A stretch of DNA of 64,000 nucleotides, taken from contig NZ_JAIVAE010000002.1 in NCBI RefSeq assembly GCF_020171785.1, positions 62,001-126,000 of the forward strand, given 5' to 3'. Source of the stretch: Guptibacillus hwajinpoensis (GTDB taxonomy: Bacteria; Bacillota; Bacilli; Bacillales; Guptibacillaceae). The translations under genes were made by a program, and so were the position numbers. The notes below the pieces were generated by a model, which saw only the letters and a program-made list of their open reading frames with translations, did not search any database and was not told the origin of the DNA. Within the stretch, counting starts at the first letter, position 1. Every line of letters starts with the position of its first letter. Shown here one piece after another: positions 1 to 64,000 of this stretch.

Positions 1-12
1 GGAATGTAAGGT

Positions 13-1134
13 ATGAAGAAAAAGATTTGGATTACCATTGTGGTAGTGATTATACTCACTCTCGTTGTAGGGGTAAATATTTATCGAACCTATGCCGATA
101 GTACAGCTGATGTAAAGACAGAAACAGCTAAATTCGAAGAGATTAACTCCACTGTTATGACGCCTGGAACATTGGCGATGGCTAATGAAAGCACACTTTA
201 TCAGGATTCTAGCAAAGGTGAGCTGAAAGAAATTCTTGTTAATGAAGGAGACTCTGTAAAAAAAGGAGATCCAGTGGTTCGCTATGAGAACAAGGATTTA
301 GAAATGGAGAAAGAACAAAACGAGATCAACATTGAGTCGCTTTATCTTCGGATCAATTCACTTGATAAACAAGAGAAGCGTCTGAGAGAGAAGAAAAACG
401 ATTTAGCAGATGATGTTGGAGTAGATGAAGCAGAGGAAACAATGGAAGCTGAAATCGAACAGGTGAAAATGGATAAGCGAATGGCAAATCTTGATTTGCG
501 TCAGGCATTATTACAGCGAGATCGATTAAAGCAGAAGTTAAGTGACCTTGAAGAAAAAAGTGATATCAGCGGAGTTGTACTAGAAGCAAATGATTCAAGT
601 GCCCCTCAGTCAACTCAGATGGAGAAACCGATCTTGCGGATTGGAAGCATGGAAAATCTCATCATAGAAGGAACGCTTTCCGAATACGACACGCTGAATA
701 TTGAAGCAGGTCAACAAGTAACGATTACAACAGATGTGCTCCCTGACGAAAAGTGGGAAGCAGAAGTAATGGAAGTAGGCTATTTACCCCAAGCCTCTTC
801 ACCTGAGGCTAATACGTCGGCCGTGCAATATCCCGTTTCTGTTAAATTTAACAACCCAGAAGACGTTCCATTAAAACCTGGATTTCAAATGATTATTGAG
901 ATTGAAACAGAGTCACATGAAGCTTTAACCGTACCTTTAGAAGCGGTGCAACAGGATGGAGAAGAATCCTTTGTATTTGTCGTAGAAGATGGGAAGGCAG
1001 TTAAACGTCAAATTGAAACAGCTTCTTCCACTACAAAACGAATTGAAGTAACAAAGGGTTTATCTGAGAAAGCTCAAGTTGTGGTGGAAGCTCCGGATCA
1101 TTTGAAGGATAAGATGGAAGTGACCATGCAATGA
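13..1134 (+). CDS. yknX: YknX-like HlyD-family efflux adaptor
   Basis: Membrane-fusion/adaptor subunit of a MacAB-type ABC exporter. One N-terminal transmembrane helix (about residues 5-25) anchors it outside the cytoplasmic membrane. A lipoyl-like half follows (KGELKEILVNEGDSVKKGDP), then a charged alpha-helical hairpin at about 90-180, then beta-barrel and membrane-proximal domains. The length (373 aa), gene order and overlap with an ATPase and a MacB-type permease match B. subtilis yknXYZ, which protects against the SdpC toxin. The stop overlaps the next ATG (ATGA), indicating translational coupling. The B. subtilis locus also has yknW upstream; the window edge hides whether it is present here. 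The exported substrate cannot be read from sequence. Confidence 0.88.
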   Translation: MKKKIWITIVVVIILTLVVGVNIYRTYADSTADVKTETAKFEEINSTVMTPGTLAMANESTLYQDSSKGELKEILVNEGDSVKKGDPVVRYENKDLEMEKEQNEINIESLYLRINSLDKQEKRLREKKNDLADDVGVDEAEETMEAEIEQVKMDKRMANLDLRQALLQRDRLKQKLSDLEEKSDISGVVLEANDSSAPQSTQMEKPILRIGSMENLIIEGTLSEYDTLNIEAGQQVTITTDVLPDEKWEAEVMEVGYLPQASSPEANTSAVQYPVSVKFNNPEDVPLKPGFQMIIEIETESHEALTVPLEAVQQDGEESFVFVVEDGKAVKRQIETASSTTKRIEVTKGLSEKAQVVVEAPDHLKDKMEVTMQ

Positions 1135-1823
1135 TCCAACTTGAGGAGATAACAAAAAGCTATACACTAGGTAAGGAAGCAGTCAACGTGCTGAGAGGAA
1201 TAAGTCTTCAAATTAAAAGCGGCGAATTTGTAGCGATTATGGGTCCGTCAGGGTCGGGGAAATCAACCTTAATGAATATTATTGGTTGTCTTGATCGGCC
1301 GACTACAGGTTCCTACTTTTTAAATGAAGAAGATGTTTCTCAACATAAAGATCATGAATTAGCTAAAGTTCGAAATCAATCGATTGGATTTGTGTTTCAA
1401 CAGTTTCAACTGTTACCAAGGTTAACTGCGCTTAAGAATGTGGAGCTTCCTATGGTTTATGCTGGGGCCTCTAAACAAGAGCGTGAAGAACGTGCGCGCG
1501 ATGCTTTAGCAAAAGTTGGCTTACAGGATCGAGTGGGACACCTTCCAAATGAGCTTTCAGGTGGTCAAAAGCAACGAGTTGCGATTGCGAGGGCCCTTGT
1601 GAATGATCCATCGCTTATTCTTGCTGACGAGCCCACTGGTGCCCTAGATACCGCAACAAGCGTAGCGATTATGGATTTATTTGTTCAACTTAATCAGGAG
1701 GGGACAACAATCGTTGTGGTCACGCACGAGCCGGAAGTTGCGGAATATGCGAGTCGGGTCATATATGTGCGAGATGGATTATTAGGACAAAACCCTCTTG
1801 AGAAAGGGGGGCAAACGAGTTGA
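1131..1823 (+). CDS. yknY: YknY-like ABC transporter ATPase
   Basis: Nucleotide-binding subunit of the same exporter, LolD/MacB class, 230 aa. Walker A GPSGSGKS lies at residues 38-45, the signature LSGGQKQR near 142-149 and Walker B LILADEP near 162-168, followed by a switch His (VVTHEP). It starts inside the adaptor stop codon and its own TGA overlaps the TTG start of the permease, so the three genes form a tightly coupled operon. It is expected to power export through the YknZ-like permease on the cytoplasmic face. Confidence 0.93.
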   Translation: MIQLEEITKSYTLGKEAVNVLRGISLQIKSGEFVAIMGPSGSGKSTLMNIIGCLDRPTTGSYFLNEEDVSQHKDHELAKVRNQSIGFVFQQFQLLPRLTALKNVELPMVYAGASKQEREERARDALAKVGLQDRVGHLPNELSGGQKQRVAIARALVNDPSLILADEPTGALDTATSVAIMDLFVQLNQEGTTIVVVTHEPEVAEYASRVIYVRDGLLGQNPLEKGGQTS

Positions 1824-3007
1824 GTCTTTGGGAAAATATCAAAATGGCTCTCATGTCAGTGAAAGCCCACAAGATGCGATCGATTCTAACGATGCTTGGG
1901 ATTATCATTGGTGTCGCAGCTGTCATCGTTGTTGTTGCGATCGGTCAAGGTGGAGAAGCGATGCTGAAATCCCAAATTGCTGGAGATGGCAATACGATCG
2001 AAGTCTTTTACCAGCCATCTGAAGAAGAAATGCAGCAGGGGAAATGGGAGGAGAATCCATTCACCCAAGAAGACATTCGACAGTTAGAGGGAATCGAAAA
2101 AGTTTCAAATGTGGTTGCCTCTTCCTCGGAATTTTCAACAGCCAGACTCCGTGAAGAAGAAACAGAAACGTCTATTACAGGGATTAATGAAGCGTATTTG
2201 GACGTGAATCAACTTAAAGTAGAGAAAGGTCGCTCCTTTACGAGCGCTGATTTTCTAGGCGGTCGTAGGGTAGCAATTGTCAGCGCAGCGATGCAGGAAG
2301 AGTTATTTGAAGGGAAGTCACCGATTGGAGAAATTATCCGCATTGGTGTTCAGCCTGTGGAAGTGATCGGTGTTCTAGAGAAGCCAACAGGTCTCTTCGC
2401 ATTTGGTTCCGTGGAAACATATATTCCGTGGACGGCAATGCGAAACATGCTTGGTACGAGTAACTACAGTCAGGTTACGCTTCAAGTGGAAAATGCAGAT
2501 GACATTCAGCCAATAGGAGAGCGTGCAACGACGGTCTTAAATCAACTTCACGACACAGACGATTCTTATCAGGTCATTAATATGGAAGAAATCGCTCAAG
2601 GAATTGGGCAGGTAACCACAATCATGACAACGATTATCGGCAGCATTGCTGGTATTTCACTGCTAGTTGGGGGCATAGGTGTGATGAACATTATGCTCGT
2701 CTCTGTTACAGAACGAACGCGTGAAATTGGGATCCGAAAGTCACTAGGGGCGACGAGACAGCAAATACTTCTTCAGTTTCTTGTTGAATCGATCATACTT
2801 ACCTTAATTGGTGGGATTATCGGTATTATACTTGGAGCAGGGACGGCGTATCTTGTGTCGTTCTTTGCGGACTGGCCATCTTTGATTTCGTGGCAGGTAG
2901 TTCTTGGCGCCGTTTTATTTTCAATGCTTATCGGGGTTGCCTTTGGACTCTTACCAGCGAATAAAGCTTCAAGACTGGATCCAATTGATTCGCTTCGCTA
3001 TGAATAA
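1820..3007 (+). CDS. yknZ: YknZ-like MacB/FtsX-type ABC permease
   Basis: Membrane permease of the exporter, 395 aa, with MacB topology. TM1 is at about 18-42, then a large extracytoplasmic domain to about 270, then three TM helices in the FtsX core (about 270-295, 322-348, 358-382). The conserved stretch TERTREIGIRKSLGATRQQI lies before TM3. The start is TTG, overlapping the ATPase stop (TTGA), with GGGGG upstream as ribosome site. It is the last gene of the operon and is followed by a strong bidirectional terminator shared with recQ. Confidence 0.9.
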   Translation: MSLWENIKMALMSVKAHKMRSILTMLGIIIGVAAVIVVVAIGQGGEAMLKSQIAGDGNTIEVFYQPSEEEMQQGKWEENPFTQEDIRQLEGIEKVSNVVASSSEFSTARLREEETETSITGINEAYLDVNQLKVEKGRSFTSADFLGGRRVAIVSAAMQEELFEGKSPIGEIIRIGVQPVEVIGVLEKPTGLFAFGSVETYIPWTAMRNMLGTSNYSQVTLQVENADDIQPIGERATTVLNQLHDTDDSYQVINMEEIAQGIGQVTTIMTTIIGSIAGISLLVGGIGVMNIMLVSVTERTREIGIRKSLGATRQQILLQFLVESIILTLIGGIIGIILGAGTAYLVSFFADWPSLISWQVVLGAVLFSMLIGVAFGLLPANKASRLDPIDSLRYE

Positions 3008-3042
3008 ACAAAAAAAGAGGATGACCCATCCTCTTTTTTTGT
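3008..3042. terminator. Bidirectional terminator between yknZ and recQ
   Basis: A perfect 16-bp inverted repeat (arms ACAAAAAAAGAGGATG and CATCCTCTTTTTTTGT, 3-nt loop) has A and T tracts on both sides and sits between two convergent genes. Confidence 0.9.
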
Positions 3043-3044
3043 TG

Positions 3045-5132
3045 TTATTTTTTTGTAGCTGAACGATTTTTTGTTAAAGCGACTTTTATTTGAAAGTAAG
3101 TGAATGATTCAGGCAGAGCTTCTTTTATTGGTTTTAATTTATCAAATCCAACTGATTTCGCTTTTTCCAAAATCACATTTTCAGTTTCTTCATCAAGCAG
3201 TCGAGATGTGTCTTGAAACAATCCTTCCTCCAAGCCTTTCAGCAAGTGGCTTTCTACTGTAGTAGGGCTTAACGATCGAGCAGCAGCAACGTTTAAAATG
3301 TCTTTGCCTTCCTCAAATAACTTAAGTGAAGCTCTATGACTGGCATCTTCAGAGGAAGCTTGCGTAGTTTTAGCGGAAAGCAAAAGTTCTAAAAAGGCCT
3401 CGCCGTATTTATCAAACTTCATCTCTCCCACACCTTTAATTTGAAGCATTTCTTCACGGGAAGAGGGCATGTTCGCACTCATTTCTCGCAATGTGCTGTC
3501 GGCAAACACAACGTATGGCGGAACGTTATCTCGATCCGCAATCTGCTTTCGCAAAGTTCTTAGCTGTGTAAAGAGCTGATCATCTTCCTCGATTGAAACA
3601 GGCTTACGGGCCACTTTCTTGAAGATCGTTTCTTGTCCTTTTAAAACAGGTAGCGTTTTTTCTTGGAGAATTAACGTTGGGTATTTGCTTTCTGTTAAAA
3701 GGAGGTACTGTTCTGCTGTTAGAAAGTCAATCATATCAACTATTTCTTGTTGTGTAAGGTGCTTTAATAAACCAAACGTGGAAACGCTGTTTAGGTTGAG
3801 CTCATTTATTCGCTTAGACTTTGATCCTTTTAGGATTTGGGCGATCATCGTTTTGCCAAATCGTTCGTTCACTCGTTTAATGGTAGAAAAAATCATTTGT
3901 GCTTCACGTGTAATTTCGACAGCTTCTCGATCATCAATACAATTGCTACATTTGCCACATCTGTAGCCTGGCCGGTCATCACCAAAATAATGAAGAATCG
4001 TTCCTTGAAGGCATTTTTCAGTATGACAATAATCAACCATAGCTTTTAATTTGGAGAGATCAGCTGATTTTCTTTCTGGTTCATGCTGATTTTGCTCAAT
4101 TAGAAATTTCTGAACATGAATATCGCCAGGTGAAAAGAGAACAAAACAATCACTTTCTTCTCCATCACGACCGGCACGGCCAGCTTCCTGATAGTAAGAT
4201 TCCATATTCTTAGGGAGATTATGATGAATCACAAATCGAACGTTGGATTTATCAATTCCCATTCCAAATGCATTGGTCGCTACCATAACCGATAGATTAT
4301 CGAACAAAAACGCTTCCTGAGCGGCTTTGCGCTCGTTCTCTGTCATCCCCGCATGATACTTACCTACTTTAATTCCTTGTTTTAGAAGCGAATTGTATAG
4401 CTGGTCCGCTTCTTTTCGGGTCGCCGTGTAGATAATTCCGGACTCCGCACTGTTTTGACTAAGGTATTTGTCGATAAAAGACTTTTTCTTTTCCCCTTTA
4501 ATAACGGAGAAATGTAAGTTTTCTCGTGCAAAACCAGAAATAAACGTTTGTTCTGGAGCGATCGTTAGAAGTCTCTGAATATCTTGAATGACTTCAGGTG
4601 TCGCTGTAGCCGTTAAAGCAATAACTGGCGGCTGATCTTCAAATCGATGGATCATTTGACTTATTTTCATATAGCTAGGTCTGAAATCATGTCCCCATTG
4701 AGAGATACAGTGTGCCTCATCGACTGCTATGAGAGAAATGGTTGTTCGCTGTAATAAACGTTGAAAAGTAGGTGCTTCTAGACGTTCCGGAGCAACATAA
4801 AGTAACGTTAATTCTCCATTTTCTGCTTCCACCATTCGTTCTCTTATTTCGGTTTCTGTTAGAGAGCTGTTAATATAAGCGGCTTCGATACCGTAACTTG
4901 CAAGTGCATCCACCTGATCTTTCATTAATGAAATAAGCGGAGAGATAACGATCGTTAGTCCCTCTGATAGAAGAGCCGGAAGCTGATAGCAGATTGATTT
5001 ACCACCGCCAGTAGGCATAATACCTAGCGTGTTATTTTGAGATAGAACACTCGAAATGATCTCTTCCTGACCACCTCGAAATTCATCGTAGCCAAAATGG
5101 TGTTTCAGCTGTTCTTTTGCTTTAACAAGCAT
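3045..5132 (-). CDS. recQ: ATP-dependent DNA helicase RecQ
   Basis: 3'-5' DNA helicase of recombinational repair. It begins with a superfamily 2 core: Walker A TGGGKS at residues 41-46, DEAH near 138 and the QxxGRxGRDG motif VI. An RQC zinc site follows (CHTEKC then CGKCSNC near 370-400). An HRDC domain lies near 515-600 ([20 protein letters not shown]), then a C-terminal HTH-like tail. At 695 aa it is longer than the short Bacillus RecS and resembles the long RecQ type with the extra C-terminal helix-turn-helix region. The ribosome site is AAGGAAG before the ATG. It is monocistronic, with terminators at both sides. Confidence 0.93.
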
Positions 5133-5325
5133 CGTATCTTCCTTTCTAATTCGCCAGTTCGTTTGCTTTTTTCATCTTACCGTATCTATGGAATTGTGTA
5201 TAGATCACGAGTTTACGAATGAAGTTGCAAGCGTAATAAAAAGGATAAACATTTAGAAAACGGGCAAACTACTACAATATGGAAAAAATAAGTGGTTTTA
5301 CGTCAAGTAAAAGGGGAATACGAAT

Positions 5326-6024
5326 ATGGTGGACTGGATAGAAGTTATTCTTAGATCGCTGTTCATATTAATTGGGCTATTTATCATTACAAAACTTCTT
5401 GGAAAAAAACAATTATCAAAGCTATCTTATTTTGAATATATTGTAGGCATTATTATTGGTGATATAGCAGGCAGTTTATCAATGGATGTGGAAGTGAGCT
5501 TACTTCACGGTGTAACAAGCATTCTCATTTGGACACTTATTTCTGTATTCTTAAGCTATATTTCAATGAAAAATAAAAAAGTGAGAGATTTTGTAGAGGG
5601 AAAAGCGAGAGTATTTATTAAGGATGGGAAGATCCTTGAGGAGAACTTGAAAAAAGAGAGATTTACAACAGATGAATTGCTAGAAATGCTTCGTAAAAAA
5701 AGTGTTTTTAAGGCAAGTGAAGTCGAATTTGCGCTACTTGAAGCAGATGGAGAGCTTAGCGTTTTACTAAAACGTGACTACCGAGCGATTAAGCCTGCTG
5801 AACTTTGGCTACACCTCCCTCGTGATAAAGAACCAAAAACGATTATCATGGATGGCGAATTAATAAAAGAAGTACTAACAGAAGTAGGCCATAATGAAGC
5901 GTGGCTAAAAAAAATTCTAGCAGATAAGCACGTAAACATAGATGATGTATTTCTTGCACAGCTACACTCTGATGGCAAGTTAACGCTAGATTATTACGAA
6001 GATGGCATGTCAGAAGTTGAATAG
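5326..6024 (+). CDS. DUF421/YetF-family membrane protein
   Basis: Membrane protein of 232 aa, the usual YetF length. Three hydrophobic segments occupy about residues 5-75, including the family signature LGKKQLSKLSYFEYIVGI and GDIAGSLSMD. A soluble C-terminal part of about 150 residues carries two beta-rich repeats (LLEMLRKKSVFKASEVEFAL and a later DDVFLAQLHSDG). The family is widespread in bacilli and sporulation-associated in some members; its molecular role is not established. A strong GGAGG for the next small gene follows 18 nt after its stop, so the two are probably cotranscribed. Confidence 0.85.
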   Translation: MVDWIEVILRSLFILIGLFIITKLLGKKQLSKLSYFEYIVGIIIGDIAGSLSMDVEVSLLHGVTSILIWTLISVFLSYISMKNKKVRDFVEGKARVFIKDGKILEENLKKERFTTDELLEMLRKKSVFKASEVEFALLEADGELSVLLKRDYRAIKPAELWLHLPRDKEPKTIIMDGELIKEVLTEVGHNEAWLKKILADKHVNIDDVFLAQLHSDGKLTLDYYEDGMSEVE

Positions 6025-6041
6025 AGTCATGGAGGAAAATC

Positions 6042-6221
6042 ATGAAAAAAGAAATTTTTTATCGATCCAAGGATGAACTCATTGTTCTTCTTTTAGATCG
6101 AGGGATATACAAAGTAAAGAGTAAACAGTTATATGAATGTTCGCAAACGGAATTGTTTTATTATTACCTTTCCATTACAAGGGAATCGTTGCAGCAGGTA
6201 AAAACGAAGGTTAGTTCTTAA
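6042..6221 (+). CDS. FbpA-like small basic protein
   Basis: A 59-aa basic protein with a good GGAGG six bases before its ATG. The core KDELIVLLLDRGIYKV followed by LYECSQTELFYYY matches the pattern of the Fur-regulated basic protein FbpA family (LIxxLIxxGIYK, then LYELTLTELExxY). In B. subtilis FbpA works with the sRNA FsrA in the iron-sparing response. No Fur box is visible immediately upstream because the gene lies 18 nt after the DUF421 gene. Family assignment is by pattern, so the iron link is inference. Confidence 0.62.
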   Translation: MKKEIFYRSKDELIVLLLDRGIYKVKSKQLYECSQTELFYYYLSITRESLQQVKTKVSS

Positions 6222-6250
6222 CAGCTTCTTACAAGAAGCTGTTATTTTTT
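6220..6250 (+). terminator. Terminator after the FbpA-like gene
   Basis: An 11-bp stem (AACAGCTTCTT / AAGAAGCTGTT) followed by ATTTTTT. The left arm overlaps the stop codon of the small gene. Confidence 0.85.
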
Positions 6251-6412
6251 TAGGTGAATGGACTTATAATAAGGGAATGTTCGAATACTGTAAAGAACGC
6301 TTTAAGAAAGATAAGCAATGATTTTGTCTAGTTTTGCCGAAAGCCTTCACAAGGCACAGAATAGTTTGGATAATAGAGCTTGTACTTATAAGTAGGGGAG
6401 GGGTGGCGAGCC

Positions 6413-6601
6413 TTGTTATATGTAAAACAGGATGCAAAAGAAGAATTGCTCCATTGGATTAAGCGTAAGCAAGAGGAAATGATCGAGATTGGCACTGCAA
6501 AAGGCATTTCACATAAAGAAACATTACAGTGTAGTCAAGAGTTAGATGATTTACTAACTTCTTATCAACGTTTGACCTCCGTCAACCAGTTGAGAAGTTA
6601 G
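6413..6601 (+). CDS. Spo0E-like aspartyl-phosphate phosphatase
   Basis: A 62-aa protein of the Spo0E family, which dephosphorylates Spo0A-P and delays sporulation. The hallmarks are an N-terminal helix with IKRKQEEMIEIG, then the signature SQELDDLLTSYQ. The TTG start is preceded by GGGGAGGGG. Its last 48 bp overlap a convergent small reading frame on the other strand. Partner specificity (Spo0A or another response regulator) cannot be read from sequence. Confidence 0.8.
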   Translation: MLYVKQDAKEELLHWIKRKQEEMIEIGTAKGISHKETLQCSQELDDLLTSYQRLTSVNQLRS

Positions 6602-6721
6602 CGTCTGAATCGAATGGAAAAGGGCTTCCTTGACGACTGGTGGATAATCGTTTTGGAATTCAGAAATACAATCACGGATCTGTTGAATTAGTAGGATCTC
6701 CTCATGACTCGCATCGTTCAT
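6554..6721 (-). CDS. Small hypothetical protein convergent with the Spo0E-like gene
   Basis: A 55-aa frame, MNDASHEEILLIQQIRDCI at its start, mostly helical and acidic. I chose the internal ATG at 6721 because GAGGAGG stands eight bases upstream of it, whereas the longer frame has no ribosome site. Its 3' end overlaps the Spo0E-like gene tail to tail by 48 bp. I do not recognise the family. It could be a short regulatory protein, or less likely a chance frame with a good Shine-Dalgarno. Confidence 0.5.
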   Translation of the reverse strand: MNDASHEEILLIQQIRDCISEFQNDYPPVVKEALFHSIQTLTSQLVDGGQTLIRS

Positions 6722-6920
6722 CTCAACATCCTCCTCAAAATTCGATTTATACACCAATCATGACAAATTATACTCGTTTTCGTCAATGCTTTTTCCTAAA
6801 AATCGTTCAAATGTTGTTTAAAATTTCTTTATTTTCTGTAAAATAAGGACTTTTCACCTACTATCTGTGCATGTTATACATAATGAGCATTAAATTTCTA
6901 AAAAAACTTTCATACAATGT

Positions 6921-6949
6921 TTGAACAAATGGCACAAAAATTATATACT
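6921..6949 (+). promoter_or_regulatory. SigA-type promoter of rpmE2
   Basis: TTGAAC and TATACT are separated by exactly 17 bp, predicting a start near 6956 and a leader of about 100 nt before the L31 ATG. Confidence 0.8.
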
Positions 6950-6959
6950 AGAAAGGACG

Positions 6960-6993
6960 GGTTTTGGTGCCCAAAGATTTGTGGGTCCAAACC
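6960..6993 (+). ncRNA. Candidate L31 leader hairpin (autoregulatory element)
   Basis: Just after the predicted start, GGTTTTGG (6960-6967) pairs with CCAAACC (6987-6993) with one bulged T. Inside it CCCA (6970-6973) pairs with TGGG (6982-6985). Ribosomal protein leaders that bind their own product are known for many ribosomal genes, including L31 leaders in Firmicutes. That this hairpin is one is inference. Confidence 0.5.
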
Positions 6994-7058
6994 TCTGTTT
7001 ATTTCTATACCATTCATTTAACGTAAATGATGATTTGATTGATAAAGGAGGTCTAGCA

Positions 7059-7301
7059 ATGAAGGAAGGAATCCATCCAAAATACCAGCAAGTTGTATTT
7101 TTAGACGTTAGTACTGGTTTTAAGTTTCTAACTGGTTCTACAATGGGATCTAACGAAACAATTGAGTGGGAAGACGGTAGCGAATATCCACTAATCAAAG
7201 TTGATATTAGTTCTGAATCTCATCCATTCTACACTGGTCAGCAGCGCTTTAACGATGCTGGTGGTCGTGTTGAAAAGTTCAAAAAGAAATACAACCGCTA
7301 A
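7059..7301 (+). CDS. rpmE2: 50S ribosomal protein L31 type B
   Basis: An 80-aa protein beginning [14 protein letters not shown], with FKFLTGSTM and the C-terminal [11 protein letters not shown] motif of L31. The CxxC zinc pairs of the zinc-binding type are absent, so it is the zinc-independent (C-minus) type B form. In B. subtilis the equivalent YtiA replaces zinc-containing L31 under zinc limitation through Zur. I did not find a convincing Zur box here, so regulation may instead be by the leader. The start is set by AAAGGAGG at 7044-7051; the longer upstream frame lies in the untranslated leader. Confidence 0.93.
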
Positions 7302-7308
7302 TAAAAGT

Positions 7309-7340
7309 AGAAAACACTCTGAGGAGTGTTTTCTTTTTTT
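7309..7340. terminator. Terminator between rpmE2 and the sigma-like gene
   Basis: An 11-bp stem AGAAAACACTC / GAGTGTTTTCT followed by T7. It is shared by two convergent genes and ends at the stop codon of the minus-strand gene. Confidence 0.85.
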
Positions 7341-7816
7341 TAGGTATTCAATTGTTTCCGTAATTTCGTTATGGCACTTTTTCTCCACGATTTCACTGCT
7401 TCTACACTGACACCTTCAGTAGTTGCAACACTTTTAATTGATTTTCCCTCTATGATAACCTGTTCAACCCATTTTCTTTGTTTCGTTGTAAGGCTACTTA
7501 AGTCAATATTAAGCGTTACGCTACGCTGAGGCGTAAAGAACGTTTCTTCATAGTCACTCCAATTAGCATTCGATGCTAGGTTAGACGCGCGTAATTCTTT
7601 TCTTCTTTCATCAAGTAATTTACCGCGCACTTTTAAATAAGCATATGCGGAAAAGCTTCCTTTTGAATCCTGATAATTCTGAACGCATTCCCATAGCGCA
7701 ATCATTGCCGCTTGTTCATAGATGGGATTGTGCATTGGAAGATTTAATTTATAGATTTGACTCTTCACAAGTGGTGAGTAATCTTCAACTATTTTTTCGA
7801 ATGAGATATCTTGCAC
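7340..7816 (-). CDS. Small sigma-70-family RNA polymerase sigma factor
   Basis: A 158-aa two-domain sigma factor. Region 2 spans about residues 5-75 (FEKIVEDYSPLVKSQIYKL, then QNYQDSKGSFSAYAYLKVRG). Region 4 is a helix-turn-helix at about 105-155 (LTTKQRKWVEQVIIEGKSI, then AVKSWRKSAITKLRKQL). I chose the GTG at 7816 because GGGAG lies nine bases upstream and region 2 starts right after it; the 47-residue upstream extension looks like leader. No anti-sigma gene is adjacent. It could direct a small stress or sporulation regulon; the target is unknown. Confidence 0.72.
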   Translation of the reverse strand: MQDISFEKIVEDYSPLVKSQIYKLNLPMHNPIYEQAAMIALWECVQNYQDSKGSFSAYAYLKVRGKLLDERRKELRASNLASNANWSDYEETFFTPQRSVTLNIDLSSLTTKQRKWVEQVIIEGKSIKSVATTEGVSVEAVKSWRKSAITKLRKQLNT

Positions 7817-7834
7817 AAAACGAGTCTCCCAAGA

Positions 7835-7848
7835 GAGGGTGCACCCTC
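7835..7848. promoter_or_regulatory. 14-bp perfect palindrome upstream of the sigma gene
   Basis: GAGGGTGCACCCTC lies 18 bp ahead of the chosen GTG start. It could be an operator or a leader hairpin hiding the ribosome site; no protein can be assigned. Confidence 0.35.
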
Positions 7849-8042
7849 GTATATTCCGTCGGTAAAGATGACGATACGGGAAAGGAAGGAAAGTGTCATA
7901 TTCGTGATTTGCAAGTATGGCAATACGGACGGATAGGATACGTGTTACACCATTCAAGGAGATTATAAGTTTAGTAGGGTTAAATGACGCTTAACTGTTG
8001 ATAGGGTTCCAATTATTATCCCGCTCTGAATCAGAACAAAAT

Positions 8043-8071
8043 AAAAAACGATCTAAAGTAAGATCGTTTTT
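8043..8071 (-). terminator. Terminator after tetR and its downstream small ORF
   Basis: An 11-bp stem AAAAACGATCT / AGATCGTTTTT with a 6-nt loop and T tracts on both strands. Confidence 0.75.
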
Positions 8072-8083
8072 GCGGAAGAAGAC

Positions 8084-8182
8084 TTATGCTTTTCGGTAGC
8101 AAAGCTGTGCATTAATTCCTTTTAATTGAAGTTCGCGTACAATGCGTCTTAACTCTTCTTTTGTCAGGAGCGGCTCTTTCAC
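8084..8182 (-). CDS. 32-aa peptide downstream of the TetR gene
   Basis: A GTG-start frame (MKEPLLTKEELRRIVRELQL at its start, one Cys near the end) with GGAGGTGGAAGATT directly upstream. It starts 26 bp after the TetR stop and ends shortly before a terminator, so it is placed as the last gene of the repressor transcript. It is strongly helical and basic. I do not recognise the family, and it is below usual annotation cut-offs. Confidence 0.48.
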   Translation of the reverse strand: MKEPLLTKEELRRIVRELQLKGINAQLCYRKA

Positions 8183-8208
8183 AATCTTCCACCTCCACTA
8201 GTTTCTAA

Positions 8209-9093
8209 TTACTGATCAAGGTTCAGTGAGTTAACGAGGGCAGTCTTATATGAATTAAGTTCTGTGAATCCTTCAAATTGATGTAGCATTCCTTTAAAAA
8301 TAAAGCGCCGTGGATTTGGTTCATTCACTTCTTTCATGAGAAACTGAACTGTTTCAAGGAGCTCTTTCCTTTTGTTTTCTTCTATCCTCATTGTCTTAAT
8401 AGTTGAAAACATATTCGTTAAGATAGAGGATGGCGACTGCTTTTGGCAGTTTTCCGTTTGACTGCTTTTTTCAAAAATGACGGAAGCTTGCTTCAAGGTT
8501 AGAAAAGGCTCAGCATTGCCTTCGATCATGCCATTTACCATGTCATTTAACCGTTTTAGAATGAATCGAGGAAGCTCTTCTAAGTCAAAATCCGCATTCT
8601 GCAGGACAATTAACTTGATATAAGAGGAGAACATACCATCTAGAAGCAAGACGCAATCTGGCAAAATAGGGGTAATGCGCTCACCATATAAGTCCTGGAT
8701 ACTACTTGCAAGCGTCTGAAGGGACTCCATTCTAATCTTCAAAATCAGTTCATCGATTTCTTTGTTCATCGAAATAGCTTGTTCCCTGAATTGCATAATA
8801 ATAAACTCTTTATGCTGCACGATTTCTCGCGCTTGCACATACAGCAACTTTTCAAGACGTTCTTCTGGGGTAAAAGAATCTAGTTTTGCATCGGATATTT
8901 TCTTTTTTAATATCTCATAATAATAAGAAAAGATGGAGTATAGTACGTCATCTTTTGATTGAAAATGAAGGTAAACGGCTCCTTTAGAAATTCCACTTTC
9001 ATTGGCGATTTCCTGTATCGATGTTGAATGGAATCCTTTTCGAGCAAAAAGTTGCATGGCCGTTTCAAGGATGTGTTTCTTTTTTTCGTTCAT
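8209..9093 (-). CDS. TetR-family repressor of the adjacent RND pump
   Basis: A 294-aa TetR-type regulator. The N-terminal HTH covers about residues 5-50 (ILETAMQLFARKGFHSTSIQ, then SGISKGAVYLHFQSKDDVL), followed by an unusually long ligand-binding domain (typical TetR about 190-220 aa). The ATG at 9093 has AGAGGTGG upstream and is preferred over the longer frame. It is divergent from the SwrC-like gene. TGACC-N4-GGTCA and a related site lie at both promoters, so it probably represses both itself and the pump until a pump substrate binds. Confidence 0.88.
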   Translation of the reverse strand: MNEKKKHILETAMQLFARKGFHSTSIQEIANESGISKGAVYLHFQSKDDVLYSIFSYYYEILKKKISDAKLDSFTPEERLEKLLYVQAREIVQHKEFIIMQFREQAISMNKEIDELILKIRMESLQTLASSIQDLYGERITPILPDCVLLLDGMFSSYIKLIVLQNADFDLEELPRFILKRLNDMVNGMIEGNAEPFLTLKQASVIFEKSSQTENCQKQSPSSILTNMFSTIKTMRIEENKRKELLETVQFLMKEVNEPNPRRFIFKGMLHQFEGFTELNSYKTALVNSLNLDQ

Positions 9094-9135
9094 CTTCCAC
9101 CTCTGTTCGTCAGAAATAAACTGACCGGCTTTTAC

Positions 9136-9149
9136 TGACCGATTGGTCA
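9136..9149. promoter_or_regulatory. TetR operator 1
   Basis: Perfect palindrome TGACC-GATT-GGTCA, 43 bp upstream of the repressor start. A further TGACCGG half-site lies at 9122-9128. Confidence 0.65.
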
Positions 9150-9230
9150 TGAACATTATATCATGTTCAAAGTTTTTTTCCTAATCCTACTTTAATTAAG
9201 TAATAATCTTTATATGGTAAACAATATATC

Positions 9231-9259
9231 TTGAATTATATTGGTTTATTCAGTATAGT
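9231..9259 (+). promoter_or_regulatory. Promoter of the RND pump gene
   Basis: TTGAAT and TATAGT with a 17-bp spacer; the predicted start is near 9266, right at operator 2. Confidence 0.68.
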
Positions 9260-9268
9260 GATCATGTA

Positions 9269-9284
9269 ATGACCAGTCAGTCAT
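9269..9284. promoter_or_regulatory. TetR operator 2
   Basis: ATGACCAGTCAGTCAT shares the TGAC/GTCA arms with operator 1 and covers the predicted transcription start of the pump gene, an ideal place for repression. Confidence 0.6.
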
Positions 9285-9313
9285 AAAAGTGGAGAAAAAG
9301 GAGTGGAAGTTGC

Positions 9314-12300
9314 TTGAGAAAGCTGATTCAATTTTCGTTAAATAATAAGTTTGCAGTTTGGCTGTTAACTATTATTATCACAGTTGCAGGATTGTACTCA
9401 GGTTTTAATATGAAAATGGAGACAATCCCAAATATTAATACCCCATTAGTATCAGTAACAACTGTTTACCCGGGAGCAACACCTGAAGAAGTGTCTAAGA
9501 AAGTATCAGAACCGATTGAAAATAAAGTAGAAAGTCTTTCGGGTGTAAATGTCGTAAGTTCATCTTCATTCGAAAATGCATCGAATGTTCAAATTGAATA
9601 TAACTTTAGTAAAAACATGGATGAGGCTGAGGATGAAGTACGAGAAACTTTGCAGTCACTTACATTACCTGATGAAGTACAGGATCCAAATGTATCACGA
9701 TTAAGTTTTAATGCATTTCCGGTCATGTCGCTAAGTGTTTCTGAAGATGATCGTTCACTGACAGAATTAACCCAGCGTGTCGAAGAAGATGTCCTTCCTG
9801 CCATTGAAGGGGTCGAAGGAGTCTCATCTGTTTCGATTGCCGGCCAGGAAGTGGAAGAAATTTCTTTTTCATTTAAAGAAGACAAGATGAAAGAGTTGGG
9901 GCTAGATGAAGAAACCGTTAAGAATCTAATTAAAGGTTCTTCTGTCAATATCCCTCTTGGTTTATATAACTTTGAGGATAACCAAAAAGCTGTTGTTGTT
10001 GATGGTAATGTTTCTTCATTAGAAGATTTAAAAGAGTTAGAGATACCCGCTATGCCACAGCAAAGTCAAGCTGCCCAAGCACCTCAAGCAGGAGCAACTC
10101 AAGCACCTTCCGCAAGCGCGGCCCAAGATCCTTCTGCATCTCAAGCAGGAGCTAGTGAAGGGCAGCCGAAAATACCGACCGTTCAGCTTCAAGAAATCGC
10201 AGATATTGAATTAGTTGGTGAAGCGGAATCGATTTCTCGAACGAATGGGAAGGAATCAATTGGGATTCAAGTAACAAAGAGTGCAGATGCAAACACGGTT
10301 GATGTAGTGAACGGTGTGAAAGACGAAATTGCATCACTTGAGGATGAGAACAATGAGATGAGTATTGTCACGATATTCGATCAGGGTGAGCCGATCGAAG
10401 AATCAGTTAGCACAATGCTGAACAAGGCGATCATCGGTGCTATTTTTGCCGTTCTCATTATTTTATTATTCTTACGTAACATACGATCTACGTTAATTTC
10501 CGTTATTTCTATACCATTGAGCTTGCTAATTGCTTTATTGGTGTTGAACCAGTTAGACATTACGTTAAATATCATGACGTTAGGCGCGATGACTGTTGCG
10601 ATTGGTCGTGTGGTTGATGACTCGATTGTCGTTATTGAAAACATTTATCGACGGATGGCGATCAAAGGCGAACAGTTGAAAGGGAAAGAACTCATTACGG
10701 AAGCGACAAAAGAAATGTTCCTTCCAATCATGTCTTCGACAATTGTAACAATCGCCGTCTTTTTACCACTAGGTCTCGTTCAAGGCCCAGTTGGCGAACT
10801 ATTCTTACCTTTCGCCTTAACCATTGTATTTGCGTTATTAGCTTCTTTACTTGTTGCGATTACAATCGTGCCTGCGATGGCTCACTCTCTCTTTAAGAAA
10901 GGGCTAGTGAAAAAAGGGAAGGAACCTGAGCACAAAGAAGAGGGCAACGGCCGTCTTGCTCATCAATACAAAAAAATATTAAATTGGACGTTAAATCACA
11001 AACTGATCACGTTCGGTGCGAGTATTCTTGTTTTAGTAGGAAGTTTATTCCTTGCTCCGATCGTAGGCGTCAGCTTCTTGCCATCTGATCAAGAGAAGAT
11101 GATCGTAGCAACATATAACCCGGAGCCTGGTGAAACAACGGAAAATATTAATAACCTTGCTCTTGATGCAGAAGACTACTTCTTAGATAAAGAAGATGTG
11201 GACACCATTCAATACTCCGTTGGTGGAGAAAATCCAATGAATCCAGGAGCTAGTAATCAAGTTCTCTTCTTTGTTAGTTATGATGAAGAGACAGAAGGAT
11301 TCGAAGATGAACGTAAGTCAGTTCTCGAAGATTTGAAGCAACTGAGTGAAAAAGGTGAATGGGGTTATCAGGATATTTCAGCTTCTGGTGGAAGCAACCA
11401 AATTACCCTTGTAGTAAATGAAGAAAATATGAGTGATCTAGGTCCGGTTGTAGAAGATGTGACAGCTGTGCTTGAGAAAGAAGACAACCTTTCGAATATT
11501 AGTTCAAGTATTTCAGAGTCCTATGATCAATTCACAATCGTAGCGAACGCTGAAAAGCTAAGTGAATTTGGTTTAACAGCTGGTCAAATCGGAATGGAGC
11601 TTCGTAATACTGGGGAAGCGCCTGTTCTTACAACTGTTGAAAAAGATGGAGAAGCATTGAATGTTGTTCTTCAAGTAAATGAAAAGACGTTTGAAGATAA
11701 AAGTGATTTAGAAGAAGCGACGATTCAGTCACCATTAGGTATAGAAGTACCTCTTAGTGAAGTCACTACAATTGAAGAAGGTCAATCATCAAATACGATC
11801 ACACGTCGCGATGGCAAAGTGTACGCGAACGTAACAGCTGAAGTACTCGATGATAATATTGGACAGGTTTCGGCAGATGTACAGGAAGCCATTGATGAAA
11901 TGGATTTACCTGATTCTTCAGAGGTCACTCTTGGTGGTGTCACTCAAGATATCAATGAATCATTCACGCAGCTTGGTTTAGCCATGCTAGCCGCGATTGC
12001 CATTGTTTATCTTGTCCTTGTTATTACATTCGGAGGCGGTCTTGCTCCGCTCGCCATTTTGTTCTCACTACCATTTACCGTTATTGGCGGACTCGTTGGA
12101 TTACTAATTGCTGGTGAAACGATAAGTATTTCATCGCTAATAGGGATGTTAATGCTAATTGGTATTGTTGTAACAAATGCGATTGTGTTAATTGACCGTG
12201 TTATTCATAAAGAAAAAGAAGGGTTCACGACGAGAGAAGCTTTAATAGAAGCCGCTGGTACGCGTCTTCGTCCGATCTTAATGACGGCTCTTGCAACGAT

Positions 12301-12472
12301 TGGTGCTCTAGCGCCGCTTGCGTTTGGTCTAGAAGGTGGAGCGCTTATTTCTAAAGGACTTGGTGTAACTGTTATTGGAGGACTAACAAGCTCAACTCTC
12401 TTAACGCTTATCATCGTCCCTGTTGTTTATGAATTCTTCATGAAATTTAGAAGGAAACCGAAAAGTGAATAG
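9314..12472 (+). CDS. swrC: SwrC/AcrB-family RND efflux transporter
   Basis: A 1052-aa proton-driven RND pump. Topology is TM1 (about 15-33), a large extracytoplasmic loop (about 40-355), a TM bundle (about 365-540), a second loop (570-870) and a final bundle (880-1040). The core has the family residues GRVVDDSIVVIENIYR in TM4 and GIVVTNAIVLIDRV in TM10. A low-complexity insert rich in Ala, Gln, Ser and Pro occupies about 245-285 and looks like a recent expansion. Start TTG with AAAGGAG upstream. B. subtilis SwrC (YerP) exports surfactin; the substrate here is inferred only as a toxic amphiphile. Confidence 0.88.
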   Translation: MRKLIQFSLNNKFAVWLLTIIITVAGLYSGFNMKMETIPNINTPLVSVTTVYPGATPEEVSKKVSEPIENKVESLSGVNVVSSSSFENASNVQIEYNFSKNMDEAEDEVRETLQSLTLPDEVQDPNVSRLSFNAFPVMSLSVSEDDRSLTELTQRVEEDVLPAIEGVEGVSSVSIAGQEVEEISFSFKEDKMKELGLDEETVKNLIKGSSVNIPLGLYNFEDNQKAVVVDGNVSSLEDLKELEIPAMPQQSQAAQAPQAGATQAPSASAAQDPSASQAGASEGQPKIPTVQLQEIADIELVGEAESISRTNGKESIGIQVTKSADANTVDVVNGVKDEIASLEDENNEMSIVTIFDQGEPIEESVSTMLNKAIIGAIFAVLIILLFLRNIRSTLISVISIPLSLLIALLVLNQLDITLNIMTLGAMTVAIGRVVDDSIVVIENIYRRMAIKGEQLKGKELITEATKEMFLPIMSSTIVTIAVFLPLGLVQGPVGELFLPFALTIVFALLASLLVAITIVPAMAHSLFKKGLVKKGKEPEHKEEGNGRLAHQYKKILNWTLNHKLITFGASILVLVGSLFLAPIVGVSFLPSDQEKMIVATYNPEPGETTENINNLALDAEDYFLDKEDVDTIQYSVGGENPMNPGASNQVLFFVSYDEETEGFEDERKSVLEDLKQLSEKGEWGYQDISASGGSNQITLVVNEENMSDLGPVVEDVTAVLEKEDNLSNISSSISESYDQFTIVANAEKLSEFGLTAGQIGMELRNTGEAPVLTTVEKDGEALNVVLQVNEKTFEDKSDLEEATIQSPLGIEVPLSEVTTIEEGQSSNTITRRDGKVYANVTAEVLDDNIGQVSADVQEAIDEMDLPDSSEVTLGGVTQDINESFTQLGLAMLAAIAIVYLVLVITFGGGLAPLAILFSLPFTVIGGLVGLLIAGETISISSLIGMLMLIGIVVTNAIVLIDRVIHKEKEGFTTREALIEAAGTRLRPILMTALATIGALAPLAFGLEGGALISKGLGVTVIGGLTSSTLLTLIIVPVVYEFFMKFRRKPKSE

Positions 12473-12477
12473 AGAAT

Positions 12478-12516
12478 AAAAAACGGAGGTCTCTCGAGAT
12501 AGAGACCTCCGTTTTT
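12478..12516 (+). terminator. Terminator after the RND pump gene
   Basis: A 16-17 bp GC-containing stem (AAAACGGAGGTCTCT / AGAGACCTCCGTTTT) with T tract. Confidence 0.92.
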
Positions 12517-12547
12517 ATATTTAAATGATTATTAGCGCCTATGAAAT

Positions 12548-12573
12548 GTGTACAATTTGCCATTTTCGGGAAA
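12548..12573 (+). promoter_or_regulatory. Possible SigB promoter of the RsbR paralogue
   Basis: GTGTAC and GGGAAA separated by 14 bp resemble the SigB consensus (GTTTAA, 12-15 bp, GGGWAW); the -35 matches only 4 of 6. Confidence 0.35.
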
Positions 12574-12612
12574 CAATGAGTTATCAATGATTATTATAGG
12601 AGAGACATAACA

Positions 12613-13455
12613 ATGGATAAAGTTGAATCAATGTATGTCGAGTACTTTCATGAGCGACTTGAAGAAATAGGAGAAAAGTGGACAAACAGGCTTCAACTTT
12701 TAGTTGACGAAAAGGAAGCAACGGATACTGCCGTACTTAAAGTACCGGAACTAAAAAATGAAATTAAACTGTTTTGTTCTGATTTTGTTAAGCAAATGAT
12801 ATTTCAAGAATCAAATAATCGAGATGTACAAGAATGGGCAGGTCGAATAGTTGAAATCTTTTCGAGTCATACATTTTCTTTGCAACAATCGGTAGCGAGC
12901 CTTACTAATTTAAGACAAATCCTCTGGGATGTCATGGTGGAGTTCAGTTCAGAGCAGGAGCATCCAATTGAAGCGAGCCGACTAGCAGGGTGGGGCAGTT
13001 ATATGAACAAATCGTTTGATTTGCTATTGCATAAAGTAACTGTCTATACGAATCAACTCAATGAAGAGCAACTTGCGGCACAGCAGACAAAAATTACTGA
13101 ACTTAGCGTTCCTATTATTCCGATCTCAGAAGATATCGGCGTATTGCCTCTTATCGGAACAATTGATACTTACCGTGCATCACTTATTCAACGAAAGGGG
13201 ATCGAACGAAGCTCAGAACTTCAATTATCCTATCTTGTAATTGATCTATCCGGCGTTCCAATTATGGACACGATGGTAGCGAACGAAATTTTTCAACTCA
13301 TTAAAATGCTTGATCTATCCGGCGTGGAATCCATTTTAACTGGCATTCGACCTGAAATTGCTCAAACAGCGGTACAGCTTGGGATTGATTTTACAAACGT
13401 AAATACTTATGCTCATCTTCATCAAGCGTTAAGAGCCATCTTACCATCTTCTTAA
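12613..13455 (+). CDS. RsbR-type stressosome protein (paralogue 1)
   Basis: A 280-aa RsbR-family protein: a non-haem globin-like N-terminal half, a linker near 155 and a C-terminal STAS domain at about 160-277. STAS hallmarks are PIIPISEDIGVLPLIGTID, then VIDLSGVPIMDTMVANEI and TGIRPEIAQTAVQLGID. The Thr residues in MDTMV and EIAQT correspond to the two RsbT-phosphorylated threonines of RsbRA. Such proteins form the 1.8-MDa stressosome with RsbS and RsbT and gate SigB activation. None of rsbS, rsbT or rsbX lies next to it, so it is an orphan co-antagonist like RsbRB-RD. Confidence 0.87.
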   Translation: MDKVESMYVEYFHERLEEIGEKWTNRLQLLVDEKEATDTAVLKVPELKNEIKLFCSDFVKQMIFQESNNRDVQEWAGRIVEIFSSHTFSLQQSVASLTNLRQILWDVMVEFSSEQEHPIEASRLAGWGSYMNKSFDLLLHKVTVYTNQLNEEQLAAQQTKITELSVPIIPISEDIGVLPLIGTIDTYRASLIQRKGIERSSELQLSYLVIDLSGVPIMDTMVANEIFQLIKMLDLSGVESILTGIRPEIAQTAVQLGIDFTNVNTYAHLHQALRAILPSS

Positions 13456-13460
13456 AACGG

Positions 13461-13496
13461 TTAAAGCCTCAGAGGAATATTCTTCTGAGGCTTTAA
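13461..13496. terminator. Terminator between RsbR paralogue 1 and the convergent gene
   Basis: Stem TTAAAGCCTCAGA / TCTGAGGCTTTAA with an AT-rich loop; it overlaps the stop codon of the convergent minus-strand gene. Confidence 0.8.
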
Positions 13497-13828
13497 TCGA
13501 GGCACGTAAGGTGAGTATGAAGACATTGATAATCACCGTGTTTAAGAAGAAAGAGAGCTAAAATATACTGACTATGCTGTTTGAGGATCTCTATGTTGAA
13601 GAAAAACTGTTTAGAAAGTTCGCGATAAGGTAATTTCTTTGATTTGAATATTTTTACAACAAGCGCTTCGGTTGCTGCAATTTTCCAGGCTGCTTCTTTA
13701 CACAAGTTCCGAACTTTGTCCTCACTAGGCATTTTAGCAGGGAGCTTTAGAAGAGAAATACGAAAGTGACGAAGTTGTTCCTGATAGCGAATGATTTCAT
13801 GTTGAAGCAAATAATCGACCTTTATCAT
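13493..13828 (-). CDS. Orphan SigI C-terminal-domain-like protein
   Basis: A 111-aa protein whose whole length resembles the C-terminal part of the heat-inducible sigma factor SigI. It has an EI.RYQEQLRHFRISL-like helix, a KKLPYRELSKQ segment, then ILKQHSQYILALFLLKHGDY, which parallels the SigI DNA-binding end (TIERNRKYIIA...GD). Region 2 of a sigma factor is absent, so it cannot by itself bind core polymerase and open a promoter. It has its own consensus promoter (13888-13916). It may be a DNA-binding or RsgI-binding modulator. The SigI relationship is from remembered sequence and needs a profile search. Confidence 0.55.
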   Translation of the reverse strand: MIKVDYLLQHEIIRYQEQLRHFRISLLKLPAKMPSEDKVRNLCKEAAWKIAATEALVVKIFKSKKLPYRELSKQFFFNIEILKQHSQYILALFLLKHGDYQCLHTHLTCLD

Positions 13829-13887
13829 AATTCAAACACCTGGCTACTTTCCATTAGTATTTAATGACCATACGCTGTAATGTGTTG

Positions 13888-13916
13888 ATTATACGACTAA
13901 GCTGTGGAGTGGTCAA
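13888..13916 (-). promoter_or_regulatory. Consensus SigA promoter for the SigI-like gene
   Basis: On the minus strand TTGACC and TATAAT have a 17-bp spacer; the predicted start is near 13882, about 55 nt before the ATG. Confidence 0.82.
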
Positions 13917-14013
13917 TGGGCCAATATTGGTAAAAAAAGCGATCCAATCTAGGTATATAGTATGGTTCTTCAATAAGAACGTCATGTACGATACTTAAGT
14001 TCAAAAACGTGTT

Positions 14014-14064
14014 GTTCTTAAACAAAACCTGAACGATCGTCCAGGTTTTGTTTAAGAACGTTTT
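14014..14064 (-). terminator. Terminator of the HAD hydrolase gene
   Basis: An 18-bp perfect stem (GTTCTTAAACAAAACCTG / CAGGTTTTGTTTAAGAAC) with a 10-nt loop; A/T tracts flank it on both strands. Confidence 0.85.
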
Positions 14065-14073
14065 TATATTGTG

Positions 14074-14745
14074 CTACTTAACCCAATTTGTAAGATGACT
14101 TAAGTTCTCATAGATGGAATCAGGAACAAGGTTAAGCTGTTCAACGGGCAAGTTGTTACGATTAATCCACGCAGTATGGAATCCAAAATTCTTGGCACCT
14201 GAAATATCCCATCCATTTGAAGACATAAAGAGAATATTTTCTCGACTTAATTCAAGAAAGTTCAGCGCATGGGTATAAGAGGCAGGTGTGGGTTTATACT
14301 GTTTAATATCATCCGCACTAATAACATAATCCAGGTATTCAGCAAGAGGTGACTGCTTAACAAGAGGGTCAAGCATATCGTGAGACCCGTTCGAGAATAT
14401 GGCAAGCGTGATGCCTTCGGCTTTCAGGTCCTTTAATACTTGTGGTACTTCTTCATACACTGAAAGTTGCTGGTAAGCTTGAAGTAGCGCTTCTTCGTTT
14501 TGTTGAGTAAGCTTTTCGCCTACTTCCTCTACAGCATATCGGAGGGCATCGCGCGTCACCTGTGAAAATGGTTGATAGTTTCCCATCATTTGACGTAAGT
14601 AGCTGTATTCAAGCTGTTTCTTGCGCCATGTTTGGCTGATTTGATCGCCATTATTGGGATAAAGTTCTTCACATTTTTTAGTCACAGAAAAAACATCAAA
14701 TAAAGTTCCATATGCATCAAATACAAAAGCTTTTAATTGACTCAT
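14074..14745 (-). CDS. Haloacid dehalogenase type II (HAD hydrolase)
   Basis: A 223-aa protein of the L-2-haloacid dehalogenase subgroup. The nucleophile motif FDAYGTLFDV has Asp10, motif II is IFSNGSHDML near 110, the motif III Lys region is DIKQYKPTPASYTHAL near 145, and the acidic motif is FMSSNGWDISGAKNFGFHTA near 170. These fit true 2-haloacid dehalogenases (SSNGWD rather than the DDxxxD of phosphatases). The start at 14745 follows AAAGGAGG by seven bases; the longer frame has no ribosome site. It would release halide from short 2-halo acids in the cytoplasm. Monocistronic. Confidence 0.85.
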   Translation of the reverse strand: MSQLKAFVFDAYGTLFDVFSVTKKCEELYPNNGDQISQTWRKKQLEYSYLRQMMGNYQPFSQVTRDALRYAVEEVGEKLTQQNEEALLQAYQQLSVYEEVPQVLKDLKAEGITLAIFSNGSHDMLDPLVKQSPLAEYLDYVISADDIKQYKPTPASYTHALNFLELSRENILFMSSNGWDISGAKNFGFHTAWINRNNLPVEQLNLVPDSIYENLSHLTNWVK

Positions 14746-14954
14746 ATCCATCCTCCTTTTGTCCAATTCTGTTAGTTCCCTCATTATGGTTTCGTAAAAC
14801 CTCTTGAAATAATGAATGTAAAGATGATCAGACTGATTGCAACATCTCCATCTTTTTTAAATAAAAATAGTTAAATGGACCGTGGCGTTAGGATGGAACA
14901 TTGTAGGAAAATTATGCTAGACTAAACGTAGAAAGTTCTTTTATGGAGGGGCAT

Positions 14955-15509
14955 ATGAAGAGTGATGGAGAACCAAATTGGTTGAAAGATTGGGGAGCAC
15001 CGCTATTATTCGCTATTATTCTGGCATTTGTCGTTAAAATGTTTGTAATGGCGCCGTACATTGTAGAAGGGGCTTCCATGGACCCTACGCTACATGATGG
15101 CGATCGCCTCCTTGTTAATAAGTTTATTTCATATGTTCAGGAGAGTCCTGAACGAGGAGACATCATTATTATTAAGGATGAAGATGCAAAGAAGCATTAT
15201 GTTAAGCGCGTAATTGGGTTACCTGGAGATATCGTTGAAATGAAGCAAGATAAGCTTTACGTAAATGAAACCGAGTTGAAAGAGCCCTACCTGGATGCGA
15301 ACCGAGATGATGCGAAGACGATGGGAATGAGGTTAACAGAAGATTTTGGGCCTGTTGAAGTTCCTGATGGTCAGCTATTTGTCATGGGAGATAATCGGTT
15401 AAGAAGCATGGATAGTCGGAATGGACTTGGCAAAATAGAACTTGAAGAAGTTGTCGGAAAGGCCGAAGTTGTCTGGTATCCGTTTCAAGATGTAAGACCG
15501 ACAAAGTAA
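14955..15509 (+). CDS. sipS: Type I signal peptidase
   Basis: A 184-aa Gram-positive (P-type) signal peptidase with one N-terminal TM helix (about 15-33). The catalytic Ser41 lies in EGASMDPTL and the general-base Lys near 81 in HYVKRVIGLPGD, followed by MGDNRLRSMDSR. It cleaves signal peptides of Sec and Tat substrates on the outer membrane face. The ATG at 14955 is chosen because GGAGGGG lies just before it; the ATG at 14943 overlaps that ribosome site. Bacilli often carry several sip paralogues, so the exact symbol is uncertain. Confidence 0.9.
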   Translation: MKSDGEPNWLKDWGAPLLFAIILAFVVKMFVMAPYIVEGASMDPTLHDGDRLLVNKFISYVQESPERGDIIIIKDEDAKKHYVKRVIGLPGDIVEMKQDKLYVNETELKEPYLDANRDDAKTMGMRLTEDFGPVEVPDGQLFVMGDNRLRSMDSRNGLGKIELEEVVGKAEVVWYPFQDVRPTK

Positions 15510-15510
15510 G

Positions 15511-15545
15511 AAAAGAGGAAGGGCATCATGCTCTTCCTCTTTTTG
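15511..15545 (+). terminator. Terminator after the signal peptidase gene
   Basis: Stem AAAGAGGAAGGGC / GCTCTTCCTCTTT (one G.T pair) plus T5. Confidence 0.88.
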
Positions 15546-15815
15546 TTACGGTTTTGAAATACTTGAAACAAAACGTTAATGGTTCTTCTTTCCCTAAAAT
15601 GTGGATTGATTACCATTCAGAAAAAATGGGTTTGCTTTAAAGTAGTGGCTTCTAAGTCTTGATATGAAAGGTTTTATAAGCCAGATTCCATCTTTTAATC
15701 CAAAAGTGCCTCTGGTATGGATTACCGGTAAAGGAAGTTATTACGGTCTTTTAGACTAGTAATCTTGTGATATTCTCATCATGTAAGAAATTTCACCAAT
15801 CAGGGAGGAATCACA
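15546..15815. other. Intergenic region before the CAP protein gene
   Basis: No supported gene here. A 10-bp palindrome TTACCGGTAA lies at 15722-15731 and could be an operator. GGGAGG at 15803-15808 is the ribosome site of the next gene. No clear SigA promoter could be chosen. Confidence 0.4.
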
Positions 15816-16643
15816 TTGAAAAAATCAATTATTCTAGGTGTCACAGCGGCAGCAGCCCTGCTGGCAGCAAATCCATCAGCAAGTTCTGCAAGCGAAGGAA
15901 ATCAATTCGCAAATGCGGAGGTAAAAGCTCAAACTTTCCAGGTCAACAACATAAATGAACTTCAATCCATTCTTGACCGTTTTGAAAAACAATATAATAT
16001 CTCAATTAACGACTCAATTAATTTAGATCAGCTTCTTCAACAGGCAACTGAGCAAGCCGACCAAGCGCCTAAAGCAGAAGCCCCAGTAGAAGAAAAGGCA
16101 GAAGCACCTAAAGCGAAAGCCCCGGTAGAAAAGGCAGAAGCGCCTGAAGCGAAAGCACCGGTAGAAGAAAAGGCAGAAGCGCCTGCAGAAACTGAGCCAG
16201 TCCCTTCAGAGTCAAATCAAGCTGAACAAGCCGAACCTACAAAAGAAACAGAAGCTGAGACAGGCCTATCAGAATTTGAACAGCAAGTTGTGAACCTTAC
16301 AAATGAAGAACGCGCAAAAGCTGGTCTATCTGCACTTGAAGTAGATACTGAGCTTAGTAAAGTAGCACAGGCGAAATCTGAAGATATGAGAGACAATAAC
16401 TACTTTGCTCACAACAGCCCGACTTACGGATCACCATTTGATATGATGAATCAATTTGGTGTAGATTATCAATCAGCGGGTGAAAACATCGCAAAAGGGC
16501 AACAAACACCTGAAGAAGTAGTCAATGCATGGATGAACAGTGAAGGTCACCGTAAAAACATTATGAATGGTAGCTTTACTCACATTGGTGTTGGCTATGT
16601 AGAAGAAGGCAACATTTGGACGCAGCAATTCATTGGGAAATAA
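15816..16643 (+). CDS. Secreted CAP/SCP-domain protein (YkwD-like)
   Basis: A 275-aa secreted protein. A Sec signal peptide covers about 1-27 (MKKSIILGVTAAAALLAA, cleavage near SSA-S). A linker near 85-140 is built from imperfect repeats of EAPVEEKA/EAPKAKAPVEK units. A CAP domain fills about 148-275 (VVNLTNEERAKAGLSALEVD, FAHNSPTYGSPFDMM, SAGENIAKGQ, NSEGHRKNIMN). The CAP His/Glu residues are kept. Start TTG with GGGAGG upstream. Bacillus homologues are exported or spore-associated; the role is not known. The repeat-rich linker is typical of wall-spanning spacers. Confidence 0.88.
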   Translation: MKKSIILGVTAAAALLAANPSASSASEGNQFANAEVKAQTFQVNNINELQSILDRFEKQYNISINDSINLDQLLQQATEQADQAPKAEAPVEEKAEAPKAKAPVEKAEAPEAKAPVEEKAEAPAETEPVPSESNQAEQAEPTKETEAETGLSEFEQQVVNLTNEERAKAGLSALEVDTELSKVAQAKSEDMRDNNYFAHNSPTYGSPFDMMNQFGVDYQSAGENIAKGQQTPEEVVNAWMNSEGHRKNIMNGSFTHIGVGYVEEGNIWTQQFIGK

Positions 16644-16650
16644 ATAGAGT

Positions 16651-16678
16651 GAACCCATCCTTACGGATGGGTTTTTTT
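16651..16678. terminator. Terminator after the CAP gene
   Basis: Stem ACCCATCC / GGATGGGT, tetraloop TTAC, T7. Confidence 0.9.
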
Positions 16679-16681
16679 GTA

Positions 16682-17368
16682 TTACTTTGATACCTCCGTT
16701 TTGTTCTTTTTAAGTATTTTGCTACCCTCTCTTTTACTGAGTGGAGCTAAAGGATGTGCATTCATAAAGGTCGCAACTGTTTCCGGTGCTGTCTTTGAGT
16801 ATTCACGAAGAGCCCATCCGATAGCTTTTTGGATAAAAAATTCTTTTGAATCGGAATGCAATAAAATCACTTGTTTTAAAAGCGGCCAGTCTGTCGTTTC
16901 TTTATAAGAAAGTTGGAAGAGAATTGCGCTTCGGTTTAGCCACATGTTCTCGCTTTTTATCCATTTATCAATAACGGGCTTAATTTCTTCTGGATGTTGT
17001 TTGAAATAATTTCCTGCACTGTTCCCGGAAAGGCTATCAACTGTATCCCACCATGACTTTGTCACGATCAGCTGTTCAATAAGAGCGATGGACTCTTTTG
17101 GGAAATGCTTAACGTGGCCGAGTAAGTCCAGCGCTACGTTTTGATATTCGCGCTCTGATAACAACCATAGTTCCTGAAGTAAAGGACGAATTTCCTGAAA
17201 ATCAAGGATACGTTCCTGTTTTAAAACCGTTTTAACTGCTTTTCTTCTTTCAGGCGTTTTAACTCCGAGAAAGGGAAAGTGATTTCGCATATACTTTTCC
17301 ATCTTTTTAGCTTCTTCTTTGTTTTGTACAGCTTCAAGCTCTTCTTGTATTCGATCTAATTTAATCAC
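16682..17368 (-). CDS. AlkD-like DNA alkylation repair protein
   Basis: A 228-aa all-helical HEAT-like-repeat protein of the AlkC/AlkD family, which removes N3- and N7-alkylpurines as a DNA glycosylase. Family motifs are MRNHFPFLGVKTPERRK, the central SWWDTVDSLSGNSAG (with the catalytic-type WD and Asp) and KEFFIQKAIGWALREYSKTA (Trp/Arg of the DNA cleft). The GTG at 17368 is preferred because AGAGGAG stands seven bases upstream. It overlaps nothing and ends 4 bp from the preceding terminator, so it is probably monocistronic. Confidence 0.86.
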   Translation of the reverse strand: MIKLDRIQEELEAVQNKEEAKKMEKYMRNHFPFLGVKTPERRKAVKTVLKQERILDFQEIRPLLQELWLLSEREYQNVALDLLGHVKHFPKESIALIEQLIVTKSWWDTVDSLSGNSAGNYFKQHPEEIKPVIDKWIKSENMWLNRSAILFQLSYKETTDWPLLKQVILLHSDSKEFFIQKAIGWALREYSKTAPETVATFMNAHPLAPLSKREGSKILKKNKTEVSK

Positions 17369-17441
17369 ATTAAAGCTCCTCTCTATAATAAGATTCCTTC
17401 GCTTAATATGGCTGGTCTCCTGTTTCAATTGTAAAGAAATA

Positions 17442-17468
17442 GAAAAAGCAGCGGCCTTTGCCGCTGCT
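17442..17468 (-). terminator. Terminator downstream of RsbR paralogue 2
   Basis: A 9-bp GC-rich stem AGCAGCGGC / GCCGCTGCT. On the minus strand it is followed by T5. Confidence 0.75.
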
Positions 17469-17510
17469 CTTTCAAACTAAAATAAGGAGGTTTCCCGGGG
17501 GAGGGAAGGG

Positions 17511-17606
17511 ATGCATTTATTTACTATACGTTGGATTCCAGGAAAGCTTTCCGGGTTGAGGAGAAAGCTTTTCTGGATTGACTTTAGTATAGCAGGCCTT
17601 ATTTAA
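17511..17606 (+). CDS. Candidate 31-aa peptide with internal inverted repeat
   Basis: ATG-start frame (MHLFTIRWIPGKLSGLRRKL at its start, ending in a hydrophobic tail) with GGGAGGGAAGGG just upstream. It lies opposite the 3' untranslated region of the RsbR paralogue 2 gene. The frame contains an imperfect inverted repeat (CCAGGAAAGCTTTCC and GGAGAAAGCTTTTCTGG). It resembles a small cationic amphipathic or membrane peptide. No family recognised; translation is unproven. Confidence 0.3.
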   Translation: MHLFTIRWIPGKLSGLRRKLFWIDFSIAGLI

Positions 17607-17664
17607 AAAATGATTATTATGGGATAGTTTTGATAAGAATGACAGAATTGTGAACGAATGTGTA

Positions 17665-18510
17665 TTAAGTTGCTGGATTTGAGAGAACAGCAAGGTCTGT
17701 TAATGCATTATGAAGACTTGATTTAATGGTTAGCTTATGAAGATCGATTCCTAACTGAACGGCTGAAATGGAGATCGATGGACTGATCCCTGTTAAGGTA
17801 ACCTGAACGCCCATAAGACTGAGTGCTTCTGTAATATCAAACAAGTGCTTGGCAACCATCGTATCCATTGTCACAACCCCTGATAAATCAATGATCATGT
17901 GATTAAGCTGTAATTTGCGCGAGTGCTCGAGCGTTTTCTCCATGATAAGCGTTGCACGGTACGTATCAATATTTCCAACAAGCGGAAGAATAGCCAGGTT
18001 TTTTATAATTGGAATAATAGGAGTTGATAGTTCTTCAAGGGTTGAGTCGTACTTGGTTTTAAGCTGTTGATTGCTTGTAATATAAGTACTACCATAGCTA
18101 TAAACAAATTGATCAAGGAGTGGATCGATTTTTCCAGGAAGTTTAATAACGTCCCGTGGCTTCATGTTTAGCTCTTCAACAACGGGCTCAATGGCTTCCC
18201 AAATTGCCTCGCGAATGAGCGGTACCGTAACGATTAGCGAGATGATCATCTCATTTTCATCTTGTACGAGTTCACCAGATTCTTCTCCAAACTCTTCAAT
18301 TGCAGTCATCGCATTCGTGGTGTTTTGCTGCAGGCTTTTACCAATCAATTTCACTAAATAAGTCGTATTCGTTAAAGATAATTTGGTTTCATTTATAAAA
18401 TCAGTTTCGTCAAAATCATGACGCTGTCTTTCGTATGTACTCTGTGCAATCTCAGATGCCTGATCAAGAATGTAGCTTCCTACTTTTTGAGTGGGTGTCT
18501 CAGCAGTCAC
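17665..18510 (-). CDS. RsbR-type stressosome protein (paralogue 2)
   Basis: A 281-aa RsbR paralogue with the same two-part design. The STAS domain fills about 160-278 (STPIIPIIKNLAILPLVGNI, MIIDLSGVVTMDTMVAKHLF). The first regulatory Thr (in MDTMV) is kept. The second site is altered: where paralogue 1 and RsbRA read GIRPEIAQT, this protein reads GISPSISIS, so the damping phosphorylation site may be lost or moved to Ser. Start GTG with AAGGGAGG upstream. It probably joins the same stressosomes as paralogue 1. Confidence 0.85.
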   Translation of the reverse strand: MTAETPTQKVGSYILDQASEIAQSTYERQRHDFDETDFINETKLSLTNTTYLVKLIGKSLQQNTTNAMTAIEEFGEESGELVQDENEMIISLIVTVPLIREAIWEAIEPVVEELNMKPRDVIKLPGKIDPLLDQFVYSYGSTYITSNQQLKTKYDSTLEELSTPIIPIIKNLAILPLVGNIDTYRATLIMEKTLEHSRKLQLNHMIIDLSGVVTMDTMVAKHLFDITEALSLMGVQVTLTGISPSISISAVQLGIDLHKLTIKSSLHNALTDLAVLSNPAT

Positions 18511-18545
18511 TTTATTGCCTCCCTTAAGATAGCTCTACAAACAAA

Positions 18546-18589
18546 ACGTGTTAACGTCAATATAACTTGAAATTGAACAGTTAACACGT
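18546..18589. promoter_or_regulatory. 10-bp inverted repeat upstream of RsbR paralogue 2
   Basis: ACGTGTTAAC (18546-18555) and GTTAACACGT (18580-18589) are exact reverse complements separated by 24 bp. They lie 36-79 bp before the gene start, so an operator or an mRNA leader stem is possible. Confidence 0.4.
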
Positions 18590-18681
18590 GTAAGTCAAAG
18601 AGTTCTGTCATATTTAAATCATACCATTTAAGTAGATTGTTTGTTGATTAAACGTCTATTCTGCTTTAAGAAAAGTGCATT

Positions 18682-19710
18682 CTAGTTCAAAACAGGGGTA
18701 AATCGCTCGTGAAATGCTTTGTATTTACTAGAAATACTAGATGCAGATGTTCCGTATTTTTTAGCAAGGGCGCTTTGACTAATCGGTAAATCAAAGACTT
18801 TGGAGGCAAGGTACTCAAGAGAAGCTGCAAAAATAGCAGGTTTTCTAACAGATGGCTGTTCTTCTTGAATATATACCTTCCAGAAGTGAAGGATTTCTTG
18901 AACCTGCTCTTTTGAAAATTCATCACTAACGTGCTCAGTAAAGAGAGAAGCCACTTCAGCATCTTCTTTTCTAGACCAAATCATGTCAATTGAATCATCT
19001 GTTTCTTCTGATCCGTTACCATGCTTCACGATTTCACTAAGAATTTCTGGGAAGTCGCTTTGCATCATAGAGCGTACGTTGTTAGCGGCATCCTTAGTTG
19101 CTAATTTCTGTTCTACCAATTGCATCGCGTCAGGGGCAATTTTAAGAAGTTCGATAAATGGCATCGCACCGTTTTTAACCGGAAGAAGAATACCAGCTAG
19201 GCTTTCTCCTTTTGCGATAATCACTTCTTCATGCAATAAGATGCTGATTGGTTGATTTGAGCTAAGTTCTGTCACAACAGCTGTATTGCCCGATACTTCT
19301 TCCACTGTGTAAATGGACATATAAGCCTCGCGCCAGTTATTCACCGTTTCTTTCACTTTCTCAGTAGAGAATGTGTGTGAATAGAGTTGTATGTACTCTT
19401 TCACGATGGTTTTATTCCACTGATTAACGGCCTGATGGAAAATCGCCCACGGGAAAACACCATGCATATAAGCTTCTTCAAGGTTTTTAGGGATATCAAA
19501 TCTAGTAAATAACTCATTTGCTAGAGAAACCATTTTCTGATCATGTTGGCTCATCGCGTATTCAACGAGCTGAGCTTGAACCGTGTAAAGCTCTTGTGTG
19601 TATAGTTGTTCTTCTAATTGATCCTGTGCACTTTCAGATGTCATACAGCATTTTTTATATTTTTTGCCGCTGCCACAAGGACAGGGATCGTTTCGTTTCG
19701 TATTTTGCAA
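18682..19710 (-). CDS. SEC-C motif zinc protein
   Basis: A 342-aa protein beginning with a SEC-C zinc motif (RNDPCPCGSGKKYKKCC, residues 6-22), the SecA-tail module that binds zinc and ribosomes or SecB-like partners. The middle 25-290 is mostly helical with no recognised domain. The C-terminal 50 residues (KPAIFAASLEYLASKVFDLP, LAKKYGTSASSISSKY) look like a helix-turn-helix/cyclin-like fold that could bind nucleic acid. The TTG at 19710 follows AAGGAGG by eight bases. Role unknown; zinc binding is confident, DNA binding is inference. Confidence 0.75.
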   Translation of the reverse strand: MQNTKRNDPCPCGSGKKYKKCCMTSESAQDQLEEQLYTQELYTVQAQLVEYAMSQHDQKMVSLANELFTRFDIPKNLEEAYMHGVFPWAIFHQAVNQWNKTIVKEYIQLYSHTFSTEKVKETVNNWREAYMSIYTVEEVSGNTAVVTELSSNQPISILLHEEVIIAKGESLAGILLPVKNGAMPFIELLKIAPDAMQLVEQKLATKDAANNVRSMMQSDFPEILSEIVKHGNGSEETDDSIDMIWSRKEDAEVASLFTEHVSDEFSKEQVQEILHFWKVYIQEEQPSVRKPAIFAASLEYLASKVFDLPISQSALAKKYGTSASSISSKYKAFHERFTPVLN

Positions 19711-19838
19711 TGTTGCTTCCTCCTTCAGGTCAAACTTATTCAAGAATAAGAGACGAATGATATTTTAGCATACATAGGGTTACAAGCACAAAAAATAGAT
19801 AAAAAGACCTACTTTTATTTAAGGTTTATGAAAGACCA

Positions 19839-21494
19839 TCACTCTGATCCATTACTATTTTTAGGAAAACGTATGGTTACTTTCGTTCCAATTCCAACAT
19901 CACTTATAAAATCGATGGTTCCATGATGATTCTCGATAATTTTAAAGCTAGATAAAAGGCCAAGACCGGTGCCTTCTTCTTTGGTTGTATAGAAAGGTTC
20001 ACCGAGCGTTTTAAGTTTATGTGCAGGTATTCCAACACCTTCATCCGTTAAAGTGACTTCGATCTCGGCATCTTTTACGGCTGATTTTAAGCAGACACGA
20101 CCACCTTCGGGCATCGCTTCAATAGCATTTTTAATTAAATTGATGAAAACTTGTTTAAGCTGGTTCTCCTCACCGTAAAGCGTGTCGTCTTCATCGGTGA
20201 AATCTTTCATAAACGTAATGTTGTATAGACTTGCCTGCGTACTTAATAACTGCAGTACGTAGGAAAGTAGCTCGTTCACCTTGAAATAAGTAAAATGAGA
20301 AGCTTGTGGTTTTGCTAACACGAGCAGGTCTTTAATAATGGCGTCCATTCGATCGATTTCTGACAGCATAATTGAAAGAAACGGCGTTTTCTCTGCGAAT
20401 GGTTTATCGTCGTTTAGCAACTGAATAAATCCTTTAACGGACGTTAGCGGATTTCGTATTTCATGCGCTACGCTGGCAGCTAACTGACCAACTGCCGATA
20501 ATTTTTCTGTTTTGAGAAGAGCTTCTTCTGTTTTCTTCTTATCCGTAATATCCATGAAAGCGGCCATAATCCCATTAATTTGACCTTCTTCATCTTGAAT
20601 AGGAGCTGTAGAGAGAGCGGTGTGAACGATAGTGCCATCCTTTCTCATGCGCTGCACTTCCTTATTTACAATATGACCATGCTCAATGATTTCAGGTATC
20701 GTAATATCTTTTTCTCCTTGAGGAACAATTGGACTCTTCTTTCCAATTACTTCATCACTATGCCAGCCAAATATTTTTTCTGCTGCTGGGTTCCAAAGAC
20801 GAATGTTTGCGTTCATATCCAGCGCTAGTGTTGCAATTGGCGAGGCACTTATAATAGCCTGTATCAATTGTTTTGCTTCCCATAGTTCTTTTACCGCTTG
20901 CTTTCGTTCAGTAATGTCGCGTGTTTGAATAATGGTCATTACTTTTTTATCAAAAGTGATCGGAATAAGGGTTGATTCAACGTCGATTATTTCGTTATTC
21001 GAGCGCATTAGCTGATATTCAACCGTTTCAGGGAGTTCACTTTCATTGGTATGGATGCTGTGCAAGATTTCTTTGATTTTCTTTTGGTCGTGATGGTTTA
21101 CCACTAAGGATTCGCGAGTTTGGTAAAGGTCACTGAGTGATTGAACACCTGCCATTTCAAGACCAGTTTGATTTGTATAAGTAATCTCCCCATCTCGAAG
21201 TAAGCAAATCGCATAGGGTGATGACTCAACAAGACGTCTGTATCGTTCTTCACTTTCTAAAAGTTGGCTTTCCATCTCCTTGTTTTTTTGAAGGAGGTGC
21301 TTTAAAAGGAAATAGAGAAAGATACACGTTAATAAGATGAAAAACCAGCCTTTATAAATTCCCATTTCTTTGTTAGTAATAAAATCAGTAGAAAAGCGAT
21401 AAAGAATGGTATCTGAAAGCAAGATCCACATTGAACCAAACAAAAAATAGCTGCCAATAATAATCCACGGAATTGATTTTGTTTTTATATGCAA
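19839..21494 (-). CDS. Membrane PAS-PAS sensor histidine kinase
   Basis: A 551-aa kinase: two TM helices (about 10-30 and 44-64), PAS domain 1 near 82-195, PAS domain 2 near 205-320, HisKA with the phosphorylated His in SVAHEIRNPLTSVKGF, and HATPase with NLIKNAIEAMPEGG, DEGVGIP and EGTGLGL. The layout is that of sporulation kinases (KinC/KinE type) that feed the Spo0F phosphorelay. No response regulator is adjacent, which supports an orphan phosphorelay kinase. The start is TTG at 21494 with AAAGGA nine bases upstream. Confidence 0.87.
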   Translation of the reverse strand: MHIKTKSIPWIIIGSYFLFGSMWILLSDTILYRFSTDFITNKEMGIYKGWFFILLTCIFLYFLLKHLLQKNKEMESQLLESEERYRRLVESSPYAICLLRDGEITYTNQTGLEMAGVQSLSDLYQTRESLVVNHHDQKKIKEILHSIHTNESELPETVEYQLMRSNNEIIDVESTLIPITFDKKVMTIIQTRDITERKQAVKELWEAKQLIQAIISASPIATLALDMNANIRLWNPAAEKIFGWHSDEVIGKKSPIVPQGEKDITIPEIIEHGHIVNKEVQRMRKDGTIVHTALSTAPIQDEEGQINGIMAAFMDITDKKKTEEALLKTEKLSAVGQLAASVAHEIRNPLTSVKGFIQLLNDDKPFAEKTPFLSIMLSEIDRMDAIIKDLLVLAKPQASHFTYFKVNELLSYVLQLLSTQASLYNITFMKDFTDEDDTLYGEENQLKQVFINLIKNAIEAMPEGGRVCLKSAVKDAEIEVTLTDEGVGIPAHKLKTLGEPFYTTKEEGTGLGLLSSFKIIENHHGTIDFISDVGIGTKVTIRFPKNSNGSE

Positions 21495-21746
21495 GAGTTT
21501 TTTTCCTTTCTCTATATCATCTTGTATTTTACAAAGTTAATGGAGGAATGCCAATAAAACCCGAACACTGGAAAAATATTTAGGTAGAAAGTAATAAGAA
21601 AGAATGGTACATTTATAGCTAGGGTTAACGCAAAGTGACATGTTTAGCCATTTTTCAGCAATGATTGACCGTCGATCTTTATGATGATGATGCGAAAGGT
21701 CTATAAATAAAGAATCAAGATTTATATTGAAGGAGATAAAATTTCT

Positions 21747-22781
21747 ATGAATGAAGACCAAATGGAACCTCGAAGTCGATATAAACCTAAGAAAAAACGC
21801 CGTGGATTGCGCATTACACTCTTGCTTTTATTATTTATGATAATTGGTATTGGTGGCTATGCAGGATATCTTTATTATAAAGTATCTAGCGTATCTGACC
21901 AATCCCTGATGGAACCAAATCGAGGAAATCAGTCCGATCTAAGAAACAGTGCAGTCGATATAGGTAAAGATCATTTCTCAGTATTATTATTAGGTGTAGA
22001 CGATGAAGAAAATACATCGAATGGTCGAAGTGACTCGATGATGGTTGCTACATTTAATCAAGACGATAAATCTATGAAGCTTCTTAGTATCCCTCGTGAC
22101 TCATACGTTGAAATTCCAGGTAGAGGTATGGACAAAATTACTCACGCTCATGCCTATGGGGGGATTGATTTAACGATTGATACAGTCGAAGGTTTACTTG
22201 GAATTCCGATTGATGAGGTTGTCCGAGTGAATTTTGATGCTTTTAAAACCGTCATAGATGAGCTTGGCGGTATTGATGTAACAATTGATTCACAGCTTGT
22301 TGCTGATCAACTTTACAAAGAATCGAAAGGAAAAATCGATTTAGAAGTTGGGGAGCAGACACTTAATGGTAAAGAGGCACTTGCCTTTGCTAGAACACGT
22401 AAAGCCGACTCTGATTTAAAACGCGGTCAACGTCAAATGGAAGTGATTACTGCTGCAATGGACAAGGTTAGCTCACTTTCTTCTATACCGAAGTATGGTG
22501 ATGTAGTCGATCGTATCGGAGAGAACCTTACGATGAGCTTTACTTTTAATGAAGCAATTAGCATGTATCCGTTTATCTCAAAGATCGATACAGTGGAAAA
22601 ACTCCAGCTAACAGGTACGGATTTCCAACCAGCTGGAACCTACTATTTTAAGCTTGATGATCAGTCTTTAGCAACTGCTAAAACAGAGCTTAAATCTCAC
22701 TTAAACCTTGAGGATCAAAATAATGATCCAAATGGAAATATGAATGCATTAGACGGTGAACAGGATGAGACGACGCCTTAA
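21747..22781 (+). CDS. LytR-CpsA-Psr (LCP) family transferase
   Basis: A 344-aa LCP enzyme, which attaches wall teichoic acid or other anionic polymers to peptidoglycan outside the membrane. A short basic cytoplasmic N-terminus and one TM helix (about 25-45) precede the LCP domain at about 75-300. Its motifs are VLLLGVDDEENTSNGRSDSM, LSIPRDSYVEIPG (the Arg/Asp pyrophosphate site), KITHAHAYGG and ALAFARTRKADSD. The C-terminus is acidic and low complexity. The ribosome site is AAGGAGA. Three TagTUV-type paralogues are common in bacilli, so no symbol is given. Confidence 0.9.
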   Translation: MNEDQMEPRSRYKPKKKRRGLRITLLLLLFMIIGIGGYAGYLYYKVSSVSDQSLMEPNRGNQSDLRNSAVDIGKDHFSVLLLGVDDEENTSNGRSDSMMVATFNQDDKSMKLLSIPRDSYVEIPGRGMDKITHAHAYGGIDLTIDTVEGLLGIPIDEVVRVNFDAFKTVIDELGGIDVTIDSQLVADQLYKESKGKIDLEVGEQTLNGKEALAFARTRKADSDLKRGQRQMEVITAAMDKVSSLSSIPKYGDVVDRIGENLTMSFTFNEAISMYPFISKIDTVEKLQLTGTDFQPAGTYYFKLDDQSLATAKTELKSHLNLEDQNNDPNGNMNALDGEQDETTP

Positions 22782-22799
22782 CCTTCGATGCATGATACG

Positions 22800-22830
22800 A
22801 AAAGGAGCAGACACAATGTCTGCTCCTTTT
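22800..22830 (+). terminator. Terminator after the LCP gene
   Basis: A perfect 14-bp stem AAAAGGAGCAGACA / TGTCTGCTCCTTTT with a CAA loop. It lies inside the longest possible frame of the next gene and so argues for the later start chosen there. Confidence 0.8.
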
Positions 22831-22902
22831 CATCATGAAGGACGATTACAGCGGAAGATTATAGGGAAAGGGTCTAAAGAATGTAAGAAAGGGGTTAACG
22901 AA

Positions 22903-23754
22903 ATGGGTGGATTATCGTTTGTTAAAAAACTTGGAAAAGAAATCGGAGAGGATCGAGTTACGAGCCTTGCAGCTGAATTGGCCTATTACTTTATGTTATC
23001 GATCTTTCCATTACTGATTCTCATTCTCTCGATTCTTCCTTACTTGTCAATTGATAAACAGGAAGCGGTGAATTTCCTTACCAAATATGCTCCTGGAGAG
23101 ACAGGGAGCATCCTCCAGGATAATGTTCTCTCCATCATTAGTGAGCCTCAGGGCGGCTTATTAACCTTAGGTATACTTGGGACGATCTGGTCAGCTTCAA
23201 ACGGTATGATGGCGATGATGAGAGCGTTGAATCTTGCTTACGATGTGGAAGAAACAAGATCTTTTATTAAAGCAAGGCTTCTTTCGATTTTGTTGACAAT
23301 TGGGCTTGTTCTTGTGTTCATTGTCACGCTTGTATTACCAGTTTTTGGAGACGTAATCATTGACGCAGTATCCTCATCATTAAATTTGCCGAGCTCGACC
23401 GAATTTTTGTTTCGTATTCTTCGTTGGGTAGTAGCTGTGGCAATCATGGCGTGCATCCTTGCAGCGTTATATCGGTTTGCACCAAATAAACATTTCCCAT
23501 TTAAAGAGGTGATCATTGGGGCCCTTGTCGCAACATTAGGCTGGCAGGTCATTTCGCTTGCATTTGCATTTTACGTTAGTAATTTCGGTAACTATTCTGC
23601 TACTTATGGAAGTCTTGGCGGTGTGATTATTTTAATGCTTTGGTTTTATTTAACCGGCATTATACTTCTTGTAGGGGGAGAGGTTAATGCACTACTTCAC
23701 AAAAACAAGCGAAAAACACAGGTTTCAAGTGAGAAAGAGCAAATTGGTTTTTAA
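22903..23754 (+). CDS. YihY/BrkB-family membrane protein
   Basis: A 283-aa integral membrane protein of the YihY/UPF0761 family with about six TM helices. Family motifs are LAAELAYYFMLSIFPLLI, GILGTIWSASNGMMAMMRAL and the C-terminal YGSLGGVIILMLWFYLTG. The ATG at 22903 follows AAAGGGG; earlier in-frame starts lie across a terminator and are rejected. Despite its old 'ribonuclease BN' label it is a membrane protein of unsettled function. Its stop overlaps the convergent kinase gene by 4 bp with no terminator between them. Confidence 0.88.
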   Translation: MGGLSFVKKLGKEIGEDRVTSLAAELAYYFMLSIFPLLILILSILPYLSIDKQEAVNFLTKYAPGETGSILQDNVLSIISEPQGGLLTLGILGTIWSASNGMMAMMRALNLAYDVEETRSFIKARLLSILLTIGLVLVFIVTLVLPVFGDVIIDAVSSSLNLPSSTEFLFRILRWVVAVAIMACILAALYRFAPNKHFPFKEVIIGALVATLGWQVISLAFAFYVSNFGNYSATYGSLGGVIILMLWFYLTGIILLVGGEVNALLHKNKRKTQVSSEKEQIGF

Positions 23755-24560
23755 ACTGGATGGAGCAAAGGCAATTGAATCGAAAAGGTTGTTCCAAACG
23801 AGGGAGAACTTTTTACTTTTATCGTACCTTTGTGGTTTTGAATAATTTGTTTACTAAGGAACAGGCCGAGGCCCGTTCCTTTTTCTTTTGTTGTATAAAA
23901 TGGTTTAAAAAGACGACTCTGAGTCAGTGCATCCATTCCAACGCCATTGTCACGTATAGAGATTGTCACCTCATTAAAATACTGTGCGACTGTTAGTGAG
24001 ATTACCCCATTGCTACGGTTCGTCATGCGAATGGCTTCGATGCTGTTTTTCATTACATTAAGAAAAACTTGCTTGAACTGGCCAGGGTTAATCATCACTT
24101 CGATAGGAAGTTTGAACTGTTGTAGATTTGTGGTCAGGTCACACTTGCTTAACTTTGCCTGGCTATGAAAAAGAAGGAGAATATTTTTTAGGAAGGGGAT
24201 AAGATCAATTCGTTCAGATGTAAGCTCTGCAGGGCGAGCAAGTTGAAGAAACTCTTCAATTAGATCGGTCGTTCGCTGGATTTCTGTTAGCAATAGGTCA
24301 GCAATGTCGCTTTTTTGTAGTTTATCAAGGTCAGGTTTAATTAGCTGAAGGAAGCCTTTCATAATCGTAAGAGGATTTTTAATTTCATGAGCAACGCCCG
24401 CAACAAGCGTGTTTACGTTGCTTAGTGCTTGATTTTCATAAGTTAACGCCTCTAATTGTTCAAGCAAGTGAGAATAGTCCTCTACTGATGGCAATGCAGT
24501 CTGTTTAGGTATTTCCTTAGCATTAGAATTAGACTGTTCCAAGTCCCTTACCCCTTTCAT
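23751..24560 (-). CDS. Soluble sensor histidine kinase
   Basis: A cytoplasmic kinase core of about 269 aa with no TM helix or PAS domain. A short coiled N-terminus (about 25-50) is followed by HisKA (AGVAHEIKNPLTIMKGFLQL) and HATPase with NVMKNSIEAI, DNGVGMD and GTGLGLF. It resembles the catalytic half of the PAS kinases elsewhere in this window, and probably takes its signal through the N-terminal coil. The ATG at 24560 has AAGGA at good spacing; a TTG at 24542 with AAGGGG is an alternative. No partner regulator is adjacent. Confidence 0.83.
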   Translation of the reverse strand: MKGVRDLEQSNSNAKEIPKQTALPSVEDYSHLLEQLEALTYENQALSNVNTLVAGVAHEIKNPLTIMKGFLQLIKPDLDKLQKSDIADLLLTEIQRTTDLIEEFLQLARPAELTSERIDLIPFLKNILLLFHSQAKLSKCDLTTNLQQFKLPIEVMINPGQFKQVFLNVMKNSIEAIRMTNRSNGVISLTVAQYFNEVTISIRDNGVGMDALTQSRLFKPFYTTKEKGTGLGLFLSKQIIQNHKGTIKVKSSPSFGTTFSIQLPLLHPV

Positions 24561-24672
24561 TAACATATCCTTAAGGCATAGTTATAGAGTAACACCCAAG
24601 AATTGCGAAGATTGAATGTTTGTAGGAAAGAATTAGAGTGTTTTTGAAGAATATTGTTTAAATTTGGTATAA

Positions 24673-24703
24673 AAAAAGAATCTGCGCTAGGCAGATTCTT
24701 TTT
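24673..24703 (-). terminator. Terminator of the HMA-domain gene
   Basis: A 13-bp stem AAAAAGAATCTGC / GCAGATTCTTTTT with a 5-nt loop. Confidence 0.88.
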
Positions 24704-24706
24704 GAA

Positions 24707-24913
24707 TTAGGCAGGTTGATAGCCCGCTTCTTCAATTGTTTGCATGATTGTTGCTTCGTCTAAGGCTTCTTCATCAAACATAATCGTGACCGTTTCTTTT
24801 TTCAGATCAGCTAAAGCCCGTTCAATGCCGTTTAAAGAAAGGAGGGCAGCTTCGATTTTCTGGATGCATTCTTCGCCCTTCATTCCTTTTACGGATACAG
24901 TCATTTCATTCAT
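24707..24913 (-). CDS. CopZ-like HMA-fold protein lacking one metal Cys
   Basis: A 68-aa ferredoxin-like HMA domain of copper-chaperone size: beta-alpha-beta-beta-alpha-beta pattern, MTVSVKGM at the start, LNGIERALADL in the middle, TIEEAGYQP at the end. The metal loop, normally GMxCxxC, reads GMKGEEC: the first Cys is Gly and only the second remains. It could still bind a soft metal as a dimer or have lost metal trafficking. AAAGGAG precedes the ATG. No copper ATPase is next to it. Confidence 0.85.
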   Translation of the reverse strand: MNEMTVSVKGMKGEECIQKIEAALLSLNGIERALADLKKETVTIMFDEEALDEATIMQTIEEAGYQPA

Positions 24914-24983
24914 GGCGCTAAACTCCTTTCATCTTCTAAAAGCCTTTACCCGAATTAGGAGGAGTTTAATCTGTCATAATACG

Positions 24984-25103
24984 CTAAGGTTTATTCGGAG
25001 TTTCGTTCGAAAGCTGCTCCAATGATTTAATTTTACCATGTGGATTTTGTGCTTCTTTTCTTTTACGGAATTGTCTTTCGCGTTGTCCTTTAGACTGACT
25101 CAT
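24984..25103 (-). CDS. DUF6254-like small basic protein
   Basis: A 39-aa basic protein (MSQSKGQRERQFRKRKEAQ, then NPHGKIKSLEQL) with GGGGTGA before its ATG. The SQSKxQRE and QNPHGKxxS elements are those of a short conserved Bacillaceae family (DUF6254). Function unknown. It is too short for most gene finders. Confidence 0.72.
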   Translation of the reverse strand: MSQSKGQRERQFRKRKEAQNPHGKIKSLEQLSNETPNKP

Positions 25104-25163
25104 CAGTTTTTCACCCCTTATCATCGTGTTCATTAATAAGGTGGCCTGCAGACCAAAATGTAC

Positions 25164-26006
25164 TCACTGTAAATGTTGGGAGTGAAGGTGAACAAATGTA
25201 TACCCGTTTTTTTGTAAGGCGGGTATCGCTTTTTCAACTCCTTCTGCCGTGCCGCTAGTCGGTTGATTCATATGAAGAAGAGCAATGTCCCCGGGTTGTG
25301 CCTGTAACAGAGCATCGTACACCTGTTGGACGTTATAAGTTGCACCAGCATCCCCAAGTATCGTGTAATTTACAATTTGAACACCAAGATCTTGAGCGAT
25401 TTGAACAGCTACGTCATCATAGTAAGCTGTGCCTGAACGGAAAAGTGTCGGTTTCTTACCAGTTAGTTCTTCAATTTTGTTTTGATTCTCTTTCATTTCT
25501 TCAATCACTTCTTTTACCGATGCTGTCCCTGAGATCCCCCAGGCTGACTGCCCGTTTACAGAAAGAGGTTTGTGATGCGTGCCGTGATTTTCGATTTGAA
25601 AGAGCGGGTCACGAGCAAGTTCTTGGAATAAAGCAGTGTTTTGATCAATCCATCTACTGTTAATAAATAGGGTGGAAGGAAGCTTGTTTTCTTTTAAAAA
25701 TGAGATTAATGTCTCATCAACATCATTCCCATGTGACCCTCCACATGCATCAAATGTTAAGGCGATTTCCTTTTTGGATGAACGAAAATGAGTGTATACC
25801 CCTGATACATTTTCACCAAATTCAGTTGGGATTTTGTTTTCGTATTTTGTAATTAGCTGTTCCTTTCGATGATCAACTAAAAAAGAAGGAACAGGTCTTT
25901 TCACATTCGATTCATCAAGAGGAGGGAGGCTATCAGCTTGATGGGATTGACATCCGATCAGGAGGAAGAAAATAAGGATTAGACCAGTTTGTTTTACGCT
26001 TATCAT
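25164..26006 (-). CDS. Lipoprotein polysaccharide deacetylase (YxkH-like)
   Basis: A 280-aa NodB-fold deacetylase. The signal peptide ends in a lipobox (LLIGC, Cys about 19), so it is a membrane-anchored lipoprotein acting at the wall. NodB motifs are ALTFDACGG (catalytic Asp), IENHGTHHKP (metal His), LFRSGTAYYDD, and LHMNQPTSG near the end. The DACGG form and length match B. subtilis YxkH. The ATG at 26006 with GGTGA upstream is preferred to the GTG three codons earlier. The substrate (peptidoglycan or another glycan) is not decided by the sequence. Confidence 0.85.
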   Translation of the reverse strand: MISVKQTGLILIFFLLIGCQSHQADSLPPLDESNVKRPVPSFLVDHRKEQLITKYENKIPTEFGENVSGVYTHFRSSKKEIALTFDACGGSHGNDVDETLISFLKENKLPSTLFINSRWIDQNTALFQELARDPLFQIENHGTHHKPLSVNGQSAWGISGTASVKEVIEEMKENQNKIEELTGKKPTLFRSGTAYYDDVAVQIAQDLGVQIVNYTILGDAGATYNVQQVYDALLQAQPGDIALLHMNQPTSGTAEGVEKAIPALQKNGYTFVHLHSQHLQ

Positions 26007-26053
26007 GTTTATCACCAGAATTTAGCATATCATAAAAAGATTAGATGAAATAG

Positions 26054-26087
26054 AAAAAACCTCCTTTAATGAAGATCAAGGAGGTTT
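26054..26087 (-). terminator. Terminator of the AzgA-type permease gene
   Basis: A 10-bp stem AAACCTCCTT / AAGGAGGTTT; T6 follows on the minus strand. Confidence 0.82.
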
Positions 26088-26105
26088 AGAGAACTTTCTT
26101 ACCCT

Positions 26106-27380
26106 CTAGATGGTGTGTAAGAAAAAATTTATAAAAAAGAGGCTTGCGATAATGTACATCGGTACAGGTACTTCTTTTCCTTTCCCTAAAGCGATTTTTA
26201 GAAATGGGTATGCAATAAAGCCAAATGCAATACCGTCAACAATGCTGTAGGTGAGCGGAATCATGACGATAATTAAAAAGGCAGGAAACCCTTCAGAAAA
26301 ATCTTGTAGGGAAATGTTTTGAATGGATGTAATCATCAGACCACCAATGATGATCAAAACTGGCGCAATCGCCGATTCTGGTATGATTTTGAAAATAGGG
26401 ATAAAGAATAGTGACGTTAAGAACAATAACCCTGTTGTAATAGCAGTGAGTCCTGTTCGACCACCAGCTGAAATTCCTGAAGCACTTTCAACAGTCGATA
26501 CGGTTGGACTCGTACCGAAAAGGCCAGATGATATCGCTGAGATCGCATTTGCTTGATAAGACTTAGTAAACTTCCGCTGATCTGGCAGTAAACCGGTTAA
26601 CAAACCCATATTCTCAAAGACAAGAATCATCGCCATAGAGAACGTGGCGATCCAGAAAGGTAGCATCAGAATGTCATCGAAAGACATCGCAGCAAATACC
26701 GATCCGTAGGATGAGAATGAAAAGCTACTTTGTTGCCCTGTCTCAATTAGTCCGAGTGACCAGGCAAGTGCAGTCCCGGCTAACATACTGATAAGAAAAT
26801 GGCCTTTCACATTTCGAATGAAGAGAATGGCAGCTAAAGCTAGCGTGACAAGAGTTGCAATCACATGAGCGGACCCAAGGTTTCCAAGTGCCACAAATGT
26901 GGAGTCGCTTGAAACGACAATCCCGCCTTTTTGTAAACCGATGAATGTAAGAAATAAGCCAATTCCGACAGTAATCGCTTCTTTTAATGAACGCGGGATT
27001 GCTTTTGAAAGCACACCGGAGAGCGGTGTAAATGCTGTTATCGCAAATAATATCCCTGCAACAAAGACAGAAGCGAGTGCCACCTCCCAGCTTAATCCCA
27101 TTGATTCAACCATTGTATACGTAAAGAACGCATTGACACCCATTCCTGGAACGAGGATAATCGGTGCATTTGCATAAAATCCAATTAACAGGCAGCCGAA
27201 CACTGACGTCAGGACTGTTGCAATCATTCCTGCTTCGAAAGGAATTCCTGCATCAGCAAGGATTGACGCGTTAACCGCTGCAATATAAACAATCGTAAAA
27301 AATGATGTAATGCCTGCAAGAATTTCTTTCTTCAGTGAAGTATCGTGAGCCTGAAAATCAAAATGAATTTTCGTTTTCAC
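26106..27380 (-). CDS. NCS2 AzgA-type purine permease (PbuG/PbuO-like)
   Basis: A 424-aa transporter with about 12-14 TM segments. AzgA hallmarks are the N-terminal KKEILAGITSFFTIVYIAAV with VNASIL, VPGMGVNAFFTYT, SISSGLFGTSPTVSTVESAS-like segment (GTSPTVSTVESASG) and ASGISAGGRTGLTAI. These proteins import hypoxanthine, guanine or adenine with protons. Start GTG with AAGGG upstream. No purine riboswitch is visible in the leader, unlike B. subtilis pbuG. It is divergent from a second NCS2 permease. Confidence 0.88.
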   Translation of the reverse strand: MKTKIHFDFQAHDTSLKKEILAGITSFFTIVYIAAVNASILADAGIPFEAGMIATVLTSVFGCLLIGFYANAPIILVPGMGVNAFFTYTMVESMGLSWEVALASVFVAGILFAITAFTPLSGVLSKAIPRSLKEAITVGIGLFLTFIGLQKGGIVVSSDSTFVALGNLGSAHVIATLVTLALAAILFIRNVKGHFLISMLAGTALAWSLGLIETGQQSSFSFSSYGSVFAAMSFDDILMLPFWIATFSMAMILVFENMGLLTGLLPDQRKFTKSYQANAISAISSGLFGTSPTVSTVESASGISAGGRTGLTAITTGLLFLTSLFFIPIFKIIPESAIAPVLIIIGGLMITSIQNISLQDFSEGFPAFLIIVMIPLTYSIVDGIAFGFIAYPFLKIALGKGKEVPVPMYIIASLFFINFFLHTI

Positions 27381-27478
27381 TTTATTCCCTTCTTACTTGT
27401 GTTTCCCTCTCCCACCCGTGTATTTGAAAAATCAAATCACCAATAAACTAGTATAGCAGAGCAAGGGAGGTTTTTATA

Positions 27479-27538
27479 GTGGAAAAATACGTAATGACCT
27501 TCATGGATCGCTTTGATAAGATGAATACGAGTACATAA
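27479..27538 (+). CDS. Candidate 19-aa leader peptide before the NCS2 permease
   Basis: GTG-start frame MEKYVMTFMDRFDKMNTST with GGGAGG eight bases upstream, ending 28 bp before the permease ATG. The ribosome site is stronger than expected by chance and there is no long frame competing for it. It could be a regulatory upstream peptide or a decayed gene remnant. Confidence 0.3.
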   Translation: MEKYVMTFMDRFDKMNTST

Positions 27539-27565
27539 ATTGTTTAGAAGAAAGAAGGCTTTTAC

Positions 27566-28840
27566 ATGCGTAATACGTTATCTGCCCTTCAGTGGGCGAT
27601 CTTTATGATTGCAGGTTCCATCGTGGCTCCGGTAGCCATTGCAAGCTTATTTCATTTAGATCCTGCTATGGCCGCAGGATTTGTTCAAAGAACGATGTTT
27701 GTTCTAGGGATCGCTGGGATTTTACAGGCGACGCTTGGTCACCGTTTGCCGATTAATGAGGGGCCAGCGGGATTATGGTGGGGGGTTTTTGTTCTTTATG
27801 CAGGGTTAAGCTCCACATTGTTTGGTTCTGAAATAGAGACACTGCAAGCACTTGAGCTAGCGATGATCGCAAGTGGAATTATTTTTATTCTCCTTAGCGC
27901 ATTTGGTTTAGTGGAGAAACTATCCCGTCTGTTCACCCCGGTTGTGACAGGAATTTATCTTCTTCTTCTTGTCGCGCAACTAAGCGGATCCTTTCTTAAT
28001 GGAATGATGGGAGTTGGGTATCTAAAAGAAGGAATCGACCTTCGAATTGCCGGTTTGTCGTTGCTTCTTGTCGCTGTGTCCATCTGGTTTTCGAGATCAA
28101 TGCCAGCAATGATTCAACAATATAGCATCCTTATTATTTTAATTTTTGGATGGGGTGTCTTTGCGGTTCTGGGGTTAGCGAAGCCCGTTGTTCTTCCTGA
28201 AGGAGGAGTGATCCAGCTTCCTGAGATCTTTGCATTTGGTTATCCAGCCTGGGATTCTGGCATGATTATGACCGCAGTACTTGTGACGCTGCTTCTTCTT
28301 ACGAATATGATTGCAAGTATTCGGGTCGTAGAAGAAGTATTATATAAGTTATCAAACACAAAGCCTATGGGCCGATACAGGCAGGCAGGGTTCATTTCTG
28401 GAATCAATCAATTATTAGGAGGGATCTTTTCAGCCGTAGGAAGTGTACCAATCTCAGGTGCTGCAGGTTTTATTTTAACGACAGGATTGAAACGAAAGCT
28501 TCCATTCATTCTAGGAAGTGGATTCATTATCGTCATCAGCTTATTTCCAGCGTTAATGGCGTTTTTTGCAGCTTTACCTGAACCGGTTGGCTATGCTGTT
28601 ATTTTCATTGTTTTCGTGAACATGGTCGGTATTGCGTTTAACGAGTTTAAAAAGGATGAATCTGAGGGAAAACCATTTATAATAGGCATTTCCTTTATGG
28701 TTGGGATTGGTACGATGTTTATCCCGCCGGAAGCTTTTCAACAAGCTCCGCCTATTGCCGCTTCGATTTTGAATAACGGACTCATTCTTGGTTCAATTAC
28801 CGCCATTTTGACAGAGCAGATTCTTTACAAAAAGCACTAA
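27566..28840 (+). CDS. NCS2-family nucleobase permease (YwdJ-like)
   Basis: A 424-aa polytopic NCS2 transporter of the uracil/xanthine branch, distinct from the AzgA type on the opposite strand. Features are LQWAIFMIAGSIVAPVAIAS at the N-terminus, LPINEGPAGLWWG in TM3, and FSAVGSVPISGAAGFILTTG in place of the usual TM8/TM10 motif. It resembles B. subtilis YwdJ, whose substrate is not firmly known. AGAAAGAAGG precedes the ATG. Confidence 0.8.
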   Translation: MRNTLSALQWAIFMIAGSIVAPVAIASLFHLDPAMAAGFVQRTMFVLGIAGILQATLGHRLPINEGPAGLWWGVFVLYAGLSSTLFGSEIETLQALELAMIASGIIFILLSAFGLVEKLSRLFTPVVTGIYLLLLVAQLSGSFLNGMMGVGYLKEGIDLRIAGLSLLLVAVSIWFSRSMPAMIQQYSILIILIFGWGVFAVLGLAKPVVLPEGGVIQLPEIFAFGYPAWDSGMIMTAVLVTLLLLTNMIASIRVVEEVLYKLSNTKPMGRYRQAGFISGINQLLGGIFSAVGSVPISGAAGFILTTGLKRKLPFILGSGFIIVISLFPALMAFFAALPEPVGYAVIFIVFVNMVGIAFNEFKKDESEGKPFIIGISFMVGIGTMFIPPEAFQQAPPIAASILNNGLILGSITAILTEQILYKKH

Positions 28841-28923
28841 AACGACGATTTGTGAGGAAAGTCACAGGACTCGTTCAATTTGAGTGGTAGTATGAAAGTA
28901 GATCAGGAGAGGAGAATGTTGGG

Positions 28924-29358
28924 ATGAAAAAATATCATAAAATCCTTGTCGCATTTGACGGATCTGACTTAAGTGTGAAGGCTTTAAATGAAGCAATTGC
29001 TATGGCAAAAGAAAATGAGGCTTTGGAAATCGATGTTGTAACTGCACTCAATCCTACTGCGCAAATTAGCTCAGCTGTCGTTTATGCCAGTATTTTAAAT
29101 GAACTTAGAAAAGAAGCCGTTGATATGCTTAAAGGCATCCGTGAAAAACTCGACGTTCAGCTACCGAATCATAAAGTGAAAACAATGGTACTTGAAGGGA
29201 ACCCCGGAAACGAAATTGTGAAATACGCTGATGAACACAATCGTGATCTTATTATTATGGGAAGCAGAGGATTAAATGGCTTAAGAGAATGGTTTCTTGG
29301 AAGCGTGAGTCATGCCGTGCTTCAGAGGTCTCATTGTCCCGTCCTTATTATTAAATAA
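28924..29358 (+). CDS. Universal stress protein (UspA family)
   Basis: A 144-aa single USP domain: YHKILVAFDGSDLSVKALNEA with the ATP-binding Asp, and the C-terminal nucleotide motif MGSRGLNGLREWFLGSVSHAV (Gly2-x-Gly9-x-Gly-Ser), which marks the ATP-binding subclass. GGAGAGGAG precedes the ATG. I looked for a SigB promoter and found none convincing. Cytoplasmic; probably acts as a dimer in stress survival. Confidence 0.9.
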   Translation: MKKYHKILVAFDGSDLSVKALNEAIAMAKENEALEIDVVTALNPTAQISSAVVYASILNELRKEAVDMLKGIREKLDVQLPNHKVKTMVLEGNPGNEIVKYADEHNRDLIIMGSRGLNGLREWFLGSVSHAVLQRSHCPVLIIK

Positions 29359-29360
29359 TG

Positions 29361-29394
29361 AAAGCGCCCGGCTTAATTAGCCGGGCACTTTTTT
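29361..29394. terminator. Terminator between usp and rpiA
   Basis: Stem GCCCGGC / GCCGGGC with AAAG/CTTT extensions, between convergent genes; T6 on the plus strand. Confidence 0.88.
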
Positions 29395-30058
29395 AGTTTT
29401 CAACATATGTAATGGTATTTTCTTGGCCGATGATCGCTTTCGTTGCATAACCAATAAATAGTCCATTTTCAACGACTCCAGGAATTTGATTAAGGTGATC
29501 ATGCAGGGTGGTAGGAAAGCAGATTTCATCAAATGAACAATCAACAATATAGTTTCCGTTGTCTGTGATGAAAAGGGAGTCATTTTCTTTGCGAAGGGAA
29601 GCCGTACATCCCATGTTTTTAATCGCATTTAACGTTTTTAAGTAACCAAATTTCGTGATTTCAACAGGAAGGGGGAAGGTTCCCAATTTCTTCACATACT
29701 TACTGGAATCAGCAACGACAATCATGTGCGTTGAATGATAAGCGATGATTTTTTCTCGAAGCAGTGCGCCGCCTCCTCCTTTGATGAGGGTTAAGTCTTC
29801 CGTTAGTTCATCTGCCCCATCAATCGTTAAATCAATGGTAGAAACGTTTTCAAGTGATGAGAGGGGGATGCCTTGTTCCTGTGCAAGCTTTTCTGTACTT
29901 TTAGATGTGGCAACTCCTGTAATGCTCATACCTTCTTTCACCATTCTGGCAATTTCAAGAATCGTCCAATAAACGGTACTTCCTGTTCCAAGACCAACGA
30001 TCATACCGTCTTGAATATAGGATGCTGCTTTTTTACCGGCAAGTTGTTTTTCATTCAC
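29393..30058 (-). CDS. rpiA: Ribose-5-phosphate isomerase A
   Basis: A 221-aa RpiA that interconverts ribose-5-P and ribulose-5-P in the non-oxidative pentose phosphate pathway. Motifs are VGLGTGSTVYW (phosphate loop), LTIDGADELTEDLTLIKGGG (catalytic Asp region), LREKI and FPLPVEITKFGY. Start GTG with GGAGGAG upstream. Most Bacillus use RpiB (YwlF); some also carry RpiA as here. It is divergent from gnd, grouping pentose phosphate functions. Confidence 0.93.
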   Translation of the reverse strand: MNEKQLAGKKAASYIQDGMIVGLGTGSTVYWTILEIARMVKEGMSITGVATSKSTEKLAQEQGIPLSSLENVSTIDLTIDGADELTEDLTLIKGGGGALLREKIIAYHSTHMIVVADSSKYVKKLGTFPLPVEITKFGYLKTLNAIKNMGCTASLRKENDSLFITDNGNYIVDCSFDEICFPTTLHDHLNQIPGVVENGLFIGYATKAIIGQENTITYVEN

Positions 30059-30240
30059 AATCCATTCACTCCTCCATTATTTCAATTGTCTCATTAAGTA
30101 TAATCGTTATAAGGAGTGTTTCCCAATGATGAATTTTGAAAACGCCTTCTTTCCCATAAACAAAGGAGAAGCATAAAAAAAGAATGAATAAAATGAGCAC
30201 GAAATCGCTTCTTTTCATTCTTATTCCTAGTTGCTAATCT
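30059..30240. other. rpiA upstream region with an orphan hairpin
   Basis: A weak rpiA promoter candidate (TTGGGA and TATACT, 18-bp spacer, minus strand) lies near 30098-30128. Farther upstream, AAGAATGAA (30180-30188) and TTCATTCTT (30214-30222) form a stem followed on the minus strand by T7, which looks like a terminator with no gene to terminate. A 17-codon plus-strand frame at 30184 overlaps it and is probably chance. Confidence 0.35.
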
Positions 30241-30269
30241 TTGCACGGTTTCACGGAAAGACGTATAAT
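30241..30269 (+). promoter_or_regulatory. Promoter of gnd
   Basis: TTGCAC and TATAAT with a 17-bp spacer; predicted start near 30276, giving a 120-nt leader. Confidence 0.8.
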
Positions 30270-30274
30270 GCATA

Positions 30275-30309
30275 CTGTCAGGCTGTACGCGTGACTAGCT
30301 TAATGACAG
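30275..30309 (+). promoter_or_regulatory. Leader stem at the gnd transcript 5' end
   Basis: CTGTCA (30275-30280) pairs with TGACAG (30304-30309), with GCT/AGC pairing inside. It sits exactly at the predicted 5' end of the gnd mRNA and could stabilise the transcript or be an operator. Confidence 0.35.
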
Positions 30310-30398
30310 GTGCACATACTAAAACGTGTTAATCCTGTAATCAAATGAGTTCGCGTCAGTGGGTTCATGAAAATAAGAAATGAGCTGGAGGGAATAAG

Positions 30399-31808
30399 AT
30401 GTCAAAACAACAAATTGGTGTAATTGGGTTAGCCGTTATGGGGAAGAACCTTGCGATGAATATCGAAAGCCGCGGCTATTCCGTTTCAGTGTACAATCGC
30501 TCGGAAGAAAAAACGAAAGAGATGATGTCTGAAGTTGAAGGAAGAAACTTTCAGGATACATACAGCATTGAAGAGTTCGTTCAATCACTTGAAACTCCTA
30601 GAAAAATCTTGCTAATGGTTAAAGCAGGTATGCCAACAGATGCAACGATTGATCAGCTTCTTCCACATCTTGATAAAGACGATATTATCATTGACGGCGG
30701 GAATGCGTTCTTTAAAGACACGCAGAAGCGTAGCGAAGATTTGAAAGAAAAAGGTATTCGCTTTATTGGTACTGGCGTATCTGGTGGAGAAGAAGGCGCA
30801 TTGAACGGTCCTTCAATCATGCCTGGTGGCCAACCGGATGCGTTTAGTGAAGTTGAAGATATCTTTAAAGCAATCGCTGCAAACGTTGATGGTGATCCTT
30901 GTACAACTTACATCGGTCCAGACGGAGCTGGTCACTATGTGAAAATGGTGCATAACGGCATTGAATATGGTGACATGCAGTTAATCGGTGAAGCTTATTA
31001 CATGATGAAAAACGTGCTTGGTCTTTCGACTGATGAGCTTCACGAAGTATTTAAAGAATGGAATAAAGGTGAACTTGATAGCTACCTTATTGAAATCACA
31101 GCAGATATCTTTACGAAGAAAGATCCTGAAACAGGCAAAGCGCTTGTTGATGTGATTCTTGATACAGCTGGCCAGAAAGGTACTGGTAAATGGACAAGTC
31201 AGAGTGCGCTAGACCTTGGTGTACCGCTTTCCATCATTACGGAATCTGTATTCTCACGCTTTATTTCAGCAATGAAAGAAGAGCGCGTGAAAGCAAGCAA
31301 GCTTCTTTCAGGACCAAATGTCCCAGCGTTTGATGGTAATAAAGAAGAGCTAATCGAGAAGATTCGTAAAGCCCTCTATATGAGTAAGATCTGTTCGTAT
31401 GCCCAAGGATTTGCTCAAATGCGCTACGCTTCTGATGAGTATGATTGGGATCTAGACTACGGCTCAATTGCGATGATCTTCCGCGGTGGTTGTATTATCC
31501 GTGCAGGTTTCCTACAAAACATTAAAGAAGCATATGATCGTGAGCCTAGCTTAACAAACCTACTTCTCGATCCTTACTTCAAAGAGATCGTTGAATCTTA
31601 CCAGGGCGCTACTCGTGATATCGTATCACTTGCTGTACAGCGCGGAATTCCGGTTCCTGGTCTTGCAAGTGCAATTGCTTATTATGATAGCTATCGTAGC
31701 GAAACTCTTCCAGCAAACCTTCTACAAGCACAACGCGACTACTTTGGTGCTCATACGTATCAGCGCATCGACCGCGAAGGCGTATTCCACACAGAATGGC
31801 TTGATTAA
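30399..31808 (+). CDS. gnd: 6-phosphogluconate dehydrogenase (decarboxylating)
   Basis: A 469-aa enzyme of the oxidative pentose phosphate pathway converting 6-phosphogluconate to ribulose-5-P and CO2 with NADP. N-terminal Rossmann domain with [20 protein letters not shown] and YNRSEEKT (NADP-type after beta2); substrate motifs [34 protein letters not shown] (catalytic Lys/Glu), and the C-terminal FHTEW tail. The 469-aa length matches B. subtilis GndA. GGAGGG precedes the ATG. A 120-bp structured repeat begins 3 bp after its stop. Confidence 0.96.
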
Positions 31809-31810
31809 AA

Positions 31811-31930
31811 GAAAAGCGGAAGTGGGCGTTTAGACACGGCAGGCACTGGAACCCTATAACATGAACACGTTCTTTGTGTTCGAGTTATAGGGTGAAGTGA
31901 CCGAGTGTCTGCCCACTGCAGCTAGATCAA
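31811..31930 (+). repeat. 120-bp covarying palindromic element, copy A
   Basis: Begins 3 bp after the gnd stop with GAAAAGCGGA. Nested stems: AGTGGGC/GCCCACT, AGACAC/GTGTCT, CACT/AGTG, CCCTATAAC/GTTATAGGG and GAACAC/GTGTTC with loop GTTCTTT. The unpaired GGA and TGAA and the closing GCAGCTAG are conserved in the other copies. A truncated second unit (GAAAAGCGGAAGTGGGCGT) follows at 31931-31949. Confidence 0.85.
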
Positions 31931-31985
31931 GAAAAGCGGAAGTGGGCGTATAGTAGTCCAGGTCTTTGAATCTTTAGTTCGCTAA

Positions 31986-32039
31986 ATAAAAAAAACGCTA
32001 CTCACTTCTGTTATGATAGGGAAGTGAGTAGCGTTTTTT
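31986..32039. terminator. Terminator between gnd and the convergent membrane gene
   Basis: A 17-bp stem AAAACGCTACTCACTTC / GAAGTGAGTAGCGTTTT with a 12-nt loop and A/T tracts on both sides. Confidence 0.9.
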
Positions 32040-32043
32040 ATAA

Positions 32044-32616
32044 CTAAGCTTTATGGGTAAAATCATAATAAACTTTTTTTCCGAACTGAACGACTTGAAG
32101 GAAACAACCAATCACAATCACAAAAAAGCTCACGTAAATTAATGACCATTTGATTGATGTAAAGAACGGAGCACACCAGCCGATAAATGAGAGCGTCTGA
32201 GGATAGAAATACATGATGAGAGAAGTTGCAATGTTCTCTAAATAGTCGAAAATAACACCCAATGAAGGAAGCAGACTTATAAACAACCATTTCCCATTCG
32301 TTACAGAGCGATATAATATCGTTAAGGTTGCTATTAAAAAGAACCAGTATACAATAGGCCAGATGAGATCGAAGGTAAAGCGCTCTTTAATATAATAGCT
32401 TCTCCCAGCTTCTCCATAAGCTTCTGCAACCTCATAGAGCTTCTCAGGAGTGTAGAAGAATGAGCCATCAGGGGATTGAGTCGTTTGGGTAACCTCATAA
32501 GATTTGTTTGAGACTTGAGGGAGGACGAAGGTAAGGAAGAGCGCAAAAATAACGACAGAAATGAACCAGATTGTTAGCGTTAGACGAGAACGAAGCTTTA
32601 GAAATAGGGATTTCAT
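32044..32616 (-). CDS. Hypothetical four- to five-helix membrane protein
   Basis: A 190-aa protein with TM segments at about 14-35, 88-106, 115-135, 140-160 and 165-185. An extracytoplasmic loop of about 50 residues (FFYTPEKLYEVAEAYGEAGR) follows TM1. The ATG at 32616 follows GTGGAGG; the GTG-started longer frame begins inside that ribosome site. I do not recognise the family. It is transcribed alone. Confidence 0.65.
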   Translation of the reverse strand: MKSLFLKLRSRLTLTIWFISVVIFALFLTFVLPQVSNKSYEVTQTTQSPDGSFFYTPEKLYEVAEAYGEAGRSYYIKERFTFDLIWPIVYWFFLIATLTILYRSVTNGKWLFISLLPSLGVIFDYLENIATSLIMYFYPQTLSFIGWCAPFFTSIKWSLIYVSFFVIVIGCFLQVVQFGKKVYYDFTHKA

Positions 32617-32663
32617 CTTTACCTCCACTCGTTTTTTGGGATGATCATCTCGAGATAGAATGA

Positions 32664-32685
32664 AAGCCAGGGAAAACCCTGGCTT
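32664..32685 (-). terminator. Terminator of the cyclase-family gene
   Basis: A 9-bp stem AAGCCAGGG / CCCTGGCTT with an AAAA loop; only a short T run follows on the minus strand. Confidence 0.6.
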
Positions 32686-32693
32686 ATGAAATC

Positions 32694-33317
32694 TTACACT
32701 TCTTTTAATCCTTCAAACAATAACACGCGAGCGGGCGATGCATCTGTCCCCTGAAGCTTTAAAGGTGCAGCCACCATGAAGTATTCTCCAGCTGCCACGT
32801 CTTTTAGACGTAAGCCTTCCATGATAATCACATCTTTTTCGAATAAAGAGCGGTGTGTAGGATGTTCTGGTTGGCTACGCTCAATGCCAAGACCATCTAC
32901 ACCAACGCCTCGAATGTTTCGCTCGGCAAGGTAGCGTGCTGCATCTTCACCTACGAAGACGAAGTCAAAATTAAATTCTTCCTCGAAAGAGTTTTGAGAT
33001 TTGAAAAGGATGAAGTCGCCTTCTTGAATGTCTTCAGATTCAATATCCTTATCAGAAATTGCCCCTTTAACATTTGTAACGTCAATTACTTTCGCTTTTC
33101 CAACAAGATCTTCTTGATTAATTGATTCAAACGTTGCTCCATCATTCATCATATGAAGCGGTGCATCTACGTGAGTCCCCGTATGTACATCGAGAGAAAG
33201 GCGAGACTCTGTGACGTGTCCATTTGTCGTCGTGTTGATTTCAGGTTGTTTTTCCTCTTTGTTCTTATAAACGGCCATACCATTAAAAATTGGTGCACTT
33301 ACATCATACATTTTCAT
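32694..33317 (-). CDS. Cyclase-family metal hydrolase (kynurenine formamidase-like)
   Basis: A 207-aa member of the cyclase/KynB family. The metal motif is present as LDVHTGTHVDAPLHMM, followed by the later HPTHRSLF and LRLKDVAAGEYFMVAAPLKL. Length and motifs match bacterial arylformamidases, which hydrolyse N-formylkynurenine, but no other kynurenine-pathway gene is nearby, so the substrate is open. The ATG at 33317 follows AAAGGAAG; the GTG three codons earlier is less likely. Confidence 0.82.
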   Translation of the reverse strand: MKMYDVSAPIFNGMAVYKNKEEKQPEINTTTNGHVTESRLSLDVHTGTHVDAPLHMMNDGATFESINQEDLVGKAKVIDVTNVKGAISDKDIESEDIQEGDFILFKSQNSFEEEFNFDFVFVGEDAARYLAERNIRGVGVDGLGIERSQPEHPTHRSLFEKDVIIMEGLRLKDVAAGEYFMVAAPLKLQGTDASPARVLLFEGLKEV

Positions 33318-33353
33318 AAAAAACACTTCCTTTCAACTAGTAGTGTATATGAT

Positions 33354-33387
33354 AAAGAAAGATACGTGAAGCACGTATCTTTCTTTT
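33354..33387. terminator. Terminator downstream of zwf
   Basis: Palindrome AAAGAAAGATACGTG / CACGTATCTTTCTTT with AAG loop. It lies beyond repeat copy B, so the element is within the zwf 3' untranslated region. Confidence 0.85.
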
Positions 33388-33425
33388 GTCATGATTATTT
33401 AGAATAAACGCTCGTCTTCGCTTTA

Positions 33426-33545
33426 CTGTGCTAGCTGCAGTGGCCAGGGTCTCGATCGCTTCACCACATCAAATGAACACAAAGGGCGTGTTCTTTTGAT
33501 GCGGCTCCAGCGCTTGTCGACCCTAAGCGGCCACTTCCGCTTTAC
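33426..33545 (-). repeat. 120-bp covarying palindromic element, copy B
   Basis: Read on the minus strand it begins inside the zwf stop codon with GTAAAGCGGA. Stems: AGTGGCC/GGCCACT, AGGGTC/GACCCT, GCGCT/AGCG, CGCATCAAA/TTTGATGTG and GAACAC/GTGTTC. The closing GCAGCTAG is kept. Confidence 0.85.
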
Positions 33546-35035
33546 TCTTTTGGTAATGGCCACCAGTGGAGGTTGTCTTTTTCTAGAAGCTCATCTGCCG
33601 CTTTTGGTCCCATTGAACCTGCTGGGTAGTTCGGGAAGTCTTTTTCTTTCTCGTTTGCCCATGTAACGGAAATTGGGTCAATGAACTGCCATGAGAGAGC
33701 AACTTCATCCCAGCGTGCAAAGTTTGTAGCATCACCGCGCATAACGTCGTGAAGGAGACGTTCATATGCTTCTGGTGAGTTCATATTGTTTTCTTGATTA
33801 TTGTTAAAGCTTAACTGGATTGGCGTTGTTTTTCGCATATCTCCTGAATCCTTCGCATTCAAGTGAAGCGTAATGCCTTCTTCAGGTTGAATATGAATCA
33901 CAAGAATGTTCGGTCCTAGTTTACCACTTTCATTTTTATAAAGATTCATTGGTAAGTCTTTAAACTCAATGAGAATCTTAGTAGATTTATTCGTCATGCG
34001 TTTACCAGTTCGAATATAGAATGGCACGCCAGCCCAGCGGAAGTTATCAATCATAAGTTTCGCCGCAACAAAGGTTTCCGTATTGGATTCTTCGTCAACG
34101 TTGTCTTCTTCGCGATATCCTGGCAGCGTTTCGCCATCAACCTCTCCTTCTTTGTATTGACCACGAACGAAGTAATCATTTACTTCTTCTGGTTTAACCG
34201 CTCGAAGGGAGCGAAGCACTTTCACCTTTTCACTACGAATTTCTTCTGTGGAAAGGCTAACAGGTGGTTCCATCGCAAGGAGAGAAACCATTTGTAGAAT
34301 GTGGTTTTGAACCATATCGCGTAGGGCACCGGACTTTTCATAGTATCCTCCGCGTGTTTCAACACCAACCGTTTCACTAGATGTGATTTGGATATTGGAA
34401 ATATGGCGACTGTTCCATAGCGGTTCGAACATAGAGTTGGCGAAACGAATGGCTTCTATGTTTTGGACCATTTCTTTTCCTAAGTAATGATCAATTCGAT
34501 AGACTTCATCTTCAGAGAAAACTTGGCGTATTTCATCATTCAGCTTTTGAGCTGATGGGAAGTTGTGTCCAAAAGGTTTTTCGATAACAAGACGGTTAAA
34601 GCCGTCTCCGTCAGTTAACCCTTCAGAATCCAAATTCAATGCAATTGTTCCAAAGAATTCTGGCGCCATCGCCATATAAAAGATGCGATTTCCTGGAATG
34701 TTGAATTTTTCATCAAGTGATTTAGCTAACTCATTTAATTCTTGATACGATTCTTTCTTTGTTACATCAAAAGGTTGATAGAAGAAGTGGCTGCTAAATT
34801 CTTCATGTTTGTCATCTTTATCCATGCATGCTGTATGTATAACAGAATCATGAACATTTGCACGAAATTCTTCATTAGATAGCTGTCTTCTTGCTACTCC
34901 TACTACAGCGAAATCCTCAGCAAGTACACCTTTGCAATAAAGGTTGTAGAGTGATGGGAATAGCTTGCGTTTAGCAAGATCTCCTGTTGCACCGAATATA
35001 ACGATAACAGAAGCCTGTTTTGATGGTTGATTCAT
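33542..35035 (-). CDS. zwf: Glucose-6-phosphate 1-dehydrogenase
   Basis: A 497-aa G6PD catalysing the NADP-linked first step of the oxidative pentose phosphate pathway. Motifs: IFGATGDLAKRKLFPSLYNL (dinucleotide loop), VIEKPFGHN, RIDHYLGKEMVQNIEAIRFA (catalytic His and substrate Lys) and RTGKRM. GTGAGG precedes the ATG. Together with gnd and rpiA in the same 6 kb it covers much of the pathway. Its stop codon is shared with the start of repeat copy B. Confidence 0.96.
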   Translation of the reverse strand: MNQPSKQASVIVIFGATGDLAKRKLFPSLYNLYCKGVLAEDFAVVGVARRQLSNEEFRANVHDSVIHTACMDKDDKHEEFSSHFFYQPFDVTKKESYQELNELAKSLDEKFNIPGNRIFYMAMAPEFFGTIALNLDSEGLTDGDGFNRLVIEKPFGHNFPSAQKLNDEIRQVFSEDEVYRIDHYLGKEMVQNIEAIRFANSMFEPLWNSRHISNIQITSSETVGVETRGGYYEKSGALRDMVQNHILQMVSLLAMEPPVSLSTEEIRSEKVKVLRSLRAVKPEEVNDYFVRGQYKEGEVDGETLPGYREEDNVDEESNTETFVAAKLMIDNFRWAGVPFYIRTGKRMTNKSTKILIEFKDLPMNLYKNESGKLGPNILVIHIQPEEGITLHLNAKDSGDMRKTTPIQLSFNNNQENNMNSPEAYERLLHDVMRGDATNFARWDEVALSWQFIDPISVTWANEKEKDFPNYPAGSMGPKAADELLEKDNLHWWPLPKE

Positions 35036-35425
35036 CTTTGTGACCTCACTTTTTCATTATTGCTGTTCCAGAGGGAACGTATGGACGGAACAGTGAATTC
35101 CCTACTTCGTTAGTAAAGATAAGACTAATCAAATGTTGATCAGATGATATCGATCCCGTAACAGAACAAGTTACTGGGTTCCCAAGTAAAAATTTTATAG
35201 CTTTTTCGCGCTAAAATCAAATCGTGTGATTGGGTATCAGCCTGAATTTTTAATATTAAATCGACTAATTGAAAACTGTAAGCGATGCCATGATTAGTAC
35301 CTTGGGAAAAGGTTCTTAGTGACATACAAACGGAAAATGATAAACTTTTTCCTAAGAGATAGAATGGTTGCATTCAATTGTGGCGAATATAATAGATATG
35401 AGCGTTAATAGGGAGGATGAATAAG
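35036..35425. other. zwf upstream region
   Basis: No supported gene. CTGTTCC (35063-35069) and GGAACAG (35087-35093), with an inner GTTCC/GGGAAC overlap, form alternative stems in the zwf leader. A TATAAT box at 35388-35393 is the likely -10 for the lipoprotein gene; its -35 is poor. Confidence 0.4.
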
Positions 35426-36040
35426 ATGATTCGAGTACTGACAATCTTCTTCCTGTTTTTTGGCATTATTCTAGGATGTGCAATTGAAAAGCCACAAAAT
35501 TTAGGCGAGGTAGAAGCCGATCGTCCAGCATCTGTACAAAGCATTGTTATGAAGAAAGCGTATCTCGTTTTAAATGCATTAAGTAAACAAGAGATGGACA
35601 AAGTCTCTCGTCATGTTCATCCACAAAAAGGAGTACTGCTTTCTCCATTTGGAACAGTTGATAAAAATCGTGCCCAGGTATTGATGCCTTCTCAAGTGAA
35701 AGAGTTATTCCAGGTACCCAATCAAAAGCAGCTTGAATGGGGGACGGATGACGTTAAAGGAGATCCTATTCGACTAACACCTCAAGCATATTTTGAGAAA
35801 TATGTTTATGATGTCGAATTTACTGAGACTGAGTTAGTTACGTACGATGGGATATATAAAGAGACAAATCGCGTTAATAATATAGATGAAGCTTTGCCGA
35901 ATAGCCATTATGTTGAGTTCTTTGTACCCGGATCAGAAGAACATGGAGGAATGGATTGGAAGAGTCTTAAATTGGTGTTTTCTGAACATAATAATGATCA
36001 CTATTTAATAGGGATTGTTCATGACCAGTGGTCGCCTTAA
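35426..36040 (+). CDS. Hypothetical lipoprotein
   Basis: A 204-aa protein with a lipoprotein signal peptide (hydrophobic 4-17, lipobox IILGC). The mature part has a segment HPQKGVLLSPFGTVDKNRAQ near 60-80, which recalls a family of Bacillus lipoproteins of unknown role, and a beta-rich end. GGGAGG directly touches the first ATG, so the second ATG (35426) at proper spacing is chosen. Membrane-anchored on the outer face. Confidence 0.72.
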   Translation: MIRVLTIFFLFFGIILGCAIEKPQNLGEVEADRPASVQSIVMKKAYLVLNALSKQEMDKVSRHVHPQKGVLLSPFGTVDKNRAQVLMPSQVKELFQVPNQKQLEWGTDDVKGDPIRLTPQAYFEKYVYDVEFTETELVTYDGIYKETNRVNNIDEALPNSHYVEFFVPGSEEHGGMDWKSLKLVFSEHNNDHYLIGIVHDQWSP

Positions 36041-36075
36041 TGTGAACAAAACGTGTCACGAATTGGAATTTTACG

Positions 36076-36091
36076 TGTGAGATGTGTCACA
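36076..36091. promoter_or_regulatory. Fnr/Crp-type box upstream of ctaM
   Basis: TGTGA-GATGTG-TCACA is an exact TGTGA-N6-TCACA palindrome, the consensus bound by Fnr in Bacillus. It is centred about 12 bp upstream of the -35 hexamer, a position suited to activation. Confidence 0.5.
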
Positions 36092-36095
36092 TAGG

Positions 36096-36124
36096 TTGCT
36101 CATTTAGAGAAACTTTCTTATCCT
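36096..36124 (+). promoter_or_regulatory. Promoter of ctaM
   Basis: TTGCTC and TATCCT with a 17-bp spacer, predicted start near 36131. Confidence 0.55.
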
Positions 36125-36161
36125 TAAAAGGTAGATTAATGTGATAAGGAGAAGAATTCGT

Positions 36162-36692
36162 ATGAGTGATGTAAAACAACGGAATTATACACCATGGATC
36201 GTCGGGCTTTCCATTGCAGTTAACGTGCTCGTTGTTATTCTGTTTTTCTTACCCGAATATAGCGGTGAGGTAGGATTCGATATTACACTTTTGCCTTTGC
36301 TTAACGCAGTTTTTAATAGCTTTACTTTTGTTTTCTTAGTAGCTGCGCTGATTTTTATTAAGCAAAAGAATATTAAGTTGCACAAACGTTTTATTTTTGC
36401 TGCTTTTTCAACGACAGCATTATTTTTAGTGTCTTACGTAACGTATCACGGGTTGTCTGAATCAACTTCTTTTGGAGGAGAAGGGTTCATTCGCTCCGTC
36501 TATTTCTTTATATTGATTTCACATATTATCCTTGCGGCTGCGATTGTTCCTCTTGCTTTAATCACAGTGACACGAGGTCTTAATATGCAAGTTGCCAAAC
36601 ATAGAAAAATTGCAAGATGGACGATGCCGATCTGGTTGTATGTGAGCCTGACAGGTGTTGTCGTTTATTTGATGATTTCTCCGTACTATTGA
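36162..36692 (+). CDS. ctaM: DUF420 membrane protein (CtaM/YozB-like)
   Basis: A 176-aa integral membrane protein with about five TM helices, matching YozB in length and pattern (FNSFTFVFLVAALIFIKQKN, KLHKRFIFAAFSTTALFLVS with the conserved His, SHIILAAAIVPLALITVTRG with His, KHRKIARWTMPIWLYVSLTG). DUF420/CtaM is needed for function of haem-copper quinol or cytochrome oxidases in Gram-positives. The ATG follows AAGGAG. An Fnr/Crp-type palindrome ahead of the promoter suggests coupling to oxygen or redox state. Confidence 0.84.
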   Translation: MSDVKQRNYTPWIVGLSIAVNVLVVILFFLPEYSGEVGFDITLLPLLNAVFNSFTFVFLVAALIFIKQKNIKLHKRFIFAAFSTTALFLVSYVTYHGLSESTSFGGEGFIRSVYFFILISHIILAAAIVPLALITVTRGLNMQVAKHRKIARWTMPIWLYVSLTGVVVYLMISPYY

Positions 36693-36697
36693 TAGGT

Positions 36698-36727
36698 TAA
36701 AAAAACAGGCGTTTGCCTGTTTTTTTA
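36698..36727 (+). terminator. Terminator after ctaM
   Basis: Stem AAAAAAACAGGC / GCCTGTTTTTTT, GTTT loop. Confidence 0.9.
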
Positions 36728-36854
36728 TTTGCATGAGTGGCTGCATCCGCTGGAGAAGTTGTGGAGAGACTACCGATATGTGAATGGCTGTGGCATATCC
36801 TCTCATCTTATGCTACTTTTGATAGTGAACGTATTTATTCAAGGAGGTACGATT

Positions 36855-37565
36855 ATGAGTGTTCATATTGGTGCGAAACAAGGAGATATTGCGGAAACAA
36901 TTTTATTACCCGGAGATCCGCTTCGTGCGAAGTACATTGCAGAAACGTTCTTAGAAGACGTTGTCTGCTATAACGAAGTAAGAGGAATGCTTGGATACAC
37001 TGGTACATATAAAGGGGAACGAATTTCTGTTCAGGGAACCGGCATGGGCGTGCCGTCGATTTCCATCTACGTGAATGAGCTTATTCAAAGCTATGGCGTA
37101 AAGAATTTGATTCGAGTTGGCACATGTGGCGCATTGAAGAAAGAAGTGAAAGTAAGAGACGTTATTCTTGCGATGAGTGCCACTTCTGATTCTGGAGTAA
37201 ACCGTCTTCAATTTAATGGCATGGACTTTGCCCCAACAGCTGATTTTAACCTTCTAAAAAATGCTTATGATGCTGCAGCCGAAAAAGAAATGAGTGTTCA
37301 TGTCGGGAATGTGTTTACAAGTGATTCTTTCTATCGTGACAACCCGGAAATCTTCCAACAGCTTGCTGACTATCAAGTGCTAGGTGTCGAAATGGAAACT
37401 TCCGCTCTTTATACGATCGCAGCAAAATACGGCGTGAATGCATTGACCGTACTGACTGTTAGTGATCACATTGTAACGGGTGAAGAAACGACTTCTGAAG
37501 AGCGTCAAACAACGTTTAAAGAAATGATGATTATTGCTCTAGAAGCGGCTTTAAAACAAAAGTAA
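36855..37565 (+). CDS. deoD: Purine-nucleoside phosphorylase DeoD-type
   Basis: A 236-aa hexameric PNP that phosphorolyses purine (deoxy)nucleosides. Motifs: [18 protein letters not shown] (phosphate loop), [36 protein letters not shown] (ribose-binding MET) and the catalytic Asp in [10 protein letters not shown]. The ATG at 36855 has AAGGAGG; the longer upstream frame overlaps the preceding terminator region and is rejected. It works with the purine permeases of this window in salvage. Confidence 0.95.
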
Positions 37566-37571
37566 AACATG

Positions 37572-37605
37572 GAGAAGACGAGCGTAAAGCTGGTCTTCTT
37601 TTTTT
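37572..37605 (+). terminator. Terminator after deoD
   Basis: Stem AGAAGAC-AGC / GCT-GTCTTCT around a G-G mismatch, then T7. Confidence 0.78.
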
Positions 37606-37684
37606 GTTATTCTGAAGAGCCGATGCATATTTCTATTCACATCTCCAAAAGCTAGAACAAGAGGGTGCATGGGGGGTGAATAGG

Positions 37685-39151
37685 ATGAAAAGGAGAACGA
37701 CAAAGTTACTTCATAAGTTAAAAGAATTAAAGCAGGAAGCGGTAGAAAAAGATCATTCAGCTTCACTTCAGAAACAAGTTATCGAAAACTTTAGCGGCTG
37801 TGATGATCTCGTACAACGCACGTTTCCTGAATTAGATATAACAATTATTTATTTCTTACATATGGTTAACGAAAATTTACTTGAAATGGATTTGCTTGTT
37901 CCCATTTATCATGCATCAGATGAAACCAAGCTTCCATTCTTAAAAAGGTCTAACTTTCATAAAACCGATGATGAAAAGAAAGTAATCAATGGAATATTAA
38001 ATGGAGAAGCGGCAGTTTTTCACCAGGACCATGCTTACCTGATTAACATTTCTGGACCTAAGCAGCGAGAAATCCAACCTTCGGAAACGGAAACAACGAT
38101 TACAGGACCACATGAAGGATTTGTTGAAAGTAGCGAAATTAATCTTTCTATGATTCGAAGACGGGTGAAAAGCGCGCACTTGAAAATTAACGAAATTCCT
38201 GTCGGAGAAGTTTCGAAAGGGAGCGTCTTTGTTCTTCATATAAAAGGAATTGCTAATGATGAAGTTGTGGGTGACATGATTAATCGAATCGAGAAAATCG
38301 AGATTGACGCGGTGTACGATGCACATATGCTAACACAGCTAATTGAAGATCAGCCAAATGCGCTCTTTCCACAGTTTATGCTTCGAGAGCGACCCGATGC
38401 AATTGCTGCTGCGCTTGTTGAAGGGAAAATTGTGGTCGTAGTTGACGGTAGTCCCGCAGTCATCATCAGTCCTTCAAGTTTTTTTGACTTTTTTCAAACG
38501 GGTGATGACTATTATCAAAGATGGATTACTGGGACGGCAACAAGGTTGCTTCGATTTGGAGCTTTTATCATCACGATTGGGTTTACTGCTCTCTACGTTT
38601 CCGTTACAACTTTTCAATATGAAATGATTCCGCAATCGCTGTTAACAACGTTGGCAGGTTCAAGAAGTAAGGTGCCATTTAATCCTTTATACGAAGCGCT
38701 AATCATGGAAATTACCCTTGAGTTTTTACGTGAAGCAGGGGCCAGATTGCCAACGAAAGTTGGACAAACGATCGGTATCGTTGGGGGTATTGTTATCGGA
38801 CAAGCGGCAGTGCAAGCTGGAATTACTAGCAATGTTCTAATTATTGTTGTTGCCAGTTCTGCCATTACTTCATTTGTCGTCCCTAGTTATGTGATGAGTG
38901 CGAGTATTCGATTAGCGCGTTTTGGTTTAATTCTTTTAGCGGGACTCCTTGGTAATCTCGGAATCGTCATAGGAGTCATCCTTTTGGTAATCCACTTAAG
39001 TAGTTTAACGAGTGCGGGTGCACCTTACTTAGCTCCTCTATCTCCGTTCTTCCGCAAAGATTGGGTCGATTTTTTATTGCGAGCTCCCTATTCTTTAATG
39101 AAAACAAGGCCAGCTTTACCTAGAAGTTCTAATAAGAAAAGAAAGCAATAA
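37685..39151 (+). CDS. gerAA: GerA-family spore germination protein (A subunit)
   Basis: A 488-aa GerAA/GerKA-type subunit of a nutrient germinant receptor in the spore inner membrane. A hydrophilic N-terminal region of about 270 aa holds the ligand-related domains; the conserved RERPDAIAAALVEGKIVVVV precedes about five TM helices (about 280-460, with FNPLYEALIMEITLEFLREA and PTKVGQTIGIVGGIVIGQAA). The ATG at 37685 follows GGGGGGTGA. First gene of a three-gene operon, expected to be forespore-expressed (SigG), although I could not define that promoter. Which germinant it senses is unknown, so the gerA symbol denotes family only. Confidence 0.9.
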   Translation: MKRRTTKLLHKLKELKQEAVEKDHSASLQKQVIENFSGCDDLVQRTFPELDITIIYFLHMVNENLLEMDLLVPIYHASDETKLPFLKRSNFHKTDDEKKVINGILNGEAAVFHQDHAYLINISGPKQREIQPSETETTITGPHEGFVESSEINLSMIRRRVKSAHLKINEIPVGEVSKGSVFVLHIKGIANDEVVGDMINRIEKIEIDAVYDAHMLTQLIEDQPNALFPQFMLRERPDAIAAALVEGKIVVVVDGSPAVIISPSSFFDFFQTGDDYYQRWITGTATRLLRFGAFIITIGFTALYVSVTTFQYEMIPQSLLTTLAGSRSKVPFNPLYEALIMEITLEFLREAGARLPTKVGQTIGIVGGIVIGQAAVQAGITSNVLIIVVASSAITSFVVPSYVMSASIRLARFGLILLAGLLGNLGIVIGVILLVIHLSSLTSAGAPYLAPLSPFFRKDWVDFLLRAPYSLMKTRPALPRSSNKKRKQ

Positions 39152-39178
39152 GCAGCTAGAAGAAATTGAGGGATACTA

Positions 39179-40255
39179 ATGTCGGAAAAAATCGCGCCAT
39201 TTCACCTCGCCATTCTTATTTATATGATCCAGTCTGGTGTAACCCTATACAAGTTACCTCGCATGCTAGCCGTTAATTTTGGTACGAACGGATGGATTAT
39301 GGTACTCATTGTATCTTTTGTAGCTGGAATAAATATTTTTCTCATTTCTCTCGTGAACCGTTTTAGAAAAGGAGAGAGCGTATTTGAGATTATGGAAGGA
39401 CTTATCCCTCGTGTAGTATTGGCGCCTTTTTACATCCTCCTAGCATTGATCTGGTCAATCTTAGCGCTACTTGTTGGAAAAGACTATATCCTTATCACCC
39501 AGGTGTTAGCTTTCCAAAATTCAAGTTTACTTTTGCTGTACAGCATTGTTTTAATTCTCGCCTTCTACCTTGTAATAAAGGACATGTATACGATATCTAA
39601 GACAACGACCATTTTCTTTTTTTTAACCATTTGGATGACCTTTTTGTTAATTTATCATATCCCGTATTCTTCCGTTATGAGATTAACGCCATTTATATTT
39701 AAAGATGGAACGCATTCAATTCGTGGATGGATTGAGGTATACACGGCATTTCTAGGTTTTGAACTTGTTTTATTTTTGTTTCCTTATATTGATGAGAAAA
39801 AGCCAAAATGGTTTCTAAGCGTATATGTAGGACATGTCATTACGACGATTGTGTATACACTCATATGCCTCGTATCCTTTATGTACTATTCATTTGAGCA
39901 ACTCAAGCTTATTAGTTTTCCTGTATTGAATTTAATTGCGTACGTTGAAATTGAATTAATAGAGCGAATTGAAAGCCTCGTTTTTAACTTATTTCTAATG
40001 AAGATTCTTGTTACAGTCGTAATGTATTTATGGGCTGCCAAATTACTCCTTCATCGTGGAATGCCGAGTGTGAATGAAAAGTGGTTAGCGCCGATTTTAA
40101 TTTTAGTTGCTTTTTTTATTACATTTCGAGTAGACGTGGTTTATGAGTTAGCACCATGGTTATTGATTTTTGGATTCGCTGCTGCAGGAATAGCCATTGG
40201 ATTACCCATTCTGTTGTTATTCATTCTGTGGATTAGGAGGATGCGCAATGGATAG
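39179..40255 (+). CDS. gerAB: GerB-family germination permease (B subunit)
   Basis: A 358-aa, roughly 10-TM amino-acid-permease-like subunit of the germinant receptor (APC superfamily). It opens FHLAILIYMIQSGVTLYKLP, with the family's early TM glycines, and the last TM ends in a basic tail. It starts 27 bp after the A subunit and overlaps the C subunit start by 8 bp. In the GerA receptor the B subunit binds the germinant amino acid in a permease-like pocket. Confidence 0.89.
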   Translation: MSEKIAPFHLAILIYMIQSGVTLYKLPRMLAVNFGTNGWIMVLIVSFVAGINIFLISLVNRFRKGESVFEIMEGLIPRVVLAPFYILLALIWSILALLVGKDYILITQVLAFQNSSLLLLYSIVLILAFYLVIKDMYTISKTTTIFFFLTIWMTFLLIYHIPYSSVMRLTPFIFKDGTHSIRGWIEVYTAFLGFELVLFLFPYIDEKKPKWFLSVYVGHVITTIVYTLICLVSFMYYSFEQLKLISFPVLNLIAYVEIELIERIESLVFNLFLMKILVTVVMYLWAAKLLLHRGMPSVNEKWLAPILILVAFFITFRVDVVYELAPWLLIFGFAAAGIAIGLPILLLFILWIRRMRNG

Positions 40256-41345
40256 AAAAACTGTCATATGGGGCATTTTCGCATGCTTATTGCTAGCAGG
40301 TTGTAACGATCAAAAAGTAATTGAAGATCTTGCCATTATTAGTATGATGAGTTTTGATCAAACGGATGATCCGACTGGTGATCTAAAAGTTACCGCCTCT
40401 TTTCCAAATTTAACGAGTGAAACGTCTAATGAAGAGCAAATCATCGAAACAATTGCAAATTCTAAAAAGGAGGCAGAGGATCTCCTCTCATCCAAAACAA
40501 AACAACAAGTAGTAAATGGTCAAATACATTCTATTATTCTTGGCGAAAGGTTTGCAAGAAACGGAGTGAAAAGCGTGATCAGCTCGATGGAAAGAGACCA
40601 AGAAATAGGATCACAGGTGAAAGTAGTAGTTGCAGATCAAGAAGGCACTGAAATTATTAGAACCGAAGTCGTTCCGGATATCGGGAGTTACATTGATAAA
40701 ATGTTAAAAACTGAATCTGAAAAATTCACAATTCCAGAAACGGATATTCACCATTTTTCTCGTGATTATTATGATGACGGGATTGATCCGATCGCGCCTC
40801 TTTTTAGGAAGCAAGATGGGAGAATTGTATTGGTGGGTACCGCGCTTTTCCGCAATGATCGCTATGTTGATCACCTTGATTTGATTCAATCAAAAATATT
40901 AATGCTATTGCTTAGCAAAGTAGAGAGAAGTGAATTAACGATTAAAATGGCTCAAGAGGAAAAAATTCGTAATGTTCATTTTGACTATGTGACAAGCCAC
41001 CGGAATATAAACGTATATAAGAAGGGGAGAGAGGTTGATCATATCAAGATTGTCGTAAAGATGAGAGGATCGGTTTTAGAAGATACGGGAGAAGAAAGTA
41101 TTTCCTCTACGAAAGAGATTCACGAATTAGAGCGATTGGTTGCACGTCATATTGAACATAAAGCCGAGGACATCATTGAGATTTTAAAGGAAAATCAAAC
41201 GGATAGTCTTGGATTAGGTCAGTATATTCGCCAGTCACTATCTTATGAAGAATGGAGGACGTTGGATAAAGAACGTCTCATTGAAACCACACCTGTATCT
41301 GTTGAAGTGGATGTGACGATCAAAGATACAGGTATGTCTCAGTAG
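40248..41345 (+). CDS. gerAC: Ger(x)C-family germination lipoprotein (C subunit)
   Basis: A 365-aa lipoprotein: lipobox LLLAGC at about 14-19, then three GerC domains. Recognisable parts are the N-terminal VIEDLAIISMMSFDQ, the central DIGSYIDKMLKTE, and the C-terminal DIIEILKENQTDSLGLGQYI. The ATG lies inside the end of the B subunit with AGGAGG at its front, so it is translationally coupled. Anchored to the outer face of the spore inner membrane. Its stop directly abuts the stop of a convergent gene. Confidence 0.9.
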   Translation: MDRKTVIWGIFACLLLAGCNDQKVIEDLAIISMMSFDQTDDPTGDLKVTASFPNLTSETSNEEQIIETIANSKKEAEDLLSSKTKQQVVNGQIHSIILGERFARNGVKSVISSMERDQEIGSQVKVVVADQEGTEIIRTEVVPDIGSYIDKMLKTESEKFTIPETDIHHFSRDYYDDGIDPIAPLFRKQDGRIVLVGTALFRNDRYVDHLDLIQSKILMLLLSKVERSELTIKMAQEEKIRNVHFDYVTSHRNINVYKKGREVDHIKIVVKMRGSVLEDTGEESISSTKEIHELERLVARHIEHKAEDIIEILKENQTDSLGLGQYIRQSLSYEEWRTLDKERLIETTPVSVEVDVTIKDTGMSQ

Positions 41346-41963
41346 TTAGTAGGCGATCCCGACCCGCTTTAAGAGGTGTTTTTTTTCAAGGAGCTCTTGA
41401 TACACAAAATTAGCCGTGTCTCCAGTTGAGATTTCTTTGCCATCTTCAGGAAGGTAATCATCTTCTACTCTGTAACTACCGCGAGCGTCTCCCTCTGGTA
41501 AGTAAGTAGGGCAAATAATGGTCCATTCCACTTGGCTTCTATTCAGCATCTCGTAAACAGCGAGGTGCTCTTTTGCTGCTCGGGTTGTTTTACGTTTTGA
41601 TTCAGATGACTCAAAACGATAAACGCCAGGATCGGTACGACTGTTTAGTATACCTGCTGTACCAACTGTAATGATGCGCTTTATTCCCTGCTTCTTCATG
41701 ACGCTTAGCAGAATCGGTGTGCTATCGGAGAGAGTAGTTGTTTTGTCTGTTCCAAGCGCACTGATTATCACGTCGGCCCCTTCGCTTGCTTTCATTACGT
41801 CATCTTCATTTAACACATCGCCTTCAACAATTGTTATCCCTTCTTTTATTGAAAGCTTTTCTGGTGATCGTACAAGAACAGATACGTTATGGTGATCTCT
41901 AACAGCTTGTAATAATACTTTACTACCAACCCGGCCTGTAGCCCCTAAAATAAATACATTCAT
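41346..41963 (-). CDS. NAD(P)-binding NmrA/SDR-like oxidoreductase
   Basis: A 205-aa atypical short-chain dehydrogenase with Rossmann start MNVFILGATGRVGSKVLLQA, VEGDVLNEDDVMKAS, and VEWTIICPTYLPEGDARGSY in the substrate half. The Tyr-xxx-Lys catalytic pair of classical SDRs is not evident, as in NmrA-like and YwnB-like proteins, which may act as redox sensors or reductases. GAGGAGG precedes the ATG. It is tail-to-tail with gerC with no intervening base. Confidence 0.8.
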   Translation of the reverse strand: MNVFILGATGRVGSKVLLQAVRDHHNVSVLVRSPEKLSIKEGITIVEGDVLNEDDVMKASEGADVIISALGTDKTTTLSDSTPILLSVMKKQGIKRIITVGTAGILNSRTDPGVYRFESSESKRKTTRAAKEHLAVYEMLNRSQVEWTIICPTYLPEGDARGSYRVEDDYLPEDGKEISTGDTANFVYQELLEKKHLLKRVGIAY

Positions 41964-42198
41964 AATACATCCTCCTCATTAGCGGTATTCACTTCATTTT
42001 AGAAAACGTAGATATCCATTGCAAATTAGAGGGTTCTTTTTTTTATTCCGAATGAACGGCTCTTAGTAGGTGGATGTCTTTCATAATATTTCTCAATAGA
42101 TTTGCAAGTTTTCCTTATAAAGTTCAGAATTTTTGTTAAAATACTCATAACGTATGATACGTGATTGCTTTAGATAGAGGAGAGGGGAAGATCTTACA

Positions 42199-43404
42199 AT
42201 GAGAACTGCGCTGTTTAAAAGATTAGAAGAGCTTTATCCACAAATGGTTGAACTAAGGAGAGAGCTTCATCGGCATCCAGAGCTTTCTTTCCATGAAGTT
42301 CACACGCCAAAACGAATTGCTGAATTTTATGAAAATCTTCACATGCCTATTCGTACTGAAGTTGGTGGAAGAGGGGTTGTAGCTGTTCTAGAAGGAGCAT
42401 TACCTGGTAAAACAGTAGCCTTACGAGCGGATTTCGATGCTCTTCCAATAAATGATGAAAAAGACGTTCCATATAAATCGACAGTACCTGGCGTGATGCA
42501 TGCTTGCGGACACGACGGGCATACGTCTACGCTTTTACATCTTGCCAAAGCGTTAAACGAACAACGTGATCAGTTAGCTGGACGAGTTGTGTTTATTCAT
42601 CAATTTGCAGAAGAAATCACGCCTGGTGGTGCAAAGCCGATGATTGAAGATGGTTGTCTTGATGGGGTAGACGTCCTTTTTGGAACACATCTCTGGTCAG
42701 GGTTTCCTACTGGGACTGTCGCCTACAAAACAGGGCGCATTATGGCAGCTGCCGACTCGTTTGAAATTGTCGTAAAAGGGAGAGGTGGCCATGGAGGTAT
42801 TCCGCACGAAGCGGTAGATTCAATTGTCATTGCTAGTCAGCTTGTTACTCAGTTGCAGCAAATCGTTAGTCGATTTGTTGATCCTGGTCATACAGCCGTC
42901 TTATCAATTGGCTCCTTTCATGCAGGGTCGGCGTTTAATGTTATTTCTGAAACGGCTACGCTGAAAGGCACTGTGCGCACTTTTGATCGAGATGTTCGTG
43001 AGAAAATCATTGCATTAATGGAACGAATGATTAAAGGGACGTGTGAAAGTAGCGGGGCAGACTATCGGTTTACCTATAATCGAGGATACCCTCCTGTTGT
43101 GAACCACGAGAAGGAAACGATGATGCTGAAGGAGGCGGCCCAAAGAGTAGGAAATGTAAAAAATGTGGTCGAAACAGAAGCATTAATGATTGGAGAAGAT
43201 GTTGCTTATTATCTTGAAAAAGTACCCGGAACGTTCTTTTTAACTGGTTCAGGAAATAAGGAGCTATTATCGACTTACCCTCATCATCATCCGATGTTTG
43301 ATCTTGATGAGACTGCGATGTTGATTGCTGCTCAAACGCTAGGAGAAGCCACTTTATCTTATTTAGAACAACATCGTTATGAAGCGGAAGAGATAAAGAG
43401 TTAA
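42199..43404 (+). CDS. M20-family amidohydrolase
   Basis: A 401-aa metal-dependent amidohydrolase (peptidase M20D, N-acyl-amino-acid/IAA-amino-acid hydrolase type). Motifs: LRRELHRHPELSFHE, ALRADFDALPI, MHACGHDGHTSTLL (metal His/Asp), the Glu pair in FAEEITPGGAKPM, and the dimerisation-domain GRGGHGGIPH. GGAGAGGGG precedes the ATG. A PucR-like regulator starts 21 bp later, so this enzyme probably belongs to a regulated N-acyl or amide scavenging function. Confidence 0.9.
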   Translation: MRTALFKRLEELYPQMVELRRELHRHPELSFHEVHTPKRIAEFYENLHMPIRTEVGGRGVVAVLEGALPGKTVALRADFDALPINDEKDVPYKSTVPGVMHACGHDGHTSTLLHLAKALNEQRDQLAGRVVFIHQFAEEITPGGAKPMIEDGCLDGVDVLFGTHLWSGFPTGTVAYKTGRIMAAADSFEIVVKGRGGHGGIPHEAVDSIVIASQLVTQLQQIVSRFVDPGHTAVLSIGSFHAGSAFNVISETATLKGTVRTFDRDVREKIIALMERMIKGTCESSGADYRFTYNRGYPPVVNHEKETMMLKEAAQRVGNVKNVVETEALMIGEDVAYYLEKVPGTFFLTGSGNKELLSTYPHHHPMFDLDETAMLIAAQTLGEATLSYLEQHRYEAEEIKS

Positions 43405-43425
43405 GTGAATAGGAGGAGGAAATGA

Positions 43426-45264
43426 ATGGCGAGAGGGTTGCTTGAAAATGAAGCAGAATTAAGTAAAAGACAGCTACATTTATTGATGCAAGTATCAACC
43501 ATCTTTAACTCATCACTTGATTTCTATGCGGTGATTCAGTCCGTCATTGAAGAGACCGTCTCTGTCATTGATGCTGCAGACGGCGGCGTGCTCTTTTTAT
43601 ACGATGATGAGCGAAAGAGATTGAAAGTTGCGGGATCGACTGGCTTTCGAAAGAAAACGGTAAATGAGGTATTGCTTCAATCTGGAGAATCGATGACAGG
43701 CCTGGCATTTGAGAAAAAAGAAACGCTCCACTTTAAAACAAACCTTGAAGTAGAAGAAGCGATGAAAACGATGACGCCTCAGAATGCAACGCTCTATCAC
43801 CAGTCTGCAGACGATTTACCTATGAGCACCATTTGTATTCCAATAATTAAAGAAGACGATTGTACAGGGGTTATTGTATTAGATCAATTTAATCTAGAAA
43901 AAGAGTTTACGAAGGACGATATTCGATTAGTTGAAGCCATCTCCTCTCAGGCGGCGATTGCTCTCATGAATGCGAATTTATATCGCAACAAGGAAGCTTC
44001 TCTTCAAAAATTAAAGCAATTTAACAAGACAATGATAAATCAAAATGAAAGTTTATCAAAATCTGTGGAAACTCACCATGCCTTATCTGATATCGGAATG
44101 AATGAAGGGTCTTTTCAAGAAATTTGTTCATATCTTACTAATTCCATCGGTAAAACCGTCATGATTTTTGATCCATTTGGTGAAGTGAAGGCGTCGAGCC
44201 ACTCTGAATGGCCATCAACTGAAAACTTGCAACAGATGATTCTGAAGCACCTCAATACGATTAAGCAAAAAAAACATGAGGTTGAAGTTTTCCACGCTAA
44301 AGAAGATTTCTTGTTATTCCCACTTGGTAGACTTTCCTTTCCACTAGGCTATCTAGCGATTATTTCTGAATCGCTACCGCTTACAAGGTTTGAACATTCT
44401 GCTGTTTTTCATGCATGCACAGTGGCGGGCTTACAATTAATGAAACAAGAAGCGGAGCATAAAGAACGGCAGCGACTTACCGGTGAACTAATCATCAATC
44501 TTCTATCTGCTCAGGAAGAGGAAGCGGATTTAAGCTACCTTGCCGATCGACTTCAAGCTGATTGGGATGCTTTTTTTACCGTGGCGGTTCTCGATGTACC
44601 GCAAGAACTTGAGCAGGGGCACGAAGAGTGGTTGCGAAGTTGCATTCATGCCTCAATTAGTCATTTGCTACAAAAAGGTAATACGAGATTGCTTGTGACA
44701 GAGTGGGGGAGACAGATTGTTATCCTCTTCCATGATGCTCATGGGGTAGAATCGTCAATTGTATCAGTTAATCGCTTTATCCGTGATTTCAAAGCACTTA
44801 CTTCATCTATTACGTCAGAAAAAATGTGTAGAATCGGAATTGGAAAATCTGTTAAGGGAATACGCGCACTAGACAAGTCCTTCAATGAAGCTAAGAAAAC
44901 TATTAAATTTTTAGAACGATTTACCTTTGCTGGGTATTCCTCGTGGTATGGAGAAATTGGAGCGCTTCGTTTGTTGTTAAATAACAACGAGGAGGAGCTG
45001 GCTAATTATGCGCTTGAGTATCTCTCTCCCCTACTTGCTTATGAGAAGCGACGCAAAGGAGAGCTTTTTCAAACATTGTTTGTATACTTATCGACAGGAC
45101 AGGATATTAAAAATGCTTCAGAACAACTTCACGTTCATGTGAACACAATGAATTACCGCATTCAACGTATCCAAGAGATATTAACGATTAATTTTAACGA
45201 TCCATCTGATCTTTTGAACATTCAAGTTGCTTGTAGTATTTACCGCTATTTATTTGAAGCGTAA
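43426..45264 (+). CDS. GAF-domain PucR/CdaR-type transcriptional regulator
   Basis: A 612-aa regulator. GAF domain at about 15-190 (VSTIFNSSLDFYAVIQSVIE, STICIPIIKEDDCTGVIVLD), a coiled stretch near 195-215, a central GGDEF-like/CdaR region, and a C-terminal PucR-type HTH (LYLSTGQDIKNASEQLHVHV, MNYRIQRIQEI). PucR and CdaR proteins activate purine or sugar-acid degradation genes on binding a metabolite. AGGAGGAGG precedes the ATG. Cotranscription with the M20 hydrolase suggests that enzyme's substrate is the signal; this is inference. No terminator is seen before the convergent gene. Confidence 0.84.
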   Translation: MARGLLENEAELSKRQLHLLMQVSTIFNSSLDFYAVIQSVIEETVSVIDAADGGVLFLYDDERKRLKVAGSTGFRKKTVNEVLLQSGESMTGLAFEKKETLHFKTNLEVEEAMKTMTPQNATLYHQSADDLPMSTICIPIIKEDDCTGVIVLDQFNLEKEFTKDDIRLVEAISSQAAIALMNANLYRNKEASLQKLKQFNKTMINQNESLSKSVETHHALSDIGMNEGSFQEICSYLTNSIGKTVMIFDPFGEVKASSHSEWPSTENLQQMILKHLNTIKQKKHEVEVFHAKEDFLLFPLGRLSFPLGYLAIISESLPLTRFEHSAVFHACTVAGLQLMKQEAEHKERQRLTGELIINLLSAQEEEADLSYLADRLQADWDAFFTVAVLDVPQELEQGHEEWLRSCIHASISHLLQKGNTRLLVTEWGRQIVILFHDAHGVESSIVSVNRFIRDFKALTSSITSEKMCRIGIGKSVKGIRALDKSFNEAKKTIKFLERFTFAGYSSWYGEIGALRLLLNNNEEELANYALEYLSPLLAYEKRRKGELFQTLFVYLSTGQDIKNASEQLHVHVNTMNYRIQRIQEILTINFNDPSDLLNIQVACSIYRYLFEA

Positions 45265-45265
45265 A

Positions 45266-45550
45266 TCAGTCATCATCTGGCTGAAGATAAGGACGAAGCT
45301 TTCGAACATATCGTCGAATATCAAATAAAAGTTTCGCTTGTAACTTCTTGTTTTCTTCAAACGTTTGAATGTGGGAAATGGAAGGGAAGGACCCATGCTC
45401 ATTAAATTGAACTGGAATTAGCCCTGTTTTTACTAGTTCGCCATTTTCACGATTAATGATTTCAACTTCGACAGATGCTTCAAATGTATCCGGGATATGA
45501 TGGTCGACGAGTCGTTTCACATTTTGCACTTTGAATAATATTTGAGCCAT
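45266..45550 (-). CDS. Hypothetical protein
   Basis: A 94-aa protein (MAQILFKVQNVKRLVDHHI at its start) with mixed alpha/beta content and an acidic end (QPDDD). I do not recognise the family. The ATG at 45550 follows AAGGAGG by seven bases; the longer frame is rejected. Its stop is 1 bp from the stop of the PucR-like gene, so read-through from either side makes antisense RNA. Confidence 0.62.
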   Translation of the reverse strand: MAQILFKVQNVKRLVDHHIPDTFEASVEVEIINRENGELVKTGLIPVQFNEHGSFPSISHIQTFEENKKLQAKLLFDIRRYVRKLRPYLQPDDD

Positions 45551-45614
45551 TGTAAATCCTCCTTCATCTACCATTACCCATTCTTATTAAAAAATAGCCT
45601 TCAAAACATGTAAA

Positions 45615-45643
45615 AGCAGCCTGTTTCATAGAGGCTGTTTTTA
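45615..45643 (+). terminator. Plus-strand terminator between divergent genes
   Basis: Stem CAGCCT / AGGCTG with T5 on the plus strand. The only plus-strand gene before it is the PucR-like one, whose transcript would cross the 94-aa gene to reach it. Confidence 0.6.
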
Positions 45644-45769
45644 TTCGTTTAGAAAGTCGTAAAAGAAAGTAATCGCTATTTTTTTAATGTGGAAGGATTT
45701 TGAAGAAATTTGTCAAATTGGTACATAGAAAAACAGGACGTCGATATCAAAAATGGAGTGGAGTACGCA

Positions 45770-47560
45770 ATGGAAGGATTCACTTACGAGTTTCATTTTT
45801 TTCTCATTGTTATTTCGATATTAATGATTGTAAGCTACGCTTATGTAGCATTTGATTTTCATGAAAAAGCTCACATCATCACGCTTCCATATCGGAAATT
45901 TTGGGTATTTGGAAGTTCACTTGCAATGGGAGCGGGAATATGGATTCTGCAATACCTAGTTTTATTAGGTCTATCAACAGCAGATGCTTCTTTTTATGCG
46001 CCCTGGTTTGTATGCTTATCTCTAGCAGTTCCAGTCATTGGATCTCTCTTAGCGTTTATGACCCTTTCACCGAGAGGGCAGTTTAAGCAAATCATTAAAG
46101 CAAGTCTTTGGATTTCGCTATCGTTATTGTTATTACAAATGATTAGTTCTCATTATTTATTGGGGTTAACTTATTCAATCGATGACTGGTGGAGAGTCGT
46201 TCTTCCTTTGTTGATGGTTTTTTTCTCTACCGTTAGTAGTTTGTGGCTTGTTTATGGAATTTCGAATGAAAGAAGTCATTCCTTTAGAAGAGTGTCAGGA
46301 GCGCTTGTTTTTGGTCTTGGAACGCTTGCGATTCATTACTTTACAATGATCACATCTTCTGTTGCAACTAAATTTGAAGTAGAGAGCTACAGTGAAAACC
46401 ACCTCGTGCAATACATGGCTTTAACAGGCATCTTTATTATTTCTGTTTTAATGCTCATTCGTATGATGCGGAATCGAGAGCTTGAAAGTCAGGAATCGAT
46501 GCTCCGAGAAAGCGAAAGAAAATACCATTCTCTTGTAGAAAATTGTCCCGATGGCATTATGGTGTTAGATATTCAAGGTCATATTCTAAATATTAATCCT
46601 GCCTTAGAACGTATGAGTGGGTATACACTAGAAGATGTGAGCCATAAATTAAGCTTTCATTTTGTGGAAGAGCGATACATCGAGCAAACAACGTACTGTT
46701 TTGAAAGAACAAAAGAAGGTGTTCCTCAAAAATGTGAATCAGCGATTAGCCATCATAATGGTCATTCCATTCATGTGAAACTAATTTCTATTCCACATAT
46801 GATCGAAAACAAGATGCAAGGTATTATTGTTATCGTAGAGGATATTACGGAGTTTAAAGAAACGGAGGAACTTTTAAGACGCTCTGAAAAACTAACGGCT
46901 GTCGGTGAGCTTGCGGCAGGAGTGGCGCATGAGATCCGGAACCCTCTAACGTCGTTAAAAGGGTTTGCGAGCCTTGTTTATAGCTCCTCTCACGATGAGA
47001 AATCAAAAGAGTTTTTGCAAATTATGCTTTCGGAAATCGATCGGATTAATTTTATTGTTAGTGAATTTATGCTTCTAGCAAGGCCGCATGAAAAAGAATT
47101 CGCCAGGAGTGATCTGGTTTCTTTGCTCAGGCATGTGATTTCTTTATTAAAATCTCAGGCAATTTTAAAGAATATTGAGATCCGAACCCAGTATGATTGT
47201 GAAGAGTTTCCAATTTTGGGTGAAGAAAATCAGCTGAAGCAAGTATTTGTCAACGTGCTAAAAAATGCTATTGAAGCAATGGAAGATGGAGGGATTATTT
47301 ACGTTAAAGTCACTAAATGCGAGACGGGTGTGACTGTTCGTATAAAAGACCAAGGAGTGGGGATTCCTGAGCATCAAATATCAAGAATAGGGGAACCTTT
47401 CTATACATTAAAGGAAAACGGAACGGGACTTGGTCTGATGGTAAGTTTCGGCATTATTGATAATCATAATGGAAAAATGAGGTTATCAAGTGTGGAAGGG
47501 GAGGGGACGACAGTTGAAGTTTCTTTACCATTATATGAAAGAAGGTTAGTGAAAGCATAA
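45770..47560 (+). CDS. Multi-TM PAS sensor histidine kinase
   Basis: A kinase of about 596 aa. The N-terminal sensor has seven TM helices (about 10-245) with MGAGIWILQYLVLL and GLGTLAIHYFTM, which look like decayed MHYT repeats (family pattern MG-GIW-MHF). A PAS domain follows at about 255-365 (VENCPDGIMVLDIQGHILNI), then HisKA (AAGVAHEIRNPLTSLKGFAS) and HATPase (NVLKNAIEAMEDGG, KDQGVGIP, NGTGLGL). The ATG at 45770 with GTGGAG is chosen; a TTG at 45710 is possible but its ribosome site is far. MHYT sensors are proposed to sense diatomic gases; here the motif is incomplete. Confidence 0.82.
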   Translation: MEGFTYEFHFFLIVISILMIVSYAYVAFDFHEKAHIITLPYRKFWVFGSSLAMGAGIWILQYLVLLGLSTADASFYAPWFVCLSLAVPVIGSLLAFMTLSPRGQFKQIIKASLWISLSLLLLQMISSHYLLGLTYSIDDWWRVVLPLLMVFFSTVSSLWLVYGISNERSHSFRRVSGALVFGLGTLAIHYFTMITSSVATKFEVESYSENHLVQYMALTGIFIISVLMLIRMMRNRELESQESMLRESERKYHSLVENCPDGIMVLDIQGHILNINPALERMSGYTLEDVSHKLSFHFVEERYIEQTTYCFERTKEGVPQKCESAISHHNGHSIHVKLISIPHMIENKMQGIIVIVEDITEFKETEELLRRSEKLTAVGELAAGVAHEIRNPLTSLKGFASLVYSSSHDEKSKEFLQIMLSEIDRINFIVSEFMLLARPHEKEFARSDLVSLLRHVISLLKSQAILKNIEIRTQYDCEEFPILGEENQLKQVFVNVLKNAIEAMEDGGIIYVKVTKCETGVTVRIKDQGVGIPEHQISRIGEPFYTLKENGTGLGLMVSFGIIDNHNGKMRLSSVEGEGTTVEVSLPLYERRLVKA

Positions 47561-47594
47561 GAAAAAAGCGCTGATTCAGCGCTTTTTCTTATGC
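47555..47594. terminator. Terminator between the kinase and XRE genes
   Basis: A long palindrome (GCATAAGAAAAA-GCGCTG / CAGCGC-TTTTTCTTATGC, ATT loop) shared by convergent genes. Confidence 0.9.
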
Positions 47595-47602
47595 TTTGAT
47601 GT

Positions 47603-47836
47603 TTAGATACCAGTGTCCGCCTTTTTCAACGCCTCAATCGTATCTTTTTCAAGAAATTCAGAGGCTGGAATATCTAGCGCAGTCGAGATTTTTAACAATG
47701 TTTGGACGTCTGGATGATATCGATTTTCTTCAATTTTTTGCATAAGACCGGCTCCGATACGAACTTTTACAGCCAATTCTTGAATGGTCATATTTGCTTC
47801 TAAACGATGTTTACGTATTTTGTCTGCTATGTTCAT
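47603..47836 (-). CDS. XRE-family helix-turn-helix regulator
   Basis: A 77-aa single HTH_3 domain: ADKIRKHRLEANMTIQELAV, then IGAGLMQKIEENRYHPDVQT and a short C-terminal tail. It begins inside the 3' end of the Usp gene (26-bp overlap), so the two are cotranslated or coupled. It probably controls its own operon. No toxin partner is present. Confidence 0.85.
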   Translation of the reverse strand: MNIADKIRKHRLEANMTIQELAVKVRIGAGLMQKIEENRYHPDVQTLLKISTALDIPASEFLEKDTIEALKKADTGI

Positions 47837-48299
47837 CCTGTTGCCCCTCCTTACTTGAAACTTTCACACCTCGTACAACCATCACATCGCAAGTGGCATT
47901 ACGGGTAATATGTTCTGAAACGCTGCCCATAAGCAATCTCTCAACACGATTCATACCAGTGGCGCCACATACGATTAAATCAATTTTGTTTTGTGGAGCA
48001 ATGGTTTTTGCGATTTTCACTTTCGGTGATCCATACTCAATTACAGTTTTTACATTCGTTACTCCGGCGATCATTGCTTTTTCTTCATATTCTTTTAATA
48101 GCCGCTTCCCGAAATCTTCAGCTCTCTCTGTTGCGATATCATATAGCTCAAATGTGGAGAAATTTCTTGTGTCGATAACGTGCGCAATGATTAGGGATGC
48201 TTGATCTTGAATAGAAAGTTCAACCGCTCTTGAGAAAGCGACCTCAGCAGATTCAGAACCATCAACAGCAACAAGTATGTTTGTGTGTTTAACACTCAT
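47811..48299 (-). CDS. Universal stress protein (UspA family)
   Basis: A 162-aa USP domain: NILVAVDGSESAEVAFSRAV and the C-terminal CGATGMNRVERLLMGSVSEHI nucleotide motif. GGAGGG precedes the ATG at 48299. It shares only the fold pattern with the other Usp at 28924. Its overlap with an XRE regulator is unusual for usp genes. Confidence 0.88.
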   Translation of the reverse strand: MSVKHTNILVAVDGSESAEVAFSRAVELSIQDQASLIIAHVIDTRNFSTFELYDIATERAEDFGKRLLKEYEEKAMIAGVTNVKTVIEYGSPKVKIAKTIAPQNKIDLIVCGATGMNRVERLLMGSVSEHITRNATCDVMVVRGVKVSSKEGQQDEHSRQNT

Positions 48300-48693
48300 T
48301 TGCAATCCCTCCATTAATAATTCTTGTACTTCATATGTTTATTGTAGAGGATATTTTTGTAAGAAACTGTGATTTTTCTCACACCTTTTCAGAAAAACTT
48401 CTACTTTTTCACTTTTTTGAATAAACTAATGTTGACAAATGTGCATTCGAGCGATAGTTTTGTATTAAGGAAACAATTGTGCGGATGGGCACGTGAGAGG
48501 TATGAACTGATTGCTTATTTTTTTATCTTAAAGTTGCCTTTAGGAAAAAAATGTTCATAGGGTGAAGAATAGAGCTGTTAAGCAAATGTTTTTCGCGAAA
48601 GAGACTTGGAAAAGCACATCAAAAGCAGAAAGCCCATACGTTAGGTTAAAGCAATGTATAGCGGATTAAATGAATGAAGGAGAGGTTATTTAA
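48300..48693. other. Divergent usp-mntA region
   Basis: No supported gene. It contains the MntR-type site at 48534-48547 and the mntA ribosome site (AAGGAGAGG at 48676-48684). The mntA promoter itself could not be fixed; the usp leader is AT-rich. Confidence 0.45.
48534..48547. promoter_or_regulatory. MntR-type operator of mntABCD
   Basis: TTGCCTTTAGGAAA is close to the B. subtilis MntR box (TTTGCCTTAAGGAAAC), a palindrome around CCT-AGG. It lies 147 bp upstream of mntA. Under high manganese MntR would repress the uptake operon. Confidence 0.6.
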
Positions 48694-49620
48694 ATGAAAA
48701 AATGGATTGGGTATCTTTTAGGGGCATCATTGTTTTTACTTATACTGGCAGGATGTAGCAGTGAGTCAGATAAACAAAGTGAAGGCAAGATTAAAGTAAC
48801 AGCAACGATCGGTCAAATTGGTGATATTGCCAAAAGTGTGGGGAAAGAGCATGTTGCAGTTGATTCGCTTATGGGACCGGGAATTGATCCTCATTTATAC
48901 AAAGCTTCTCAAGGAGATATTAATAAGCTATCGCAAGCAGATATCATTTTTTACAATGGTCTTCATCTTGAAGGGAAAATGGGAGATATCTTTGCAAAGA
49001 TGAAGGAAGACAAACCGACCTATCCCGTTGCTGAAGCAATTCCGGAAGATAAGCTATTGGTTGATCAAGCGAATGCAACAGCAATTGATCCACACGTATG
49101 GTTCGATATTGAATTATGGCAATATGCTGTAATGGAAGTTCGCGATGCATTAATTGAGTATGATCCTGATCATAAAGCGGACTATGAGAAAAATGCAGAA
49201 GCCTATTTAAATGAGTTAAAGAAATTACAAGAAGAAGCACAGGCAAAGATAAATGAAATACCAGAAGAGAGCCGTGTGCTTGTAACTGCCCATGATGCTT
49301 TCCAATACTTCGGTCAGGCGTATGGGATGGAAGTAAAGGGACTGCAGGGCTTGAGTACAGATTCAGAATATGGTCTAAGAGATGTACAGAATCTTGTTAA
49401 TACTCTCGCTGATCGCAATATTAAAGCTGTCTTTATAGAAAGCAGTATTTCAGAAAGATCGATCAATGCTGTTGTCGAAGGTGCAAGAGAAAAAGGGCAT
49501 GAAGTGAAAATCGGTGGCGAACTCTATTCAGATGCAATGGGTGAAAAAGGTTCACCTGAGGGCACGTATATAGGCATGTATCGCCATAACATTGAGACGA
49601 TTGCCAAAGCTTTGAAATAG
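48694..49620 (+). CDS. mntA: Manganese ABC transporter binding lipoprotein MntA
   Basis: A 308-aa cluster A-I metal-binding lipoprotein: lipobox ILAGC, then metal-site residues in MGPGIDPHLYKAS (His), ATAIDPHVWFDIELW (His), the Glu near NEIPEESRVLVTAHDAFQYF and the Asp in the C-terminal GGELYSDAMG. The length matches B. subtilis MntA (YtgA). First gene of mntABCD; 20 bp separate it from mntB. It captures Mn(II) outside the membrane. Confidence 0.93.
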   Translation: MKKWIGYLLGASLFLLILAGCSSESDKQSEGKIKVTATIGQIGDIAKSVGKEHVAVDSLMGPGIDPHLYKASQGDINKLSQADIIFYNGLHLEGKMGDIFAKMKEDKPTYPVAEAIPEDKLLVDQANATAIDPHVWFDIELWQYAVMEVRDALIEYDPDHKADYEKNAEAYLNELKKLQEEAQAKINEIPEESRVLVTAHDAFQYFGQAYGMEVKGLQGLSTDSEYGLRDVQNLVNTLADRNIKAVFIESSISERSINAVVEGAREKGHEVKIGGELYSDAMGEKGSPEGTYIGMYRHNIETIAKALK

Positions 49621-49640
49621 AAGGGGAAGGGAGCTTAAAA

Positions 49641-50396
49641 ATGAATCCAATTCAAGTATCAAATTTAACAGTGGCATATGACCGGAAACCAGTTCTTCAA
49701 GAAGTAACGTTTCAAATGCCAGAGGGAAAATTAATTGGTGTTGTGGGACCAAATGGTGCCGGGAAATCAACGTTAATTAAAGCCATTTTGGGGTTAGTTC
49801 CTAAAGCTTCTGGATCTGTTGAGATATATGGTAAGTCTTATCGTACCCAGCGAAAATTAGTTGGGTATGTACCGCAACGAGGTTCAGTCGACTGGGACTT
49901 TCCTACAAATGCTCTTGATGTTGTTCTCATGGGAAGGTACGGTCATGTTGGATGGTTTCGCCGACCAGGGAAGAAGGATACGGCGATTGCGATGCAGGCC
50001 CTTGATAAAGTAGGAATGAAAGAATATGCCGATCGTCAAATTAGTCAGCTTTCAGGTGGCCAGCAGCAACGAGTCTTTCTTGCCAGGGCTCTTGCTCAGG
50101 ATGCCACAGTCTATTTCATGGATGAACCGTTTGTAGGTGTGGATGCAGCAACAGAGAAAGCGATCATTTCTTTATTAAACGAACTCAAAGCACAAGGAAA
50201 AACGGTGCTTGTTGTGCACCATGATTTACAGACCGTGAAAGAGTATTTTGATTGGACGCTGTTATTAAATAAACAAAAAATTGCGCTTGGACCTACAGAA
50301 GAAGTATTTACAGTGGAAAATTTACAAAAAACATATGGAGGTCGTCTAGCCTTTCTCGATTCTCAGGTTAGTCCTTCCTATGTGGTGCAGCCATAA
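49641..50396 (+). CDS. mntB: Manganese ABC transporter ATPase MntB
   Basis: A 251-aa ABC ATPase: Walker A GPNGAGKST near 40, signature LSGGQQQRVFLARAL near 137, Walker B VYFMDEPFVG near 155, switch His in VVHHDL. The metal-type ATPase feature GYVPQRGSVDWDFPTNALDV in the Q-loop is typical of the MntB/ZnuC group. Drives uptake by MntC and MntD. Confidence 0.94.
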   Translation: MNPIQVSNLTVAYDRKPVLQEVTFQMPEGKLIGVVGPNGAGKSTLIKAILGLVPKASGSVEIYGKSYRTQRKLVGYVPQRGSVDWDFPTNALDVVLMGRYGHVGWFRRPGKKDTAIAMQALDKVGMKEYADRQISQLSGGQQQRVFLARALAQDATVYFMDEPFVGVDAATEKAIISLLNELKAQGKTVLVVHHDLQTVKEYFDWTLLLNKQKIALGPTEEVFTVENLQKTYGGRLAFLDSQVSPSYVVQP

Positions 50397-50408
50397 GGGG
50401 GACCAAGT

Positions 50409-51773
50409 ATGTTTAATGACTTAATCTTAACGTTACAAGATGCAAACACACAGTGGGTCCTTTTTGGAACCATTCTTCTCGGGGTTGCAAGTGGCGTTCT
50501 AGGTAGTTTTGCTCTTTTGCGTAAGCAAAGCTTGATCGGAGATGCAATGGCGCATGCAGCCCTTCCAGGTATTTGCCTTGCCTTCTTACTTTATGGGACG
50601 AAATCAATAGGATGGTTTTTAGTTGGTGCTGCTTTATCTGGTTTGCTTGCCACATACTTTATTCAGGTCATTATTAATCATTCGCGTATTAAGGAAGATA
50701 CGGCGATTGGACTTGTCTTATCTGTATTCTTCGGATTTGGTATTGTTCTTCTTACCAAGATAGCTCAATCCGAGAATGGAAATCAAAGCGGGCTAGATGA
50801 CTTTATTTTCGGTCAGGCAGCATCGCTTGTAGGGAATGATGTACGCGTCATTTCTGGTGTAGCGGTTGTCCTTCTTATTGTGACCTGGTTATTGTTTAAG
50901 GAACTGAAGTTGTTTACATTTGACCGTCAATTTGCGCAAGGTATTGGGTTGCCTACAGGTCTGCTTAATGGGCTATTGATGGCTTTAATCGTAAGTGCTG
51001 TCGTTATTGGGCTTCAGGCAGTTGGTGTCATTCTTATGGCGGCAATGCTCATTACGCCTGCTATTTCAGCAAGATATTGGACCGATCGACTTGATCGTAT
51101 GGTCATCGTAGCTGGGACGATTGGAGCTTTATCAGGCATGCTTGGAACGTTGTTAAGTTCAATGGCAAATCGCCTTCCAACAGGTCCGGTCATTGTACTT
51201 TCGGCAACGGTTATCTTTCTAATTTCACTGATCTTTGCTCCAAACCGTGGATTAGTTTCAAAAGGATTAAAACTCTATCGAATTCGAAAAATCGTTGCAA
51301 GAGAAACTGTACTACAAACGATGTATGATCTTTCAGAAGAAGCAAGCATAACGAATAAGAAACTTCTTTTTTCTAAGGAAGAGCTTCTCACTAGAAGAAA
51401 AATGGCGGTCCGTAAGCTTGATTCGAATCTAAAGCGACTTGAAAAAGAAGGGTATGTTCAGAGAAAAGAAGACTTGTGGTATTTAACAGAGTCGGGCGGA
51501 TATGAAGCACATGAAATTGTATTAAATAATCGCCTTTTCGAAATATATACGATGTATGAGATGAAATTTGCTTCACTTCAATTTGCTACGAATGATGTTT
51601 GGGATTATAAACATATTGGTTCCTCCACTCTTCACGAGCTTGAACAACTAATGGCCGTTCATGAGCGGACCCCAAAACTTGAGCCTAAATATTTTGGTGA
51701 AGGAGAAACGTTACGAAAGAAAAAGTCATCTCAACGTGCGGAAAAACGTAAGAAAGAGGTGAAGTCATTATGA
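50409..51773 (+). CDS. mntC: Manganese ABC permease MntC with winged-helix tail
   Basis: A 454-aa protein: an ABC-3 permease of about 8 TM helices at residues 1-285 (GVASGVLGSFALLRKQSLIG, GDAMAHAALPGICLAFLL), then a cytoplasmic C-terminal extension of about 160 aa with a DtxR-like winged helix (LTRRKMAVRKLDSNLKRLEK, GYVQRKEDLWYLTESG). B. subtilis MntC has the same extension (435 aa). The role of the tail is not established. Its stop overlaps the mntD start (ATGA). Confidence 0.92.
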   Translation: MFNDLILTLQDANTQWVLFGTILLGVASGVLGSFALLRKQSLIGDAMAHAALPGICLAFLLYGTKSIGWFLVGAALSGLLATYFIQVIINHSRIKEDTAIGLVLSVFFGFGIVLLTKIAQSENGNQSGLDDFIFGQAASLVGNDVRVISGVAVVLLIVTWLLFKELKLFTFDRQFAQGIGLPTGLLNGLLMALIVSAVVIGLQAVGVILMAAMLITPAISARYWTDRLDRMVIVAGTIGALSGMLGTLLSSMANRLPTGPVIVLSATVIFLISLIFAPNRGLVSKGLKLYRIRKIVARETVLQTMYDLSEEASITNKKLLFSKEELLTRRKMAVRKLDSNLKRLEKEGYVQRKEDLWYLTESGGYEAHEIVLNNRLFEIYTMYEMKFASLQFATNDVWDYKHIGSSTLHELEQLMAVHERTPKLEPKYFGEGETLRKKKSSQRAEKRKKEVKSL

Positions 51774-52648
51774 GTTATGGAACATGGATTATGCTTACTG
51801 GATCTCTTGTAGGTGTATCATGTGGCATCATTGGCTGTTTTCTTATTTTAAGGAAAATGGCGATGCTTGCTGATGCCATCAGCCATACCGTCTTGCTTGG
51901 CATCGTACTTGCTTACCTTGTTAGCCATTCATTAGAAGGGATTTATATGCTAGTTGGTGCTGGTATCATTGGGTTGTTAACGGCATTCCTAGTGCAGGTA
52001 CTACATTCTAGTGGCGTACAATCAGATGCGGCAATCGGAGTGGTTTTCACTTCTTTGTTTGCCTTTGGAGTGATCTTGTTATCTGCTTTTGCAGGTAAAG
52101 TCCATCTAGATGTGAACCATGCTTTAATGGGAGAAATTACATTCATTCCATGGAACACATTAACAATCGGTGGCATGGATCTTGGTCCATCTGCTGTGTG
52201 GATGCTTGGTACTGTTCTAATTATTAACCTGATTCTTATTTTTCTCTTTTATAAAGAGATTAAAATTAGTTCGTTTGATCCAGCGATGGCCACGGCCATT
52301 GGCATTCCTGTCATGTTCATTCACTATTTATTGATGTCAATGGTATCCATTACAACGGTTGCTTCATTCGATAGCGTTGGTGCAATTCTTGTCGTGGCCA
52401 TGTTAATAGTGCCGGGAGCTACCGCCTATCTATTAACAGATAAACTTCTTGCCATGCTTATCATTAGTGCAGTCATCGGCGTCATTTCAGCGATAGGTGG
52501 TTATTATGCTGCGCTCGTTTGGAATATTTCCATCTCAGGTTCGATGGCTTCTATTGCTGGGCTTATCTTCGCCGCAACGTTTATTTTGTCACCTCGATAT
52601 GGTTTATTATCAAAGCTACTCGCAAGGAAAAGTCTTATTACTGAATGA
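51770..52648 (+). CDS. mntD: Manganese ABC permease MntD
   Basis: A 292-aa ABC-3 permease with about eight TM helices, starting MSYGTWIMLTGSLVGVSCGI and containing MAMLADAISHTVLLGIVLAY and the VASFDSVGAILVVAMLIVPG motif. It pairs with MntC to form the membrane channel. Translationally coupled to mntC. A candidate small RNA or terminator follows about 80 bp later. Confidence 0.93.
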   Translation: MSYGTWIMLTGSLVGVSCGIIGCFLILRKMAMLADAISHTVLLGIVLAYLVSHSLEGIYMLVGAGIIGLLTAFLVQVLHSSGVQSDAAIGVVFTSLFAFGVILLSAFAGKVHLDVNHALMGEITFIPWNTLTIGGMDLGPSAVWMLGTVLIINLILIFLFYKEIKISSFDPAMATAIGIPVMFIHYLLMSMVSITTVASFDSVGAILVVAMLIVPGATAYLLTDKLLAMLIISAVIGVISAIGGYYAALVWNISISGSMASIAGLIFAATFILSPRYGLLSKLLARKSLITE

Positions 52649-52719
52649 ACTTAACTGTTTAACGCGATGAATCGGAAAAGAAATGATTCGAAACTATATG
52701 AAAATTTCGTGATCTGTAG

Positions 52720-52821
52720 TATAGTAAAGAAACGCGATAGCTTGTGCCCACAAGTCTATCTCCTCAATTAACAGCTCTGTAAGCGAATGCTGGATTCGCT
52801 TACAGAGCTATTTTTTTTTTA
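52720..52821 (+). ncRNA. Candidate small RNA with two hairpins and terminator
   Basis: A TATAGT box (52720-52725) predicts a start near 52732. Then hairpin 1 is GATAG-CTTGTG / CACAAG-CTATC with a one-base bulge (52736-52760). A single-stranded linker follows, TCTCCTCAATTAAC, of which TCTCCTC is complementary to GAGGAGA ribosome sites. Hairpin 2 is a perfect 16-bp stem (AGCTCTGTAAGCGAAT / ATTCGCTTACAGAGCT) with T10, an intrinsic terminator. No open frame fits. The -35 is poor, so it could simply be the mntABCD terminator. Confidence 0.5.
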
Positions 52822-52869
52822 TAAAAGAGTAAGTTTCCTAATAATGGTTTGAAAAAAATGACCCTTTTA

Positions 52870-52895
52870 GATTGAAAGTAATCATTTTTGGGAAT
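52870..52895 (+). promoter_or_regulatory. Possible SigB promoter of the DUF1206 gene
   Basis: GATTGA and GGGAAT with a 14-bp spacer resemble the SigB pattern; the -35 is weak. Confidence 0.35.
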
Positions 52896-52941
52896 AGAGA
52901 GAGTGGATAAATGATCTGAGATGAATGGAAGGAGAATGGTG

Positions 52942-53781
52942 ATGGATACTGGGACAGCAGCAAAACACAAAGCAAAACAAGCGTCAAATGATGTAAAGCC
53001 CTGGATTAGAGGCCTTGCAAGAATGGGGTATGCAGCAAAAGGCGTTGTCTATTTAATTATAGGAATTCTAGCATTTCAGGCAGCGTTTGGTCCTGGAGGA
53101 AAAACAACGGACTCTAAAGGGGCTTTCGCAACGATTGCAGGAAAACCTTTTGGTGAAGCCCTTTTGTGGATTCTTATTGTAGGATTAATCGGTTACTCCG
53201 TTTGGAAAGGAATCCAGGCGATTAAAGATCCTGATAGTTATGGCAATGATACGAAAGGTATTTTAATACGAACAGGATTCTTTGGCGCTGGTGTCATTCA
53301 TTTATTCCTTGCGTATAACGCCGTTTCAATTATTACGAGAGCAGGTAGTTCATCTTCTGGTGGTAAACAATCAATGTCTGCTAAATTATTAGGCCAACCA
53401 TTTGGTCAGTGGGTTATTGGATTTATCGGCTTATGTTTTATAGGTTTTGGCGTTTATCAAGTAATTAGAGGGTATAAGAAATCATTTATGAAACAACTAA
53501 AGCAGTATGAAATGCATAACCAAGAAGAATGGTGGGGTAAGCGAGCTGGACAAATTGGTCTTGCAGCTCGAGGCGTTGTTTTTACTATGATGGGTGTGTT
53601 CTTTATTCAAACAGCAATTACAGCTAACCCTGATAAAACAAAAGGGCTTGATGGCGCACTGTCAGAACTAGCGAAACAACCATACGGCGCTATTCTGCTA
53701 GGATTAGTAGCTATTGGATTTATTGCTTACGGCATCTTTATGTTCGTTAAAGGGAAGAATAGAAGAATGAATTTTTCATAA
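52942..53781 (+). CDS. DUF1206-family membrane protein
   Basis: A 279-aa protein of three DUF1206 repeats, each two TM helices. The repeat signature is ARMGYAAKGVVYLIIGILAF, then RTGFFGAGVIHLFLAYNAV and RAGQIGLAARGVVFTMMGVF, each after a short basic helix, with interior GKPFGxxLL turns. The family is widespread and often stress-related, with no known activity. The ATG at 52942 follows AAGGAG by seven bases. A possible SigB promoter precedes it. Confidence 0.83.
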   Translation: MDTGTAAKHKAKQASNDVKPWIRGLARMGYAAKGVVYLIIGILAFQAAFGPGGKTTDSKGAFATIAGKPFGEALLWILIVGLIGYSVWKGIQAIKDPDSYGNDTKGILIRTGFFGAGVIHLFLAYNAVSIITRAGSSSSGGKQSMSAKLLGQPFGQWVIGFIGLCFIGFGVYQVIRGYKKSFMKQLKQYEMHNQEEWWGKRAGQIGLAARGVVFTMMGVFFIQTAITANPDKTKGLDGALSELAKQPYGAILLGLVAIGFIAYGIFMFVKGKNRRMNFS

Positions 53782-53802
53782 TCGCAACGATGTAAGAAGG
53801 TG

Positions 53803-54129
53803 ATGGAACTGAAAAACGTTACACTTGAAGAAACAAAAGAAGGAATTGAGCAGAATCGCCTGTACTTTTTGTACTTATATGGTACGAATTGTTCCGTGTG
53901 TCATGCACTGTTGCCTCAAGTAGAGGAAGTACTAAAGGATTTCCCACAAATTACGCGGGAAAAGCTCAATGTTCATGAAATTCCTGAAGCCGCTGGAGCT
54001 TTTTCGGTTTTTACAATCCCTGTTCTTTTGTTGTATGTTAATGGAAAAGAAAGCATTAGAGAAGCTAGGTTTGTTAACATCGAATCTTTTCGTTCTTCGC
54101 TTAATCGAATCGTAACATTGTTGGACTAG
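53803..54129 (+). CDS. Thioredoxin-family protein with CxxC
   Basis: A 108-aa thioredoxin fold: FLYLYGTNCSVCHALLPQVE holds the redox pair CSVC (instead of CGPC), and the cis-Pro region is FSVFTIPVLLLYVNGKE. It resembles B. subtilis YusE/YtpP-type small thioredoxins. The ribosome site AGAAGGTGAT overlaps the start, so the exact start is uncertain. No obvious partner gene. Confidence 0.82.
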   Translation: MELKNVTLEETKEGIEQNRLYFLYLYGTNCSVCHALLPQVEEVLKDFPQITREKLNVHEIPEAAGAFSVFTIPVLLLYVNGKESIREARFVNIESFRSSLNRIVTLLD

Positions 54130-54148
54130 AATCACTCATTTAGTGGTG

Positions 54149-54193
54149 CACCCCGAAAGTTAGAGTTGAAGACTAACTTTAGGGGTGTTTTTT
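54149..54193 (+). terminator. Terminator after the thioredoxin-like gene
   Basis: Stem CACCCC-AAAGTTAG / CTAACTTT-GGGGTG with single mismatch, then T6. It overlaps the first possible start of the next gene. Confidence 0.75.
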
Positions 54194-55667
54194 GTTTGAA
54201 AAAACATATACACTCGAATGGAAAATTCAGTATACTGAACATAACTCTTTTGGAAAGGAATTATGTGACAGTAGAATGAATCACGCGAAACAATTAACTT
54301 CAACCTCTGAAACTTCTCTTTTTATTATTTTATTAGTATTTAGTATTCTCACGTATATTTTCTTGTTTTTTTCTGTTATTGGAATCGTGATTATCGCACT
54401 ATTATGGTTGATTTCCTTTTTTAGCCATGGTCTTTTTCTTGGTCAAATTAGAAGTAATGGAGTGAAGATAACTGACAGCCAGTACCCTCAAATCCACCAA
54501 AAGGTTTGTGATCTATGTAAGGAAATGAATATTATTAAAATTCCAAGTGTTTATGTGGTGGAATCGGCAGGGATCTTAAATGCATTTGCGACGCGTTTGT
54601 TAGGTCGTAATTTTGTTGTACTCTATTCAGATATCTTTGAACTGATTGAAGAAGGTGCTGAGGATGAAGTGACATTTATTCTTGCTCATGAGCTCGCTCA
54701 TATTAAACGAAATCACATTTTAAAGCAAATCCTGCTTTTACCAGGTAATGTCGTTCCATTTCTAGGTTCAGCCTATTCTAGAGCATGTGAATATACATGT
54801 GATCGAATGGGCGCGTATTTCATAGAAAATGGAGAGCGTGCAGGGAACGGATTAATGATTCTTGCGGTAGGAAAGCGCTTATACCAAAGTGTGAACAAAG
54901 ATGCTTACATCGTGCAACTCCAAACTGAGAGAAGTTTTTTTGTGTGGTTAAGTGAACTGCTGTCGACGCATCCATCGCTACCTAAACGAATAGCTGCAGT
55001 AGAGACATTTATGAATATGCGGGAAGAAACGCATTTTCCTGCTCCTCGAAAGAAAATAGTTATTCTTTCACTAATCATTTTTCTTTTCTTTGTAGGTGGA
55101 GTTGGATCAGCGGTAGTTGCATCGGAAGTGATTATTCCGTCCCTTTCCTCAGTATTTGAGGAGGAAAGCGTGTTTGATGATGGGGAGGTTACCGACATTA
55201 CCCCACTTATGGAAGCCATTATGTCAGAAGGTGAAGTGGAATTTCAGTCGCTAATCTCAACCGTCAATCTGGAGGCAACGGATGCTGACGGTTGGAATGC
55301 ACTTCATTATGCTGCAGAATATCCGGAAGATGAAAAAATGCTTGAGACACTTCTGGAGCTTGGAATGAATCCTGATATAAAGGATGATTATGGTATGACC
55401 CCGCTCATGGTAGCAAGTCAAAATGGCTTTGTTTCTAAAGTTGAGCTTCTACTCGGGGCTGGAGCAGATCCAAATCTTGAAGATCAGGAAGGGTGGACCC
55501 CGCTTATTTATACCGCTTACATGGAGCCAACCAATCGATACAATCTTTATAAAGTGCTTCTTGCAGCTGGTGGGGACCCTTTAAAGAAAGATGAAGCAGG
55601 TTATACTGCAATTGACTATGCACGAGATGCAGGAAATGAAGCAGACGTTAAGTTGTTATCTCAATAA
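54192..55667 (+). CDS. M48 metalloprotease fused to ankyrin repeats
   Basis: A 491-aa (or 463-aa) protein. Two TM helices at about 42-78, then an M48 zinc protease domain with HELAH (His166, Glu167, His170) and the third ligand Glu200 in ACEYTCDRMG. A further TM helix lies at about 287-312, then an acidic linker and four ankyrin repeats (about 335-490, e.g. DGWNALHYAAEYPEDEKML, YGMTPLMVASQNGFVSKVEL). The TTG at 54192 lies in a terminator, so ATG 54276 is a plausible true start. If both TM hairpin and TM3 hold, the ankyrins face outside the cell. Target unknown. Confidence 0.82.
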   Translation: MFEKTYTLEWKIQYTEHNSFGKELCDSRMNHAKQLTSTSETSLFIILLVFSILTYIFLFFSVIGIVIIALLWLISFFSHGLFLGQIRSNGVKITDSQYPQIHQKVCDLCKEMNIIKIPSVYVVESAGILNAFATRLLGRNFVVLYSDIFELIEEGAEDEVTFILAHELAHIKRNHILKQILLLPGNVVPFLGSAYSRACEYTCDRMGAYFIENGERAGNGLMILAVGKRLYQSVNKDAYIVQLQTERSFFVWLSELLSTHPSLPKRIAAVETFMNMREETHFPAPRKKIVILSLIIFLFFVGGVGSAVVASEVIIPSLSSVFEEESVFDDGEVTDITPLMEAIMSEGEVEFQSLISTVNLEATDADGWNALHYAAEYPEDEKMLETLLELGMNPDIKDDYGMTPLMVASQNGFVSKVELLLGAGADPNLEDQEGWTPLIYTAYMEPTNRYNLYKVLLAAGGDPLKKDEAGYTAIDYARDAGNEADVKLLSQ

Positions 55668-55732
55668 TGGAAAAGTCACAGGGTGTTGACCCCTTTTTAT
55701 GAAGTGACACTAATAGGAGAGGTGGAAGTAGA

Positions 55733-56230
55733 ATGGATGATTCTCAAGTGTTAAATCAATATACGTTTTGGCGCTATCGTACGATTCAAGCGCTGGATGC
55801 TGTCACAGAAGAACAAGCTGATTGTCTGCCGGAAGGTTTTACGAATACGGTTCGTTGGAATTTAGGGCATATTCTTGTGACGGCTGAATTTGCTTTAGAC
55901 CGCTTTACAGATAAGGAAAAAAGCCTGCCTGGAAATTACTCTCCGTTATTTAAAGCGGGAACTCGCCCACAGCAATGGGCGGAATCACCGCCTTCACTTG
56001 CAGAGATAAAATACTACTTATTAGAGCAAATTAACTGTATAAAGGAATTGGAAGGTAAACTTCACGATCCGCTTCAACATGAATTTTCAATAGGCTCTTA
56101 TTTGGAACTCGAGACAATTGGAGAACTTTTATTATTTCTTATGAATCATGAAAATCTTCATCTTGGAACAATTAGTGGCATAAAACGAGCCCAAGGTATA
56201 AAAGAACTTTGGAAAAAAGCATCTGTATGA
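55733..56230 (+). CDS. DinB-superfamily protein
   Basis: A 165-aa four-helix-bundle protein. The His triad of the DinB/YfiT fold appears as WNLGHILVTAEFALD and MNHENLHLGTISGIKRAQG. Members are metal-binding, some being bacillithiol-S-transferases. AGGAGAGG precedes the ATG. Partner substrates unknown. It is followed by a strong terminator. Confidence 0.85.
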   Translation: MDDSQVLNQYTFWRYRTIQALDAVTEEQADCLPEGFTNTVRWNLGHILVTAEFALDRFTDKEKSLPGNYSPLFKAGTRPQQWAESPPSLAEIKYYLLEQINCIKELEGKLHDPLQHEFSIGSYLELETIGELLLFLMNHENLHLGTISGIKRAQGIKELWKKASV

Positions 56231-56239
56231 GTACAGTCA

Positions 56240-56268
56240 AAAACGCGTGTGTTTCACGCGTTTTTTTG
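56240..56268 (+). terminator. Terminator after the dinB-like gene
   Basis: Stem AAACGCGTG / CACGCGTTT, loop TGTTT, T7. Confidence 0.88.
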
Positions 56269-56355
56269 TTTGGTTACAAAAAACGTCTTCTAAGGCAAGC
56301 TAAGACGCTAGGTATTTGTAAAAAACACAGGAATTTTAAATTTTCTAAAAAAAGG

Positions 56356-56385
56356 TTGAACACTTTTGAAAAGTTGTTATATAAT
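56356..56385 (+). promoter_or_regulatory. Promoter of the zinc-peptide/malate-synthase-like/aceA operon
   Basis: TTGAAC and TATAAT with an 18-bp spacer; predicted start near 56392. Confidence 0.72.
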
Positions 56386-56412
56386 ACTAACAAATAAAAC
56401 AAATTGTATTAT
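56381..56412. promoter_or_regulatory. Dyad at the aceA operon start
   Basis: ATAATAC (56381-56387) and GTATTAT (56406-56412) form an inverted repeat straddling the -10 and the predicted start, a good place for an operator. Confidence 0.4.
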
Positions 56413-56433
56413 AACAGATGGAGGGATTCAAAA

Positions 56434-56580
56434 ATGGATTGTTACACTTGTTATGGAAATGGTGAACTTGAATGTCCGCACTGTCATGGGAAAGAAAGAA
56501 AAAATGAAGGTTGTCACCACTGTGAGGGAGAAGGATGCGTTGGATGTCACCGCTGTAATAGTAGCGGTAGGCTTGAATAG
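56434..56580 (+). CDS. 48-aa CxxCxGxG zinc-ribbon protein
   Basis: A cysteine-rich protein with DnaJ-type elements: CYTCYGNGELEC, then CPHCHGKERK, CHHCEGEGC and CHRCNSSG. Eleven of 48 residues are Cys, enough for two zinc sites as in a DnaJ zinc-finger domain. GGAGGG precedes the ATG. It is the first gene of the operon with the malate-synthase-like gene and aceA, 11 bp before the next start. It is easily missed because a longer frame overlaps it in another phase. Function unknown; a chaperone or regulator of the downstream enzymes is possible. Confidence 0.72.
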   Translation: MDCYTCYGNGELECPHCHGKERKNEGCHHCEGEGCVGCHRCNSSGRLE

Positions 56581-56591
56581 GAGGGAAAGCT

Positions 56592-57614
56592 GTGCTTGAT
56601 GAAATTGTTGAAAGCGCTAACGTTCAAGGAAGTGACTTACTAACACATGAAGCGATGATGTTTCTAGAGAAGCTTCATCGTCGCTTTCATCAAGATCTAC
56701 ATCAGTTAGAAGAACAGCAAATATCGAATGGTCAACTTCTAATGGTAACAAAGGATATCAGAGAAGCTAGTTGGGAAGTAAAAGCTGTTCGTAAAGACCT
56801 TCAAGAGAGACGCGTCGTTCTCAAGAATTCGTCCTCTCCATTAGAGTCGTTACCTCAAAAATCTGGCGCCAATCTTTTTATAGCTGATTACTTTACAGAA
56901 TCGCTTTCTTTCACTGATCGTTTGATTGCACAGGAAAATCTGAAGTTGTTTATTCAAAAGAATTTTTTTCACACGGTTCAAAAACCAATTGCTGTAATGA
57001 TTACACCTTCTGACTGGAGAAGGAAAGATACGATTAATGGTTTGCAAATGTCAGCTAGTCTAGTAGATTTTGGTCTTTATGTTTTTCATCATACTGAGAC
57101 TTTAAAAAGAAATGGTTCAGCTCCATACCTTTGCTTAAAAGGGCTAGCGACTTACGAGGAAGCGAAGTGGTGGAATAACGTTCTTACTTATTTAGAAAGA
57201 GAAATGAATTTGACAGAAGGCACAATGAAAGCAACAATCACGATCACAATGGAAAATGTTCATCAAACAGAAGAAATGCTTTATGAACTACGTAACCATT
57301 GTGCGGGGATTCACTTGATAGAAGGAAACAGGGGGATAACGGACGTAGCAAGATCTGTTATTAGTATTGGACACAAGCGAAAAACCCACGTCATTAGTGA
57401 GGGTAGTGAAAAGAAAAGACAGGCGGATCTTTTCGAAACACTCACTCGAGAAGCGGTAGAAGGATTTGATGGTAAATGCGTCACAGACGCTAGTTTGATA
57501 CAGATGATAAAAGGCATTTGGAATCATTATATGCCTGAACCAAATCAAATCTGGAAAAAGCGAAATGAATATTTAAGTATATTGGCTGATTTGAACCAAA
57601 CAAAAATTGTCTAA
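56592..57614 (+). CDS. Degenerate malate synthase A homologue
   Basis: A 340-aa intact frame that aligns with malate synthase A (about 530 aa): LTHEAMMFLEKLHRRF near the N-terminus, ERRVVL, FIADYFTESLSF in place of FMADFEDS, LVDFGLYVFHH, WWNNVLTYLEREMNL, GTMKATITI, LYELRNHCAGI and GFDGK...MPEPNQI. The glyoxylate-binding Arg, the two Mg ligands (Glu of IET, Asp of GRWDY) and the catalytic-base Asp of MEDAATAEISR are all absent; the C-terminal 130 residues and an internal segment of about 45 are missing. Start GTG with GGAGGG upstream. Probably a pseudoenzyme or regulatory protein, not a working synthase. Confidence 0.72.
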   Translation: MLDEIVESANVQGSDLLTHEAMMFLEKLHRRFHQDLHQLEEQQISNGQLLMVTKDIREASWEVKAVRKDLQERRVVLKNSSSPLESLPQKSGANLFIADYFTESLSFTDRLIAQENLKLFIQKNFFHTVQKPIAVMITPSDWRRKDTINGLQMSASLVDFGLYVFHHTETLKRNGSAPYLCLKGLATYEEAKWWNNVLTYLEREMNLTEGTMKATITITMENVHQTEEMLYELRNHCAGIHLIEGNRGITDVARSVISIGHKRKTHVISEGSEKKRQADLFETLTREAVEGFDGKCVTDASLIQMIKGIWNHYMPEPNQIWKKRNEYLSILADLNQTKIV

Positions 57615-57640
57615 CTTAAAAAAATTAGGGGGAATTAATT

Positions 57641-58921
57641 ATGACAAAGCAAACGGCAGCATCACTTCAAGAAAATTGGAAGCAAGAACGTTTTAAAGGA
57701 ATCGAACGCCCATATTCACCTGAGGAAGTGTTGAGGTTGCAGGGATCCATTCAAATTGAGTACACCCTTGCAAAGAGAGGGTCAGAAAGATTATGGAAGC
57801 TCGTTAACGAAGAGGATTTTGTTAACGCGCTAGGTGCTCTTACTGGTAACCAGGCAGTTCAGCAGGTGAAAGCTGGCTTAAAAGCCATATACTTAAGCGG
57901 TTGGCAAGTAGCCGCAGATGCGAATGTATCAGGTCAAATGTATCCGGACCAAAGTTTGTATCCTGTAAACAGCGTACCACAAGTTGTGAAACGAATTAAT
58001 CAAGCGCTCCAACGAGCGGATCAAATTGAACATTCAGAGGGTATTCACGATCGGGATTGGTTTGTGCCAATTGTGGCAGATGCTGAAGCTGGTTTTGGTG
58101 GGGCGCTAAATGTTTTTGAACTTATGAAGTCCATGATTGAAGCCGGTGCAGCTGCTGTCCACTTTGAGGATCAACTTTCTTCAGAGAAGAAATGTGGTCA
58201 CCTTGGAGGAAAGGTTCTTCTTCCAACACAGCAGGCGGTGAAAAACTTAATTTCAGCACGTTTAGCAGCAGATGTGATGGGCGTACCAACCTTAATCATT
58301 GCGCGGACGGATGCGAATGCAGCCAACTTAATTACGAGCGATGTTGATAAATATGATGGTGAATTTTTAACAGGTGAACGCACACCTGAAGGCTTTTTCT
58401 ACACGAAACCAGGTCTTGATCAGGCGATTGCAAGAGGCCTTGCTTATGCGCCGTACGCTGATCTTATCTGGTGTGAAACGTCTGAACCTAATTTGGAAGA
58501 AGCTCAGAAATTCGCAAATGCTATACATGAGCGTTTCCCTGGAAAATTGCTAGCTTACAACTGTTCGCCTTCTTTTAACTGGAAAAAGAAGTTGGATGAT
58601 GAAACGATCGCTAAATTCCAACGCGAATTAGGTAAGATGGGCTATAAGTTCCAATTTGTTACACTTGCTGGTTTCCATGCGCTCAATCATAGCATGTTCG
58701 AACTTGCACGAGACTATAAGGATAATGGAATGGCAGCTTACTCAAGACTTCAGCAAGCAGAATTTGCTAGTGAGGCAGATGGTTACTCTGCTACAAGACA
58801 CCAGCGTGAGGTTGGAACAGGTTACTTTGATGCTGTATCACAGGTTATTACAGGAGGAACGTCTTCTACGACTGCTTTAAAAGGTTCAACGGAAGAAGAG
58901 CAGTTTACTTCAACGAAATAA
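57641..58921 (+). CDS. aceA: Isocitrate lyase
   Basis: A 426-aa isocitrate lyase, splitting isocitrate into glyoxylate and succinate. The catalytic KKCGH is at residues 183-187 (Cys185), with [28 protein letters not shown] and [10 protein letters not shown] matching the family. GGGGG precedes the ATG, 26 bp after the malate-synthase-like gene. The usual partner is malate synthase; here its partner is degenerate, so an active synthase must lie elsewhere or the lyase serves another route. Confidence 0.96.
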
Positions 58922-58926
58922 GAGAA

Positions 58927-58955
58927 AAAACCGGCTGAAATTCAGCCGGTTTTTG
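58927..58955. terminator. Terminator after aceA
   Basis: Stem AAAACCGGCTG / CAGCCGGTTTT with T5; it also faces the transcript of the selenoprotein-like gene. Confidence 0.9.
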
Positions 58956-59020
58956 TGTGGAACGCGTTTAAATAGAGAAAGCGGACTAGAAAACGGAAGG
59001 GTAATGAGGAAAAAACACTT

Positions 59021-59121
59021 ATTTCCGCGATCGTTCCAAGAATTCCGCGAAACGTGCTCATAATTCCGCTAAATTTCGAATATATCCGCGAAAATAGAAT
59101 TAATTCCGCGAAATTGGTTTT
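59021..59121. repeat. Phased 20-21 bp tandem repeat (five units)
   Basis: The core TTCCGCGA (or a one-base variant) starts at 59023, 59043, 59064, 59084 and 59104, spacing 20, 21, 20 and 20 bp, that is about two helical turns, so all cores face the same side. The next three bases are A/T-rich; the rest of each unit differs. No gene overlaps. Confidence 0.8.
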
Positions 59122-59150
59122 GGATCTCTCAGGGACGGCTTCCGCTTTTC

Positions 59151-59269
59151 TTGTCTAGCTGCGCGGGCCAAATCCTCCGGCTGTTTCGCCCTTTCGATTG
59201 AGACAAAAAGCGTCTCATTCGAAAGGGCTCCAACATCCTGCGGATTTAGGCAGGCCCGCTCCGCTTTTC
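59151..59269 (-). repeat. 119-bp covarying palindromic element, copy C
   Basis: Last (distal) copy of the tandem set. Stems read GCGGGCC/GGCCCGC, AAATCC/GGATTT, TGTT/AACA, CCCTTTCGA/TCGAAAGGG and GAGAC/GTCTC. Even the apical arm differs from the other copies yet pairs. Confidence 0.83.
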
Positions 59270-59390
59270 GTGAGATCCAGCTACGACTCGCAGAAACTGC
59301 GATATTTCACTCTTTCACCAGAACACAAAGGGCGTGTTCTAGTTCAAGCGCTCCAATATCTCCGTTTCTAAACGCTCGTCTCCGCTTTTC
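59270..59390 (-). repeat. 121-bp covarying palindromic element, copy D
   Basis: Middle copy. Stems AGAAAC/GTTTCT, ATATT/AATAT and GAACAC/GTGTTC are intact; the outer GACGAGC/GCGAGTC has tandem G.A mismatches and the fourth stem is weak, so this copy is the most decayed. Confidence 0.8.
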
Positions 59391-59509
59391 GTGTCTAGCT
59401 GCAGCGCCCAGACACTCGGTCACTTCACCTTTTCATCCGAACACAAAGACCGTGTTCAAATGAAAAGGCTCCAGTGCCTGCCGTGTCTAAACGGGCGCTT
59501 CCGCTTTTC
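59391..59509 (-). repeat. 119-bp covarying palindromic element, copy E
   Basis: Copy closest to the upstream gene; on the minus strand it begins 2 bp after the selenoprotein-like gene stop. Stems AGCGCCC/GGGCGCT, AGACAC/GTGTCT, CACT/AGTG, CCTTTTCAT/ATGAAAAGG and GAACAC/GTGTTC. Confidence 0.84.
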
Positions 59510-59510
59510 A

Positions 59511-60248
59511 TTATTTAAACTTAATTCCTGATTCTTCTACGTTTCCGCCTTCTTTGGCTTCGACTAGGGTGTCGAGGGCTTTGTTTAGGACTTGTTTGTG
59601 TTGTTCTTTGTTGTTAGGTTGTCCTACGGCGCTGCCGAATGGGAAGCGGTTATATAGGGAGCGAGGTACGTTAACTTGTTCGCTGATTTCTTTAGACATT
59701 GTTAATGTGATTGTTGGTATGCCGTTTTCTTCAAGTACGCGTGCGACCAGACCGGCCGACTGTTGACAGACTGGTCAGGAAGGCACCAACAAAGCGAAGT
59801 CTACGTTTTCCTTAAGTAACTTTTGCGCCACCTCTTGAGCTGTCACATTTTTTAGTGGGTGAGGTGTTGGGATATATCCCATAAAGCTATAGTGCGTTTC
59901 GGCAAGTTCACCAATACGTCCTTCTTCTTGAAGTTCTTTCATGACATCAAGAGGGAAGAGGACGTTTGCATCTTGCCTCGCATTTGTTTGATCATAGTGC
60001 TCATGAGAGATAGAAAGATCTTTTAATGAAGTTGAAACAGGGATCTCACGATAAGATGGGTCACCAAGTCCATAGTTATCATTAAAAGGTGTTTGTCCTT
60101 TTACATAAAAGCCACCAGTTGAGATCAAAGCACCTTTGGCATTACTTAAGTCTTTATTAAAAGGTGTAAAGGGACTCGTTTCATTCTTTTCGTAACGAAA
60201 AGAGGGTACCCAATTTTGTTGAACGGCTTGTTCGACTTTTTCAATCAT
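59511..60248 (-). CDS. GrdB-like selenoprotein with in-frame UGA
   Basis: A 245-residue frame of the glycine/sarcosine/betaine reductase selenoprotein B family, interrupted by a single UGA at codon 158 (59775-59777). Reading through gives LLVPS-U-PVCQQSAGLVAR, a UxxC redox motif where Cys homologues are expected to have CxxC. The frame then stays open for 87 codons to a natural end. A hairpin (GACCAG/CTGGTC) begins at the UGA, as in bacterial SECIS elements. AAGGAGGAG precedes the ATG. Alternatives are a nonsense mutation or sequencing error. No sel genes lie in the window. Confidence 0.68.
59745..59777 (-). promoter_or_regulatory. Candidate bacterial SECIS hairpin at the UGA
   Basis: On the minus strand GACCAG (59776-59771, overlapping the UGA) pairs with CTGGTC (59750-59745). 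After a U-U mismatch CTG pairs with CGG, leaving a 12-nt apical loop that contains G and U residues. Position and size fit bacterial SECIS elements. Confidence 0.5.
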
Positions 60249-60326
60249 AAATTCTCCTCCTTCATATAAAATTTATGTTACCTGTTTGTTTTAGCATGTA
60301 TGCAAAAAAAACAAAAGTAAAACGTC

Positions 60327-60355
60327 TTGACCAGCATAAACGGCTTCCTTATGAA
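60327..60355 (+). promoter_or_regulatory. Promoter of the small membrane protein gene
   Basis: TTGACC and TATGAA with a 17-bp spacer. Confidence 0.55.
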
Positions 60356-60395
60356 ATAGGATGAATAGTAAAAGAGCAAGGAGGGACAGGCCGCT

Positions 60396-60428
60396 ATGAT
60401 AAAGAGAAGAAACGCCATAATCAAATGA
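60396..60428 (+). CDS. 10-aa upstream reading frame (MIKRRNAIIK)
   Basis: ATG with AAGGAGGG upstream; its TGA overlaps the ATG of the next frame (ATGA). The next gene has no ribosome site of its own, so it is probably translated by coupling from this peptide. A one-base sequence error joining both frames is an alternative. Confidence 0.4.
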   Translation: MIKRRNAIIK

Positions 60429-60628
60429 TCATTCGCTTCTTCACTTTCTTAATCGGATTTGGTCTCTCCGTTGCGGGCGGTGTTACGTTAATTCTTCAAC
60501 TAAATTTAATTATTATTGGACATAGCTTGTTTGAATATTTTGCGTATATATCACAAACTACGGAACTTTATTTATTTGTGTCGGGGGTTATCGTCGTTTG
60601 GTTTAGTGTTTATTGGCCGAGGTTGTAG
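60425..60628 (+). CDS. Small two-helix membrane protein
   Basis: A 67-aa hydrophobic protein with two TM helices (about 4-30 and 45-63) and the sequence FFTFLIGFGLSVAGGVTLIL in the first. I do not recognise the family firmly; short proteins of this pattern are common in bacilli. It overlaps a 10-codon frame by 4 bases (see 60396). Confidence 0.6.
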   Translation: MIIRFFTFLIGFGLSVAGGVTLILQLNLIIIGHSLFEYFAYISQTTELYLFVSGVIVVWFSVYWPRL

Positions 60629-60738
60629 CTCTTAAGAATTCGAATATCTCCGCTAATGCCCCTTCCCGAATAAGAAACCTCTCATACCCTATACTGTAGG
60701 CAACCATCATTATAGCCGACAGGAAAGGGAGGAGACCT

Positions 60739-61044
60739 ATGGACAATTATCTCCCCTCACAGGGGAATTTCTTTCAATACCCAGAAACAAGATTGACTCA
60801 TGAAATGAGACAATATGCTTACCAGCGACCATATCCCTTTATTGGTGGGTTTGCAGGAGGGCTCGCTGGAGGACTTGCAGGGGGCTTATTAGGTGCTTTT
60901 TTAATTCCAGGATTATATGGTGGTGGATATGGCTACCCTCCGCCGCGACCAGGATATGGTTACCCAGGTCCTGGCTATGGTAATTATCCGGGATATCCAG
61001 GAAATCCTGGAGGACGCCCCCCTTATGGATATGGACCGTACTGA
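60739..61044 (+). CDS. Gly/Tyr/Pro-rich protein with one membrane segment
   Basis: A 101-aa protein: charged N-terminus to about 34, a Gly-zipper hydrophobic segment (FAGGLAGGLAGGLLGAF, about 38-54), then a Gly-Tyr-Pro-rich tail with YGYP/PGYG repeats. The tail resembles spore coat or exosporium proteins and self-assembling surface proteins. GGGAGGAG precedes the ATG. It could be coat-associated in this sporulating organism, but no homology is asserted. Confidence 0.65.
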   Translation: MDNYLPSQGNFFQYPETRLTHEMRQYAYQRPYPFIGGFAGGLAGGLAGGLLGAFLIPGLYGGGYGYPPPRPGYGYPGPGYGNYPGYPGNPGGRPPYGYGPY

Positions 61045-61055
61045 TCATAATCGGA

Positions 61056-61087
61056 ATAAAAAGCAAAGGATTTCCTTTGCTTTTTAT
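61056..61087. terminator. Terminator between the Gly-rich gene and sod
   Basis: Stem AAAAGCAAAGG / CCTTTGCTTTT, loop ATTT, between convergent genes. Confidence 0.9.
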
Positions 61088-61096
61088 TTTGTCATT

Positions 61097-61951
61097 TTAA
61101 AAAGGCTTCCATGTTAATTGACGAGCTTTCGCAAATCGCTTGTTAACTTCATTCCAATTAACAATACTCCACCAGTTCTCAATATATTGCTTTCGTTTAT
61201 TTTCGTACTGTAAATAATAAGCGTGCTCCCATACGTCGATGGCAAGTAGGGGAACGACATCCCATTGGCTCAAATTTTGATGTTTCTCTGCCTGAAGAAT
61301 TTCAAGTCTTCTTGATACAGGAGACCAAACTAAGATTGCCCAGCCGGAACCTTCTACTTTATTCGCAGCATTCGTAAACTGTTGTTTAAATTGATTAAAG
61401 GAGCCAAAACTCTTTTGAATTTCAGATAGGAGTTCACTATCCGGTTTTCCCCCTTTAGGACTCATAACACTCCAAAATAATGTGTGAAGATAATGCCCCG
61501 CCCCATTAAAAGCTAATTCACGTTCCCAATGTTTAATAAGGTCAAAATCATTGTTCTTTCTAGCTTCCTGTAAGGCAAGTTCCGCCTTGTTTAATCCATC
61601 CACATAGCTTTTGTGGTGAATATCATGGTGTAATTCCATAATCCTTGCACTAATTGCTGGTTCAAGTGCATTGTACTTGTAGGGCAAAGGAGGGAGTGTA
61701 TGTTCCCCGATTGGAACGGAAGTCGTATTCTCTTGCAAGTTTCGCCATTGATCATATAAGTCGTGAGCTACTTCATACCAAGCTTTTTCTTGGTCACCAC
61801 CAAGACGCTCTTCTGATTGTTGCATGTTGCCTAACCACTTTTCTGTTCGACGAAGTAAGGGGGATTTCAATTGTTCATGAGCTTTACTAGCTAAGATTCG
61901 ATTTCTTAGTAGATATCCCCATTCAAGCAGTTCATCTGACAATTCTCTCAT
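61097..61951 (-). CDS. sodF: Fe/Mn superoxide dismutase with N-terminal extension (SodF-like)
   Basis: A 284-aa SOD. The first 85 residues are a helical extension absent from ordinary SodA (about 200 aa) but present in B. subtilis SodF. The catalytic part has metal ligands in MELHHDIHHKSYVDGL (His), NGAGHYLHTLFW (His) and LLAIDVWEHAYYLQY (Asp, His). The Gly/Gln signature NGAGHY (not NNAGHxxNHxxFW) is divergent. It converts superoxide to peroxide. Cytoplasmic, apparently monocistronic. The role of the extension is unknown. Confidence 0.9.
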   Translation of the reverse strand: MRELSDELLEWGYLLRNRILASKAHEQLKSPLLRRTEKWLGNMQQSEERLGGDQEKAWYEVAHDLYDQWRNLQENTTSVPIGEHTLPPLPYKYNALEPAISARIMELHHDIHHKSYVDGLNKAELALQEARKNNDFDLIKHWERELAFNGAGHYLHTLFWSVMSPKGGKPDSELLSEIQKSFGSFNQFKQQFTNAANKVEGSGWAILVWSPVSRRLEILQAEKHQNLSQWDVVPLLAIDVWEHAYYLQYENKRKQYIENWWSIVNWNEVNKRFAKARQLTWKPF

Positions 61952-62086
61952 CCCCTCAATTCTTATTTAGACGTTATTACTATATGAGTCGTGTTACTAA
62001 ATTGTTTCAATCTCTTAATAAATGTTTTTAATATGAAACATTTGGGTAATCCCTCTTTATGGAGTTTTACGTTAAGGGGGATTATT

Positions 62087-64000
62087 ATGGGGAAAAAAAT
62101 GAATGAAGAGCCACATACAGCAAAAAACGATGGGTTAAGGAAAAAGAAGCGTTTTGCTCGAAATGTATTATTAACAGCAGCTTTTTTAATGGTGTTTGTC
62201 TTAACTTTTGGGGGTTACCAAACGTATGCGTACATTAATGAAGCACCAACGCTTGAAGGAAATGAACTTAGCTTACCGCAATCTTCTACTTTATTTGATG
62301 CTGAAGGAAACAAAATAACTGACATCGTCGGAAAAGAACATCGAAAAGTTGTTTCATTTGATGAAATTCCTGAACATGTTGTCAATGCTTTTATTGCAGT
62401 TGAAGATGTAAGGTATTGGGAACACAATGGCGTTGATATTAAACGGATTGGTGGAGCCGTTGTCGCAAATATTCAAGATGGATTTGGGGCAGAAGGAGCA
62501 AGTACGATTACACAACAGGTTGTTAAAAATATGCTTCTTGAACCTGAAAAGACTGTAAAGCGAAAAGTTCAGGAAGCTTACCTTGCAATGGAATTAGAAA
62601 AGCAGTACTCCAAAGAAGAAATTCTAGAAATGTATTTAAATAAAATTTATTTTGGTCAGGGAGCTTATGGTGTTGCAACAGCAGCTGAAACATATTTTAA
62701 TAAGTCACTTGAAGAGTTAACGACGGCTGAAGCTGCTTTATTAGCGGGACTTCCACAGCGTCCGTCTGGATATGATCCATATAAACATCCGGACATTGCT
62801 ACTGATCGTCGAGCAACGGTACTAAGCTTAATGGAGCAACATGGGTTTATTACTGTTCAAGAACGTGAAGAGGCGGCTTCCGTCGCTATTGAAGATACAA
62901 TTGTAGAGAAGAAAAATCAGTCTACCACGAACGATGCTTTTATTGATCAAGTGATCGATGATTTAGAGAAAGCAGGTATCCCTGAAGAGGCTCTTTATTC
63001 AGGAGGATTAGAAATTCATACAACGCTAGACGCTGAAGCACAGAAAATTGTCGACGAGTCGCTTACAACGAATCAAGTAGTTAAATACCCCGATGAGGAA
63101 TTTAGAGCGGGTATCTCACTTGTTGATACTCAAACTGGTGCTATTCGTGCCATAGGCGGCAATCGTCAAACCGGGGAAGACGACGTGCAAAAAGGGTTTA
63201 ATTATGCAACTCAACTAGAACGGTCACCAGGTTCTACGATCAAGCCAATTCTTGATTATGCACCAGGTATAGAAAAACTTAAATGGTCCACAAATCAACA
63301 GTTTATCGATGAAGAACTTGAATTGAATGGAAAAGAATTTAGTAATTGGAATGACGAGTTTCAAGGCAGCGTATCGATTCGAGAAGCACTACAATGGTCT
63401 TATAATATTCCTGCTATTAAAGCATTTATGGAAGTTGGAGGAGAAGAAGCTCAAAGCTTTGCAGAGAAGCTTGGCATTTCAATTGAAGAAACATATCCGG
63501 CCTATGCGATCGGTGGCTTTGCGAATGGTATCTCCCCTTTACAGCTTTCAGGAGCGTATGCAGCGTTTGGTTCTGGTGGGACTTTTCACGAACCATATAG
63601 TGTAGAGAAAGTGGTCTATCCAAACGGAAAAGAAATGCAACTTTCCTCAAAACCTGAAAAAGCAATGAGTGAAGGAACAGCCTATATGATTACAGATATG
63701 CTACGAACCGTCGTTAAAGAAGGGACGGGCATGCAGGCAGGTGTAAAAGGGTTAGATATAGCTGGAAAGACGGGAACAACGAGTCTTGAAGAAGGCATTC
63801 GTGGAGACGGTGTATCAGATGCATGGTTCTCTGGATATACAACGAACTACACTGCAGCAGTGTGGACTGGATATGATAAAACCACTCAAAGTACGTACAT
63901 TCATAAAGAAGATGATGACATTGCAAAACTGTTATTCCAGCATGTCATGAGAGAAGTATCAAAGGGAAAAGATACACCGGATTTTGAACAGCCTGATTCA
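62087..64000 (+). CDS. Class A penicillin-binding protein, PBP1A family (3' end cut)
   Basis: At least 638 codons, open to the window end. Short cytoplasmic tail, TM helix at about 26-46, GT51 transglycosylase domain with FIAVEDVRYWEHNGVD (catalytic Glu), GASTITQQVVKNMLL and KQYSKEEILEMYLNKIYFGQ, then the transpeptidase domain with SPGSTIKP (nucleophile Ser383, Lys386), SYNIP and KTGTTS. The first motif reads EDVRYWEH instead of the common EDRRFYEH. GGGGG with a six-base spacer precedes the ATG. It polymerises and cross-links peptidoglycan outside the membrane; some class A PBPs of this size are sporulation-specific. Confidence 0.92.
   Translation, partial: MGKKMNEEPHTAKNDGLRKKKRFARNVLLTAAFLMVFVLTFGGYQTYAYINEAPTLEGNELSLPQSSTLFDAEGNKITDIVGKEHRKVVSFDEIPEHVVNAFIAVEDVRYWEHNGVDIKRIGGAVVANIQDGFGAEGASTITQQVVKNMLLEPEKTVKRKVQEAYLAMELEKQYSKEEILEMYLNKIYFGQGAYGVATAAETYFNKSLEELTTAEAALLAGLPQRPSGYDPYKHPDIATDRRATVLSLMEQHGFITVQEREEAASVAIEDTIVEKKNQSTTNDAFIDQVIDDLEKAGIPEEALYSGGLEIHTTLDAEAQKIVDESLTTNQVVKYPDEEFRAGISLVDTQTGAIRAIGGNRQTGEDDVQKGFNYATQLERSPGSTIKPILDYAPGIEKLKWSTNQQFIDEELELNGKEFSNWNDEFQGSVSIREALQWSYNIPAIKAFMEVGGEEAQSFAEKLGISIEETYPAYAIGGFANGISPLQLSGAYAAFGSGGTFHEPYSVEKVVYPNGKEMQLSSKPEKAMSEGTAYMITDMLRTVVKEGTGMQAGVKGLDIAGKTGTTSLEEGIRGDGVSDAWFSGYTTNYTAAVWTGYDKTTQSTYIHKEDDDIAKLLFQHVMREVSKGKDTPDFEQPDS

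Follow-up and report, generated by a model that had tools for sequence, protein, structure and literature searches.

The window, that is, the whole 64,000-nt stretch of Guptibacillus hwajinpoensis DNA analysed here, contains five palindromic elements of about 120 nt, placed behind the stop codons of a gnd, a zwf and a selenoprotein-like gene. The initial annotation of this DNA considered them as a 3'-UTR RNA, an mRNA stabiliser or a REP-like element, and the locus raises the question of whether such hairpins serve the genes in front of them or are repeats that persist at these positions. In this study, we show that the five copies, A-E, belong to a family of structured, interspersed chromosomal repeats that spans the Bacillales, and propose that this family is probably a repeat of the BIME or BOX kind, in which units would be exchanged by recombination and the fold kept by selection.

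Repeat units in the window

Unit A (31811..31930, plus strand) starts with its head 2 nt past the gnd stop codon and is continued by a terminal half unit consisting of a head and a left arm (31931..31960, plus strand). On the tail side of this array, an A-run, a hairpin and a T-run form a terminator-like site predicted from the sequence (31988..32039, no strand assigned). Unit B (33427..33545, minus strand) has a head that overlaps the zwf stop codon (GTAAAGCGGA) and is continued by a half unit at 33405..33426 (minus strand). The third array, all on the minus strand, consists of unit E (59391..59509), which comes first and is flush with the stop codon of the selenoprotein-like gene, unit D (59270..59390), unit C (59151..59269) and a terminal half unit (59133..59150). 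A terminator-like hairpin (58926..58954, minus strand) lies between this array and the end of an isocitrate-lyase-like gene (57641-58921). Positions, heads, tails, and stem-1 and stem-2 sequences of the five copies were all as initially annotated; the half units, whose coordinates are approximate, continue each window array and were absent from that list. A scan for terminator-like sites flagged weak ones at the feet of B and E.

Each unit comprises a head, GAAAAGCGGA, nested stems that are free in sequence yet paired, a conserved tip and the tail GNAGCTRG. The left bulge and the small internal loops are near-fixed in sequence, and a short linker precedes the next head.

Structure and covariation

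RNA folding of copies A, B, C, D and E gave z-scores against shuffled sequences of -8.0, -6.2, -6.3, -3.5 and -6.6, respectively, and 0/200 shuffles folded as well as the real sequence. In an alignment of 119 distinct units of the genus, which was fitted to the model, pairing was found in 93.3% of cells and two-sided changes at 31 of 39 pairs, with a covariation score of 0.523 compared with 0.182 after shuffling and at most 0.114 when partners were slid. RNAalifold recovered the same kind of structure, with 39 pairs, 29 of them showing compensatory changes, from 36 held-out copies, all located outside the window and aligned by MAFFT without the model. Covariation was very strong, and was also present in other families, where the same structure fits. 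The larger alignments therefore bear out the selected folded structure that had been proposed from the five copies.

The stem of copy D that had been singled out as weak is indeed weak; it is not a sign of decay, since its tandem G.A/A.G step in stem 1 is typical of the GACGAGC type, which accounts for 32 of the 119 distinct units. Sporadic mismatches across families showed an excess of G.T over A.C (48:19), which hints at selection on RNA; the ratio within the genus (48 G.T vs 33 A.C) is weak in this respect. The GGA/GA loop was inspected by eye as a possible kink-turn, an idea that was not retained.

Two-sided changes may also arise as an artefact of quasipalindrome correction, in which template switching perfects an imperfect palindrome, so that a single event changes both sides and function is unnecessary. 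As the source of the pattern seen here this is highly unlikely. Such correction would also erase asymmetric loops, whereas the left bulge and the GGA/GA loop were in place in the 36 held-out copies; moreover, the same structure fits other families, and stem types common to different sites reassort as pairs.

Family size and distribution

The window accounts for only a small share of the family. Searching the G. hwajinpoensis genome gave at least 85 model matches at about 35 sites, a lower bound obtained by scoring 150 of 565 first-look candidates. Matches were found in 50 of 61 genomes, 46 of them being one per other family of the order; with at most 59 (61-genome survey) or at most 12 candidates scored per genome, copy numbers are minimum values and some absences may be only apparent. 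Two unit queries against plasmids and against phages gave no match, and a third against plasmids gave two weak partial matches, one to an Anoxybacillus plasmid and one to a Geobacillus plasmid. Spread by phages or plasmids was rejected, given that the family is nearly absent from both by these queries. Five contig ends of the assembly, one of them within an rRNA operon, have units at or close to them, which suggests that short-read assemblies probably break at the arrays.

Position and orientation relative to genes

Flanking genes, called by a simple hexamer scorer, were compared at 73 places in three genomes of different families, G023 being represented by the best 25 of its 94 matches and G040 by the best 20 of 81; three G023 intergenic regions with two matches each are counted twice, and places with a gene on one side only (L042, L043, L075) as well as L054, L059, L061 and L074 are outside the count. 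The gene pair was convergent at 25 places, antisense to the unit on both sides at 36, sense on both sides at 11 and divergent at 1. The upstream gene was thus sense to the unit at 36/73 places, and the downstream gene pointed at the array at 61/73. Where a sense gene lay upstream, units were flush with its stop codon in 27 of 37 cases. In 14/28 arrays, an A-run and hairpin lay no more than 150 nt away on the tail side, compared with 0/28 for the head-side mirror image, 4/112 for distant segments and 1/140 for letter-shuffled controls. What stays constant is the slot. Arrays lie between a gene end and a terminator, which turns its T-tract side towards them, and where the upstream gene is sense, the unit mostly abuts its stop codon.

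With the origin placed at dnaA, the terminus assumed opposite and sites grouped by hand, 24 of the 32 G010 sites (24:8, leaving out six single-unit matches) and 20 of the 27 G023 sites (20:7, among the matches listed) had units antisense to the leading strand. All six single-unit matches of G010 lie between the 23S and 5S rRNA genes. Units in this spacer are all sense and start 4-5 nt behind the 23S rRNA in 10/10 sources from four genera. Conservation of the fold and this uniform 23S position would also suit a host RNA role.

These counts separate two claims of the initial annotation. That position is non-random was upheld by the stop-flush units, the terminator on the tail side and the single place between divergent genes. 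A shared orientation with the upstream gene holds for the window arrays and fails as a rule, because antisense units outnumber sense units 36 to 11 between co-directional genes; of the random orientation and position that had been named as counting against the initial reading, the orientation is indeed mixed and the position is not random. A sense 3'-UTR RNA or mRNA stabiliser, whose co-transcribed hairpins would halt exonucleases that move 3' to 5' or define where the transcript ends, therefore cannot explain most copies, the 23S-5S spacers excepted. The strong fold, the G.T excess, which favours the strand annotated at first, the stop-flush starts and the sense units behind 23S rRNA speak for it. 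We nevertheless regard it as unlikely, in view of the mixed orientation, the leading-strand bias, the weak mismatch ratio within the genus and the wholesale turnover of array content between near relatives.

The facing downstream genes would also fit terminator-like insulators working in the opposite direction, since on the complementary strand each hairpin precedes CTTTTC and comes after the terminator that belongs to the convergent or antisense gene. The terminator on the tail side of the arrays and the flagged feet of B and E agree with this. The T-run is only four long, however, the G.T excess favours folding of the other strand, many sites already have a regular terminator, and fast turnover is unexpected for insulators that are needed; we give this explanation very little weight.

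Array structure and turnover between relatives

Units are arranged head-to-tail, and a half unit was terminal in 30/31 arrays; n units carry n+1 heads. Terminal pieces longer than 65 nt, found in 4/30, count against the explanation preferred below. At eight sites compared between G. hwajinpoensis and three near relatives, whose copies (own, G009, G010, G007) have sites in common and are hence not independent, the site was kept and most units matched another site at least as well. A same-site partner of at least 95% identity was found in G010 for 2/14 units and in G009 for 4/14, and another of the eight sites matched at least as well for 10/14 and 11/14 units, respectively. Upstream flanks were 91-99% identical; downstream flanks were 92-98% identical, falling to 80-82% at site A and to 86% at C-D-E in G007. 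Unit pairs with different cores had the same head in 58% of cases within arrays compared with 35% between arrays, and the same linker in 28% compared with 6% (0/300 permutations). At these eight sites, the site is thus kept and its contents are not; cores are common to different sites, and each array has similar heads and linkers throughout.

Among the 119 units, 20 stem-1 and 14 stem-2 sequences occurred in 34 combinations, 12 of them recurrent, and 6 units were flagged as mispaired. Arrays can collapse to a half-unit scar: in P. hwajinpoensis and P. spartinae such a scar occupies the zwf site, in G001 the C-D-E site, and G007 has one at a single site. The base before the head equalled the flank base in 43.5% of cases in the own genome compared with 26.3% after shuffling (37/2000 shuffles as high), and in 45.3% compared with 22.7% in the relatives (0/2000), the two sets having orthologous sites in common. 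Target-site duplication may account for the n+1 heads and the flank-matching base, but local duplication yields the same picture. Retrotransposition with one precise and one truncated end, raised by the polarity of the arrays, was set aside: to the right of the terminal half unit the relatives have inherited flanking sequence, and lone half units occur as scars, which fits unit deletion better.

Integron attC sites are imperfect palindromes of about 120 bp in which structure is kept over sequence, in arrays with fast changing contents, and have the core sites GTTRRRY and RYYYAAC at their two ends. The units resemble them in length, in a fold kept more than sequence and in changing arrays, and differ in having no gene cassettes; identity with attC was rejected, as the core-site pair was absent in 119/119 units on either strand. 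The units might still be gene-less cassettes, excised as folded single strands and re-inserted at the heads by a recombinase that recognises structure, as integron integrases do with attC. Bulge, loops and heads conserved beside free stem sequences, the n+1 heads, fixed sites with exchanged contents and the flank-matching base above chance would all follow. If so, the enzyme would recognise the folded strand by its bulge, loops and heads and cut at the heads, cargo-free integron-like hairpins would move between fixed chromosomal sites, and emptied arrays would leave half-unit scars. We consider such cassettes improbable: the core-site pair is missing, no enzyme was found, and local duplication and conversion explain heads that are uniform within an array and cores that vary at least equally well.

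Comparison with known repeats

Rfam membership was taken as a score at or above the gathering cut-off of a family. On this basis, Rfam 15 gave 0 matches in the whole window; with E values up to 5, positions 59000-59600 gave only mir-553 (E 0.88; score 19 bits, cut-off 82). No characterised repeat was matched there. Literature searches, including searches by unit sequence strings, whose listed results were unrelated by title, showed no description of the unit among the papers listed.

The REP-like nature proposed at first stands in the wide sense. REP and BIME elements are described as intergenic palindromes in tandem or mosaic arrays, for which functions in termination and mRNA stability have been proposed (PMC3733652), and the present family likewise forms intergenic arrays of palindromic units, which differ between close relatives. 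Its units are about 120 nt long with nested stems, compared with 20-40 bp for REP/BIME, and it has neither GTAG/CGTC at the foot (0/119 units) nor a link to Y1/RAYT genes. A REP-like element moved by a Y1/RAYT transposase would be palindromic, intergenic and dispersed, as the units are, and Y1 transposases occur in 55 of the 61 genomes, with three long ones in the own genome. Presence and absence did not track each other over these genomes, however, units occurring without a Y1 match in G026, G027 and G057, and Y1 without a unit match in G019, G036, G038 and G039. R1 gave no match in any 6.4-kb stretch surrounding one of the own genome's four Y1 genes (L076-L079); loose head or tail patterns near them were isolated, the closest cluster (L077) resembling coding sequence, and other palindromes flank 2/3 of the long Y1 genes. 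Movement as a REP of the local Y1/RAYT genes was therefore rejected, and such a mover is hardly credible for the family.

BOX elements are modular and structured, vary between strains in the number of inner modules and were judged parasitic by the authors; pneumococcal BOX is listed there as over-represented between convergent genes (PMC3049150). The units share modularity, structure, variable module number and convergent-gene positions with that description. Each unit is a whole hairpin, compared with boxA and boxC around boxB modules, the sequence is another one, and the range is order-wide rather than streptococcal. The bcr1-bcr18 repeats of the Bacillus cereus group are described as intergenic, some of them structured, with about half of the copies transcribed (PMC3446304), and bcr1 has been classed as a MITE bearing terminal inverted repeats (PMC3733652); the resemblance lies in intergenic position and, for some, structure, and bcr1 would differ as a MITE. 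MITEs, derivatives of DDE transposons, have terminal inverted repeats of fixed sequence and a target-site duplication; the arms here vary freely, with 20 stem-1 types, which speaks against fixed inverted repeats, and flanking direct repeats are present. Bhal-1 and Bhal-2 of B. halodurans are intergenic stem-loops of 74 and 76 nt in 36 and 50 copies, Bhal-2 being said to contain CRISPR repeats (PMC2267715); these Bacillaceae repeats are shorter than the unit, of which Bhal-1 may be a part. The family appears to be undescribed, no earlier description having been found.

Discussion

The explanation that we consider probable is a structured repeat of the BIME or BOX kind, for which the comparison of genomes points to recombination and slippage. 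Because the heads are direct repeats flanking each hairpin, slippage or recombination across the folded hairpin could delete and duplicate whole units. Hairpin cores would be swapped between sites by gene conversion, and mispaired hybrids would be removed by selection on the folded single strand. New sites would be rare and require some mover; neither a mover nor a host function was found for the family in this analysis. The slot behind the terminator would persist as the place where an insertion is least harmful. We expect the arrays to persist selfishly or near-neutrally and to affect transcript ends locally, rather than to have a dedicated regulatory role.

If this is right, the family is a common Bacillales repeat so far undescribed, and a natural system for the evolution of palindromes, in which the fold is kept and nested stems are exchanged as pairs. 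Array contents would turn over between genomes in which most flanking genes still share more than 90% identity, and the arrays would offer a fine typing marker. The family would also serve as a warning: compensatory changes taken alone would suggest a regulatory RNA, whereas orientation, position and turnover indicate a repeat that sits safely behind terminators.

Structure and covariation of the unit

The positions and sequences of the five copies of the hairpin repeat of about 120 nt (A behind gnd, B behind zwf, and the C-D-E array behind the selenoprotein-like gene) were confirmed as initially annotated, and these copies fold better than shuffled versions. A covariance model built from them alone, R1 (cut-off E <= 0.1), gave at least 85 matches at about 35 sites in the genome holding the window (G000), and these sites were fetched together with their flanking sequence (L numbers denote fetched loci). 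Each unit opens with the head GAAAAGCGGA. Stem 1, of 7 pairs, comes next and is separated from stem 2, of 6 pairs, by a left bulge that is mostly GTTT; beyond a small loop lie a helix of 4 pairs, the GGA/GA loop, the apical stem, whose tip is conserved, and the right arms. The unit closes with the tail GNAGCTRG, with AGC/GCT pairing at the foot, and a linker of 3-8 nt leads to the next head. Unit length was 118-123 nt in 72 of the 76 units parsed in this genome.

The initial annotation had read compensatory changes in the helices as the mark of a selected structure, and larger alignments bore this out. RNAalifold, applied to 36 copies from outside the window aligned without the covariance model, gave 39 pairs, with compensatory changes in 29. 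In model-fitted alignments, 119 distinct units of the genus showed two-sided changes in 31/39 pairs (93.3% of cells pairing), and 60 distinct units, mostly of other families, in 37/39 (91.1% pairing); of 500 shuffles, one equalled this 37/39 and none the covariation score. A second inner layout, GACAAGCATAAGACG ... GGCTTATGACCTCGAG, was seen in other families (L098, L108, L248 and further loci), where heads, outer stems and tails are as in the other units, and a related form occurs in L056 and L062 of G000.

On the strand on which the units were described, four columns of the genus alignment contained many G.T and no A.C mismatches, and the remaining wobble-type mismatches within the genus numbered 48 G.T vs 33 A.C; across families there were 79 G.T vs 4 A.C in recurrent columns and 48 vs 19 outside them, all to be read with the bias of a model-fitted alignment towards G.T. 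As DNA, this strand was also the more stable one for the two units tried. Together, these results favour the described strand, as RNA or single-stranded DNA; RNA-level selection is only weakly indicated by recent changes within the genus.

Position of the units

Neighbouring genes were recorded at the 73 places that had called genes to either side, in G000 and two genomes of different families, G023 (best 25 of 94 matches) and G040 (best 20 of 81 matches). The genes were convergent at 25 places, both antisense to the unit at 36, both sense at 11 and divergent at one. Where a sense gene lay upstream, the head began no more than 4 nt from the stop codon in 27/37 cases; the C-D-E array is also flush with a stop codon, and was scored 265 because its upstream gene has an in-frame TGA. 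This selenoprotein-like reading frame (window 59511-60248, minus strand) has one such codon, in ...FALLVPSUPVCQQSAGLV....

On the tail side, 14/28 arrays of G000 had an A-run with a hairpin no more than 150 nt away; the mirror image was seen on the head side of 0/28, and the same feature in 4/112 distant and 1/140 letter-shuffled segments. With a laxer rule and 260 nt, the tail-side count was 23/29 arrays. The stop-codon and terminator counts thus place the slot between a gene end and the T-tract side of a terminator. In genomes with a placed origin, sites antisense vs sense to the leading strand were 24:8 (G010) and 20:7 (G023) among the matches listed; as this approximates the ratio for genes, effects of transcription and replication are not separable.

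In 23S-5S spacers, units lay in sense 4-5 nt past the 23S end in 10/10 sources from four genera (six operons in G010, and a single source from each of G000, G014, G057 and G027), the sources having been picked for resemblance to rRNA spacers. These units are the best support for RNA-level constraint or a gene-end target. Five contig ends of G000 (C1 end, C2 start, C8 end, C23 end, C24 start) also have units on them or no more than about 125 nt away, that of C8 falling inside an rRNA operon.

Array polarity and exchange

Of 33 arrays in G000, two are cut by contig ends. Among the other 31, all except L061 (behind 23S rRNA) close with an extra head and partial left arm, 13-65 nt long in 26 arrays and 71-121 nt in four. 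Upstream of the first head, likeness to unit tails was at background (score <=6) in 27/30 arrays; the exceptions were L056, L057 (our segmentation) and L075 (contig start). Behind several arrays comes a further short tandem motif, TTCCGCGAAA, with a period of about 20 nt (window 59043-59113; also L049, L064, L067 and L075). With one mismatch allowed it matched 10 times in the window vs a mean of 5.7, not above chance, four of the matches falling within 71 nt. A third such motif of similar period, with TTGGCCAAA, was seen in L054 (3134-3181) and past the array in L060, the strict pattern matching L054 only.

In the set of 135 parsed units, two units differing in core (first 7 nt) shared a head in 58% of pairs within arrays vs 35% between arrays, and a linker in 28% vs 6%, values each reached by 0/300 permutations; heads and linkers are therefore local, and cores are not. 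Stem 1 occurs in twenty sequences and stem 2 in fourteen, forming 34 combinations, of which 12 recur. Units flagged as mispaired numbered 6/119, a count in which the GACGAGC type's tandem G.A step was not taken as mispairing. L046 and L052 each contain one unit whose left and right halves belong to different types.

Turnover between relatives

At eight sites compared in three near relatives (G010, G009 and G007), element sequence was still present at 8/8, with 0-6 units each of largely different types. Flank identity was 91-99% upstream and 92-98% downstream, apart from downstream values of 80-82% for site A, and of 86% for C-D-E in G007. Same-site partners (>=95%) were scored against matches at least equal at another of the eight sites, giving, respectively, 2/14 and 10/14 units for G000 vs G010, 4/14 and 11/14 for G000 vs G009, 1/9 and 7/9 for G000 vs G007, 2/27 and 21/27 for G010 vs G009, 7/19 and 13/19 for G010 vs G007, and 2/15 and 10/15 for G009 vs G007. 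Some partners were nevertheless retained, one C-D-E unit being identical in G000 and G010.

Judged by its Gnd, 99% identical to those of P. hwajinpoensis and P. spartinae, G000 lies close to Pseudalkalibacillus. The gnd site is empty in both these species, A. macyae and P. caeni. The C-D-E site holds an array in G006 (taken to be P. hwajinpoensis), only a half unit (terminal head plus left arm) in G001 (taken to be P. spartinae), and no element in G003 and G011, in which the terminator directly follows the stop codon; the zwf site holds only a half unit in P. hwajinpoensis and P. spartinae. Such half units resemble scars left where an array has lost its units.

Distribution and related systems

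The 61 genomes screened with R1 comprised 14 from the genus, one from the family and one from each of 46 other families in the order; at least 50 of them gave matches. R2, a model built from 64 diverse units, matched in at least 47 of 299 genomes sampled from the class, including some outside the order. Units were found in 7/80 named gnd neighbourhoods, and almost none in the plasmids and phages searched. The distribution of Y1 transposases, present in 55/61 genomes, differs from that of the units: units occur without any Y1 match in G026, G027 and G057, and Y1 without an R1 match in G019, G036, G038 and G039. R1 had no match in the 6.4 kb of sequence surrounding each of the four Y1 genes of G000. 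Two of the three long Y1 genes of this genome are flanked by palindromic repeats of their own, unrelated to the units (L076 2634-2658 and 4873-4897; L077 2401-2455 and 3770-3796).

Comparison with Rfam, as initially proposed, yielded no description of the unit, nor did literature searches limited to one open-access library. None of the features examined from REP/RAYT and attC systems is shared by the units. Among known kinds, BIMEs and BOX elements come closest; the comparison with Bhal-1 and Bhal-2 of B. halodurans extended to their published lengths of 74 and 76 nt.

The units form a family with an established fold, slot and polarity, whose sites are kept while their contents change and whose heads are local but whose cores are shared between arrays. 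Recombination together with hairpin slippage would drive the change of arrays, selection on the folded strand would maintain the fold, and the units would probably persist with no dedicated role for the host.
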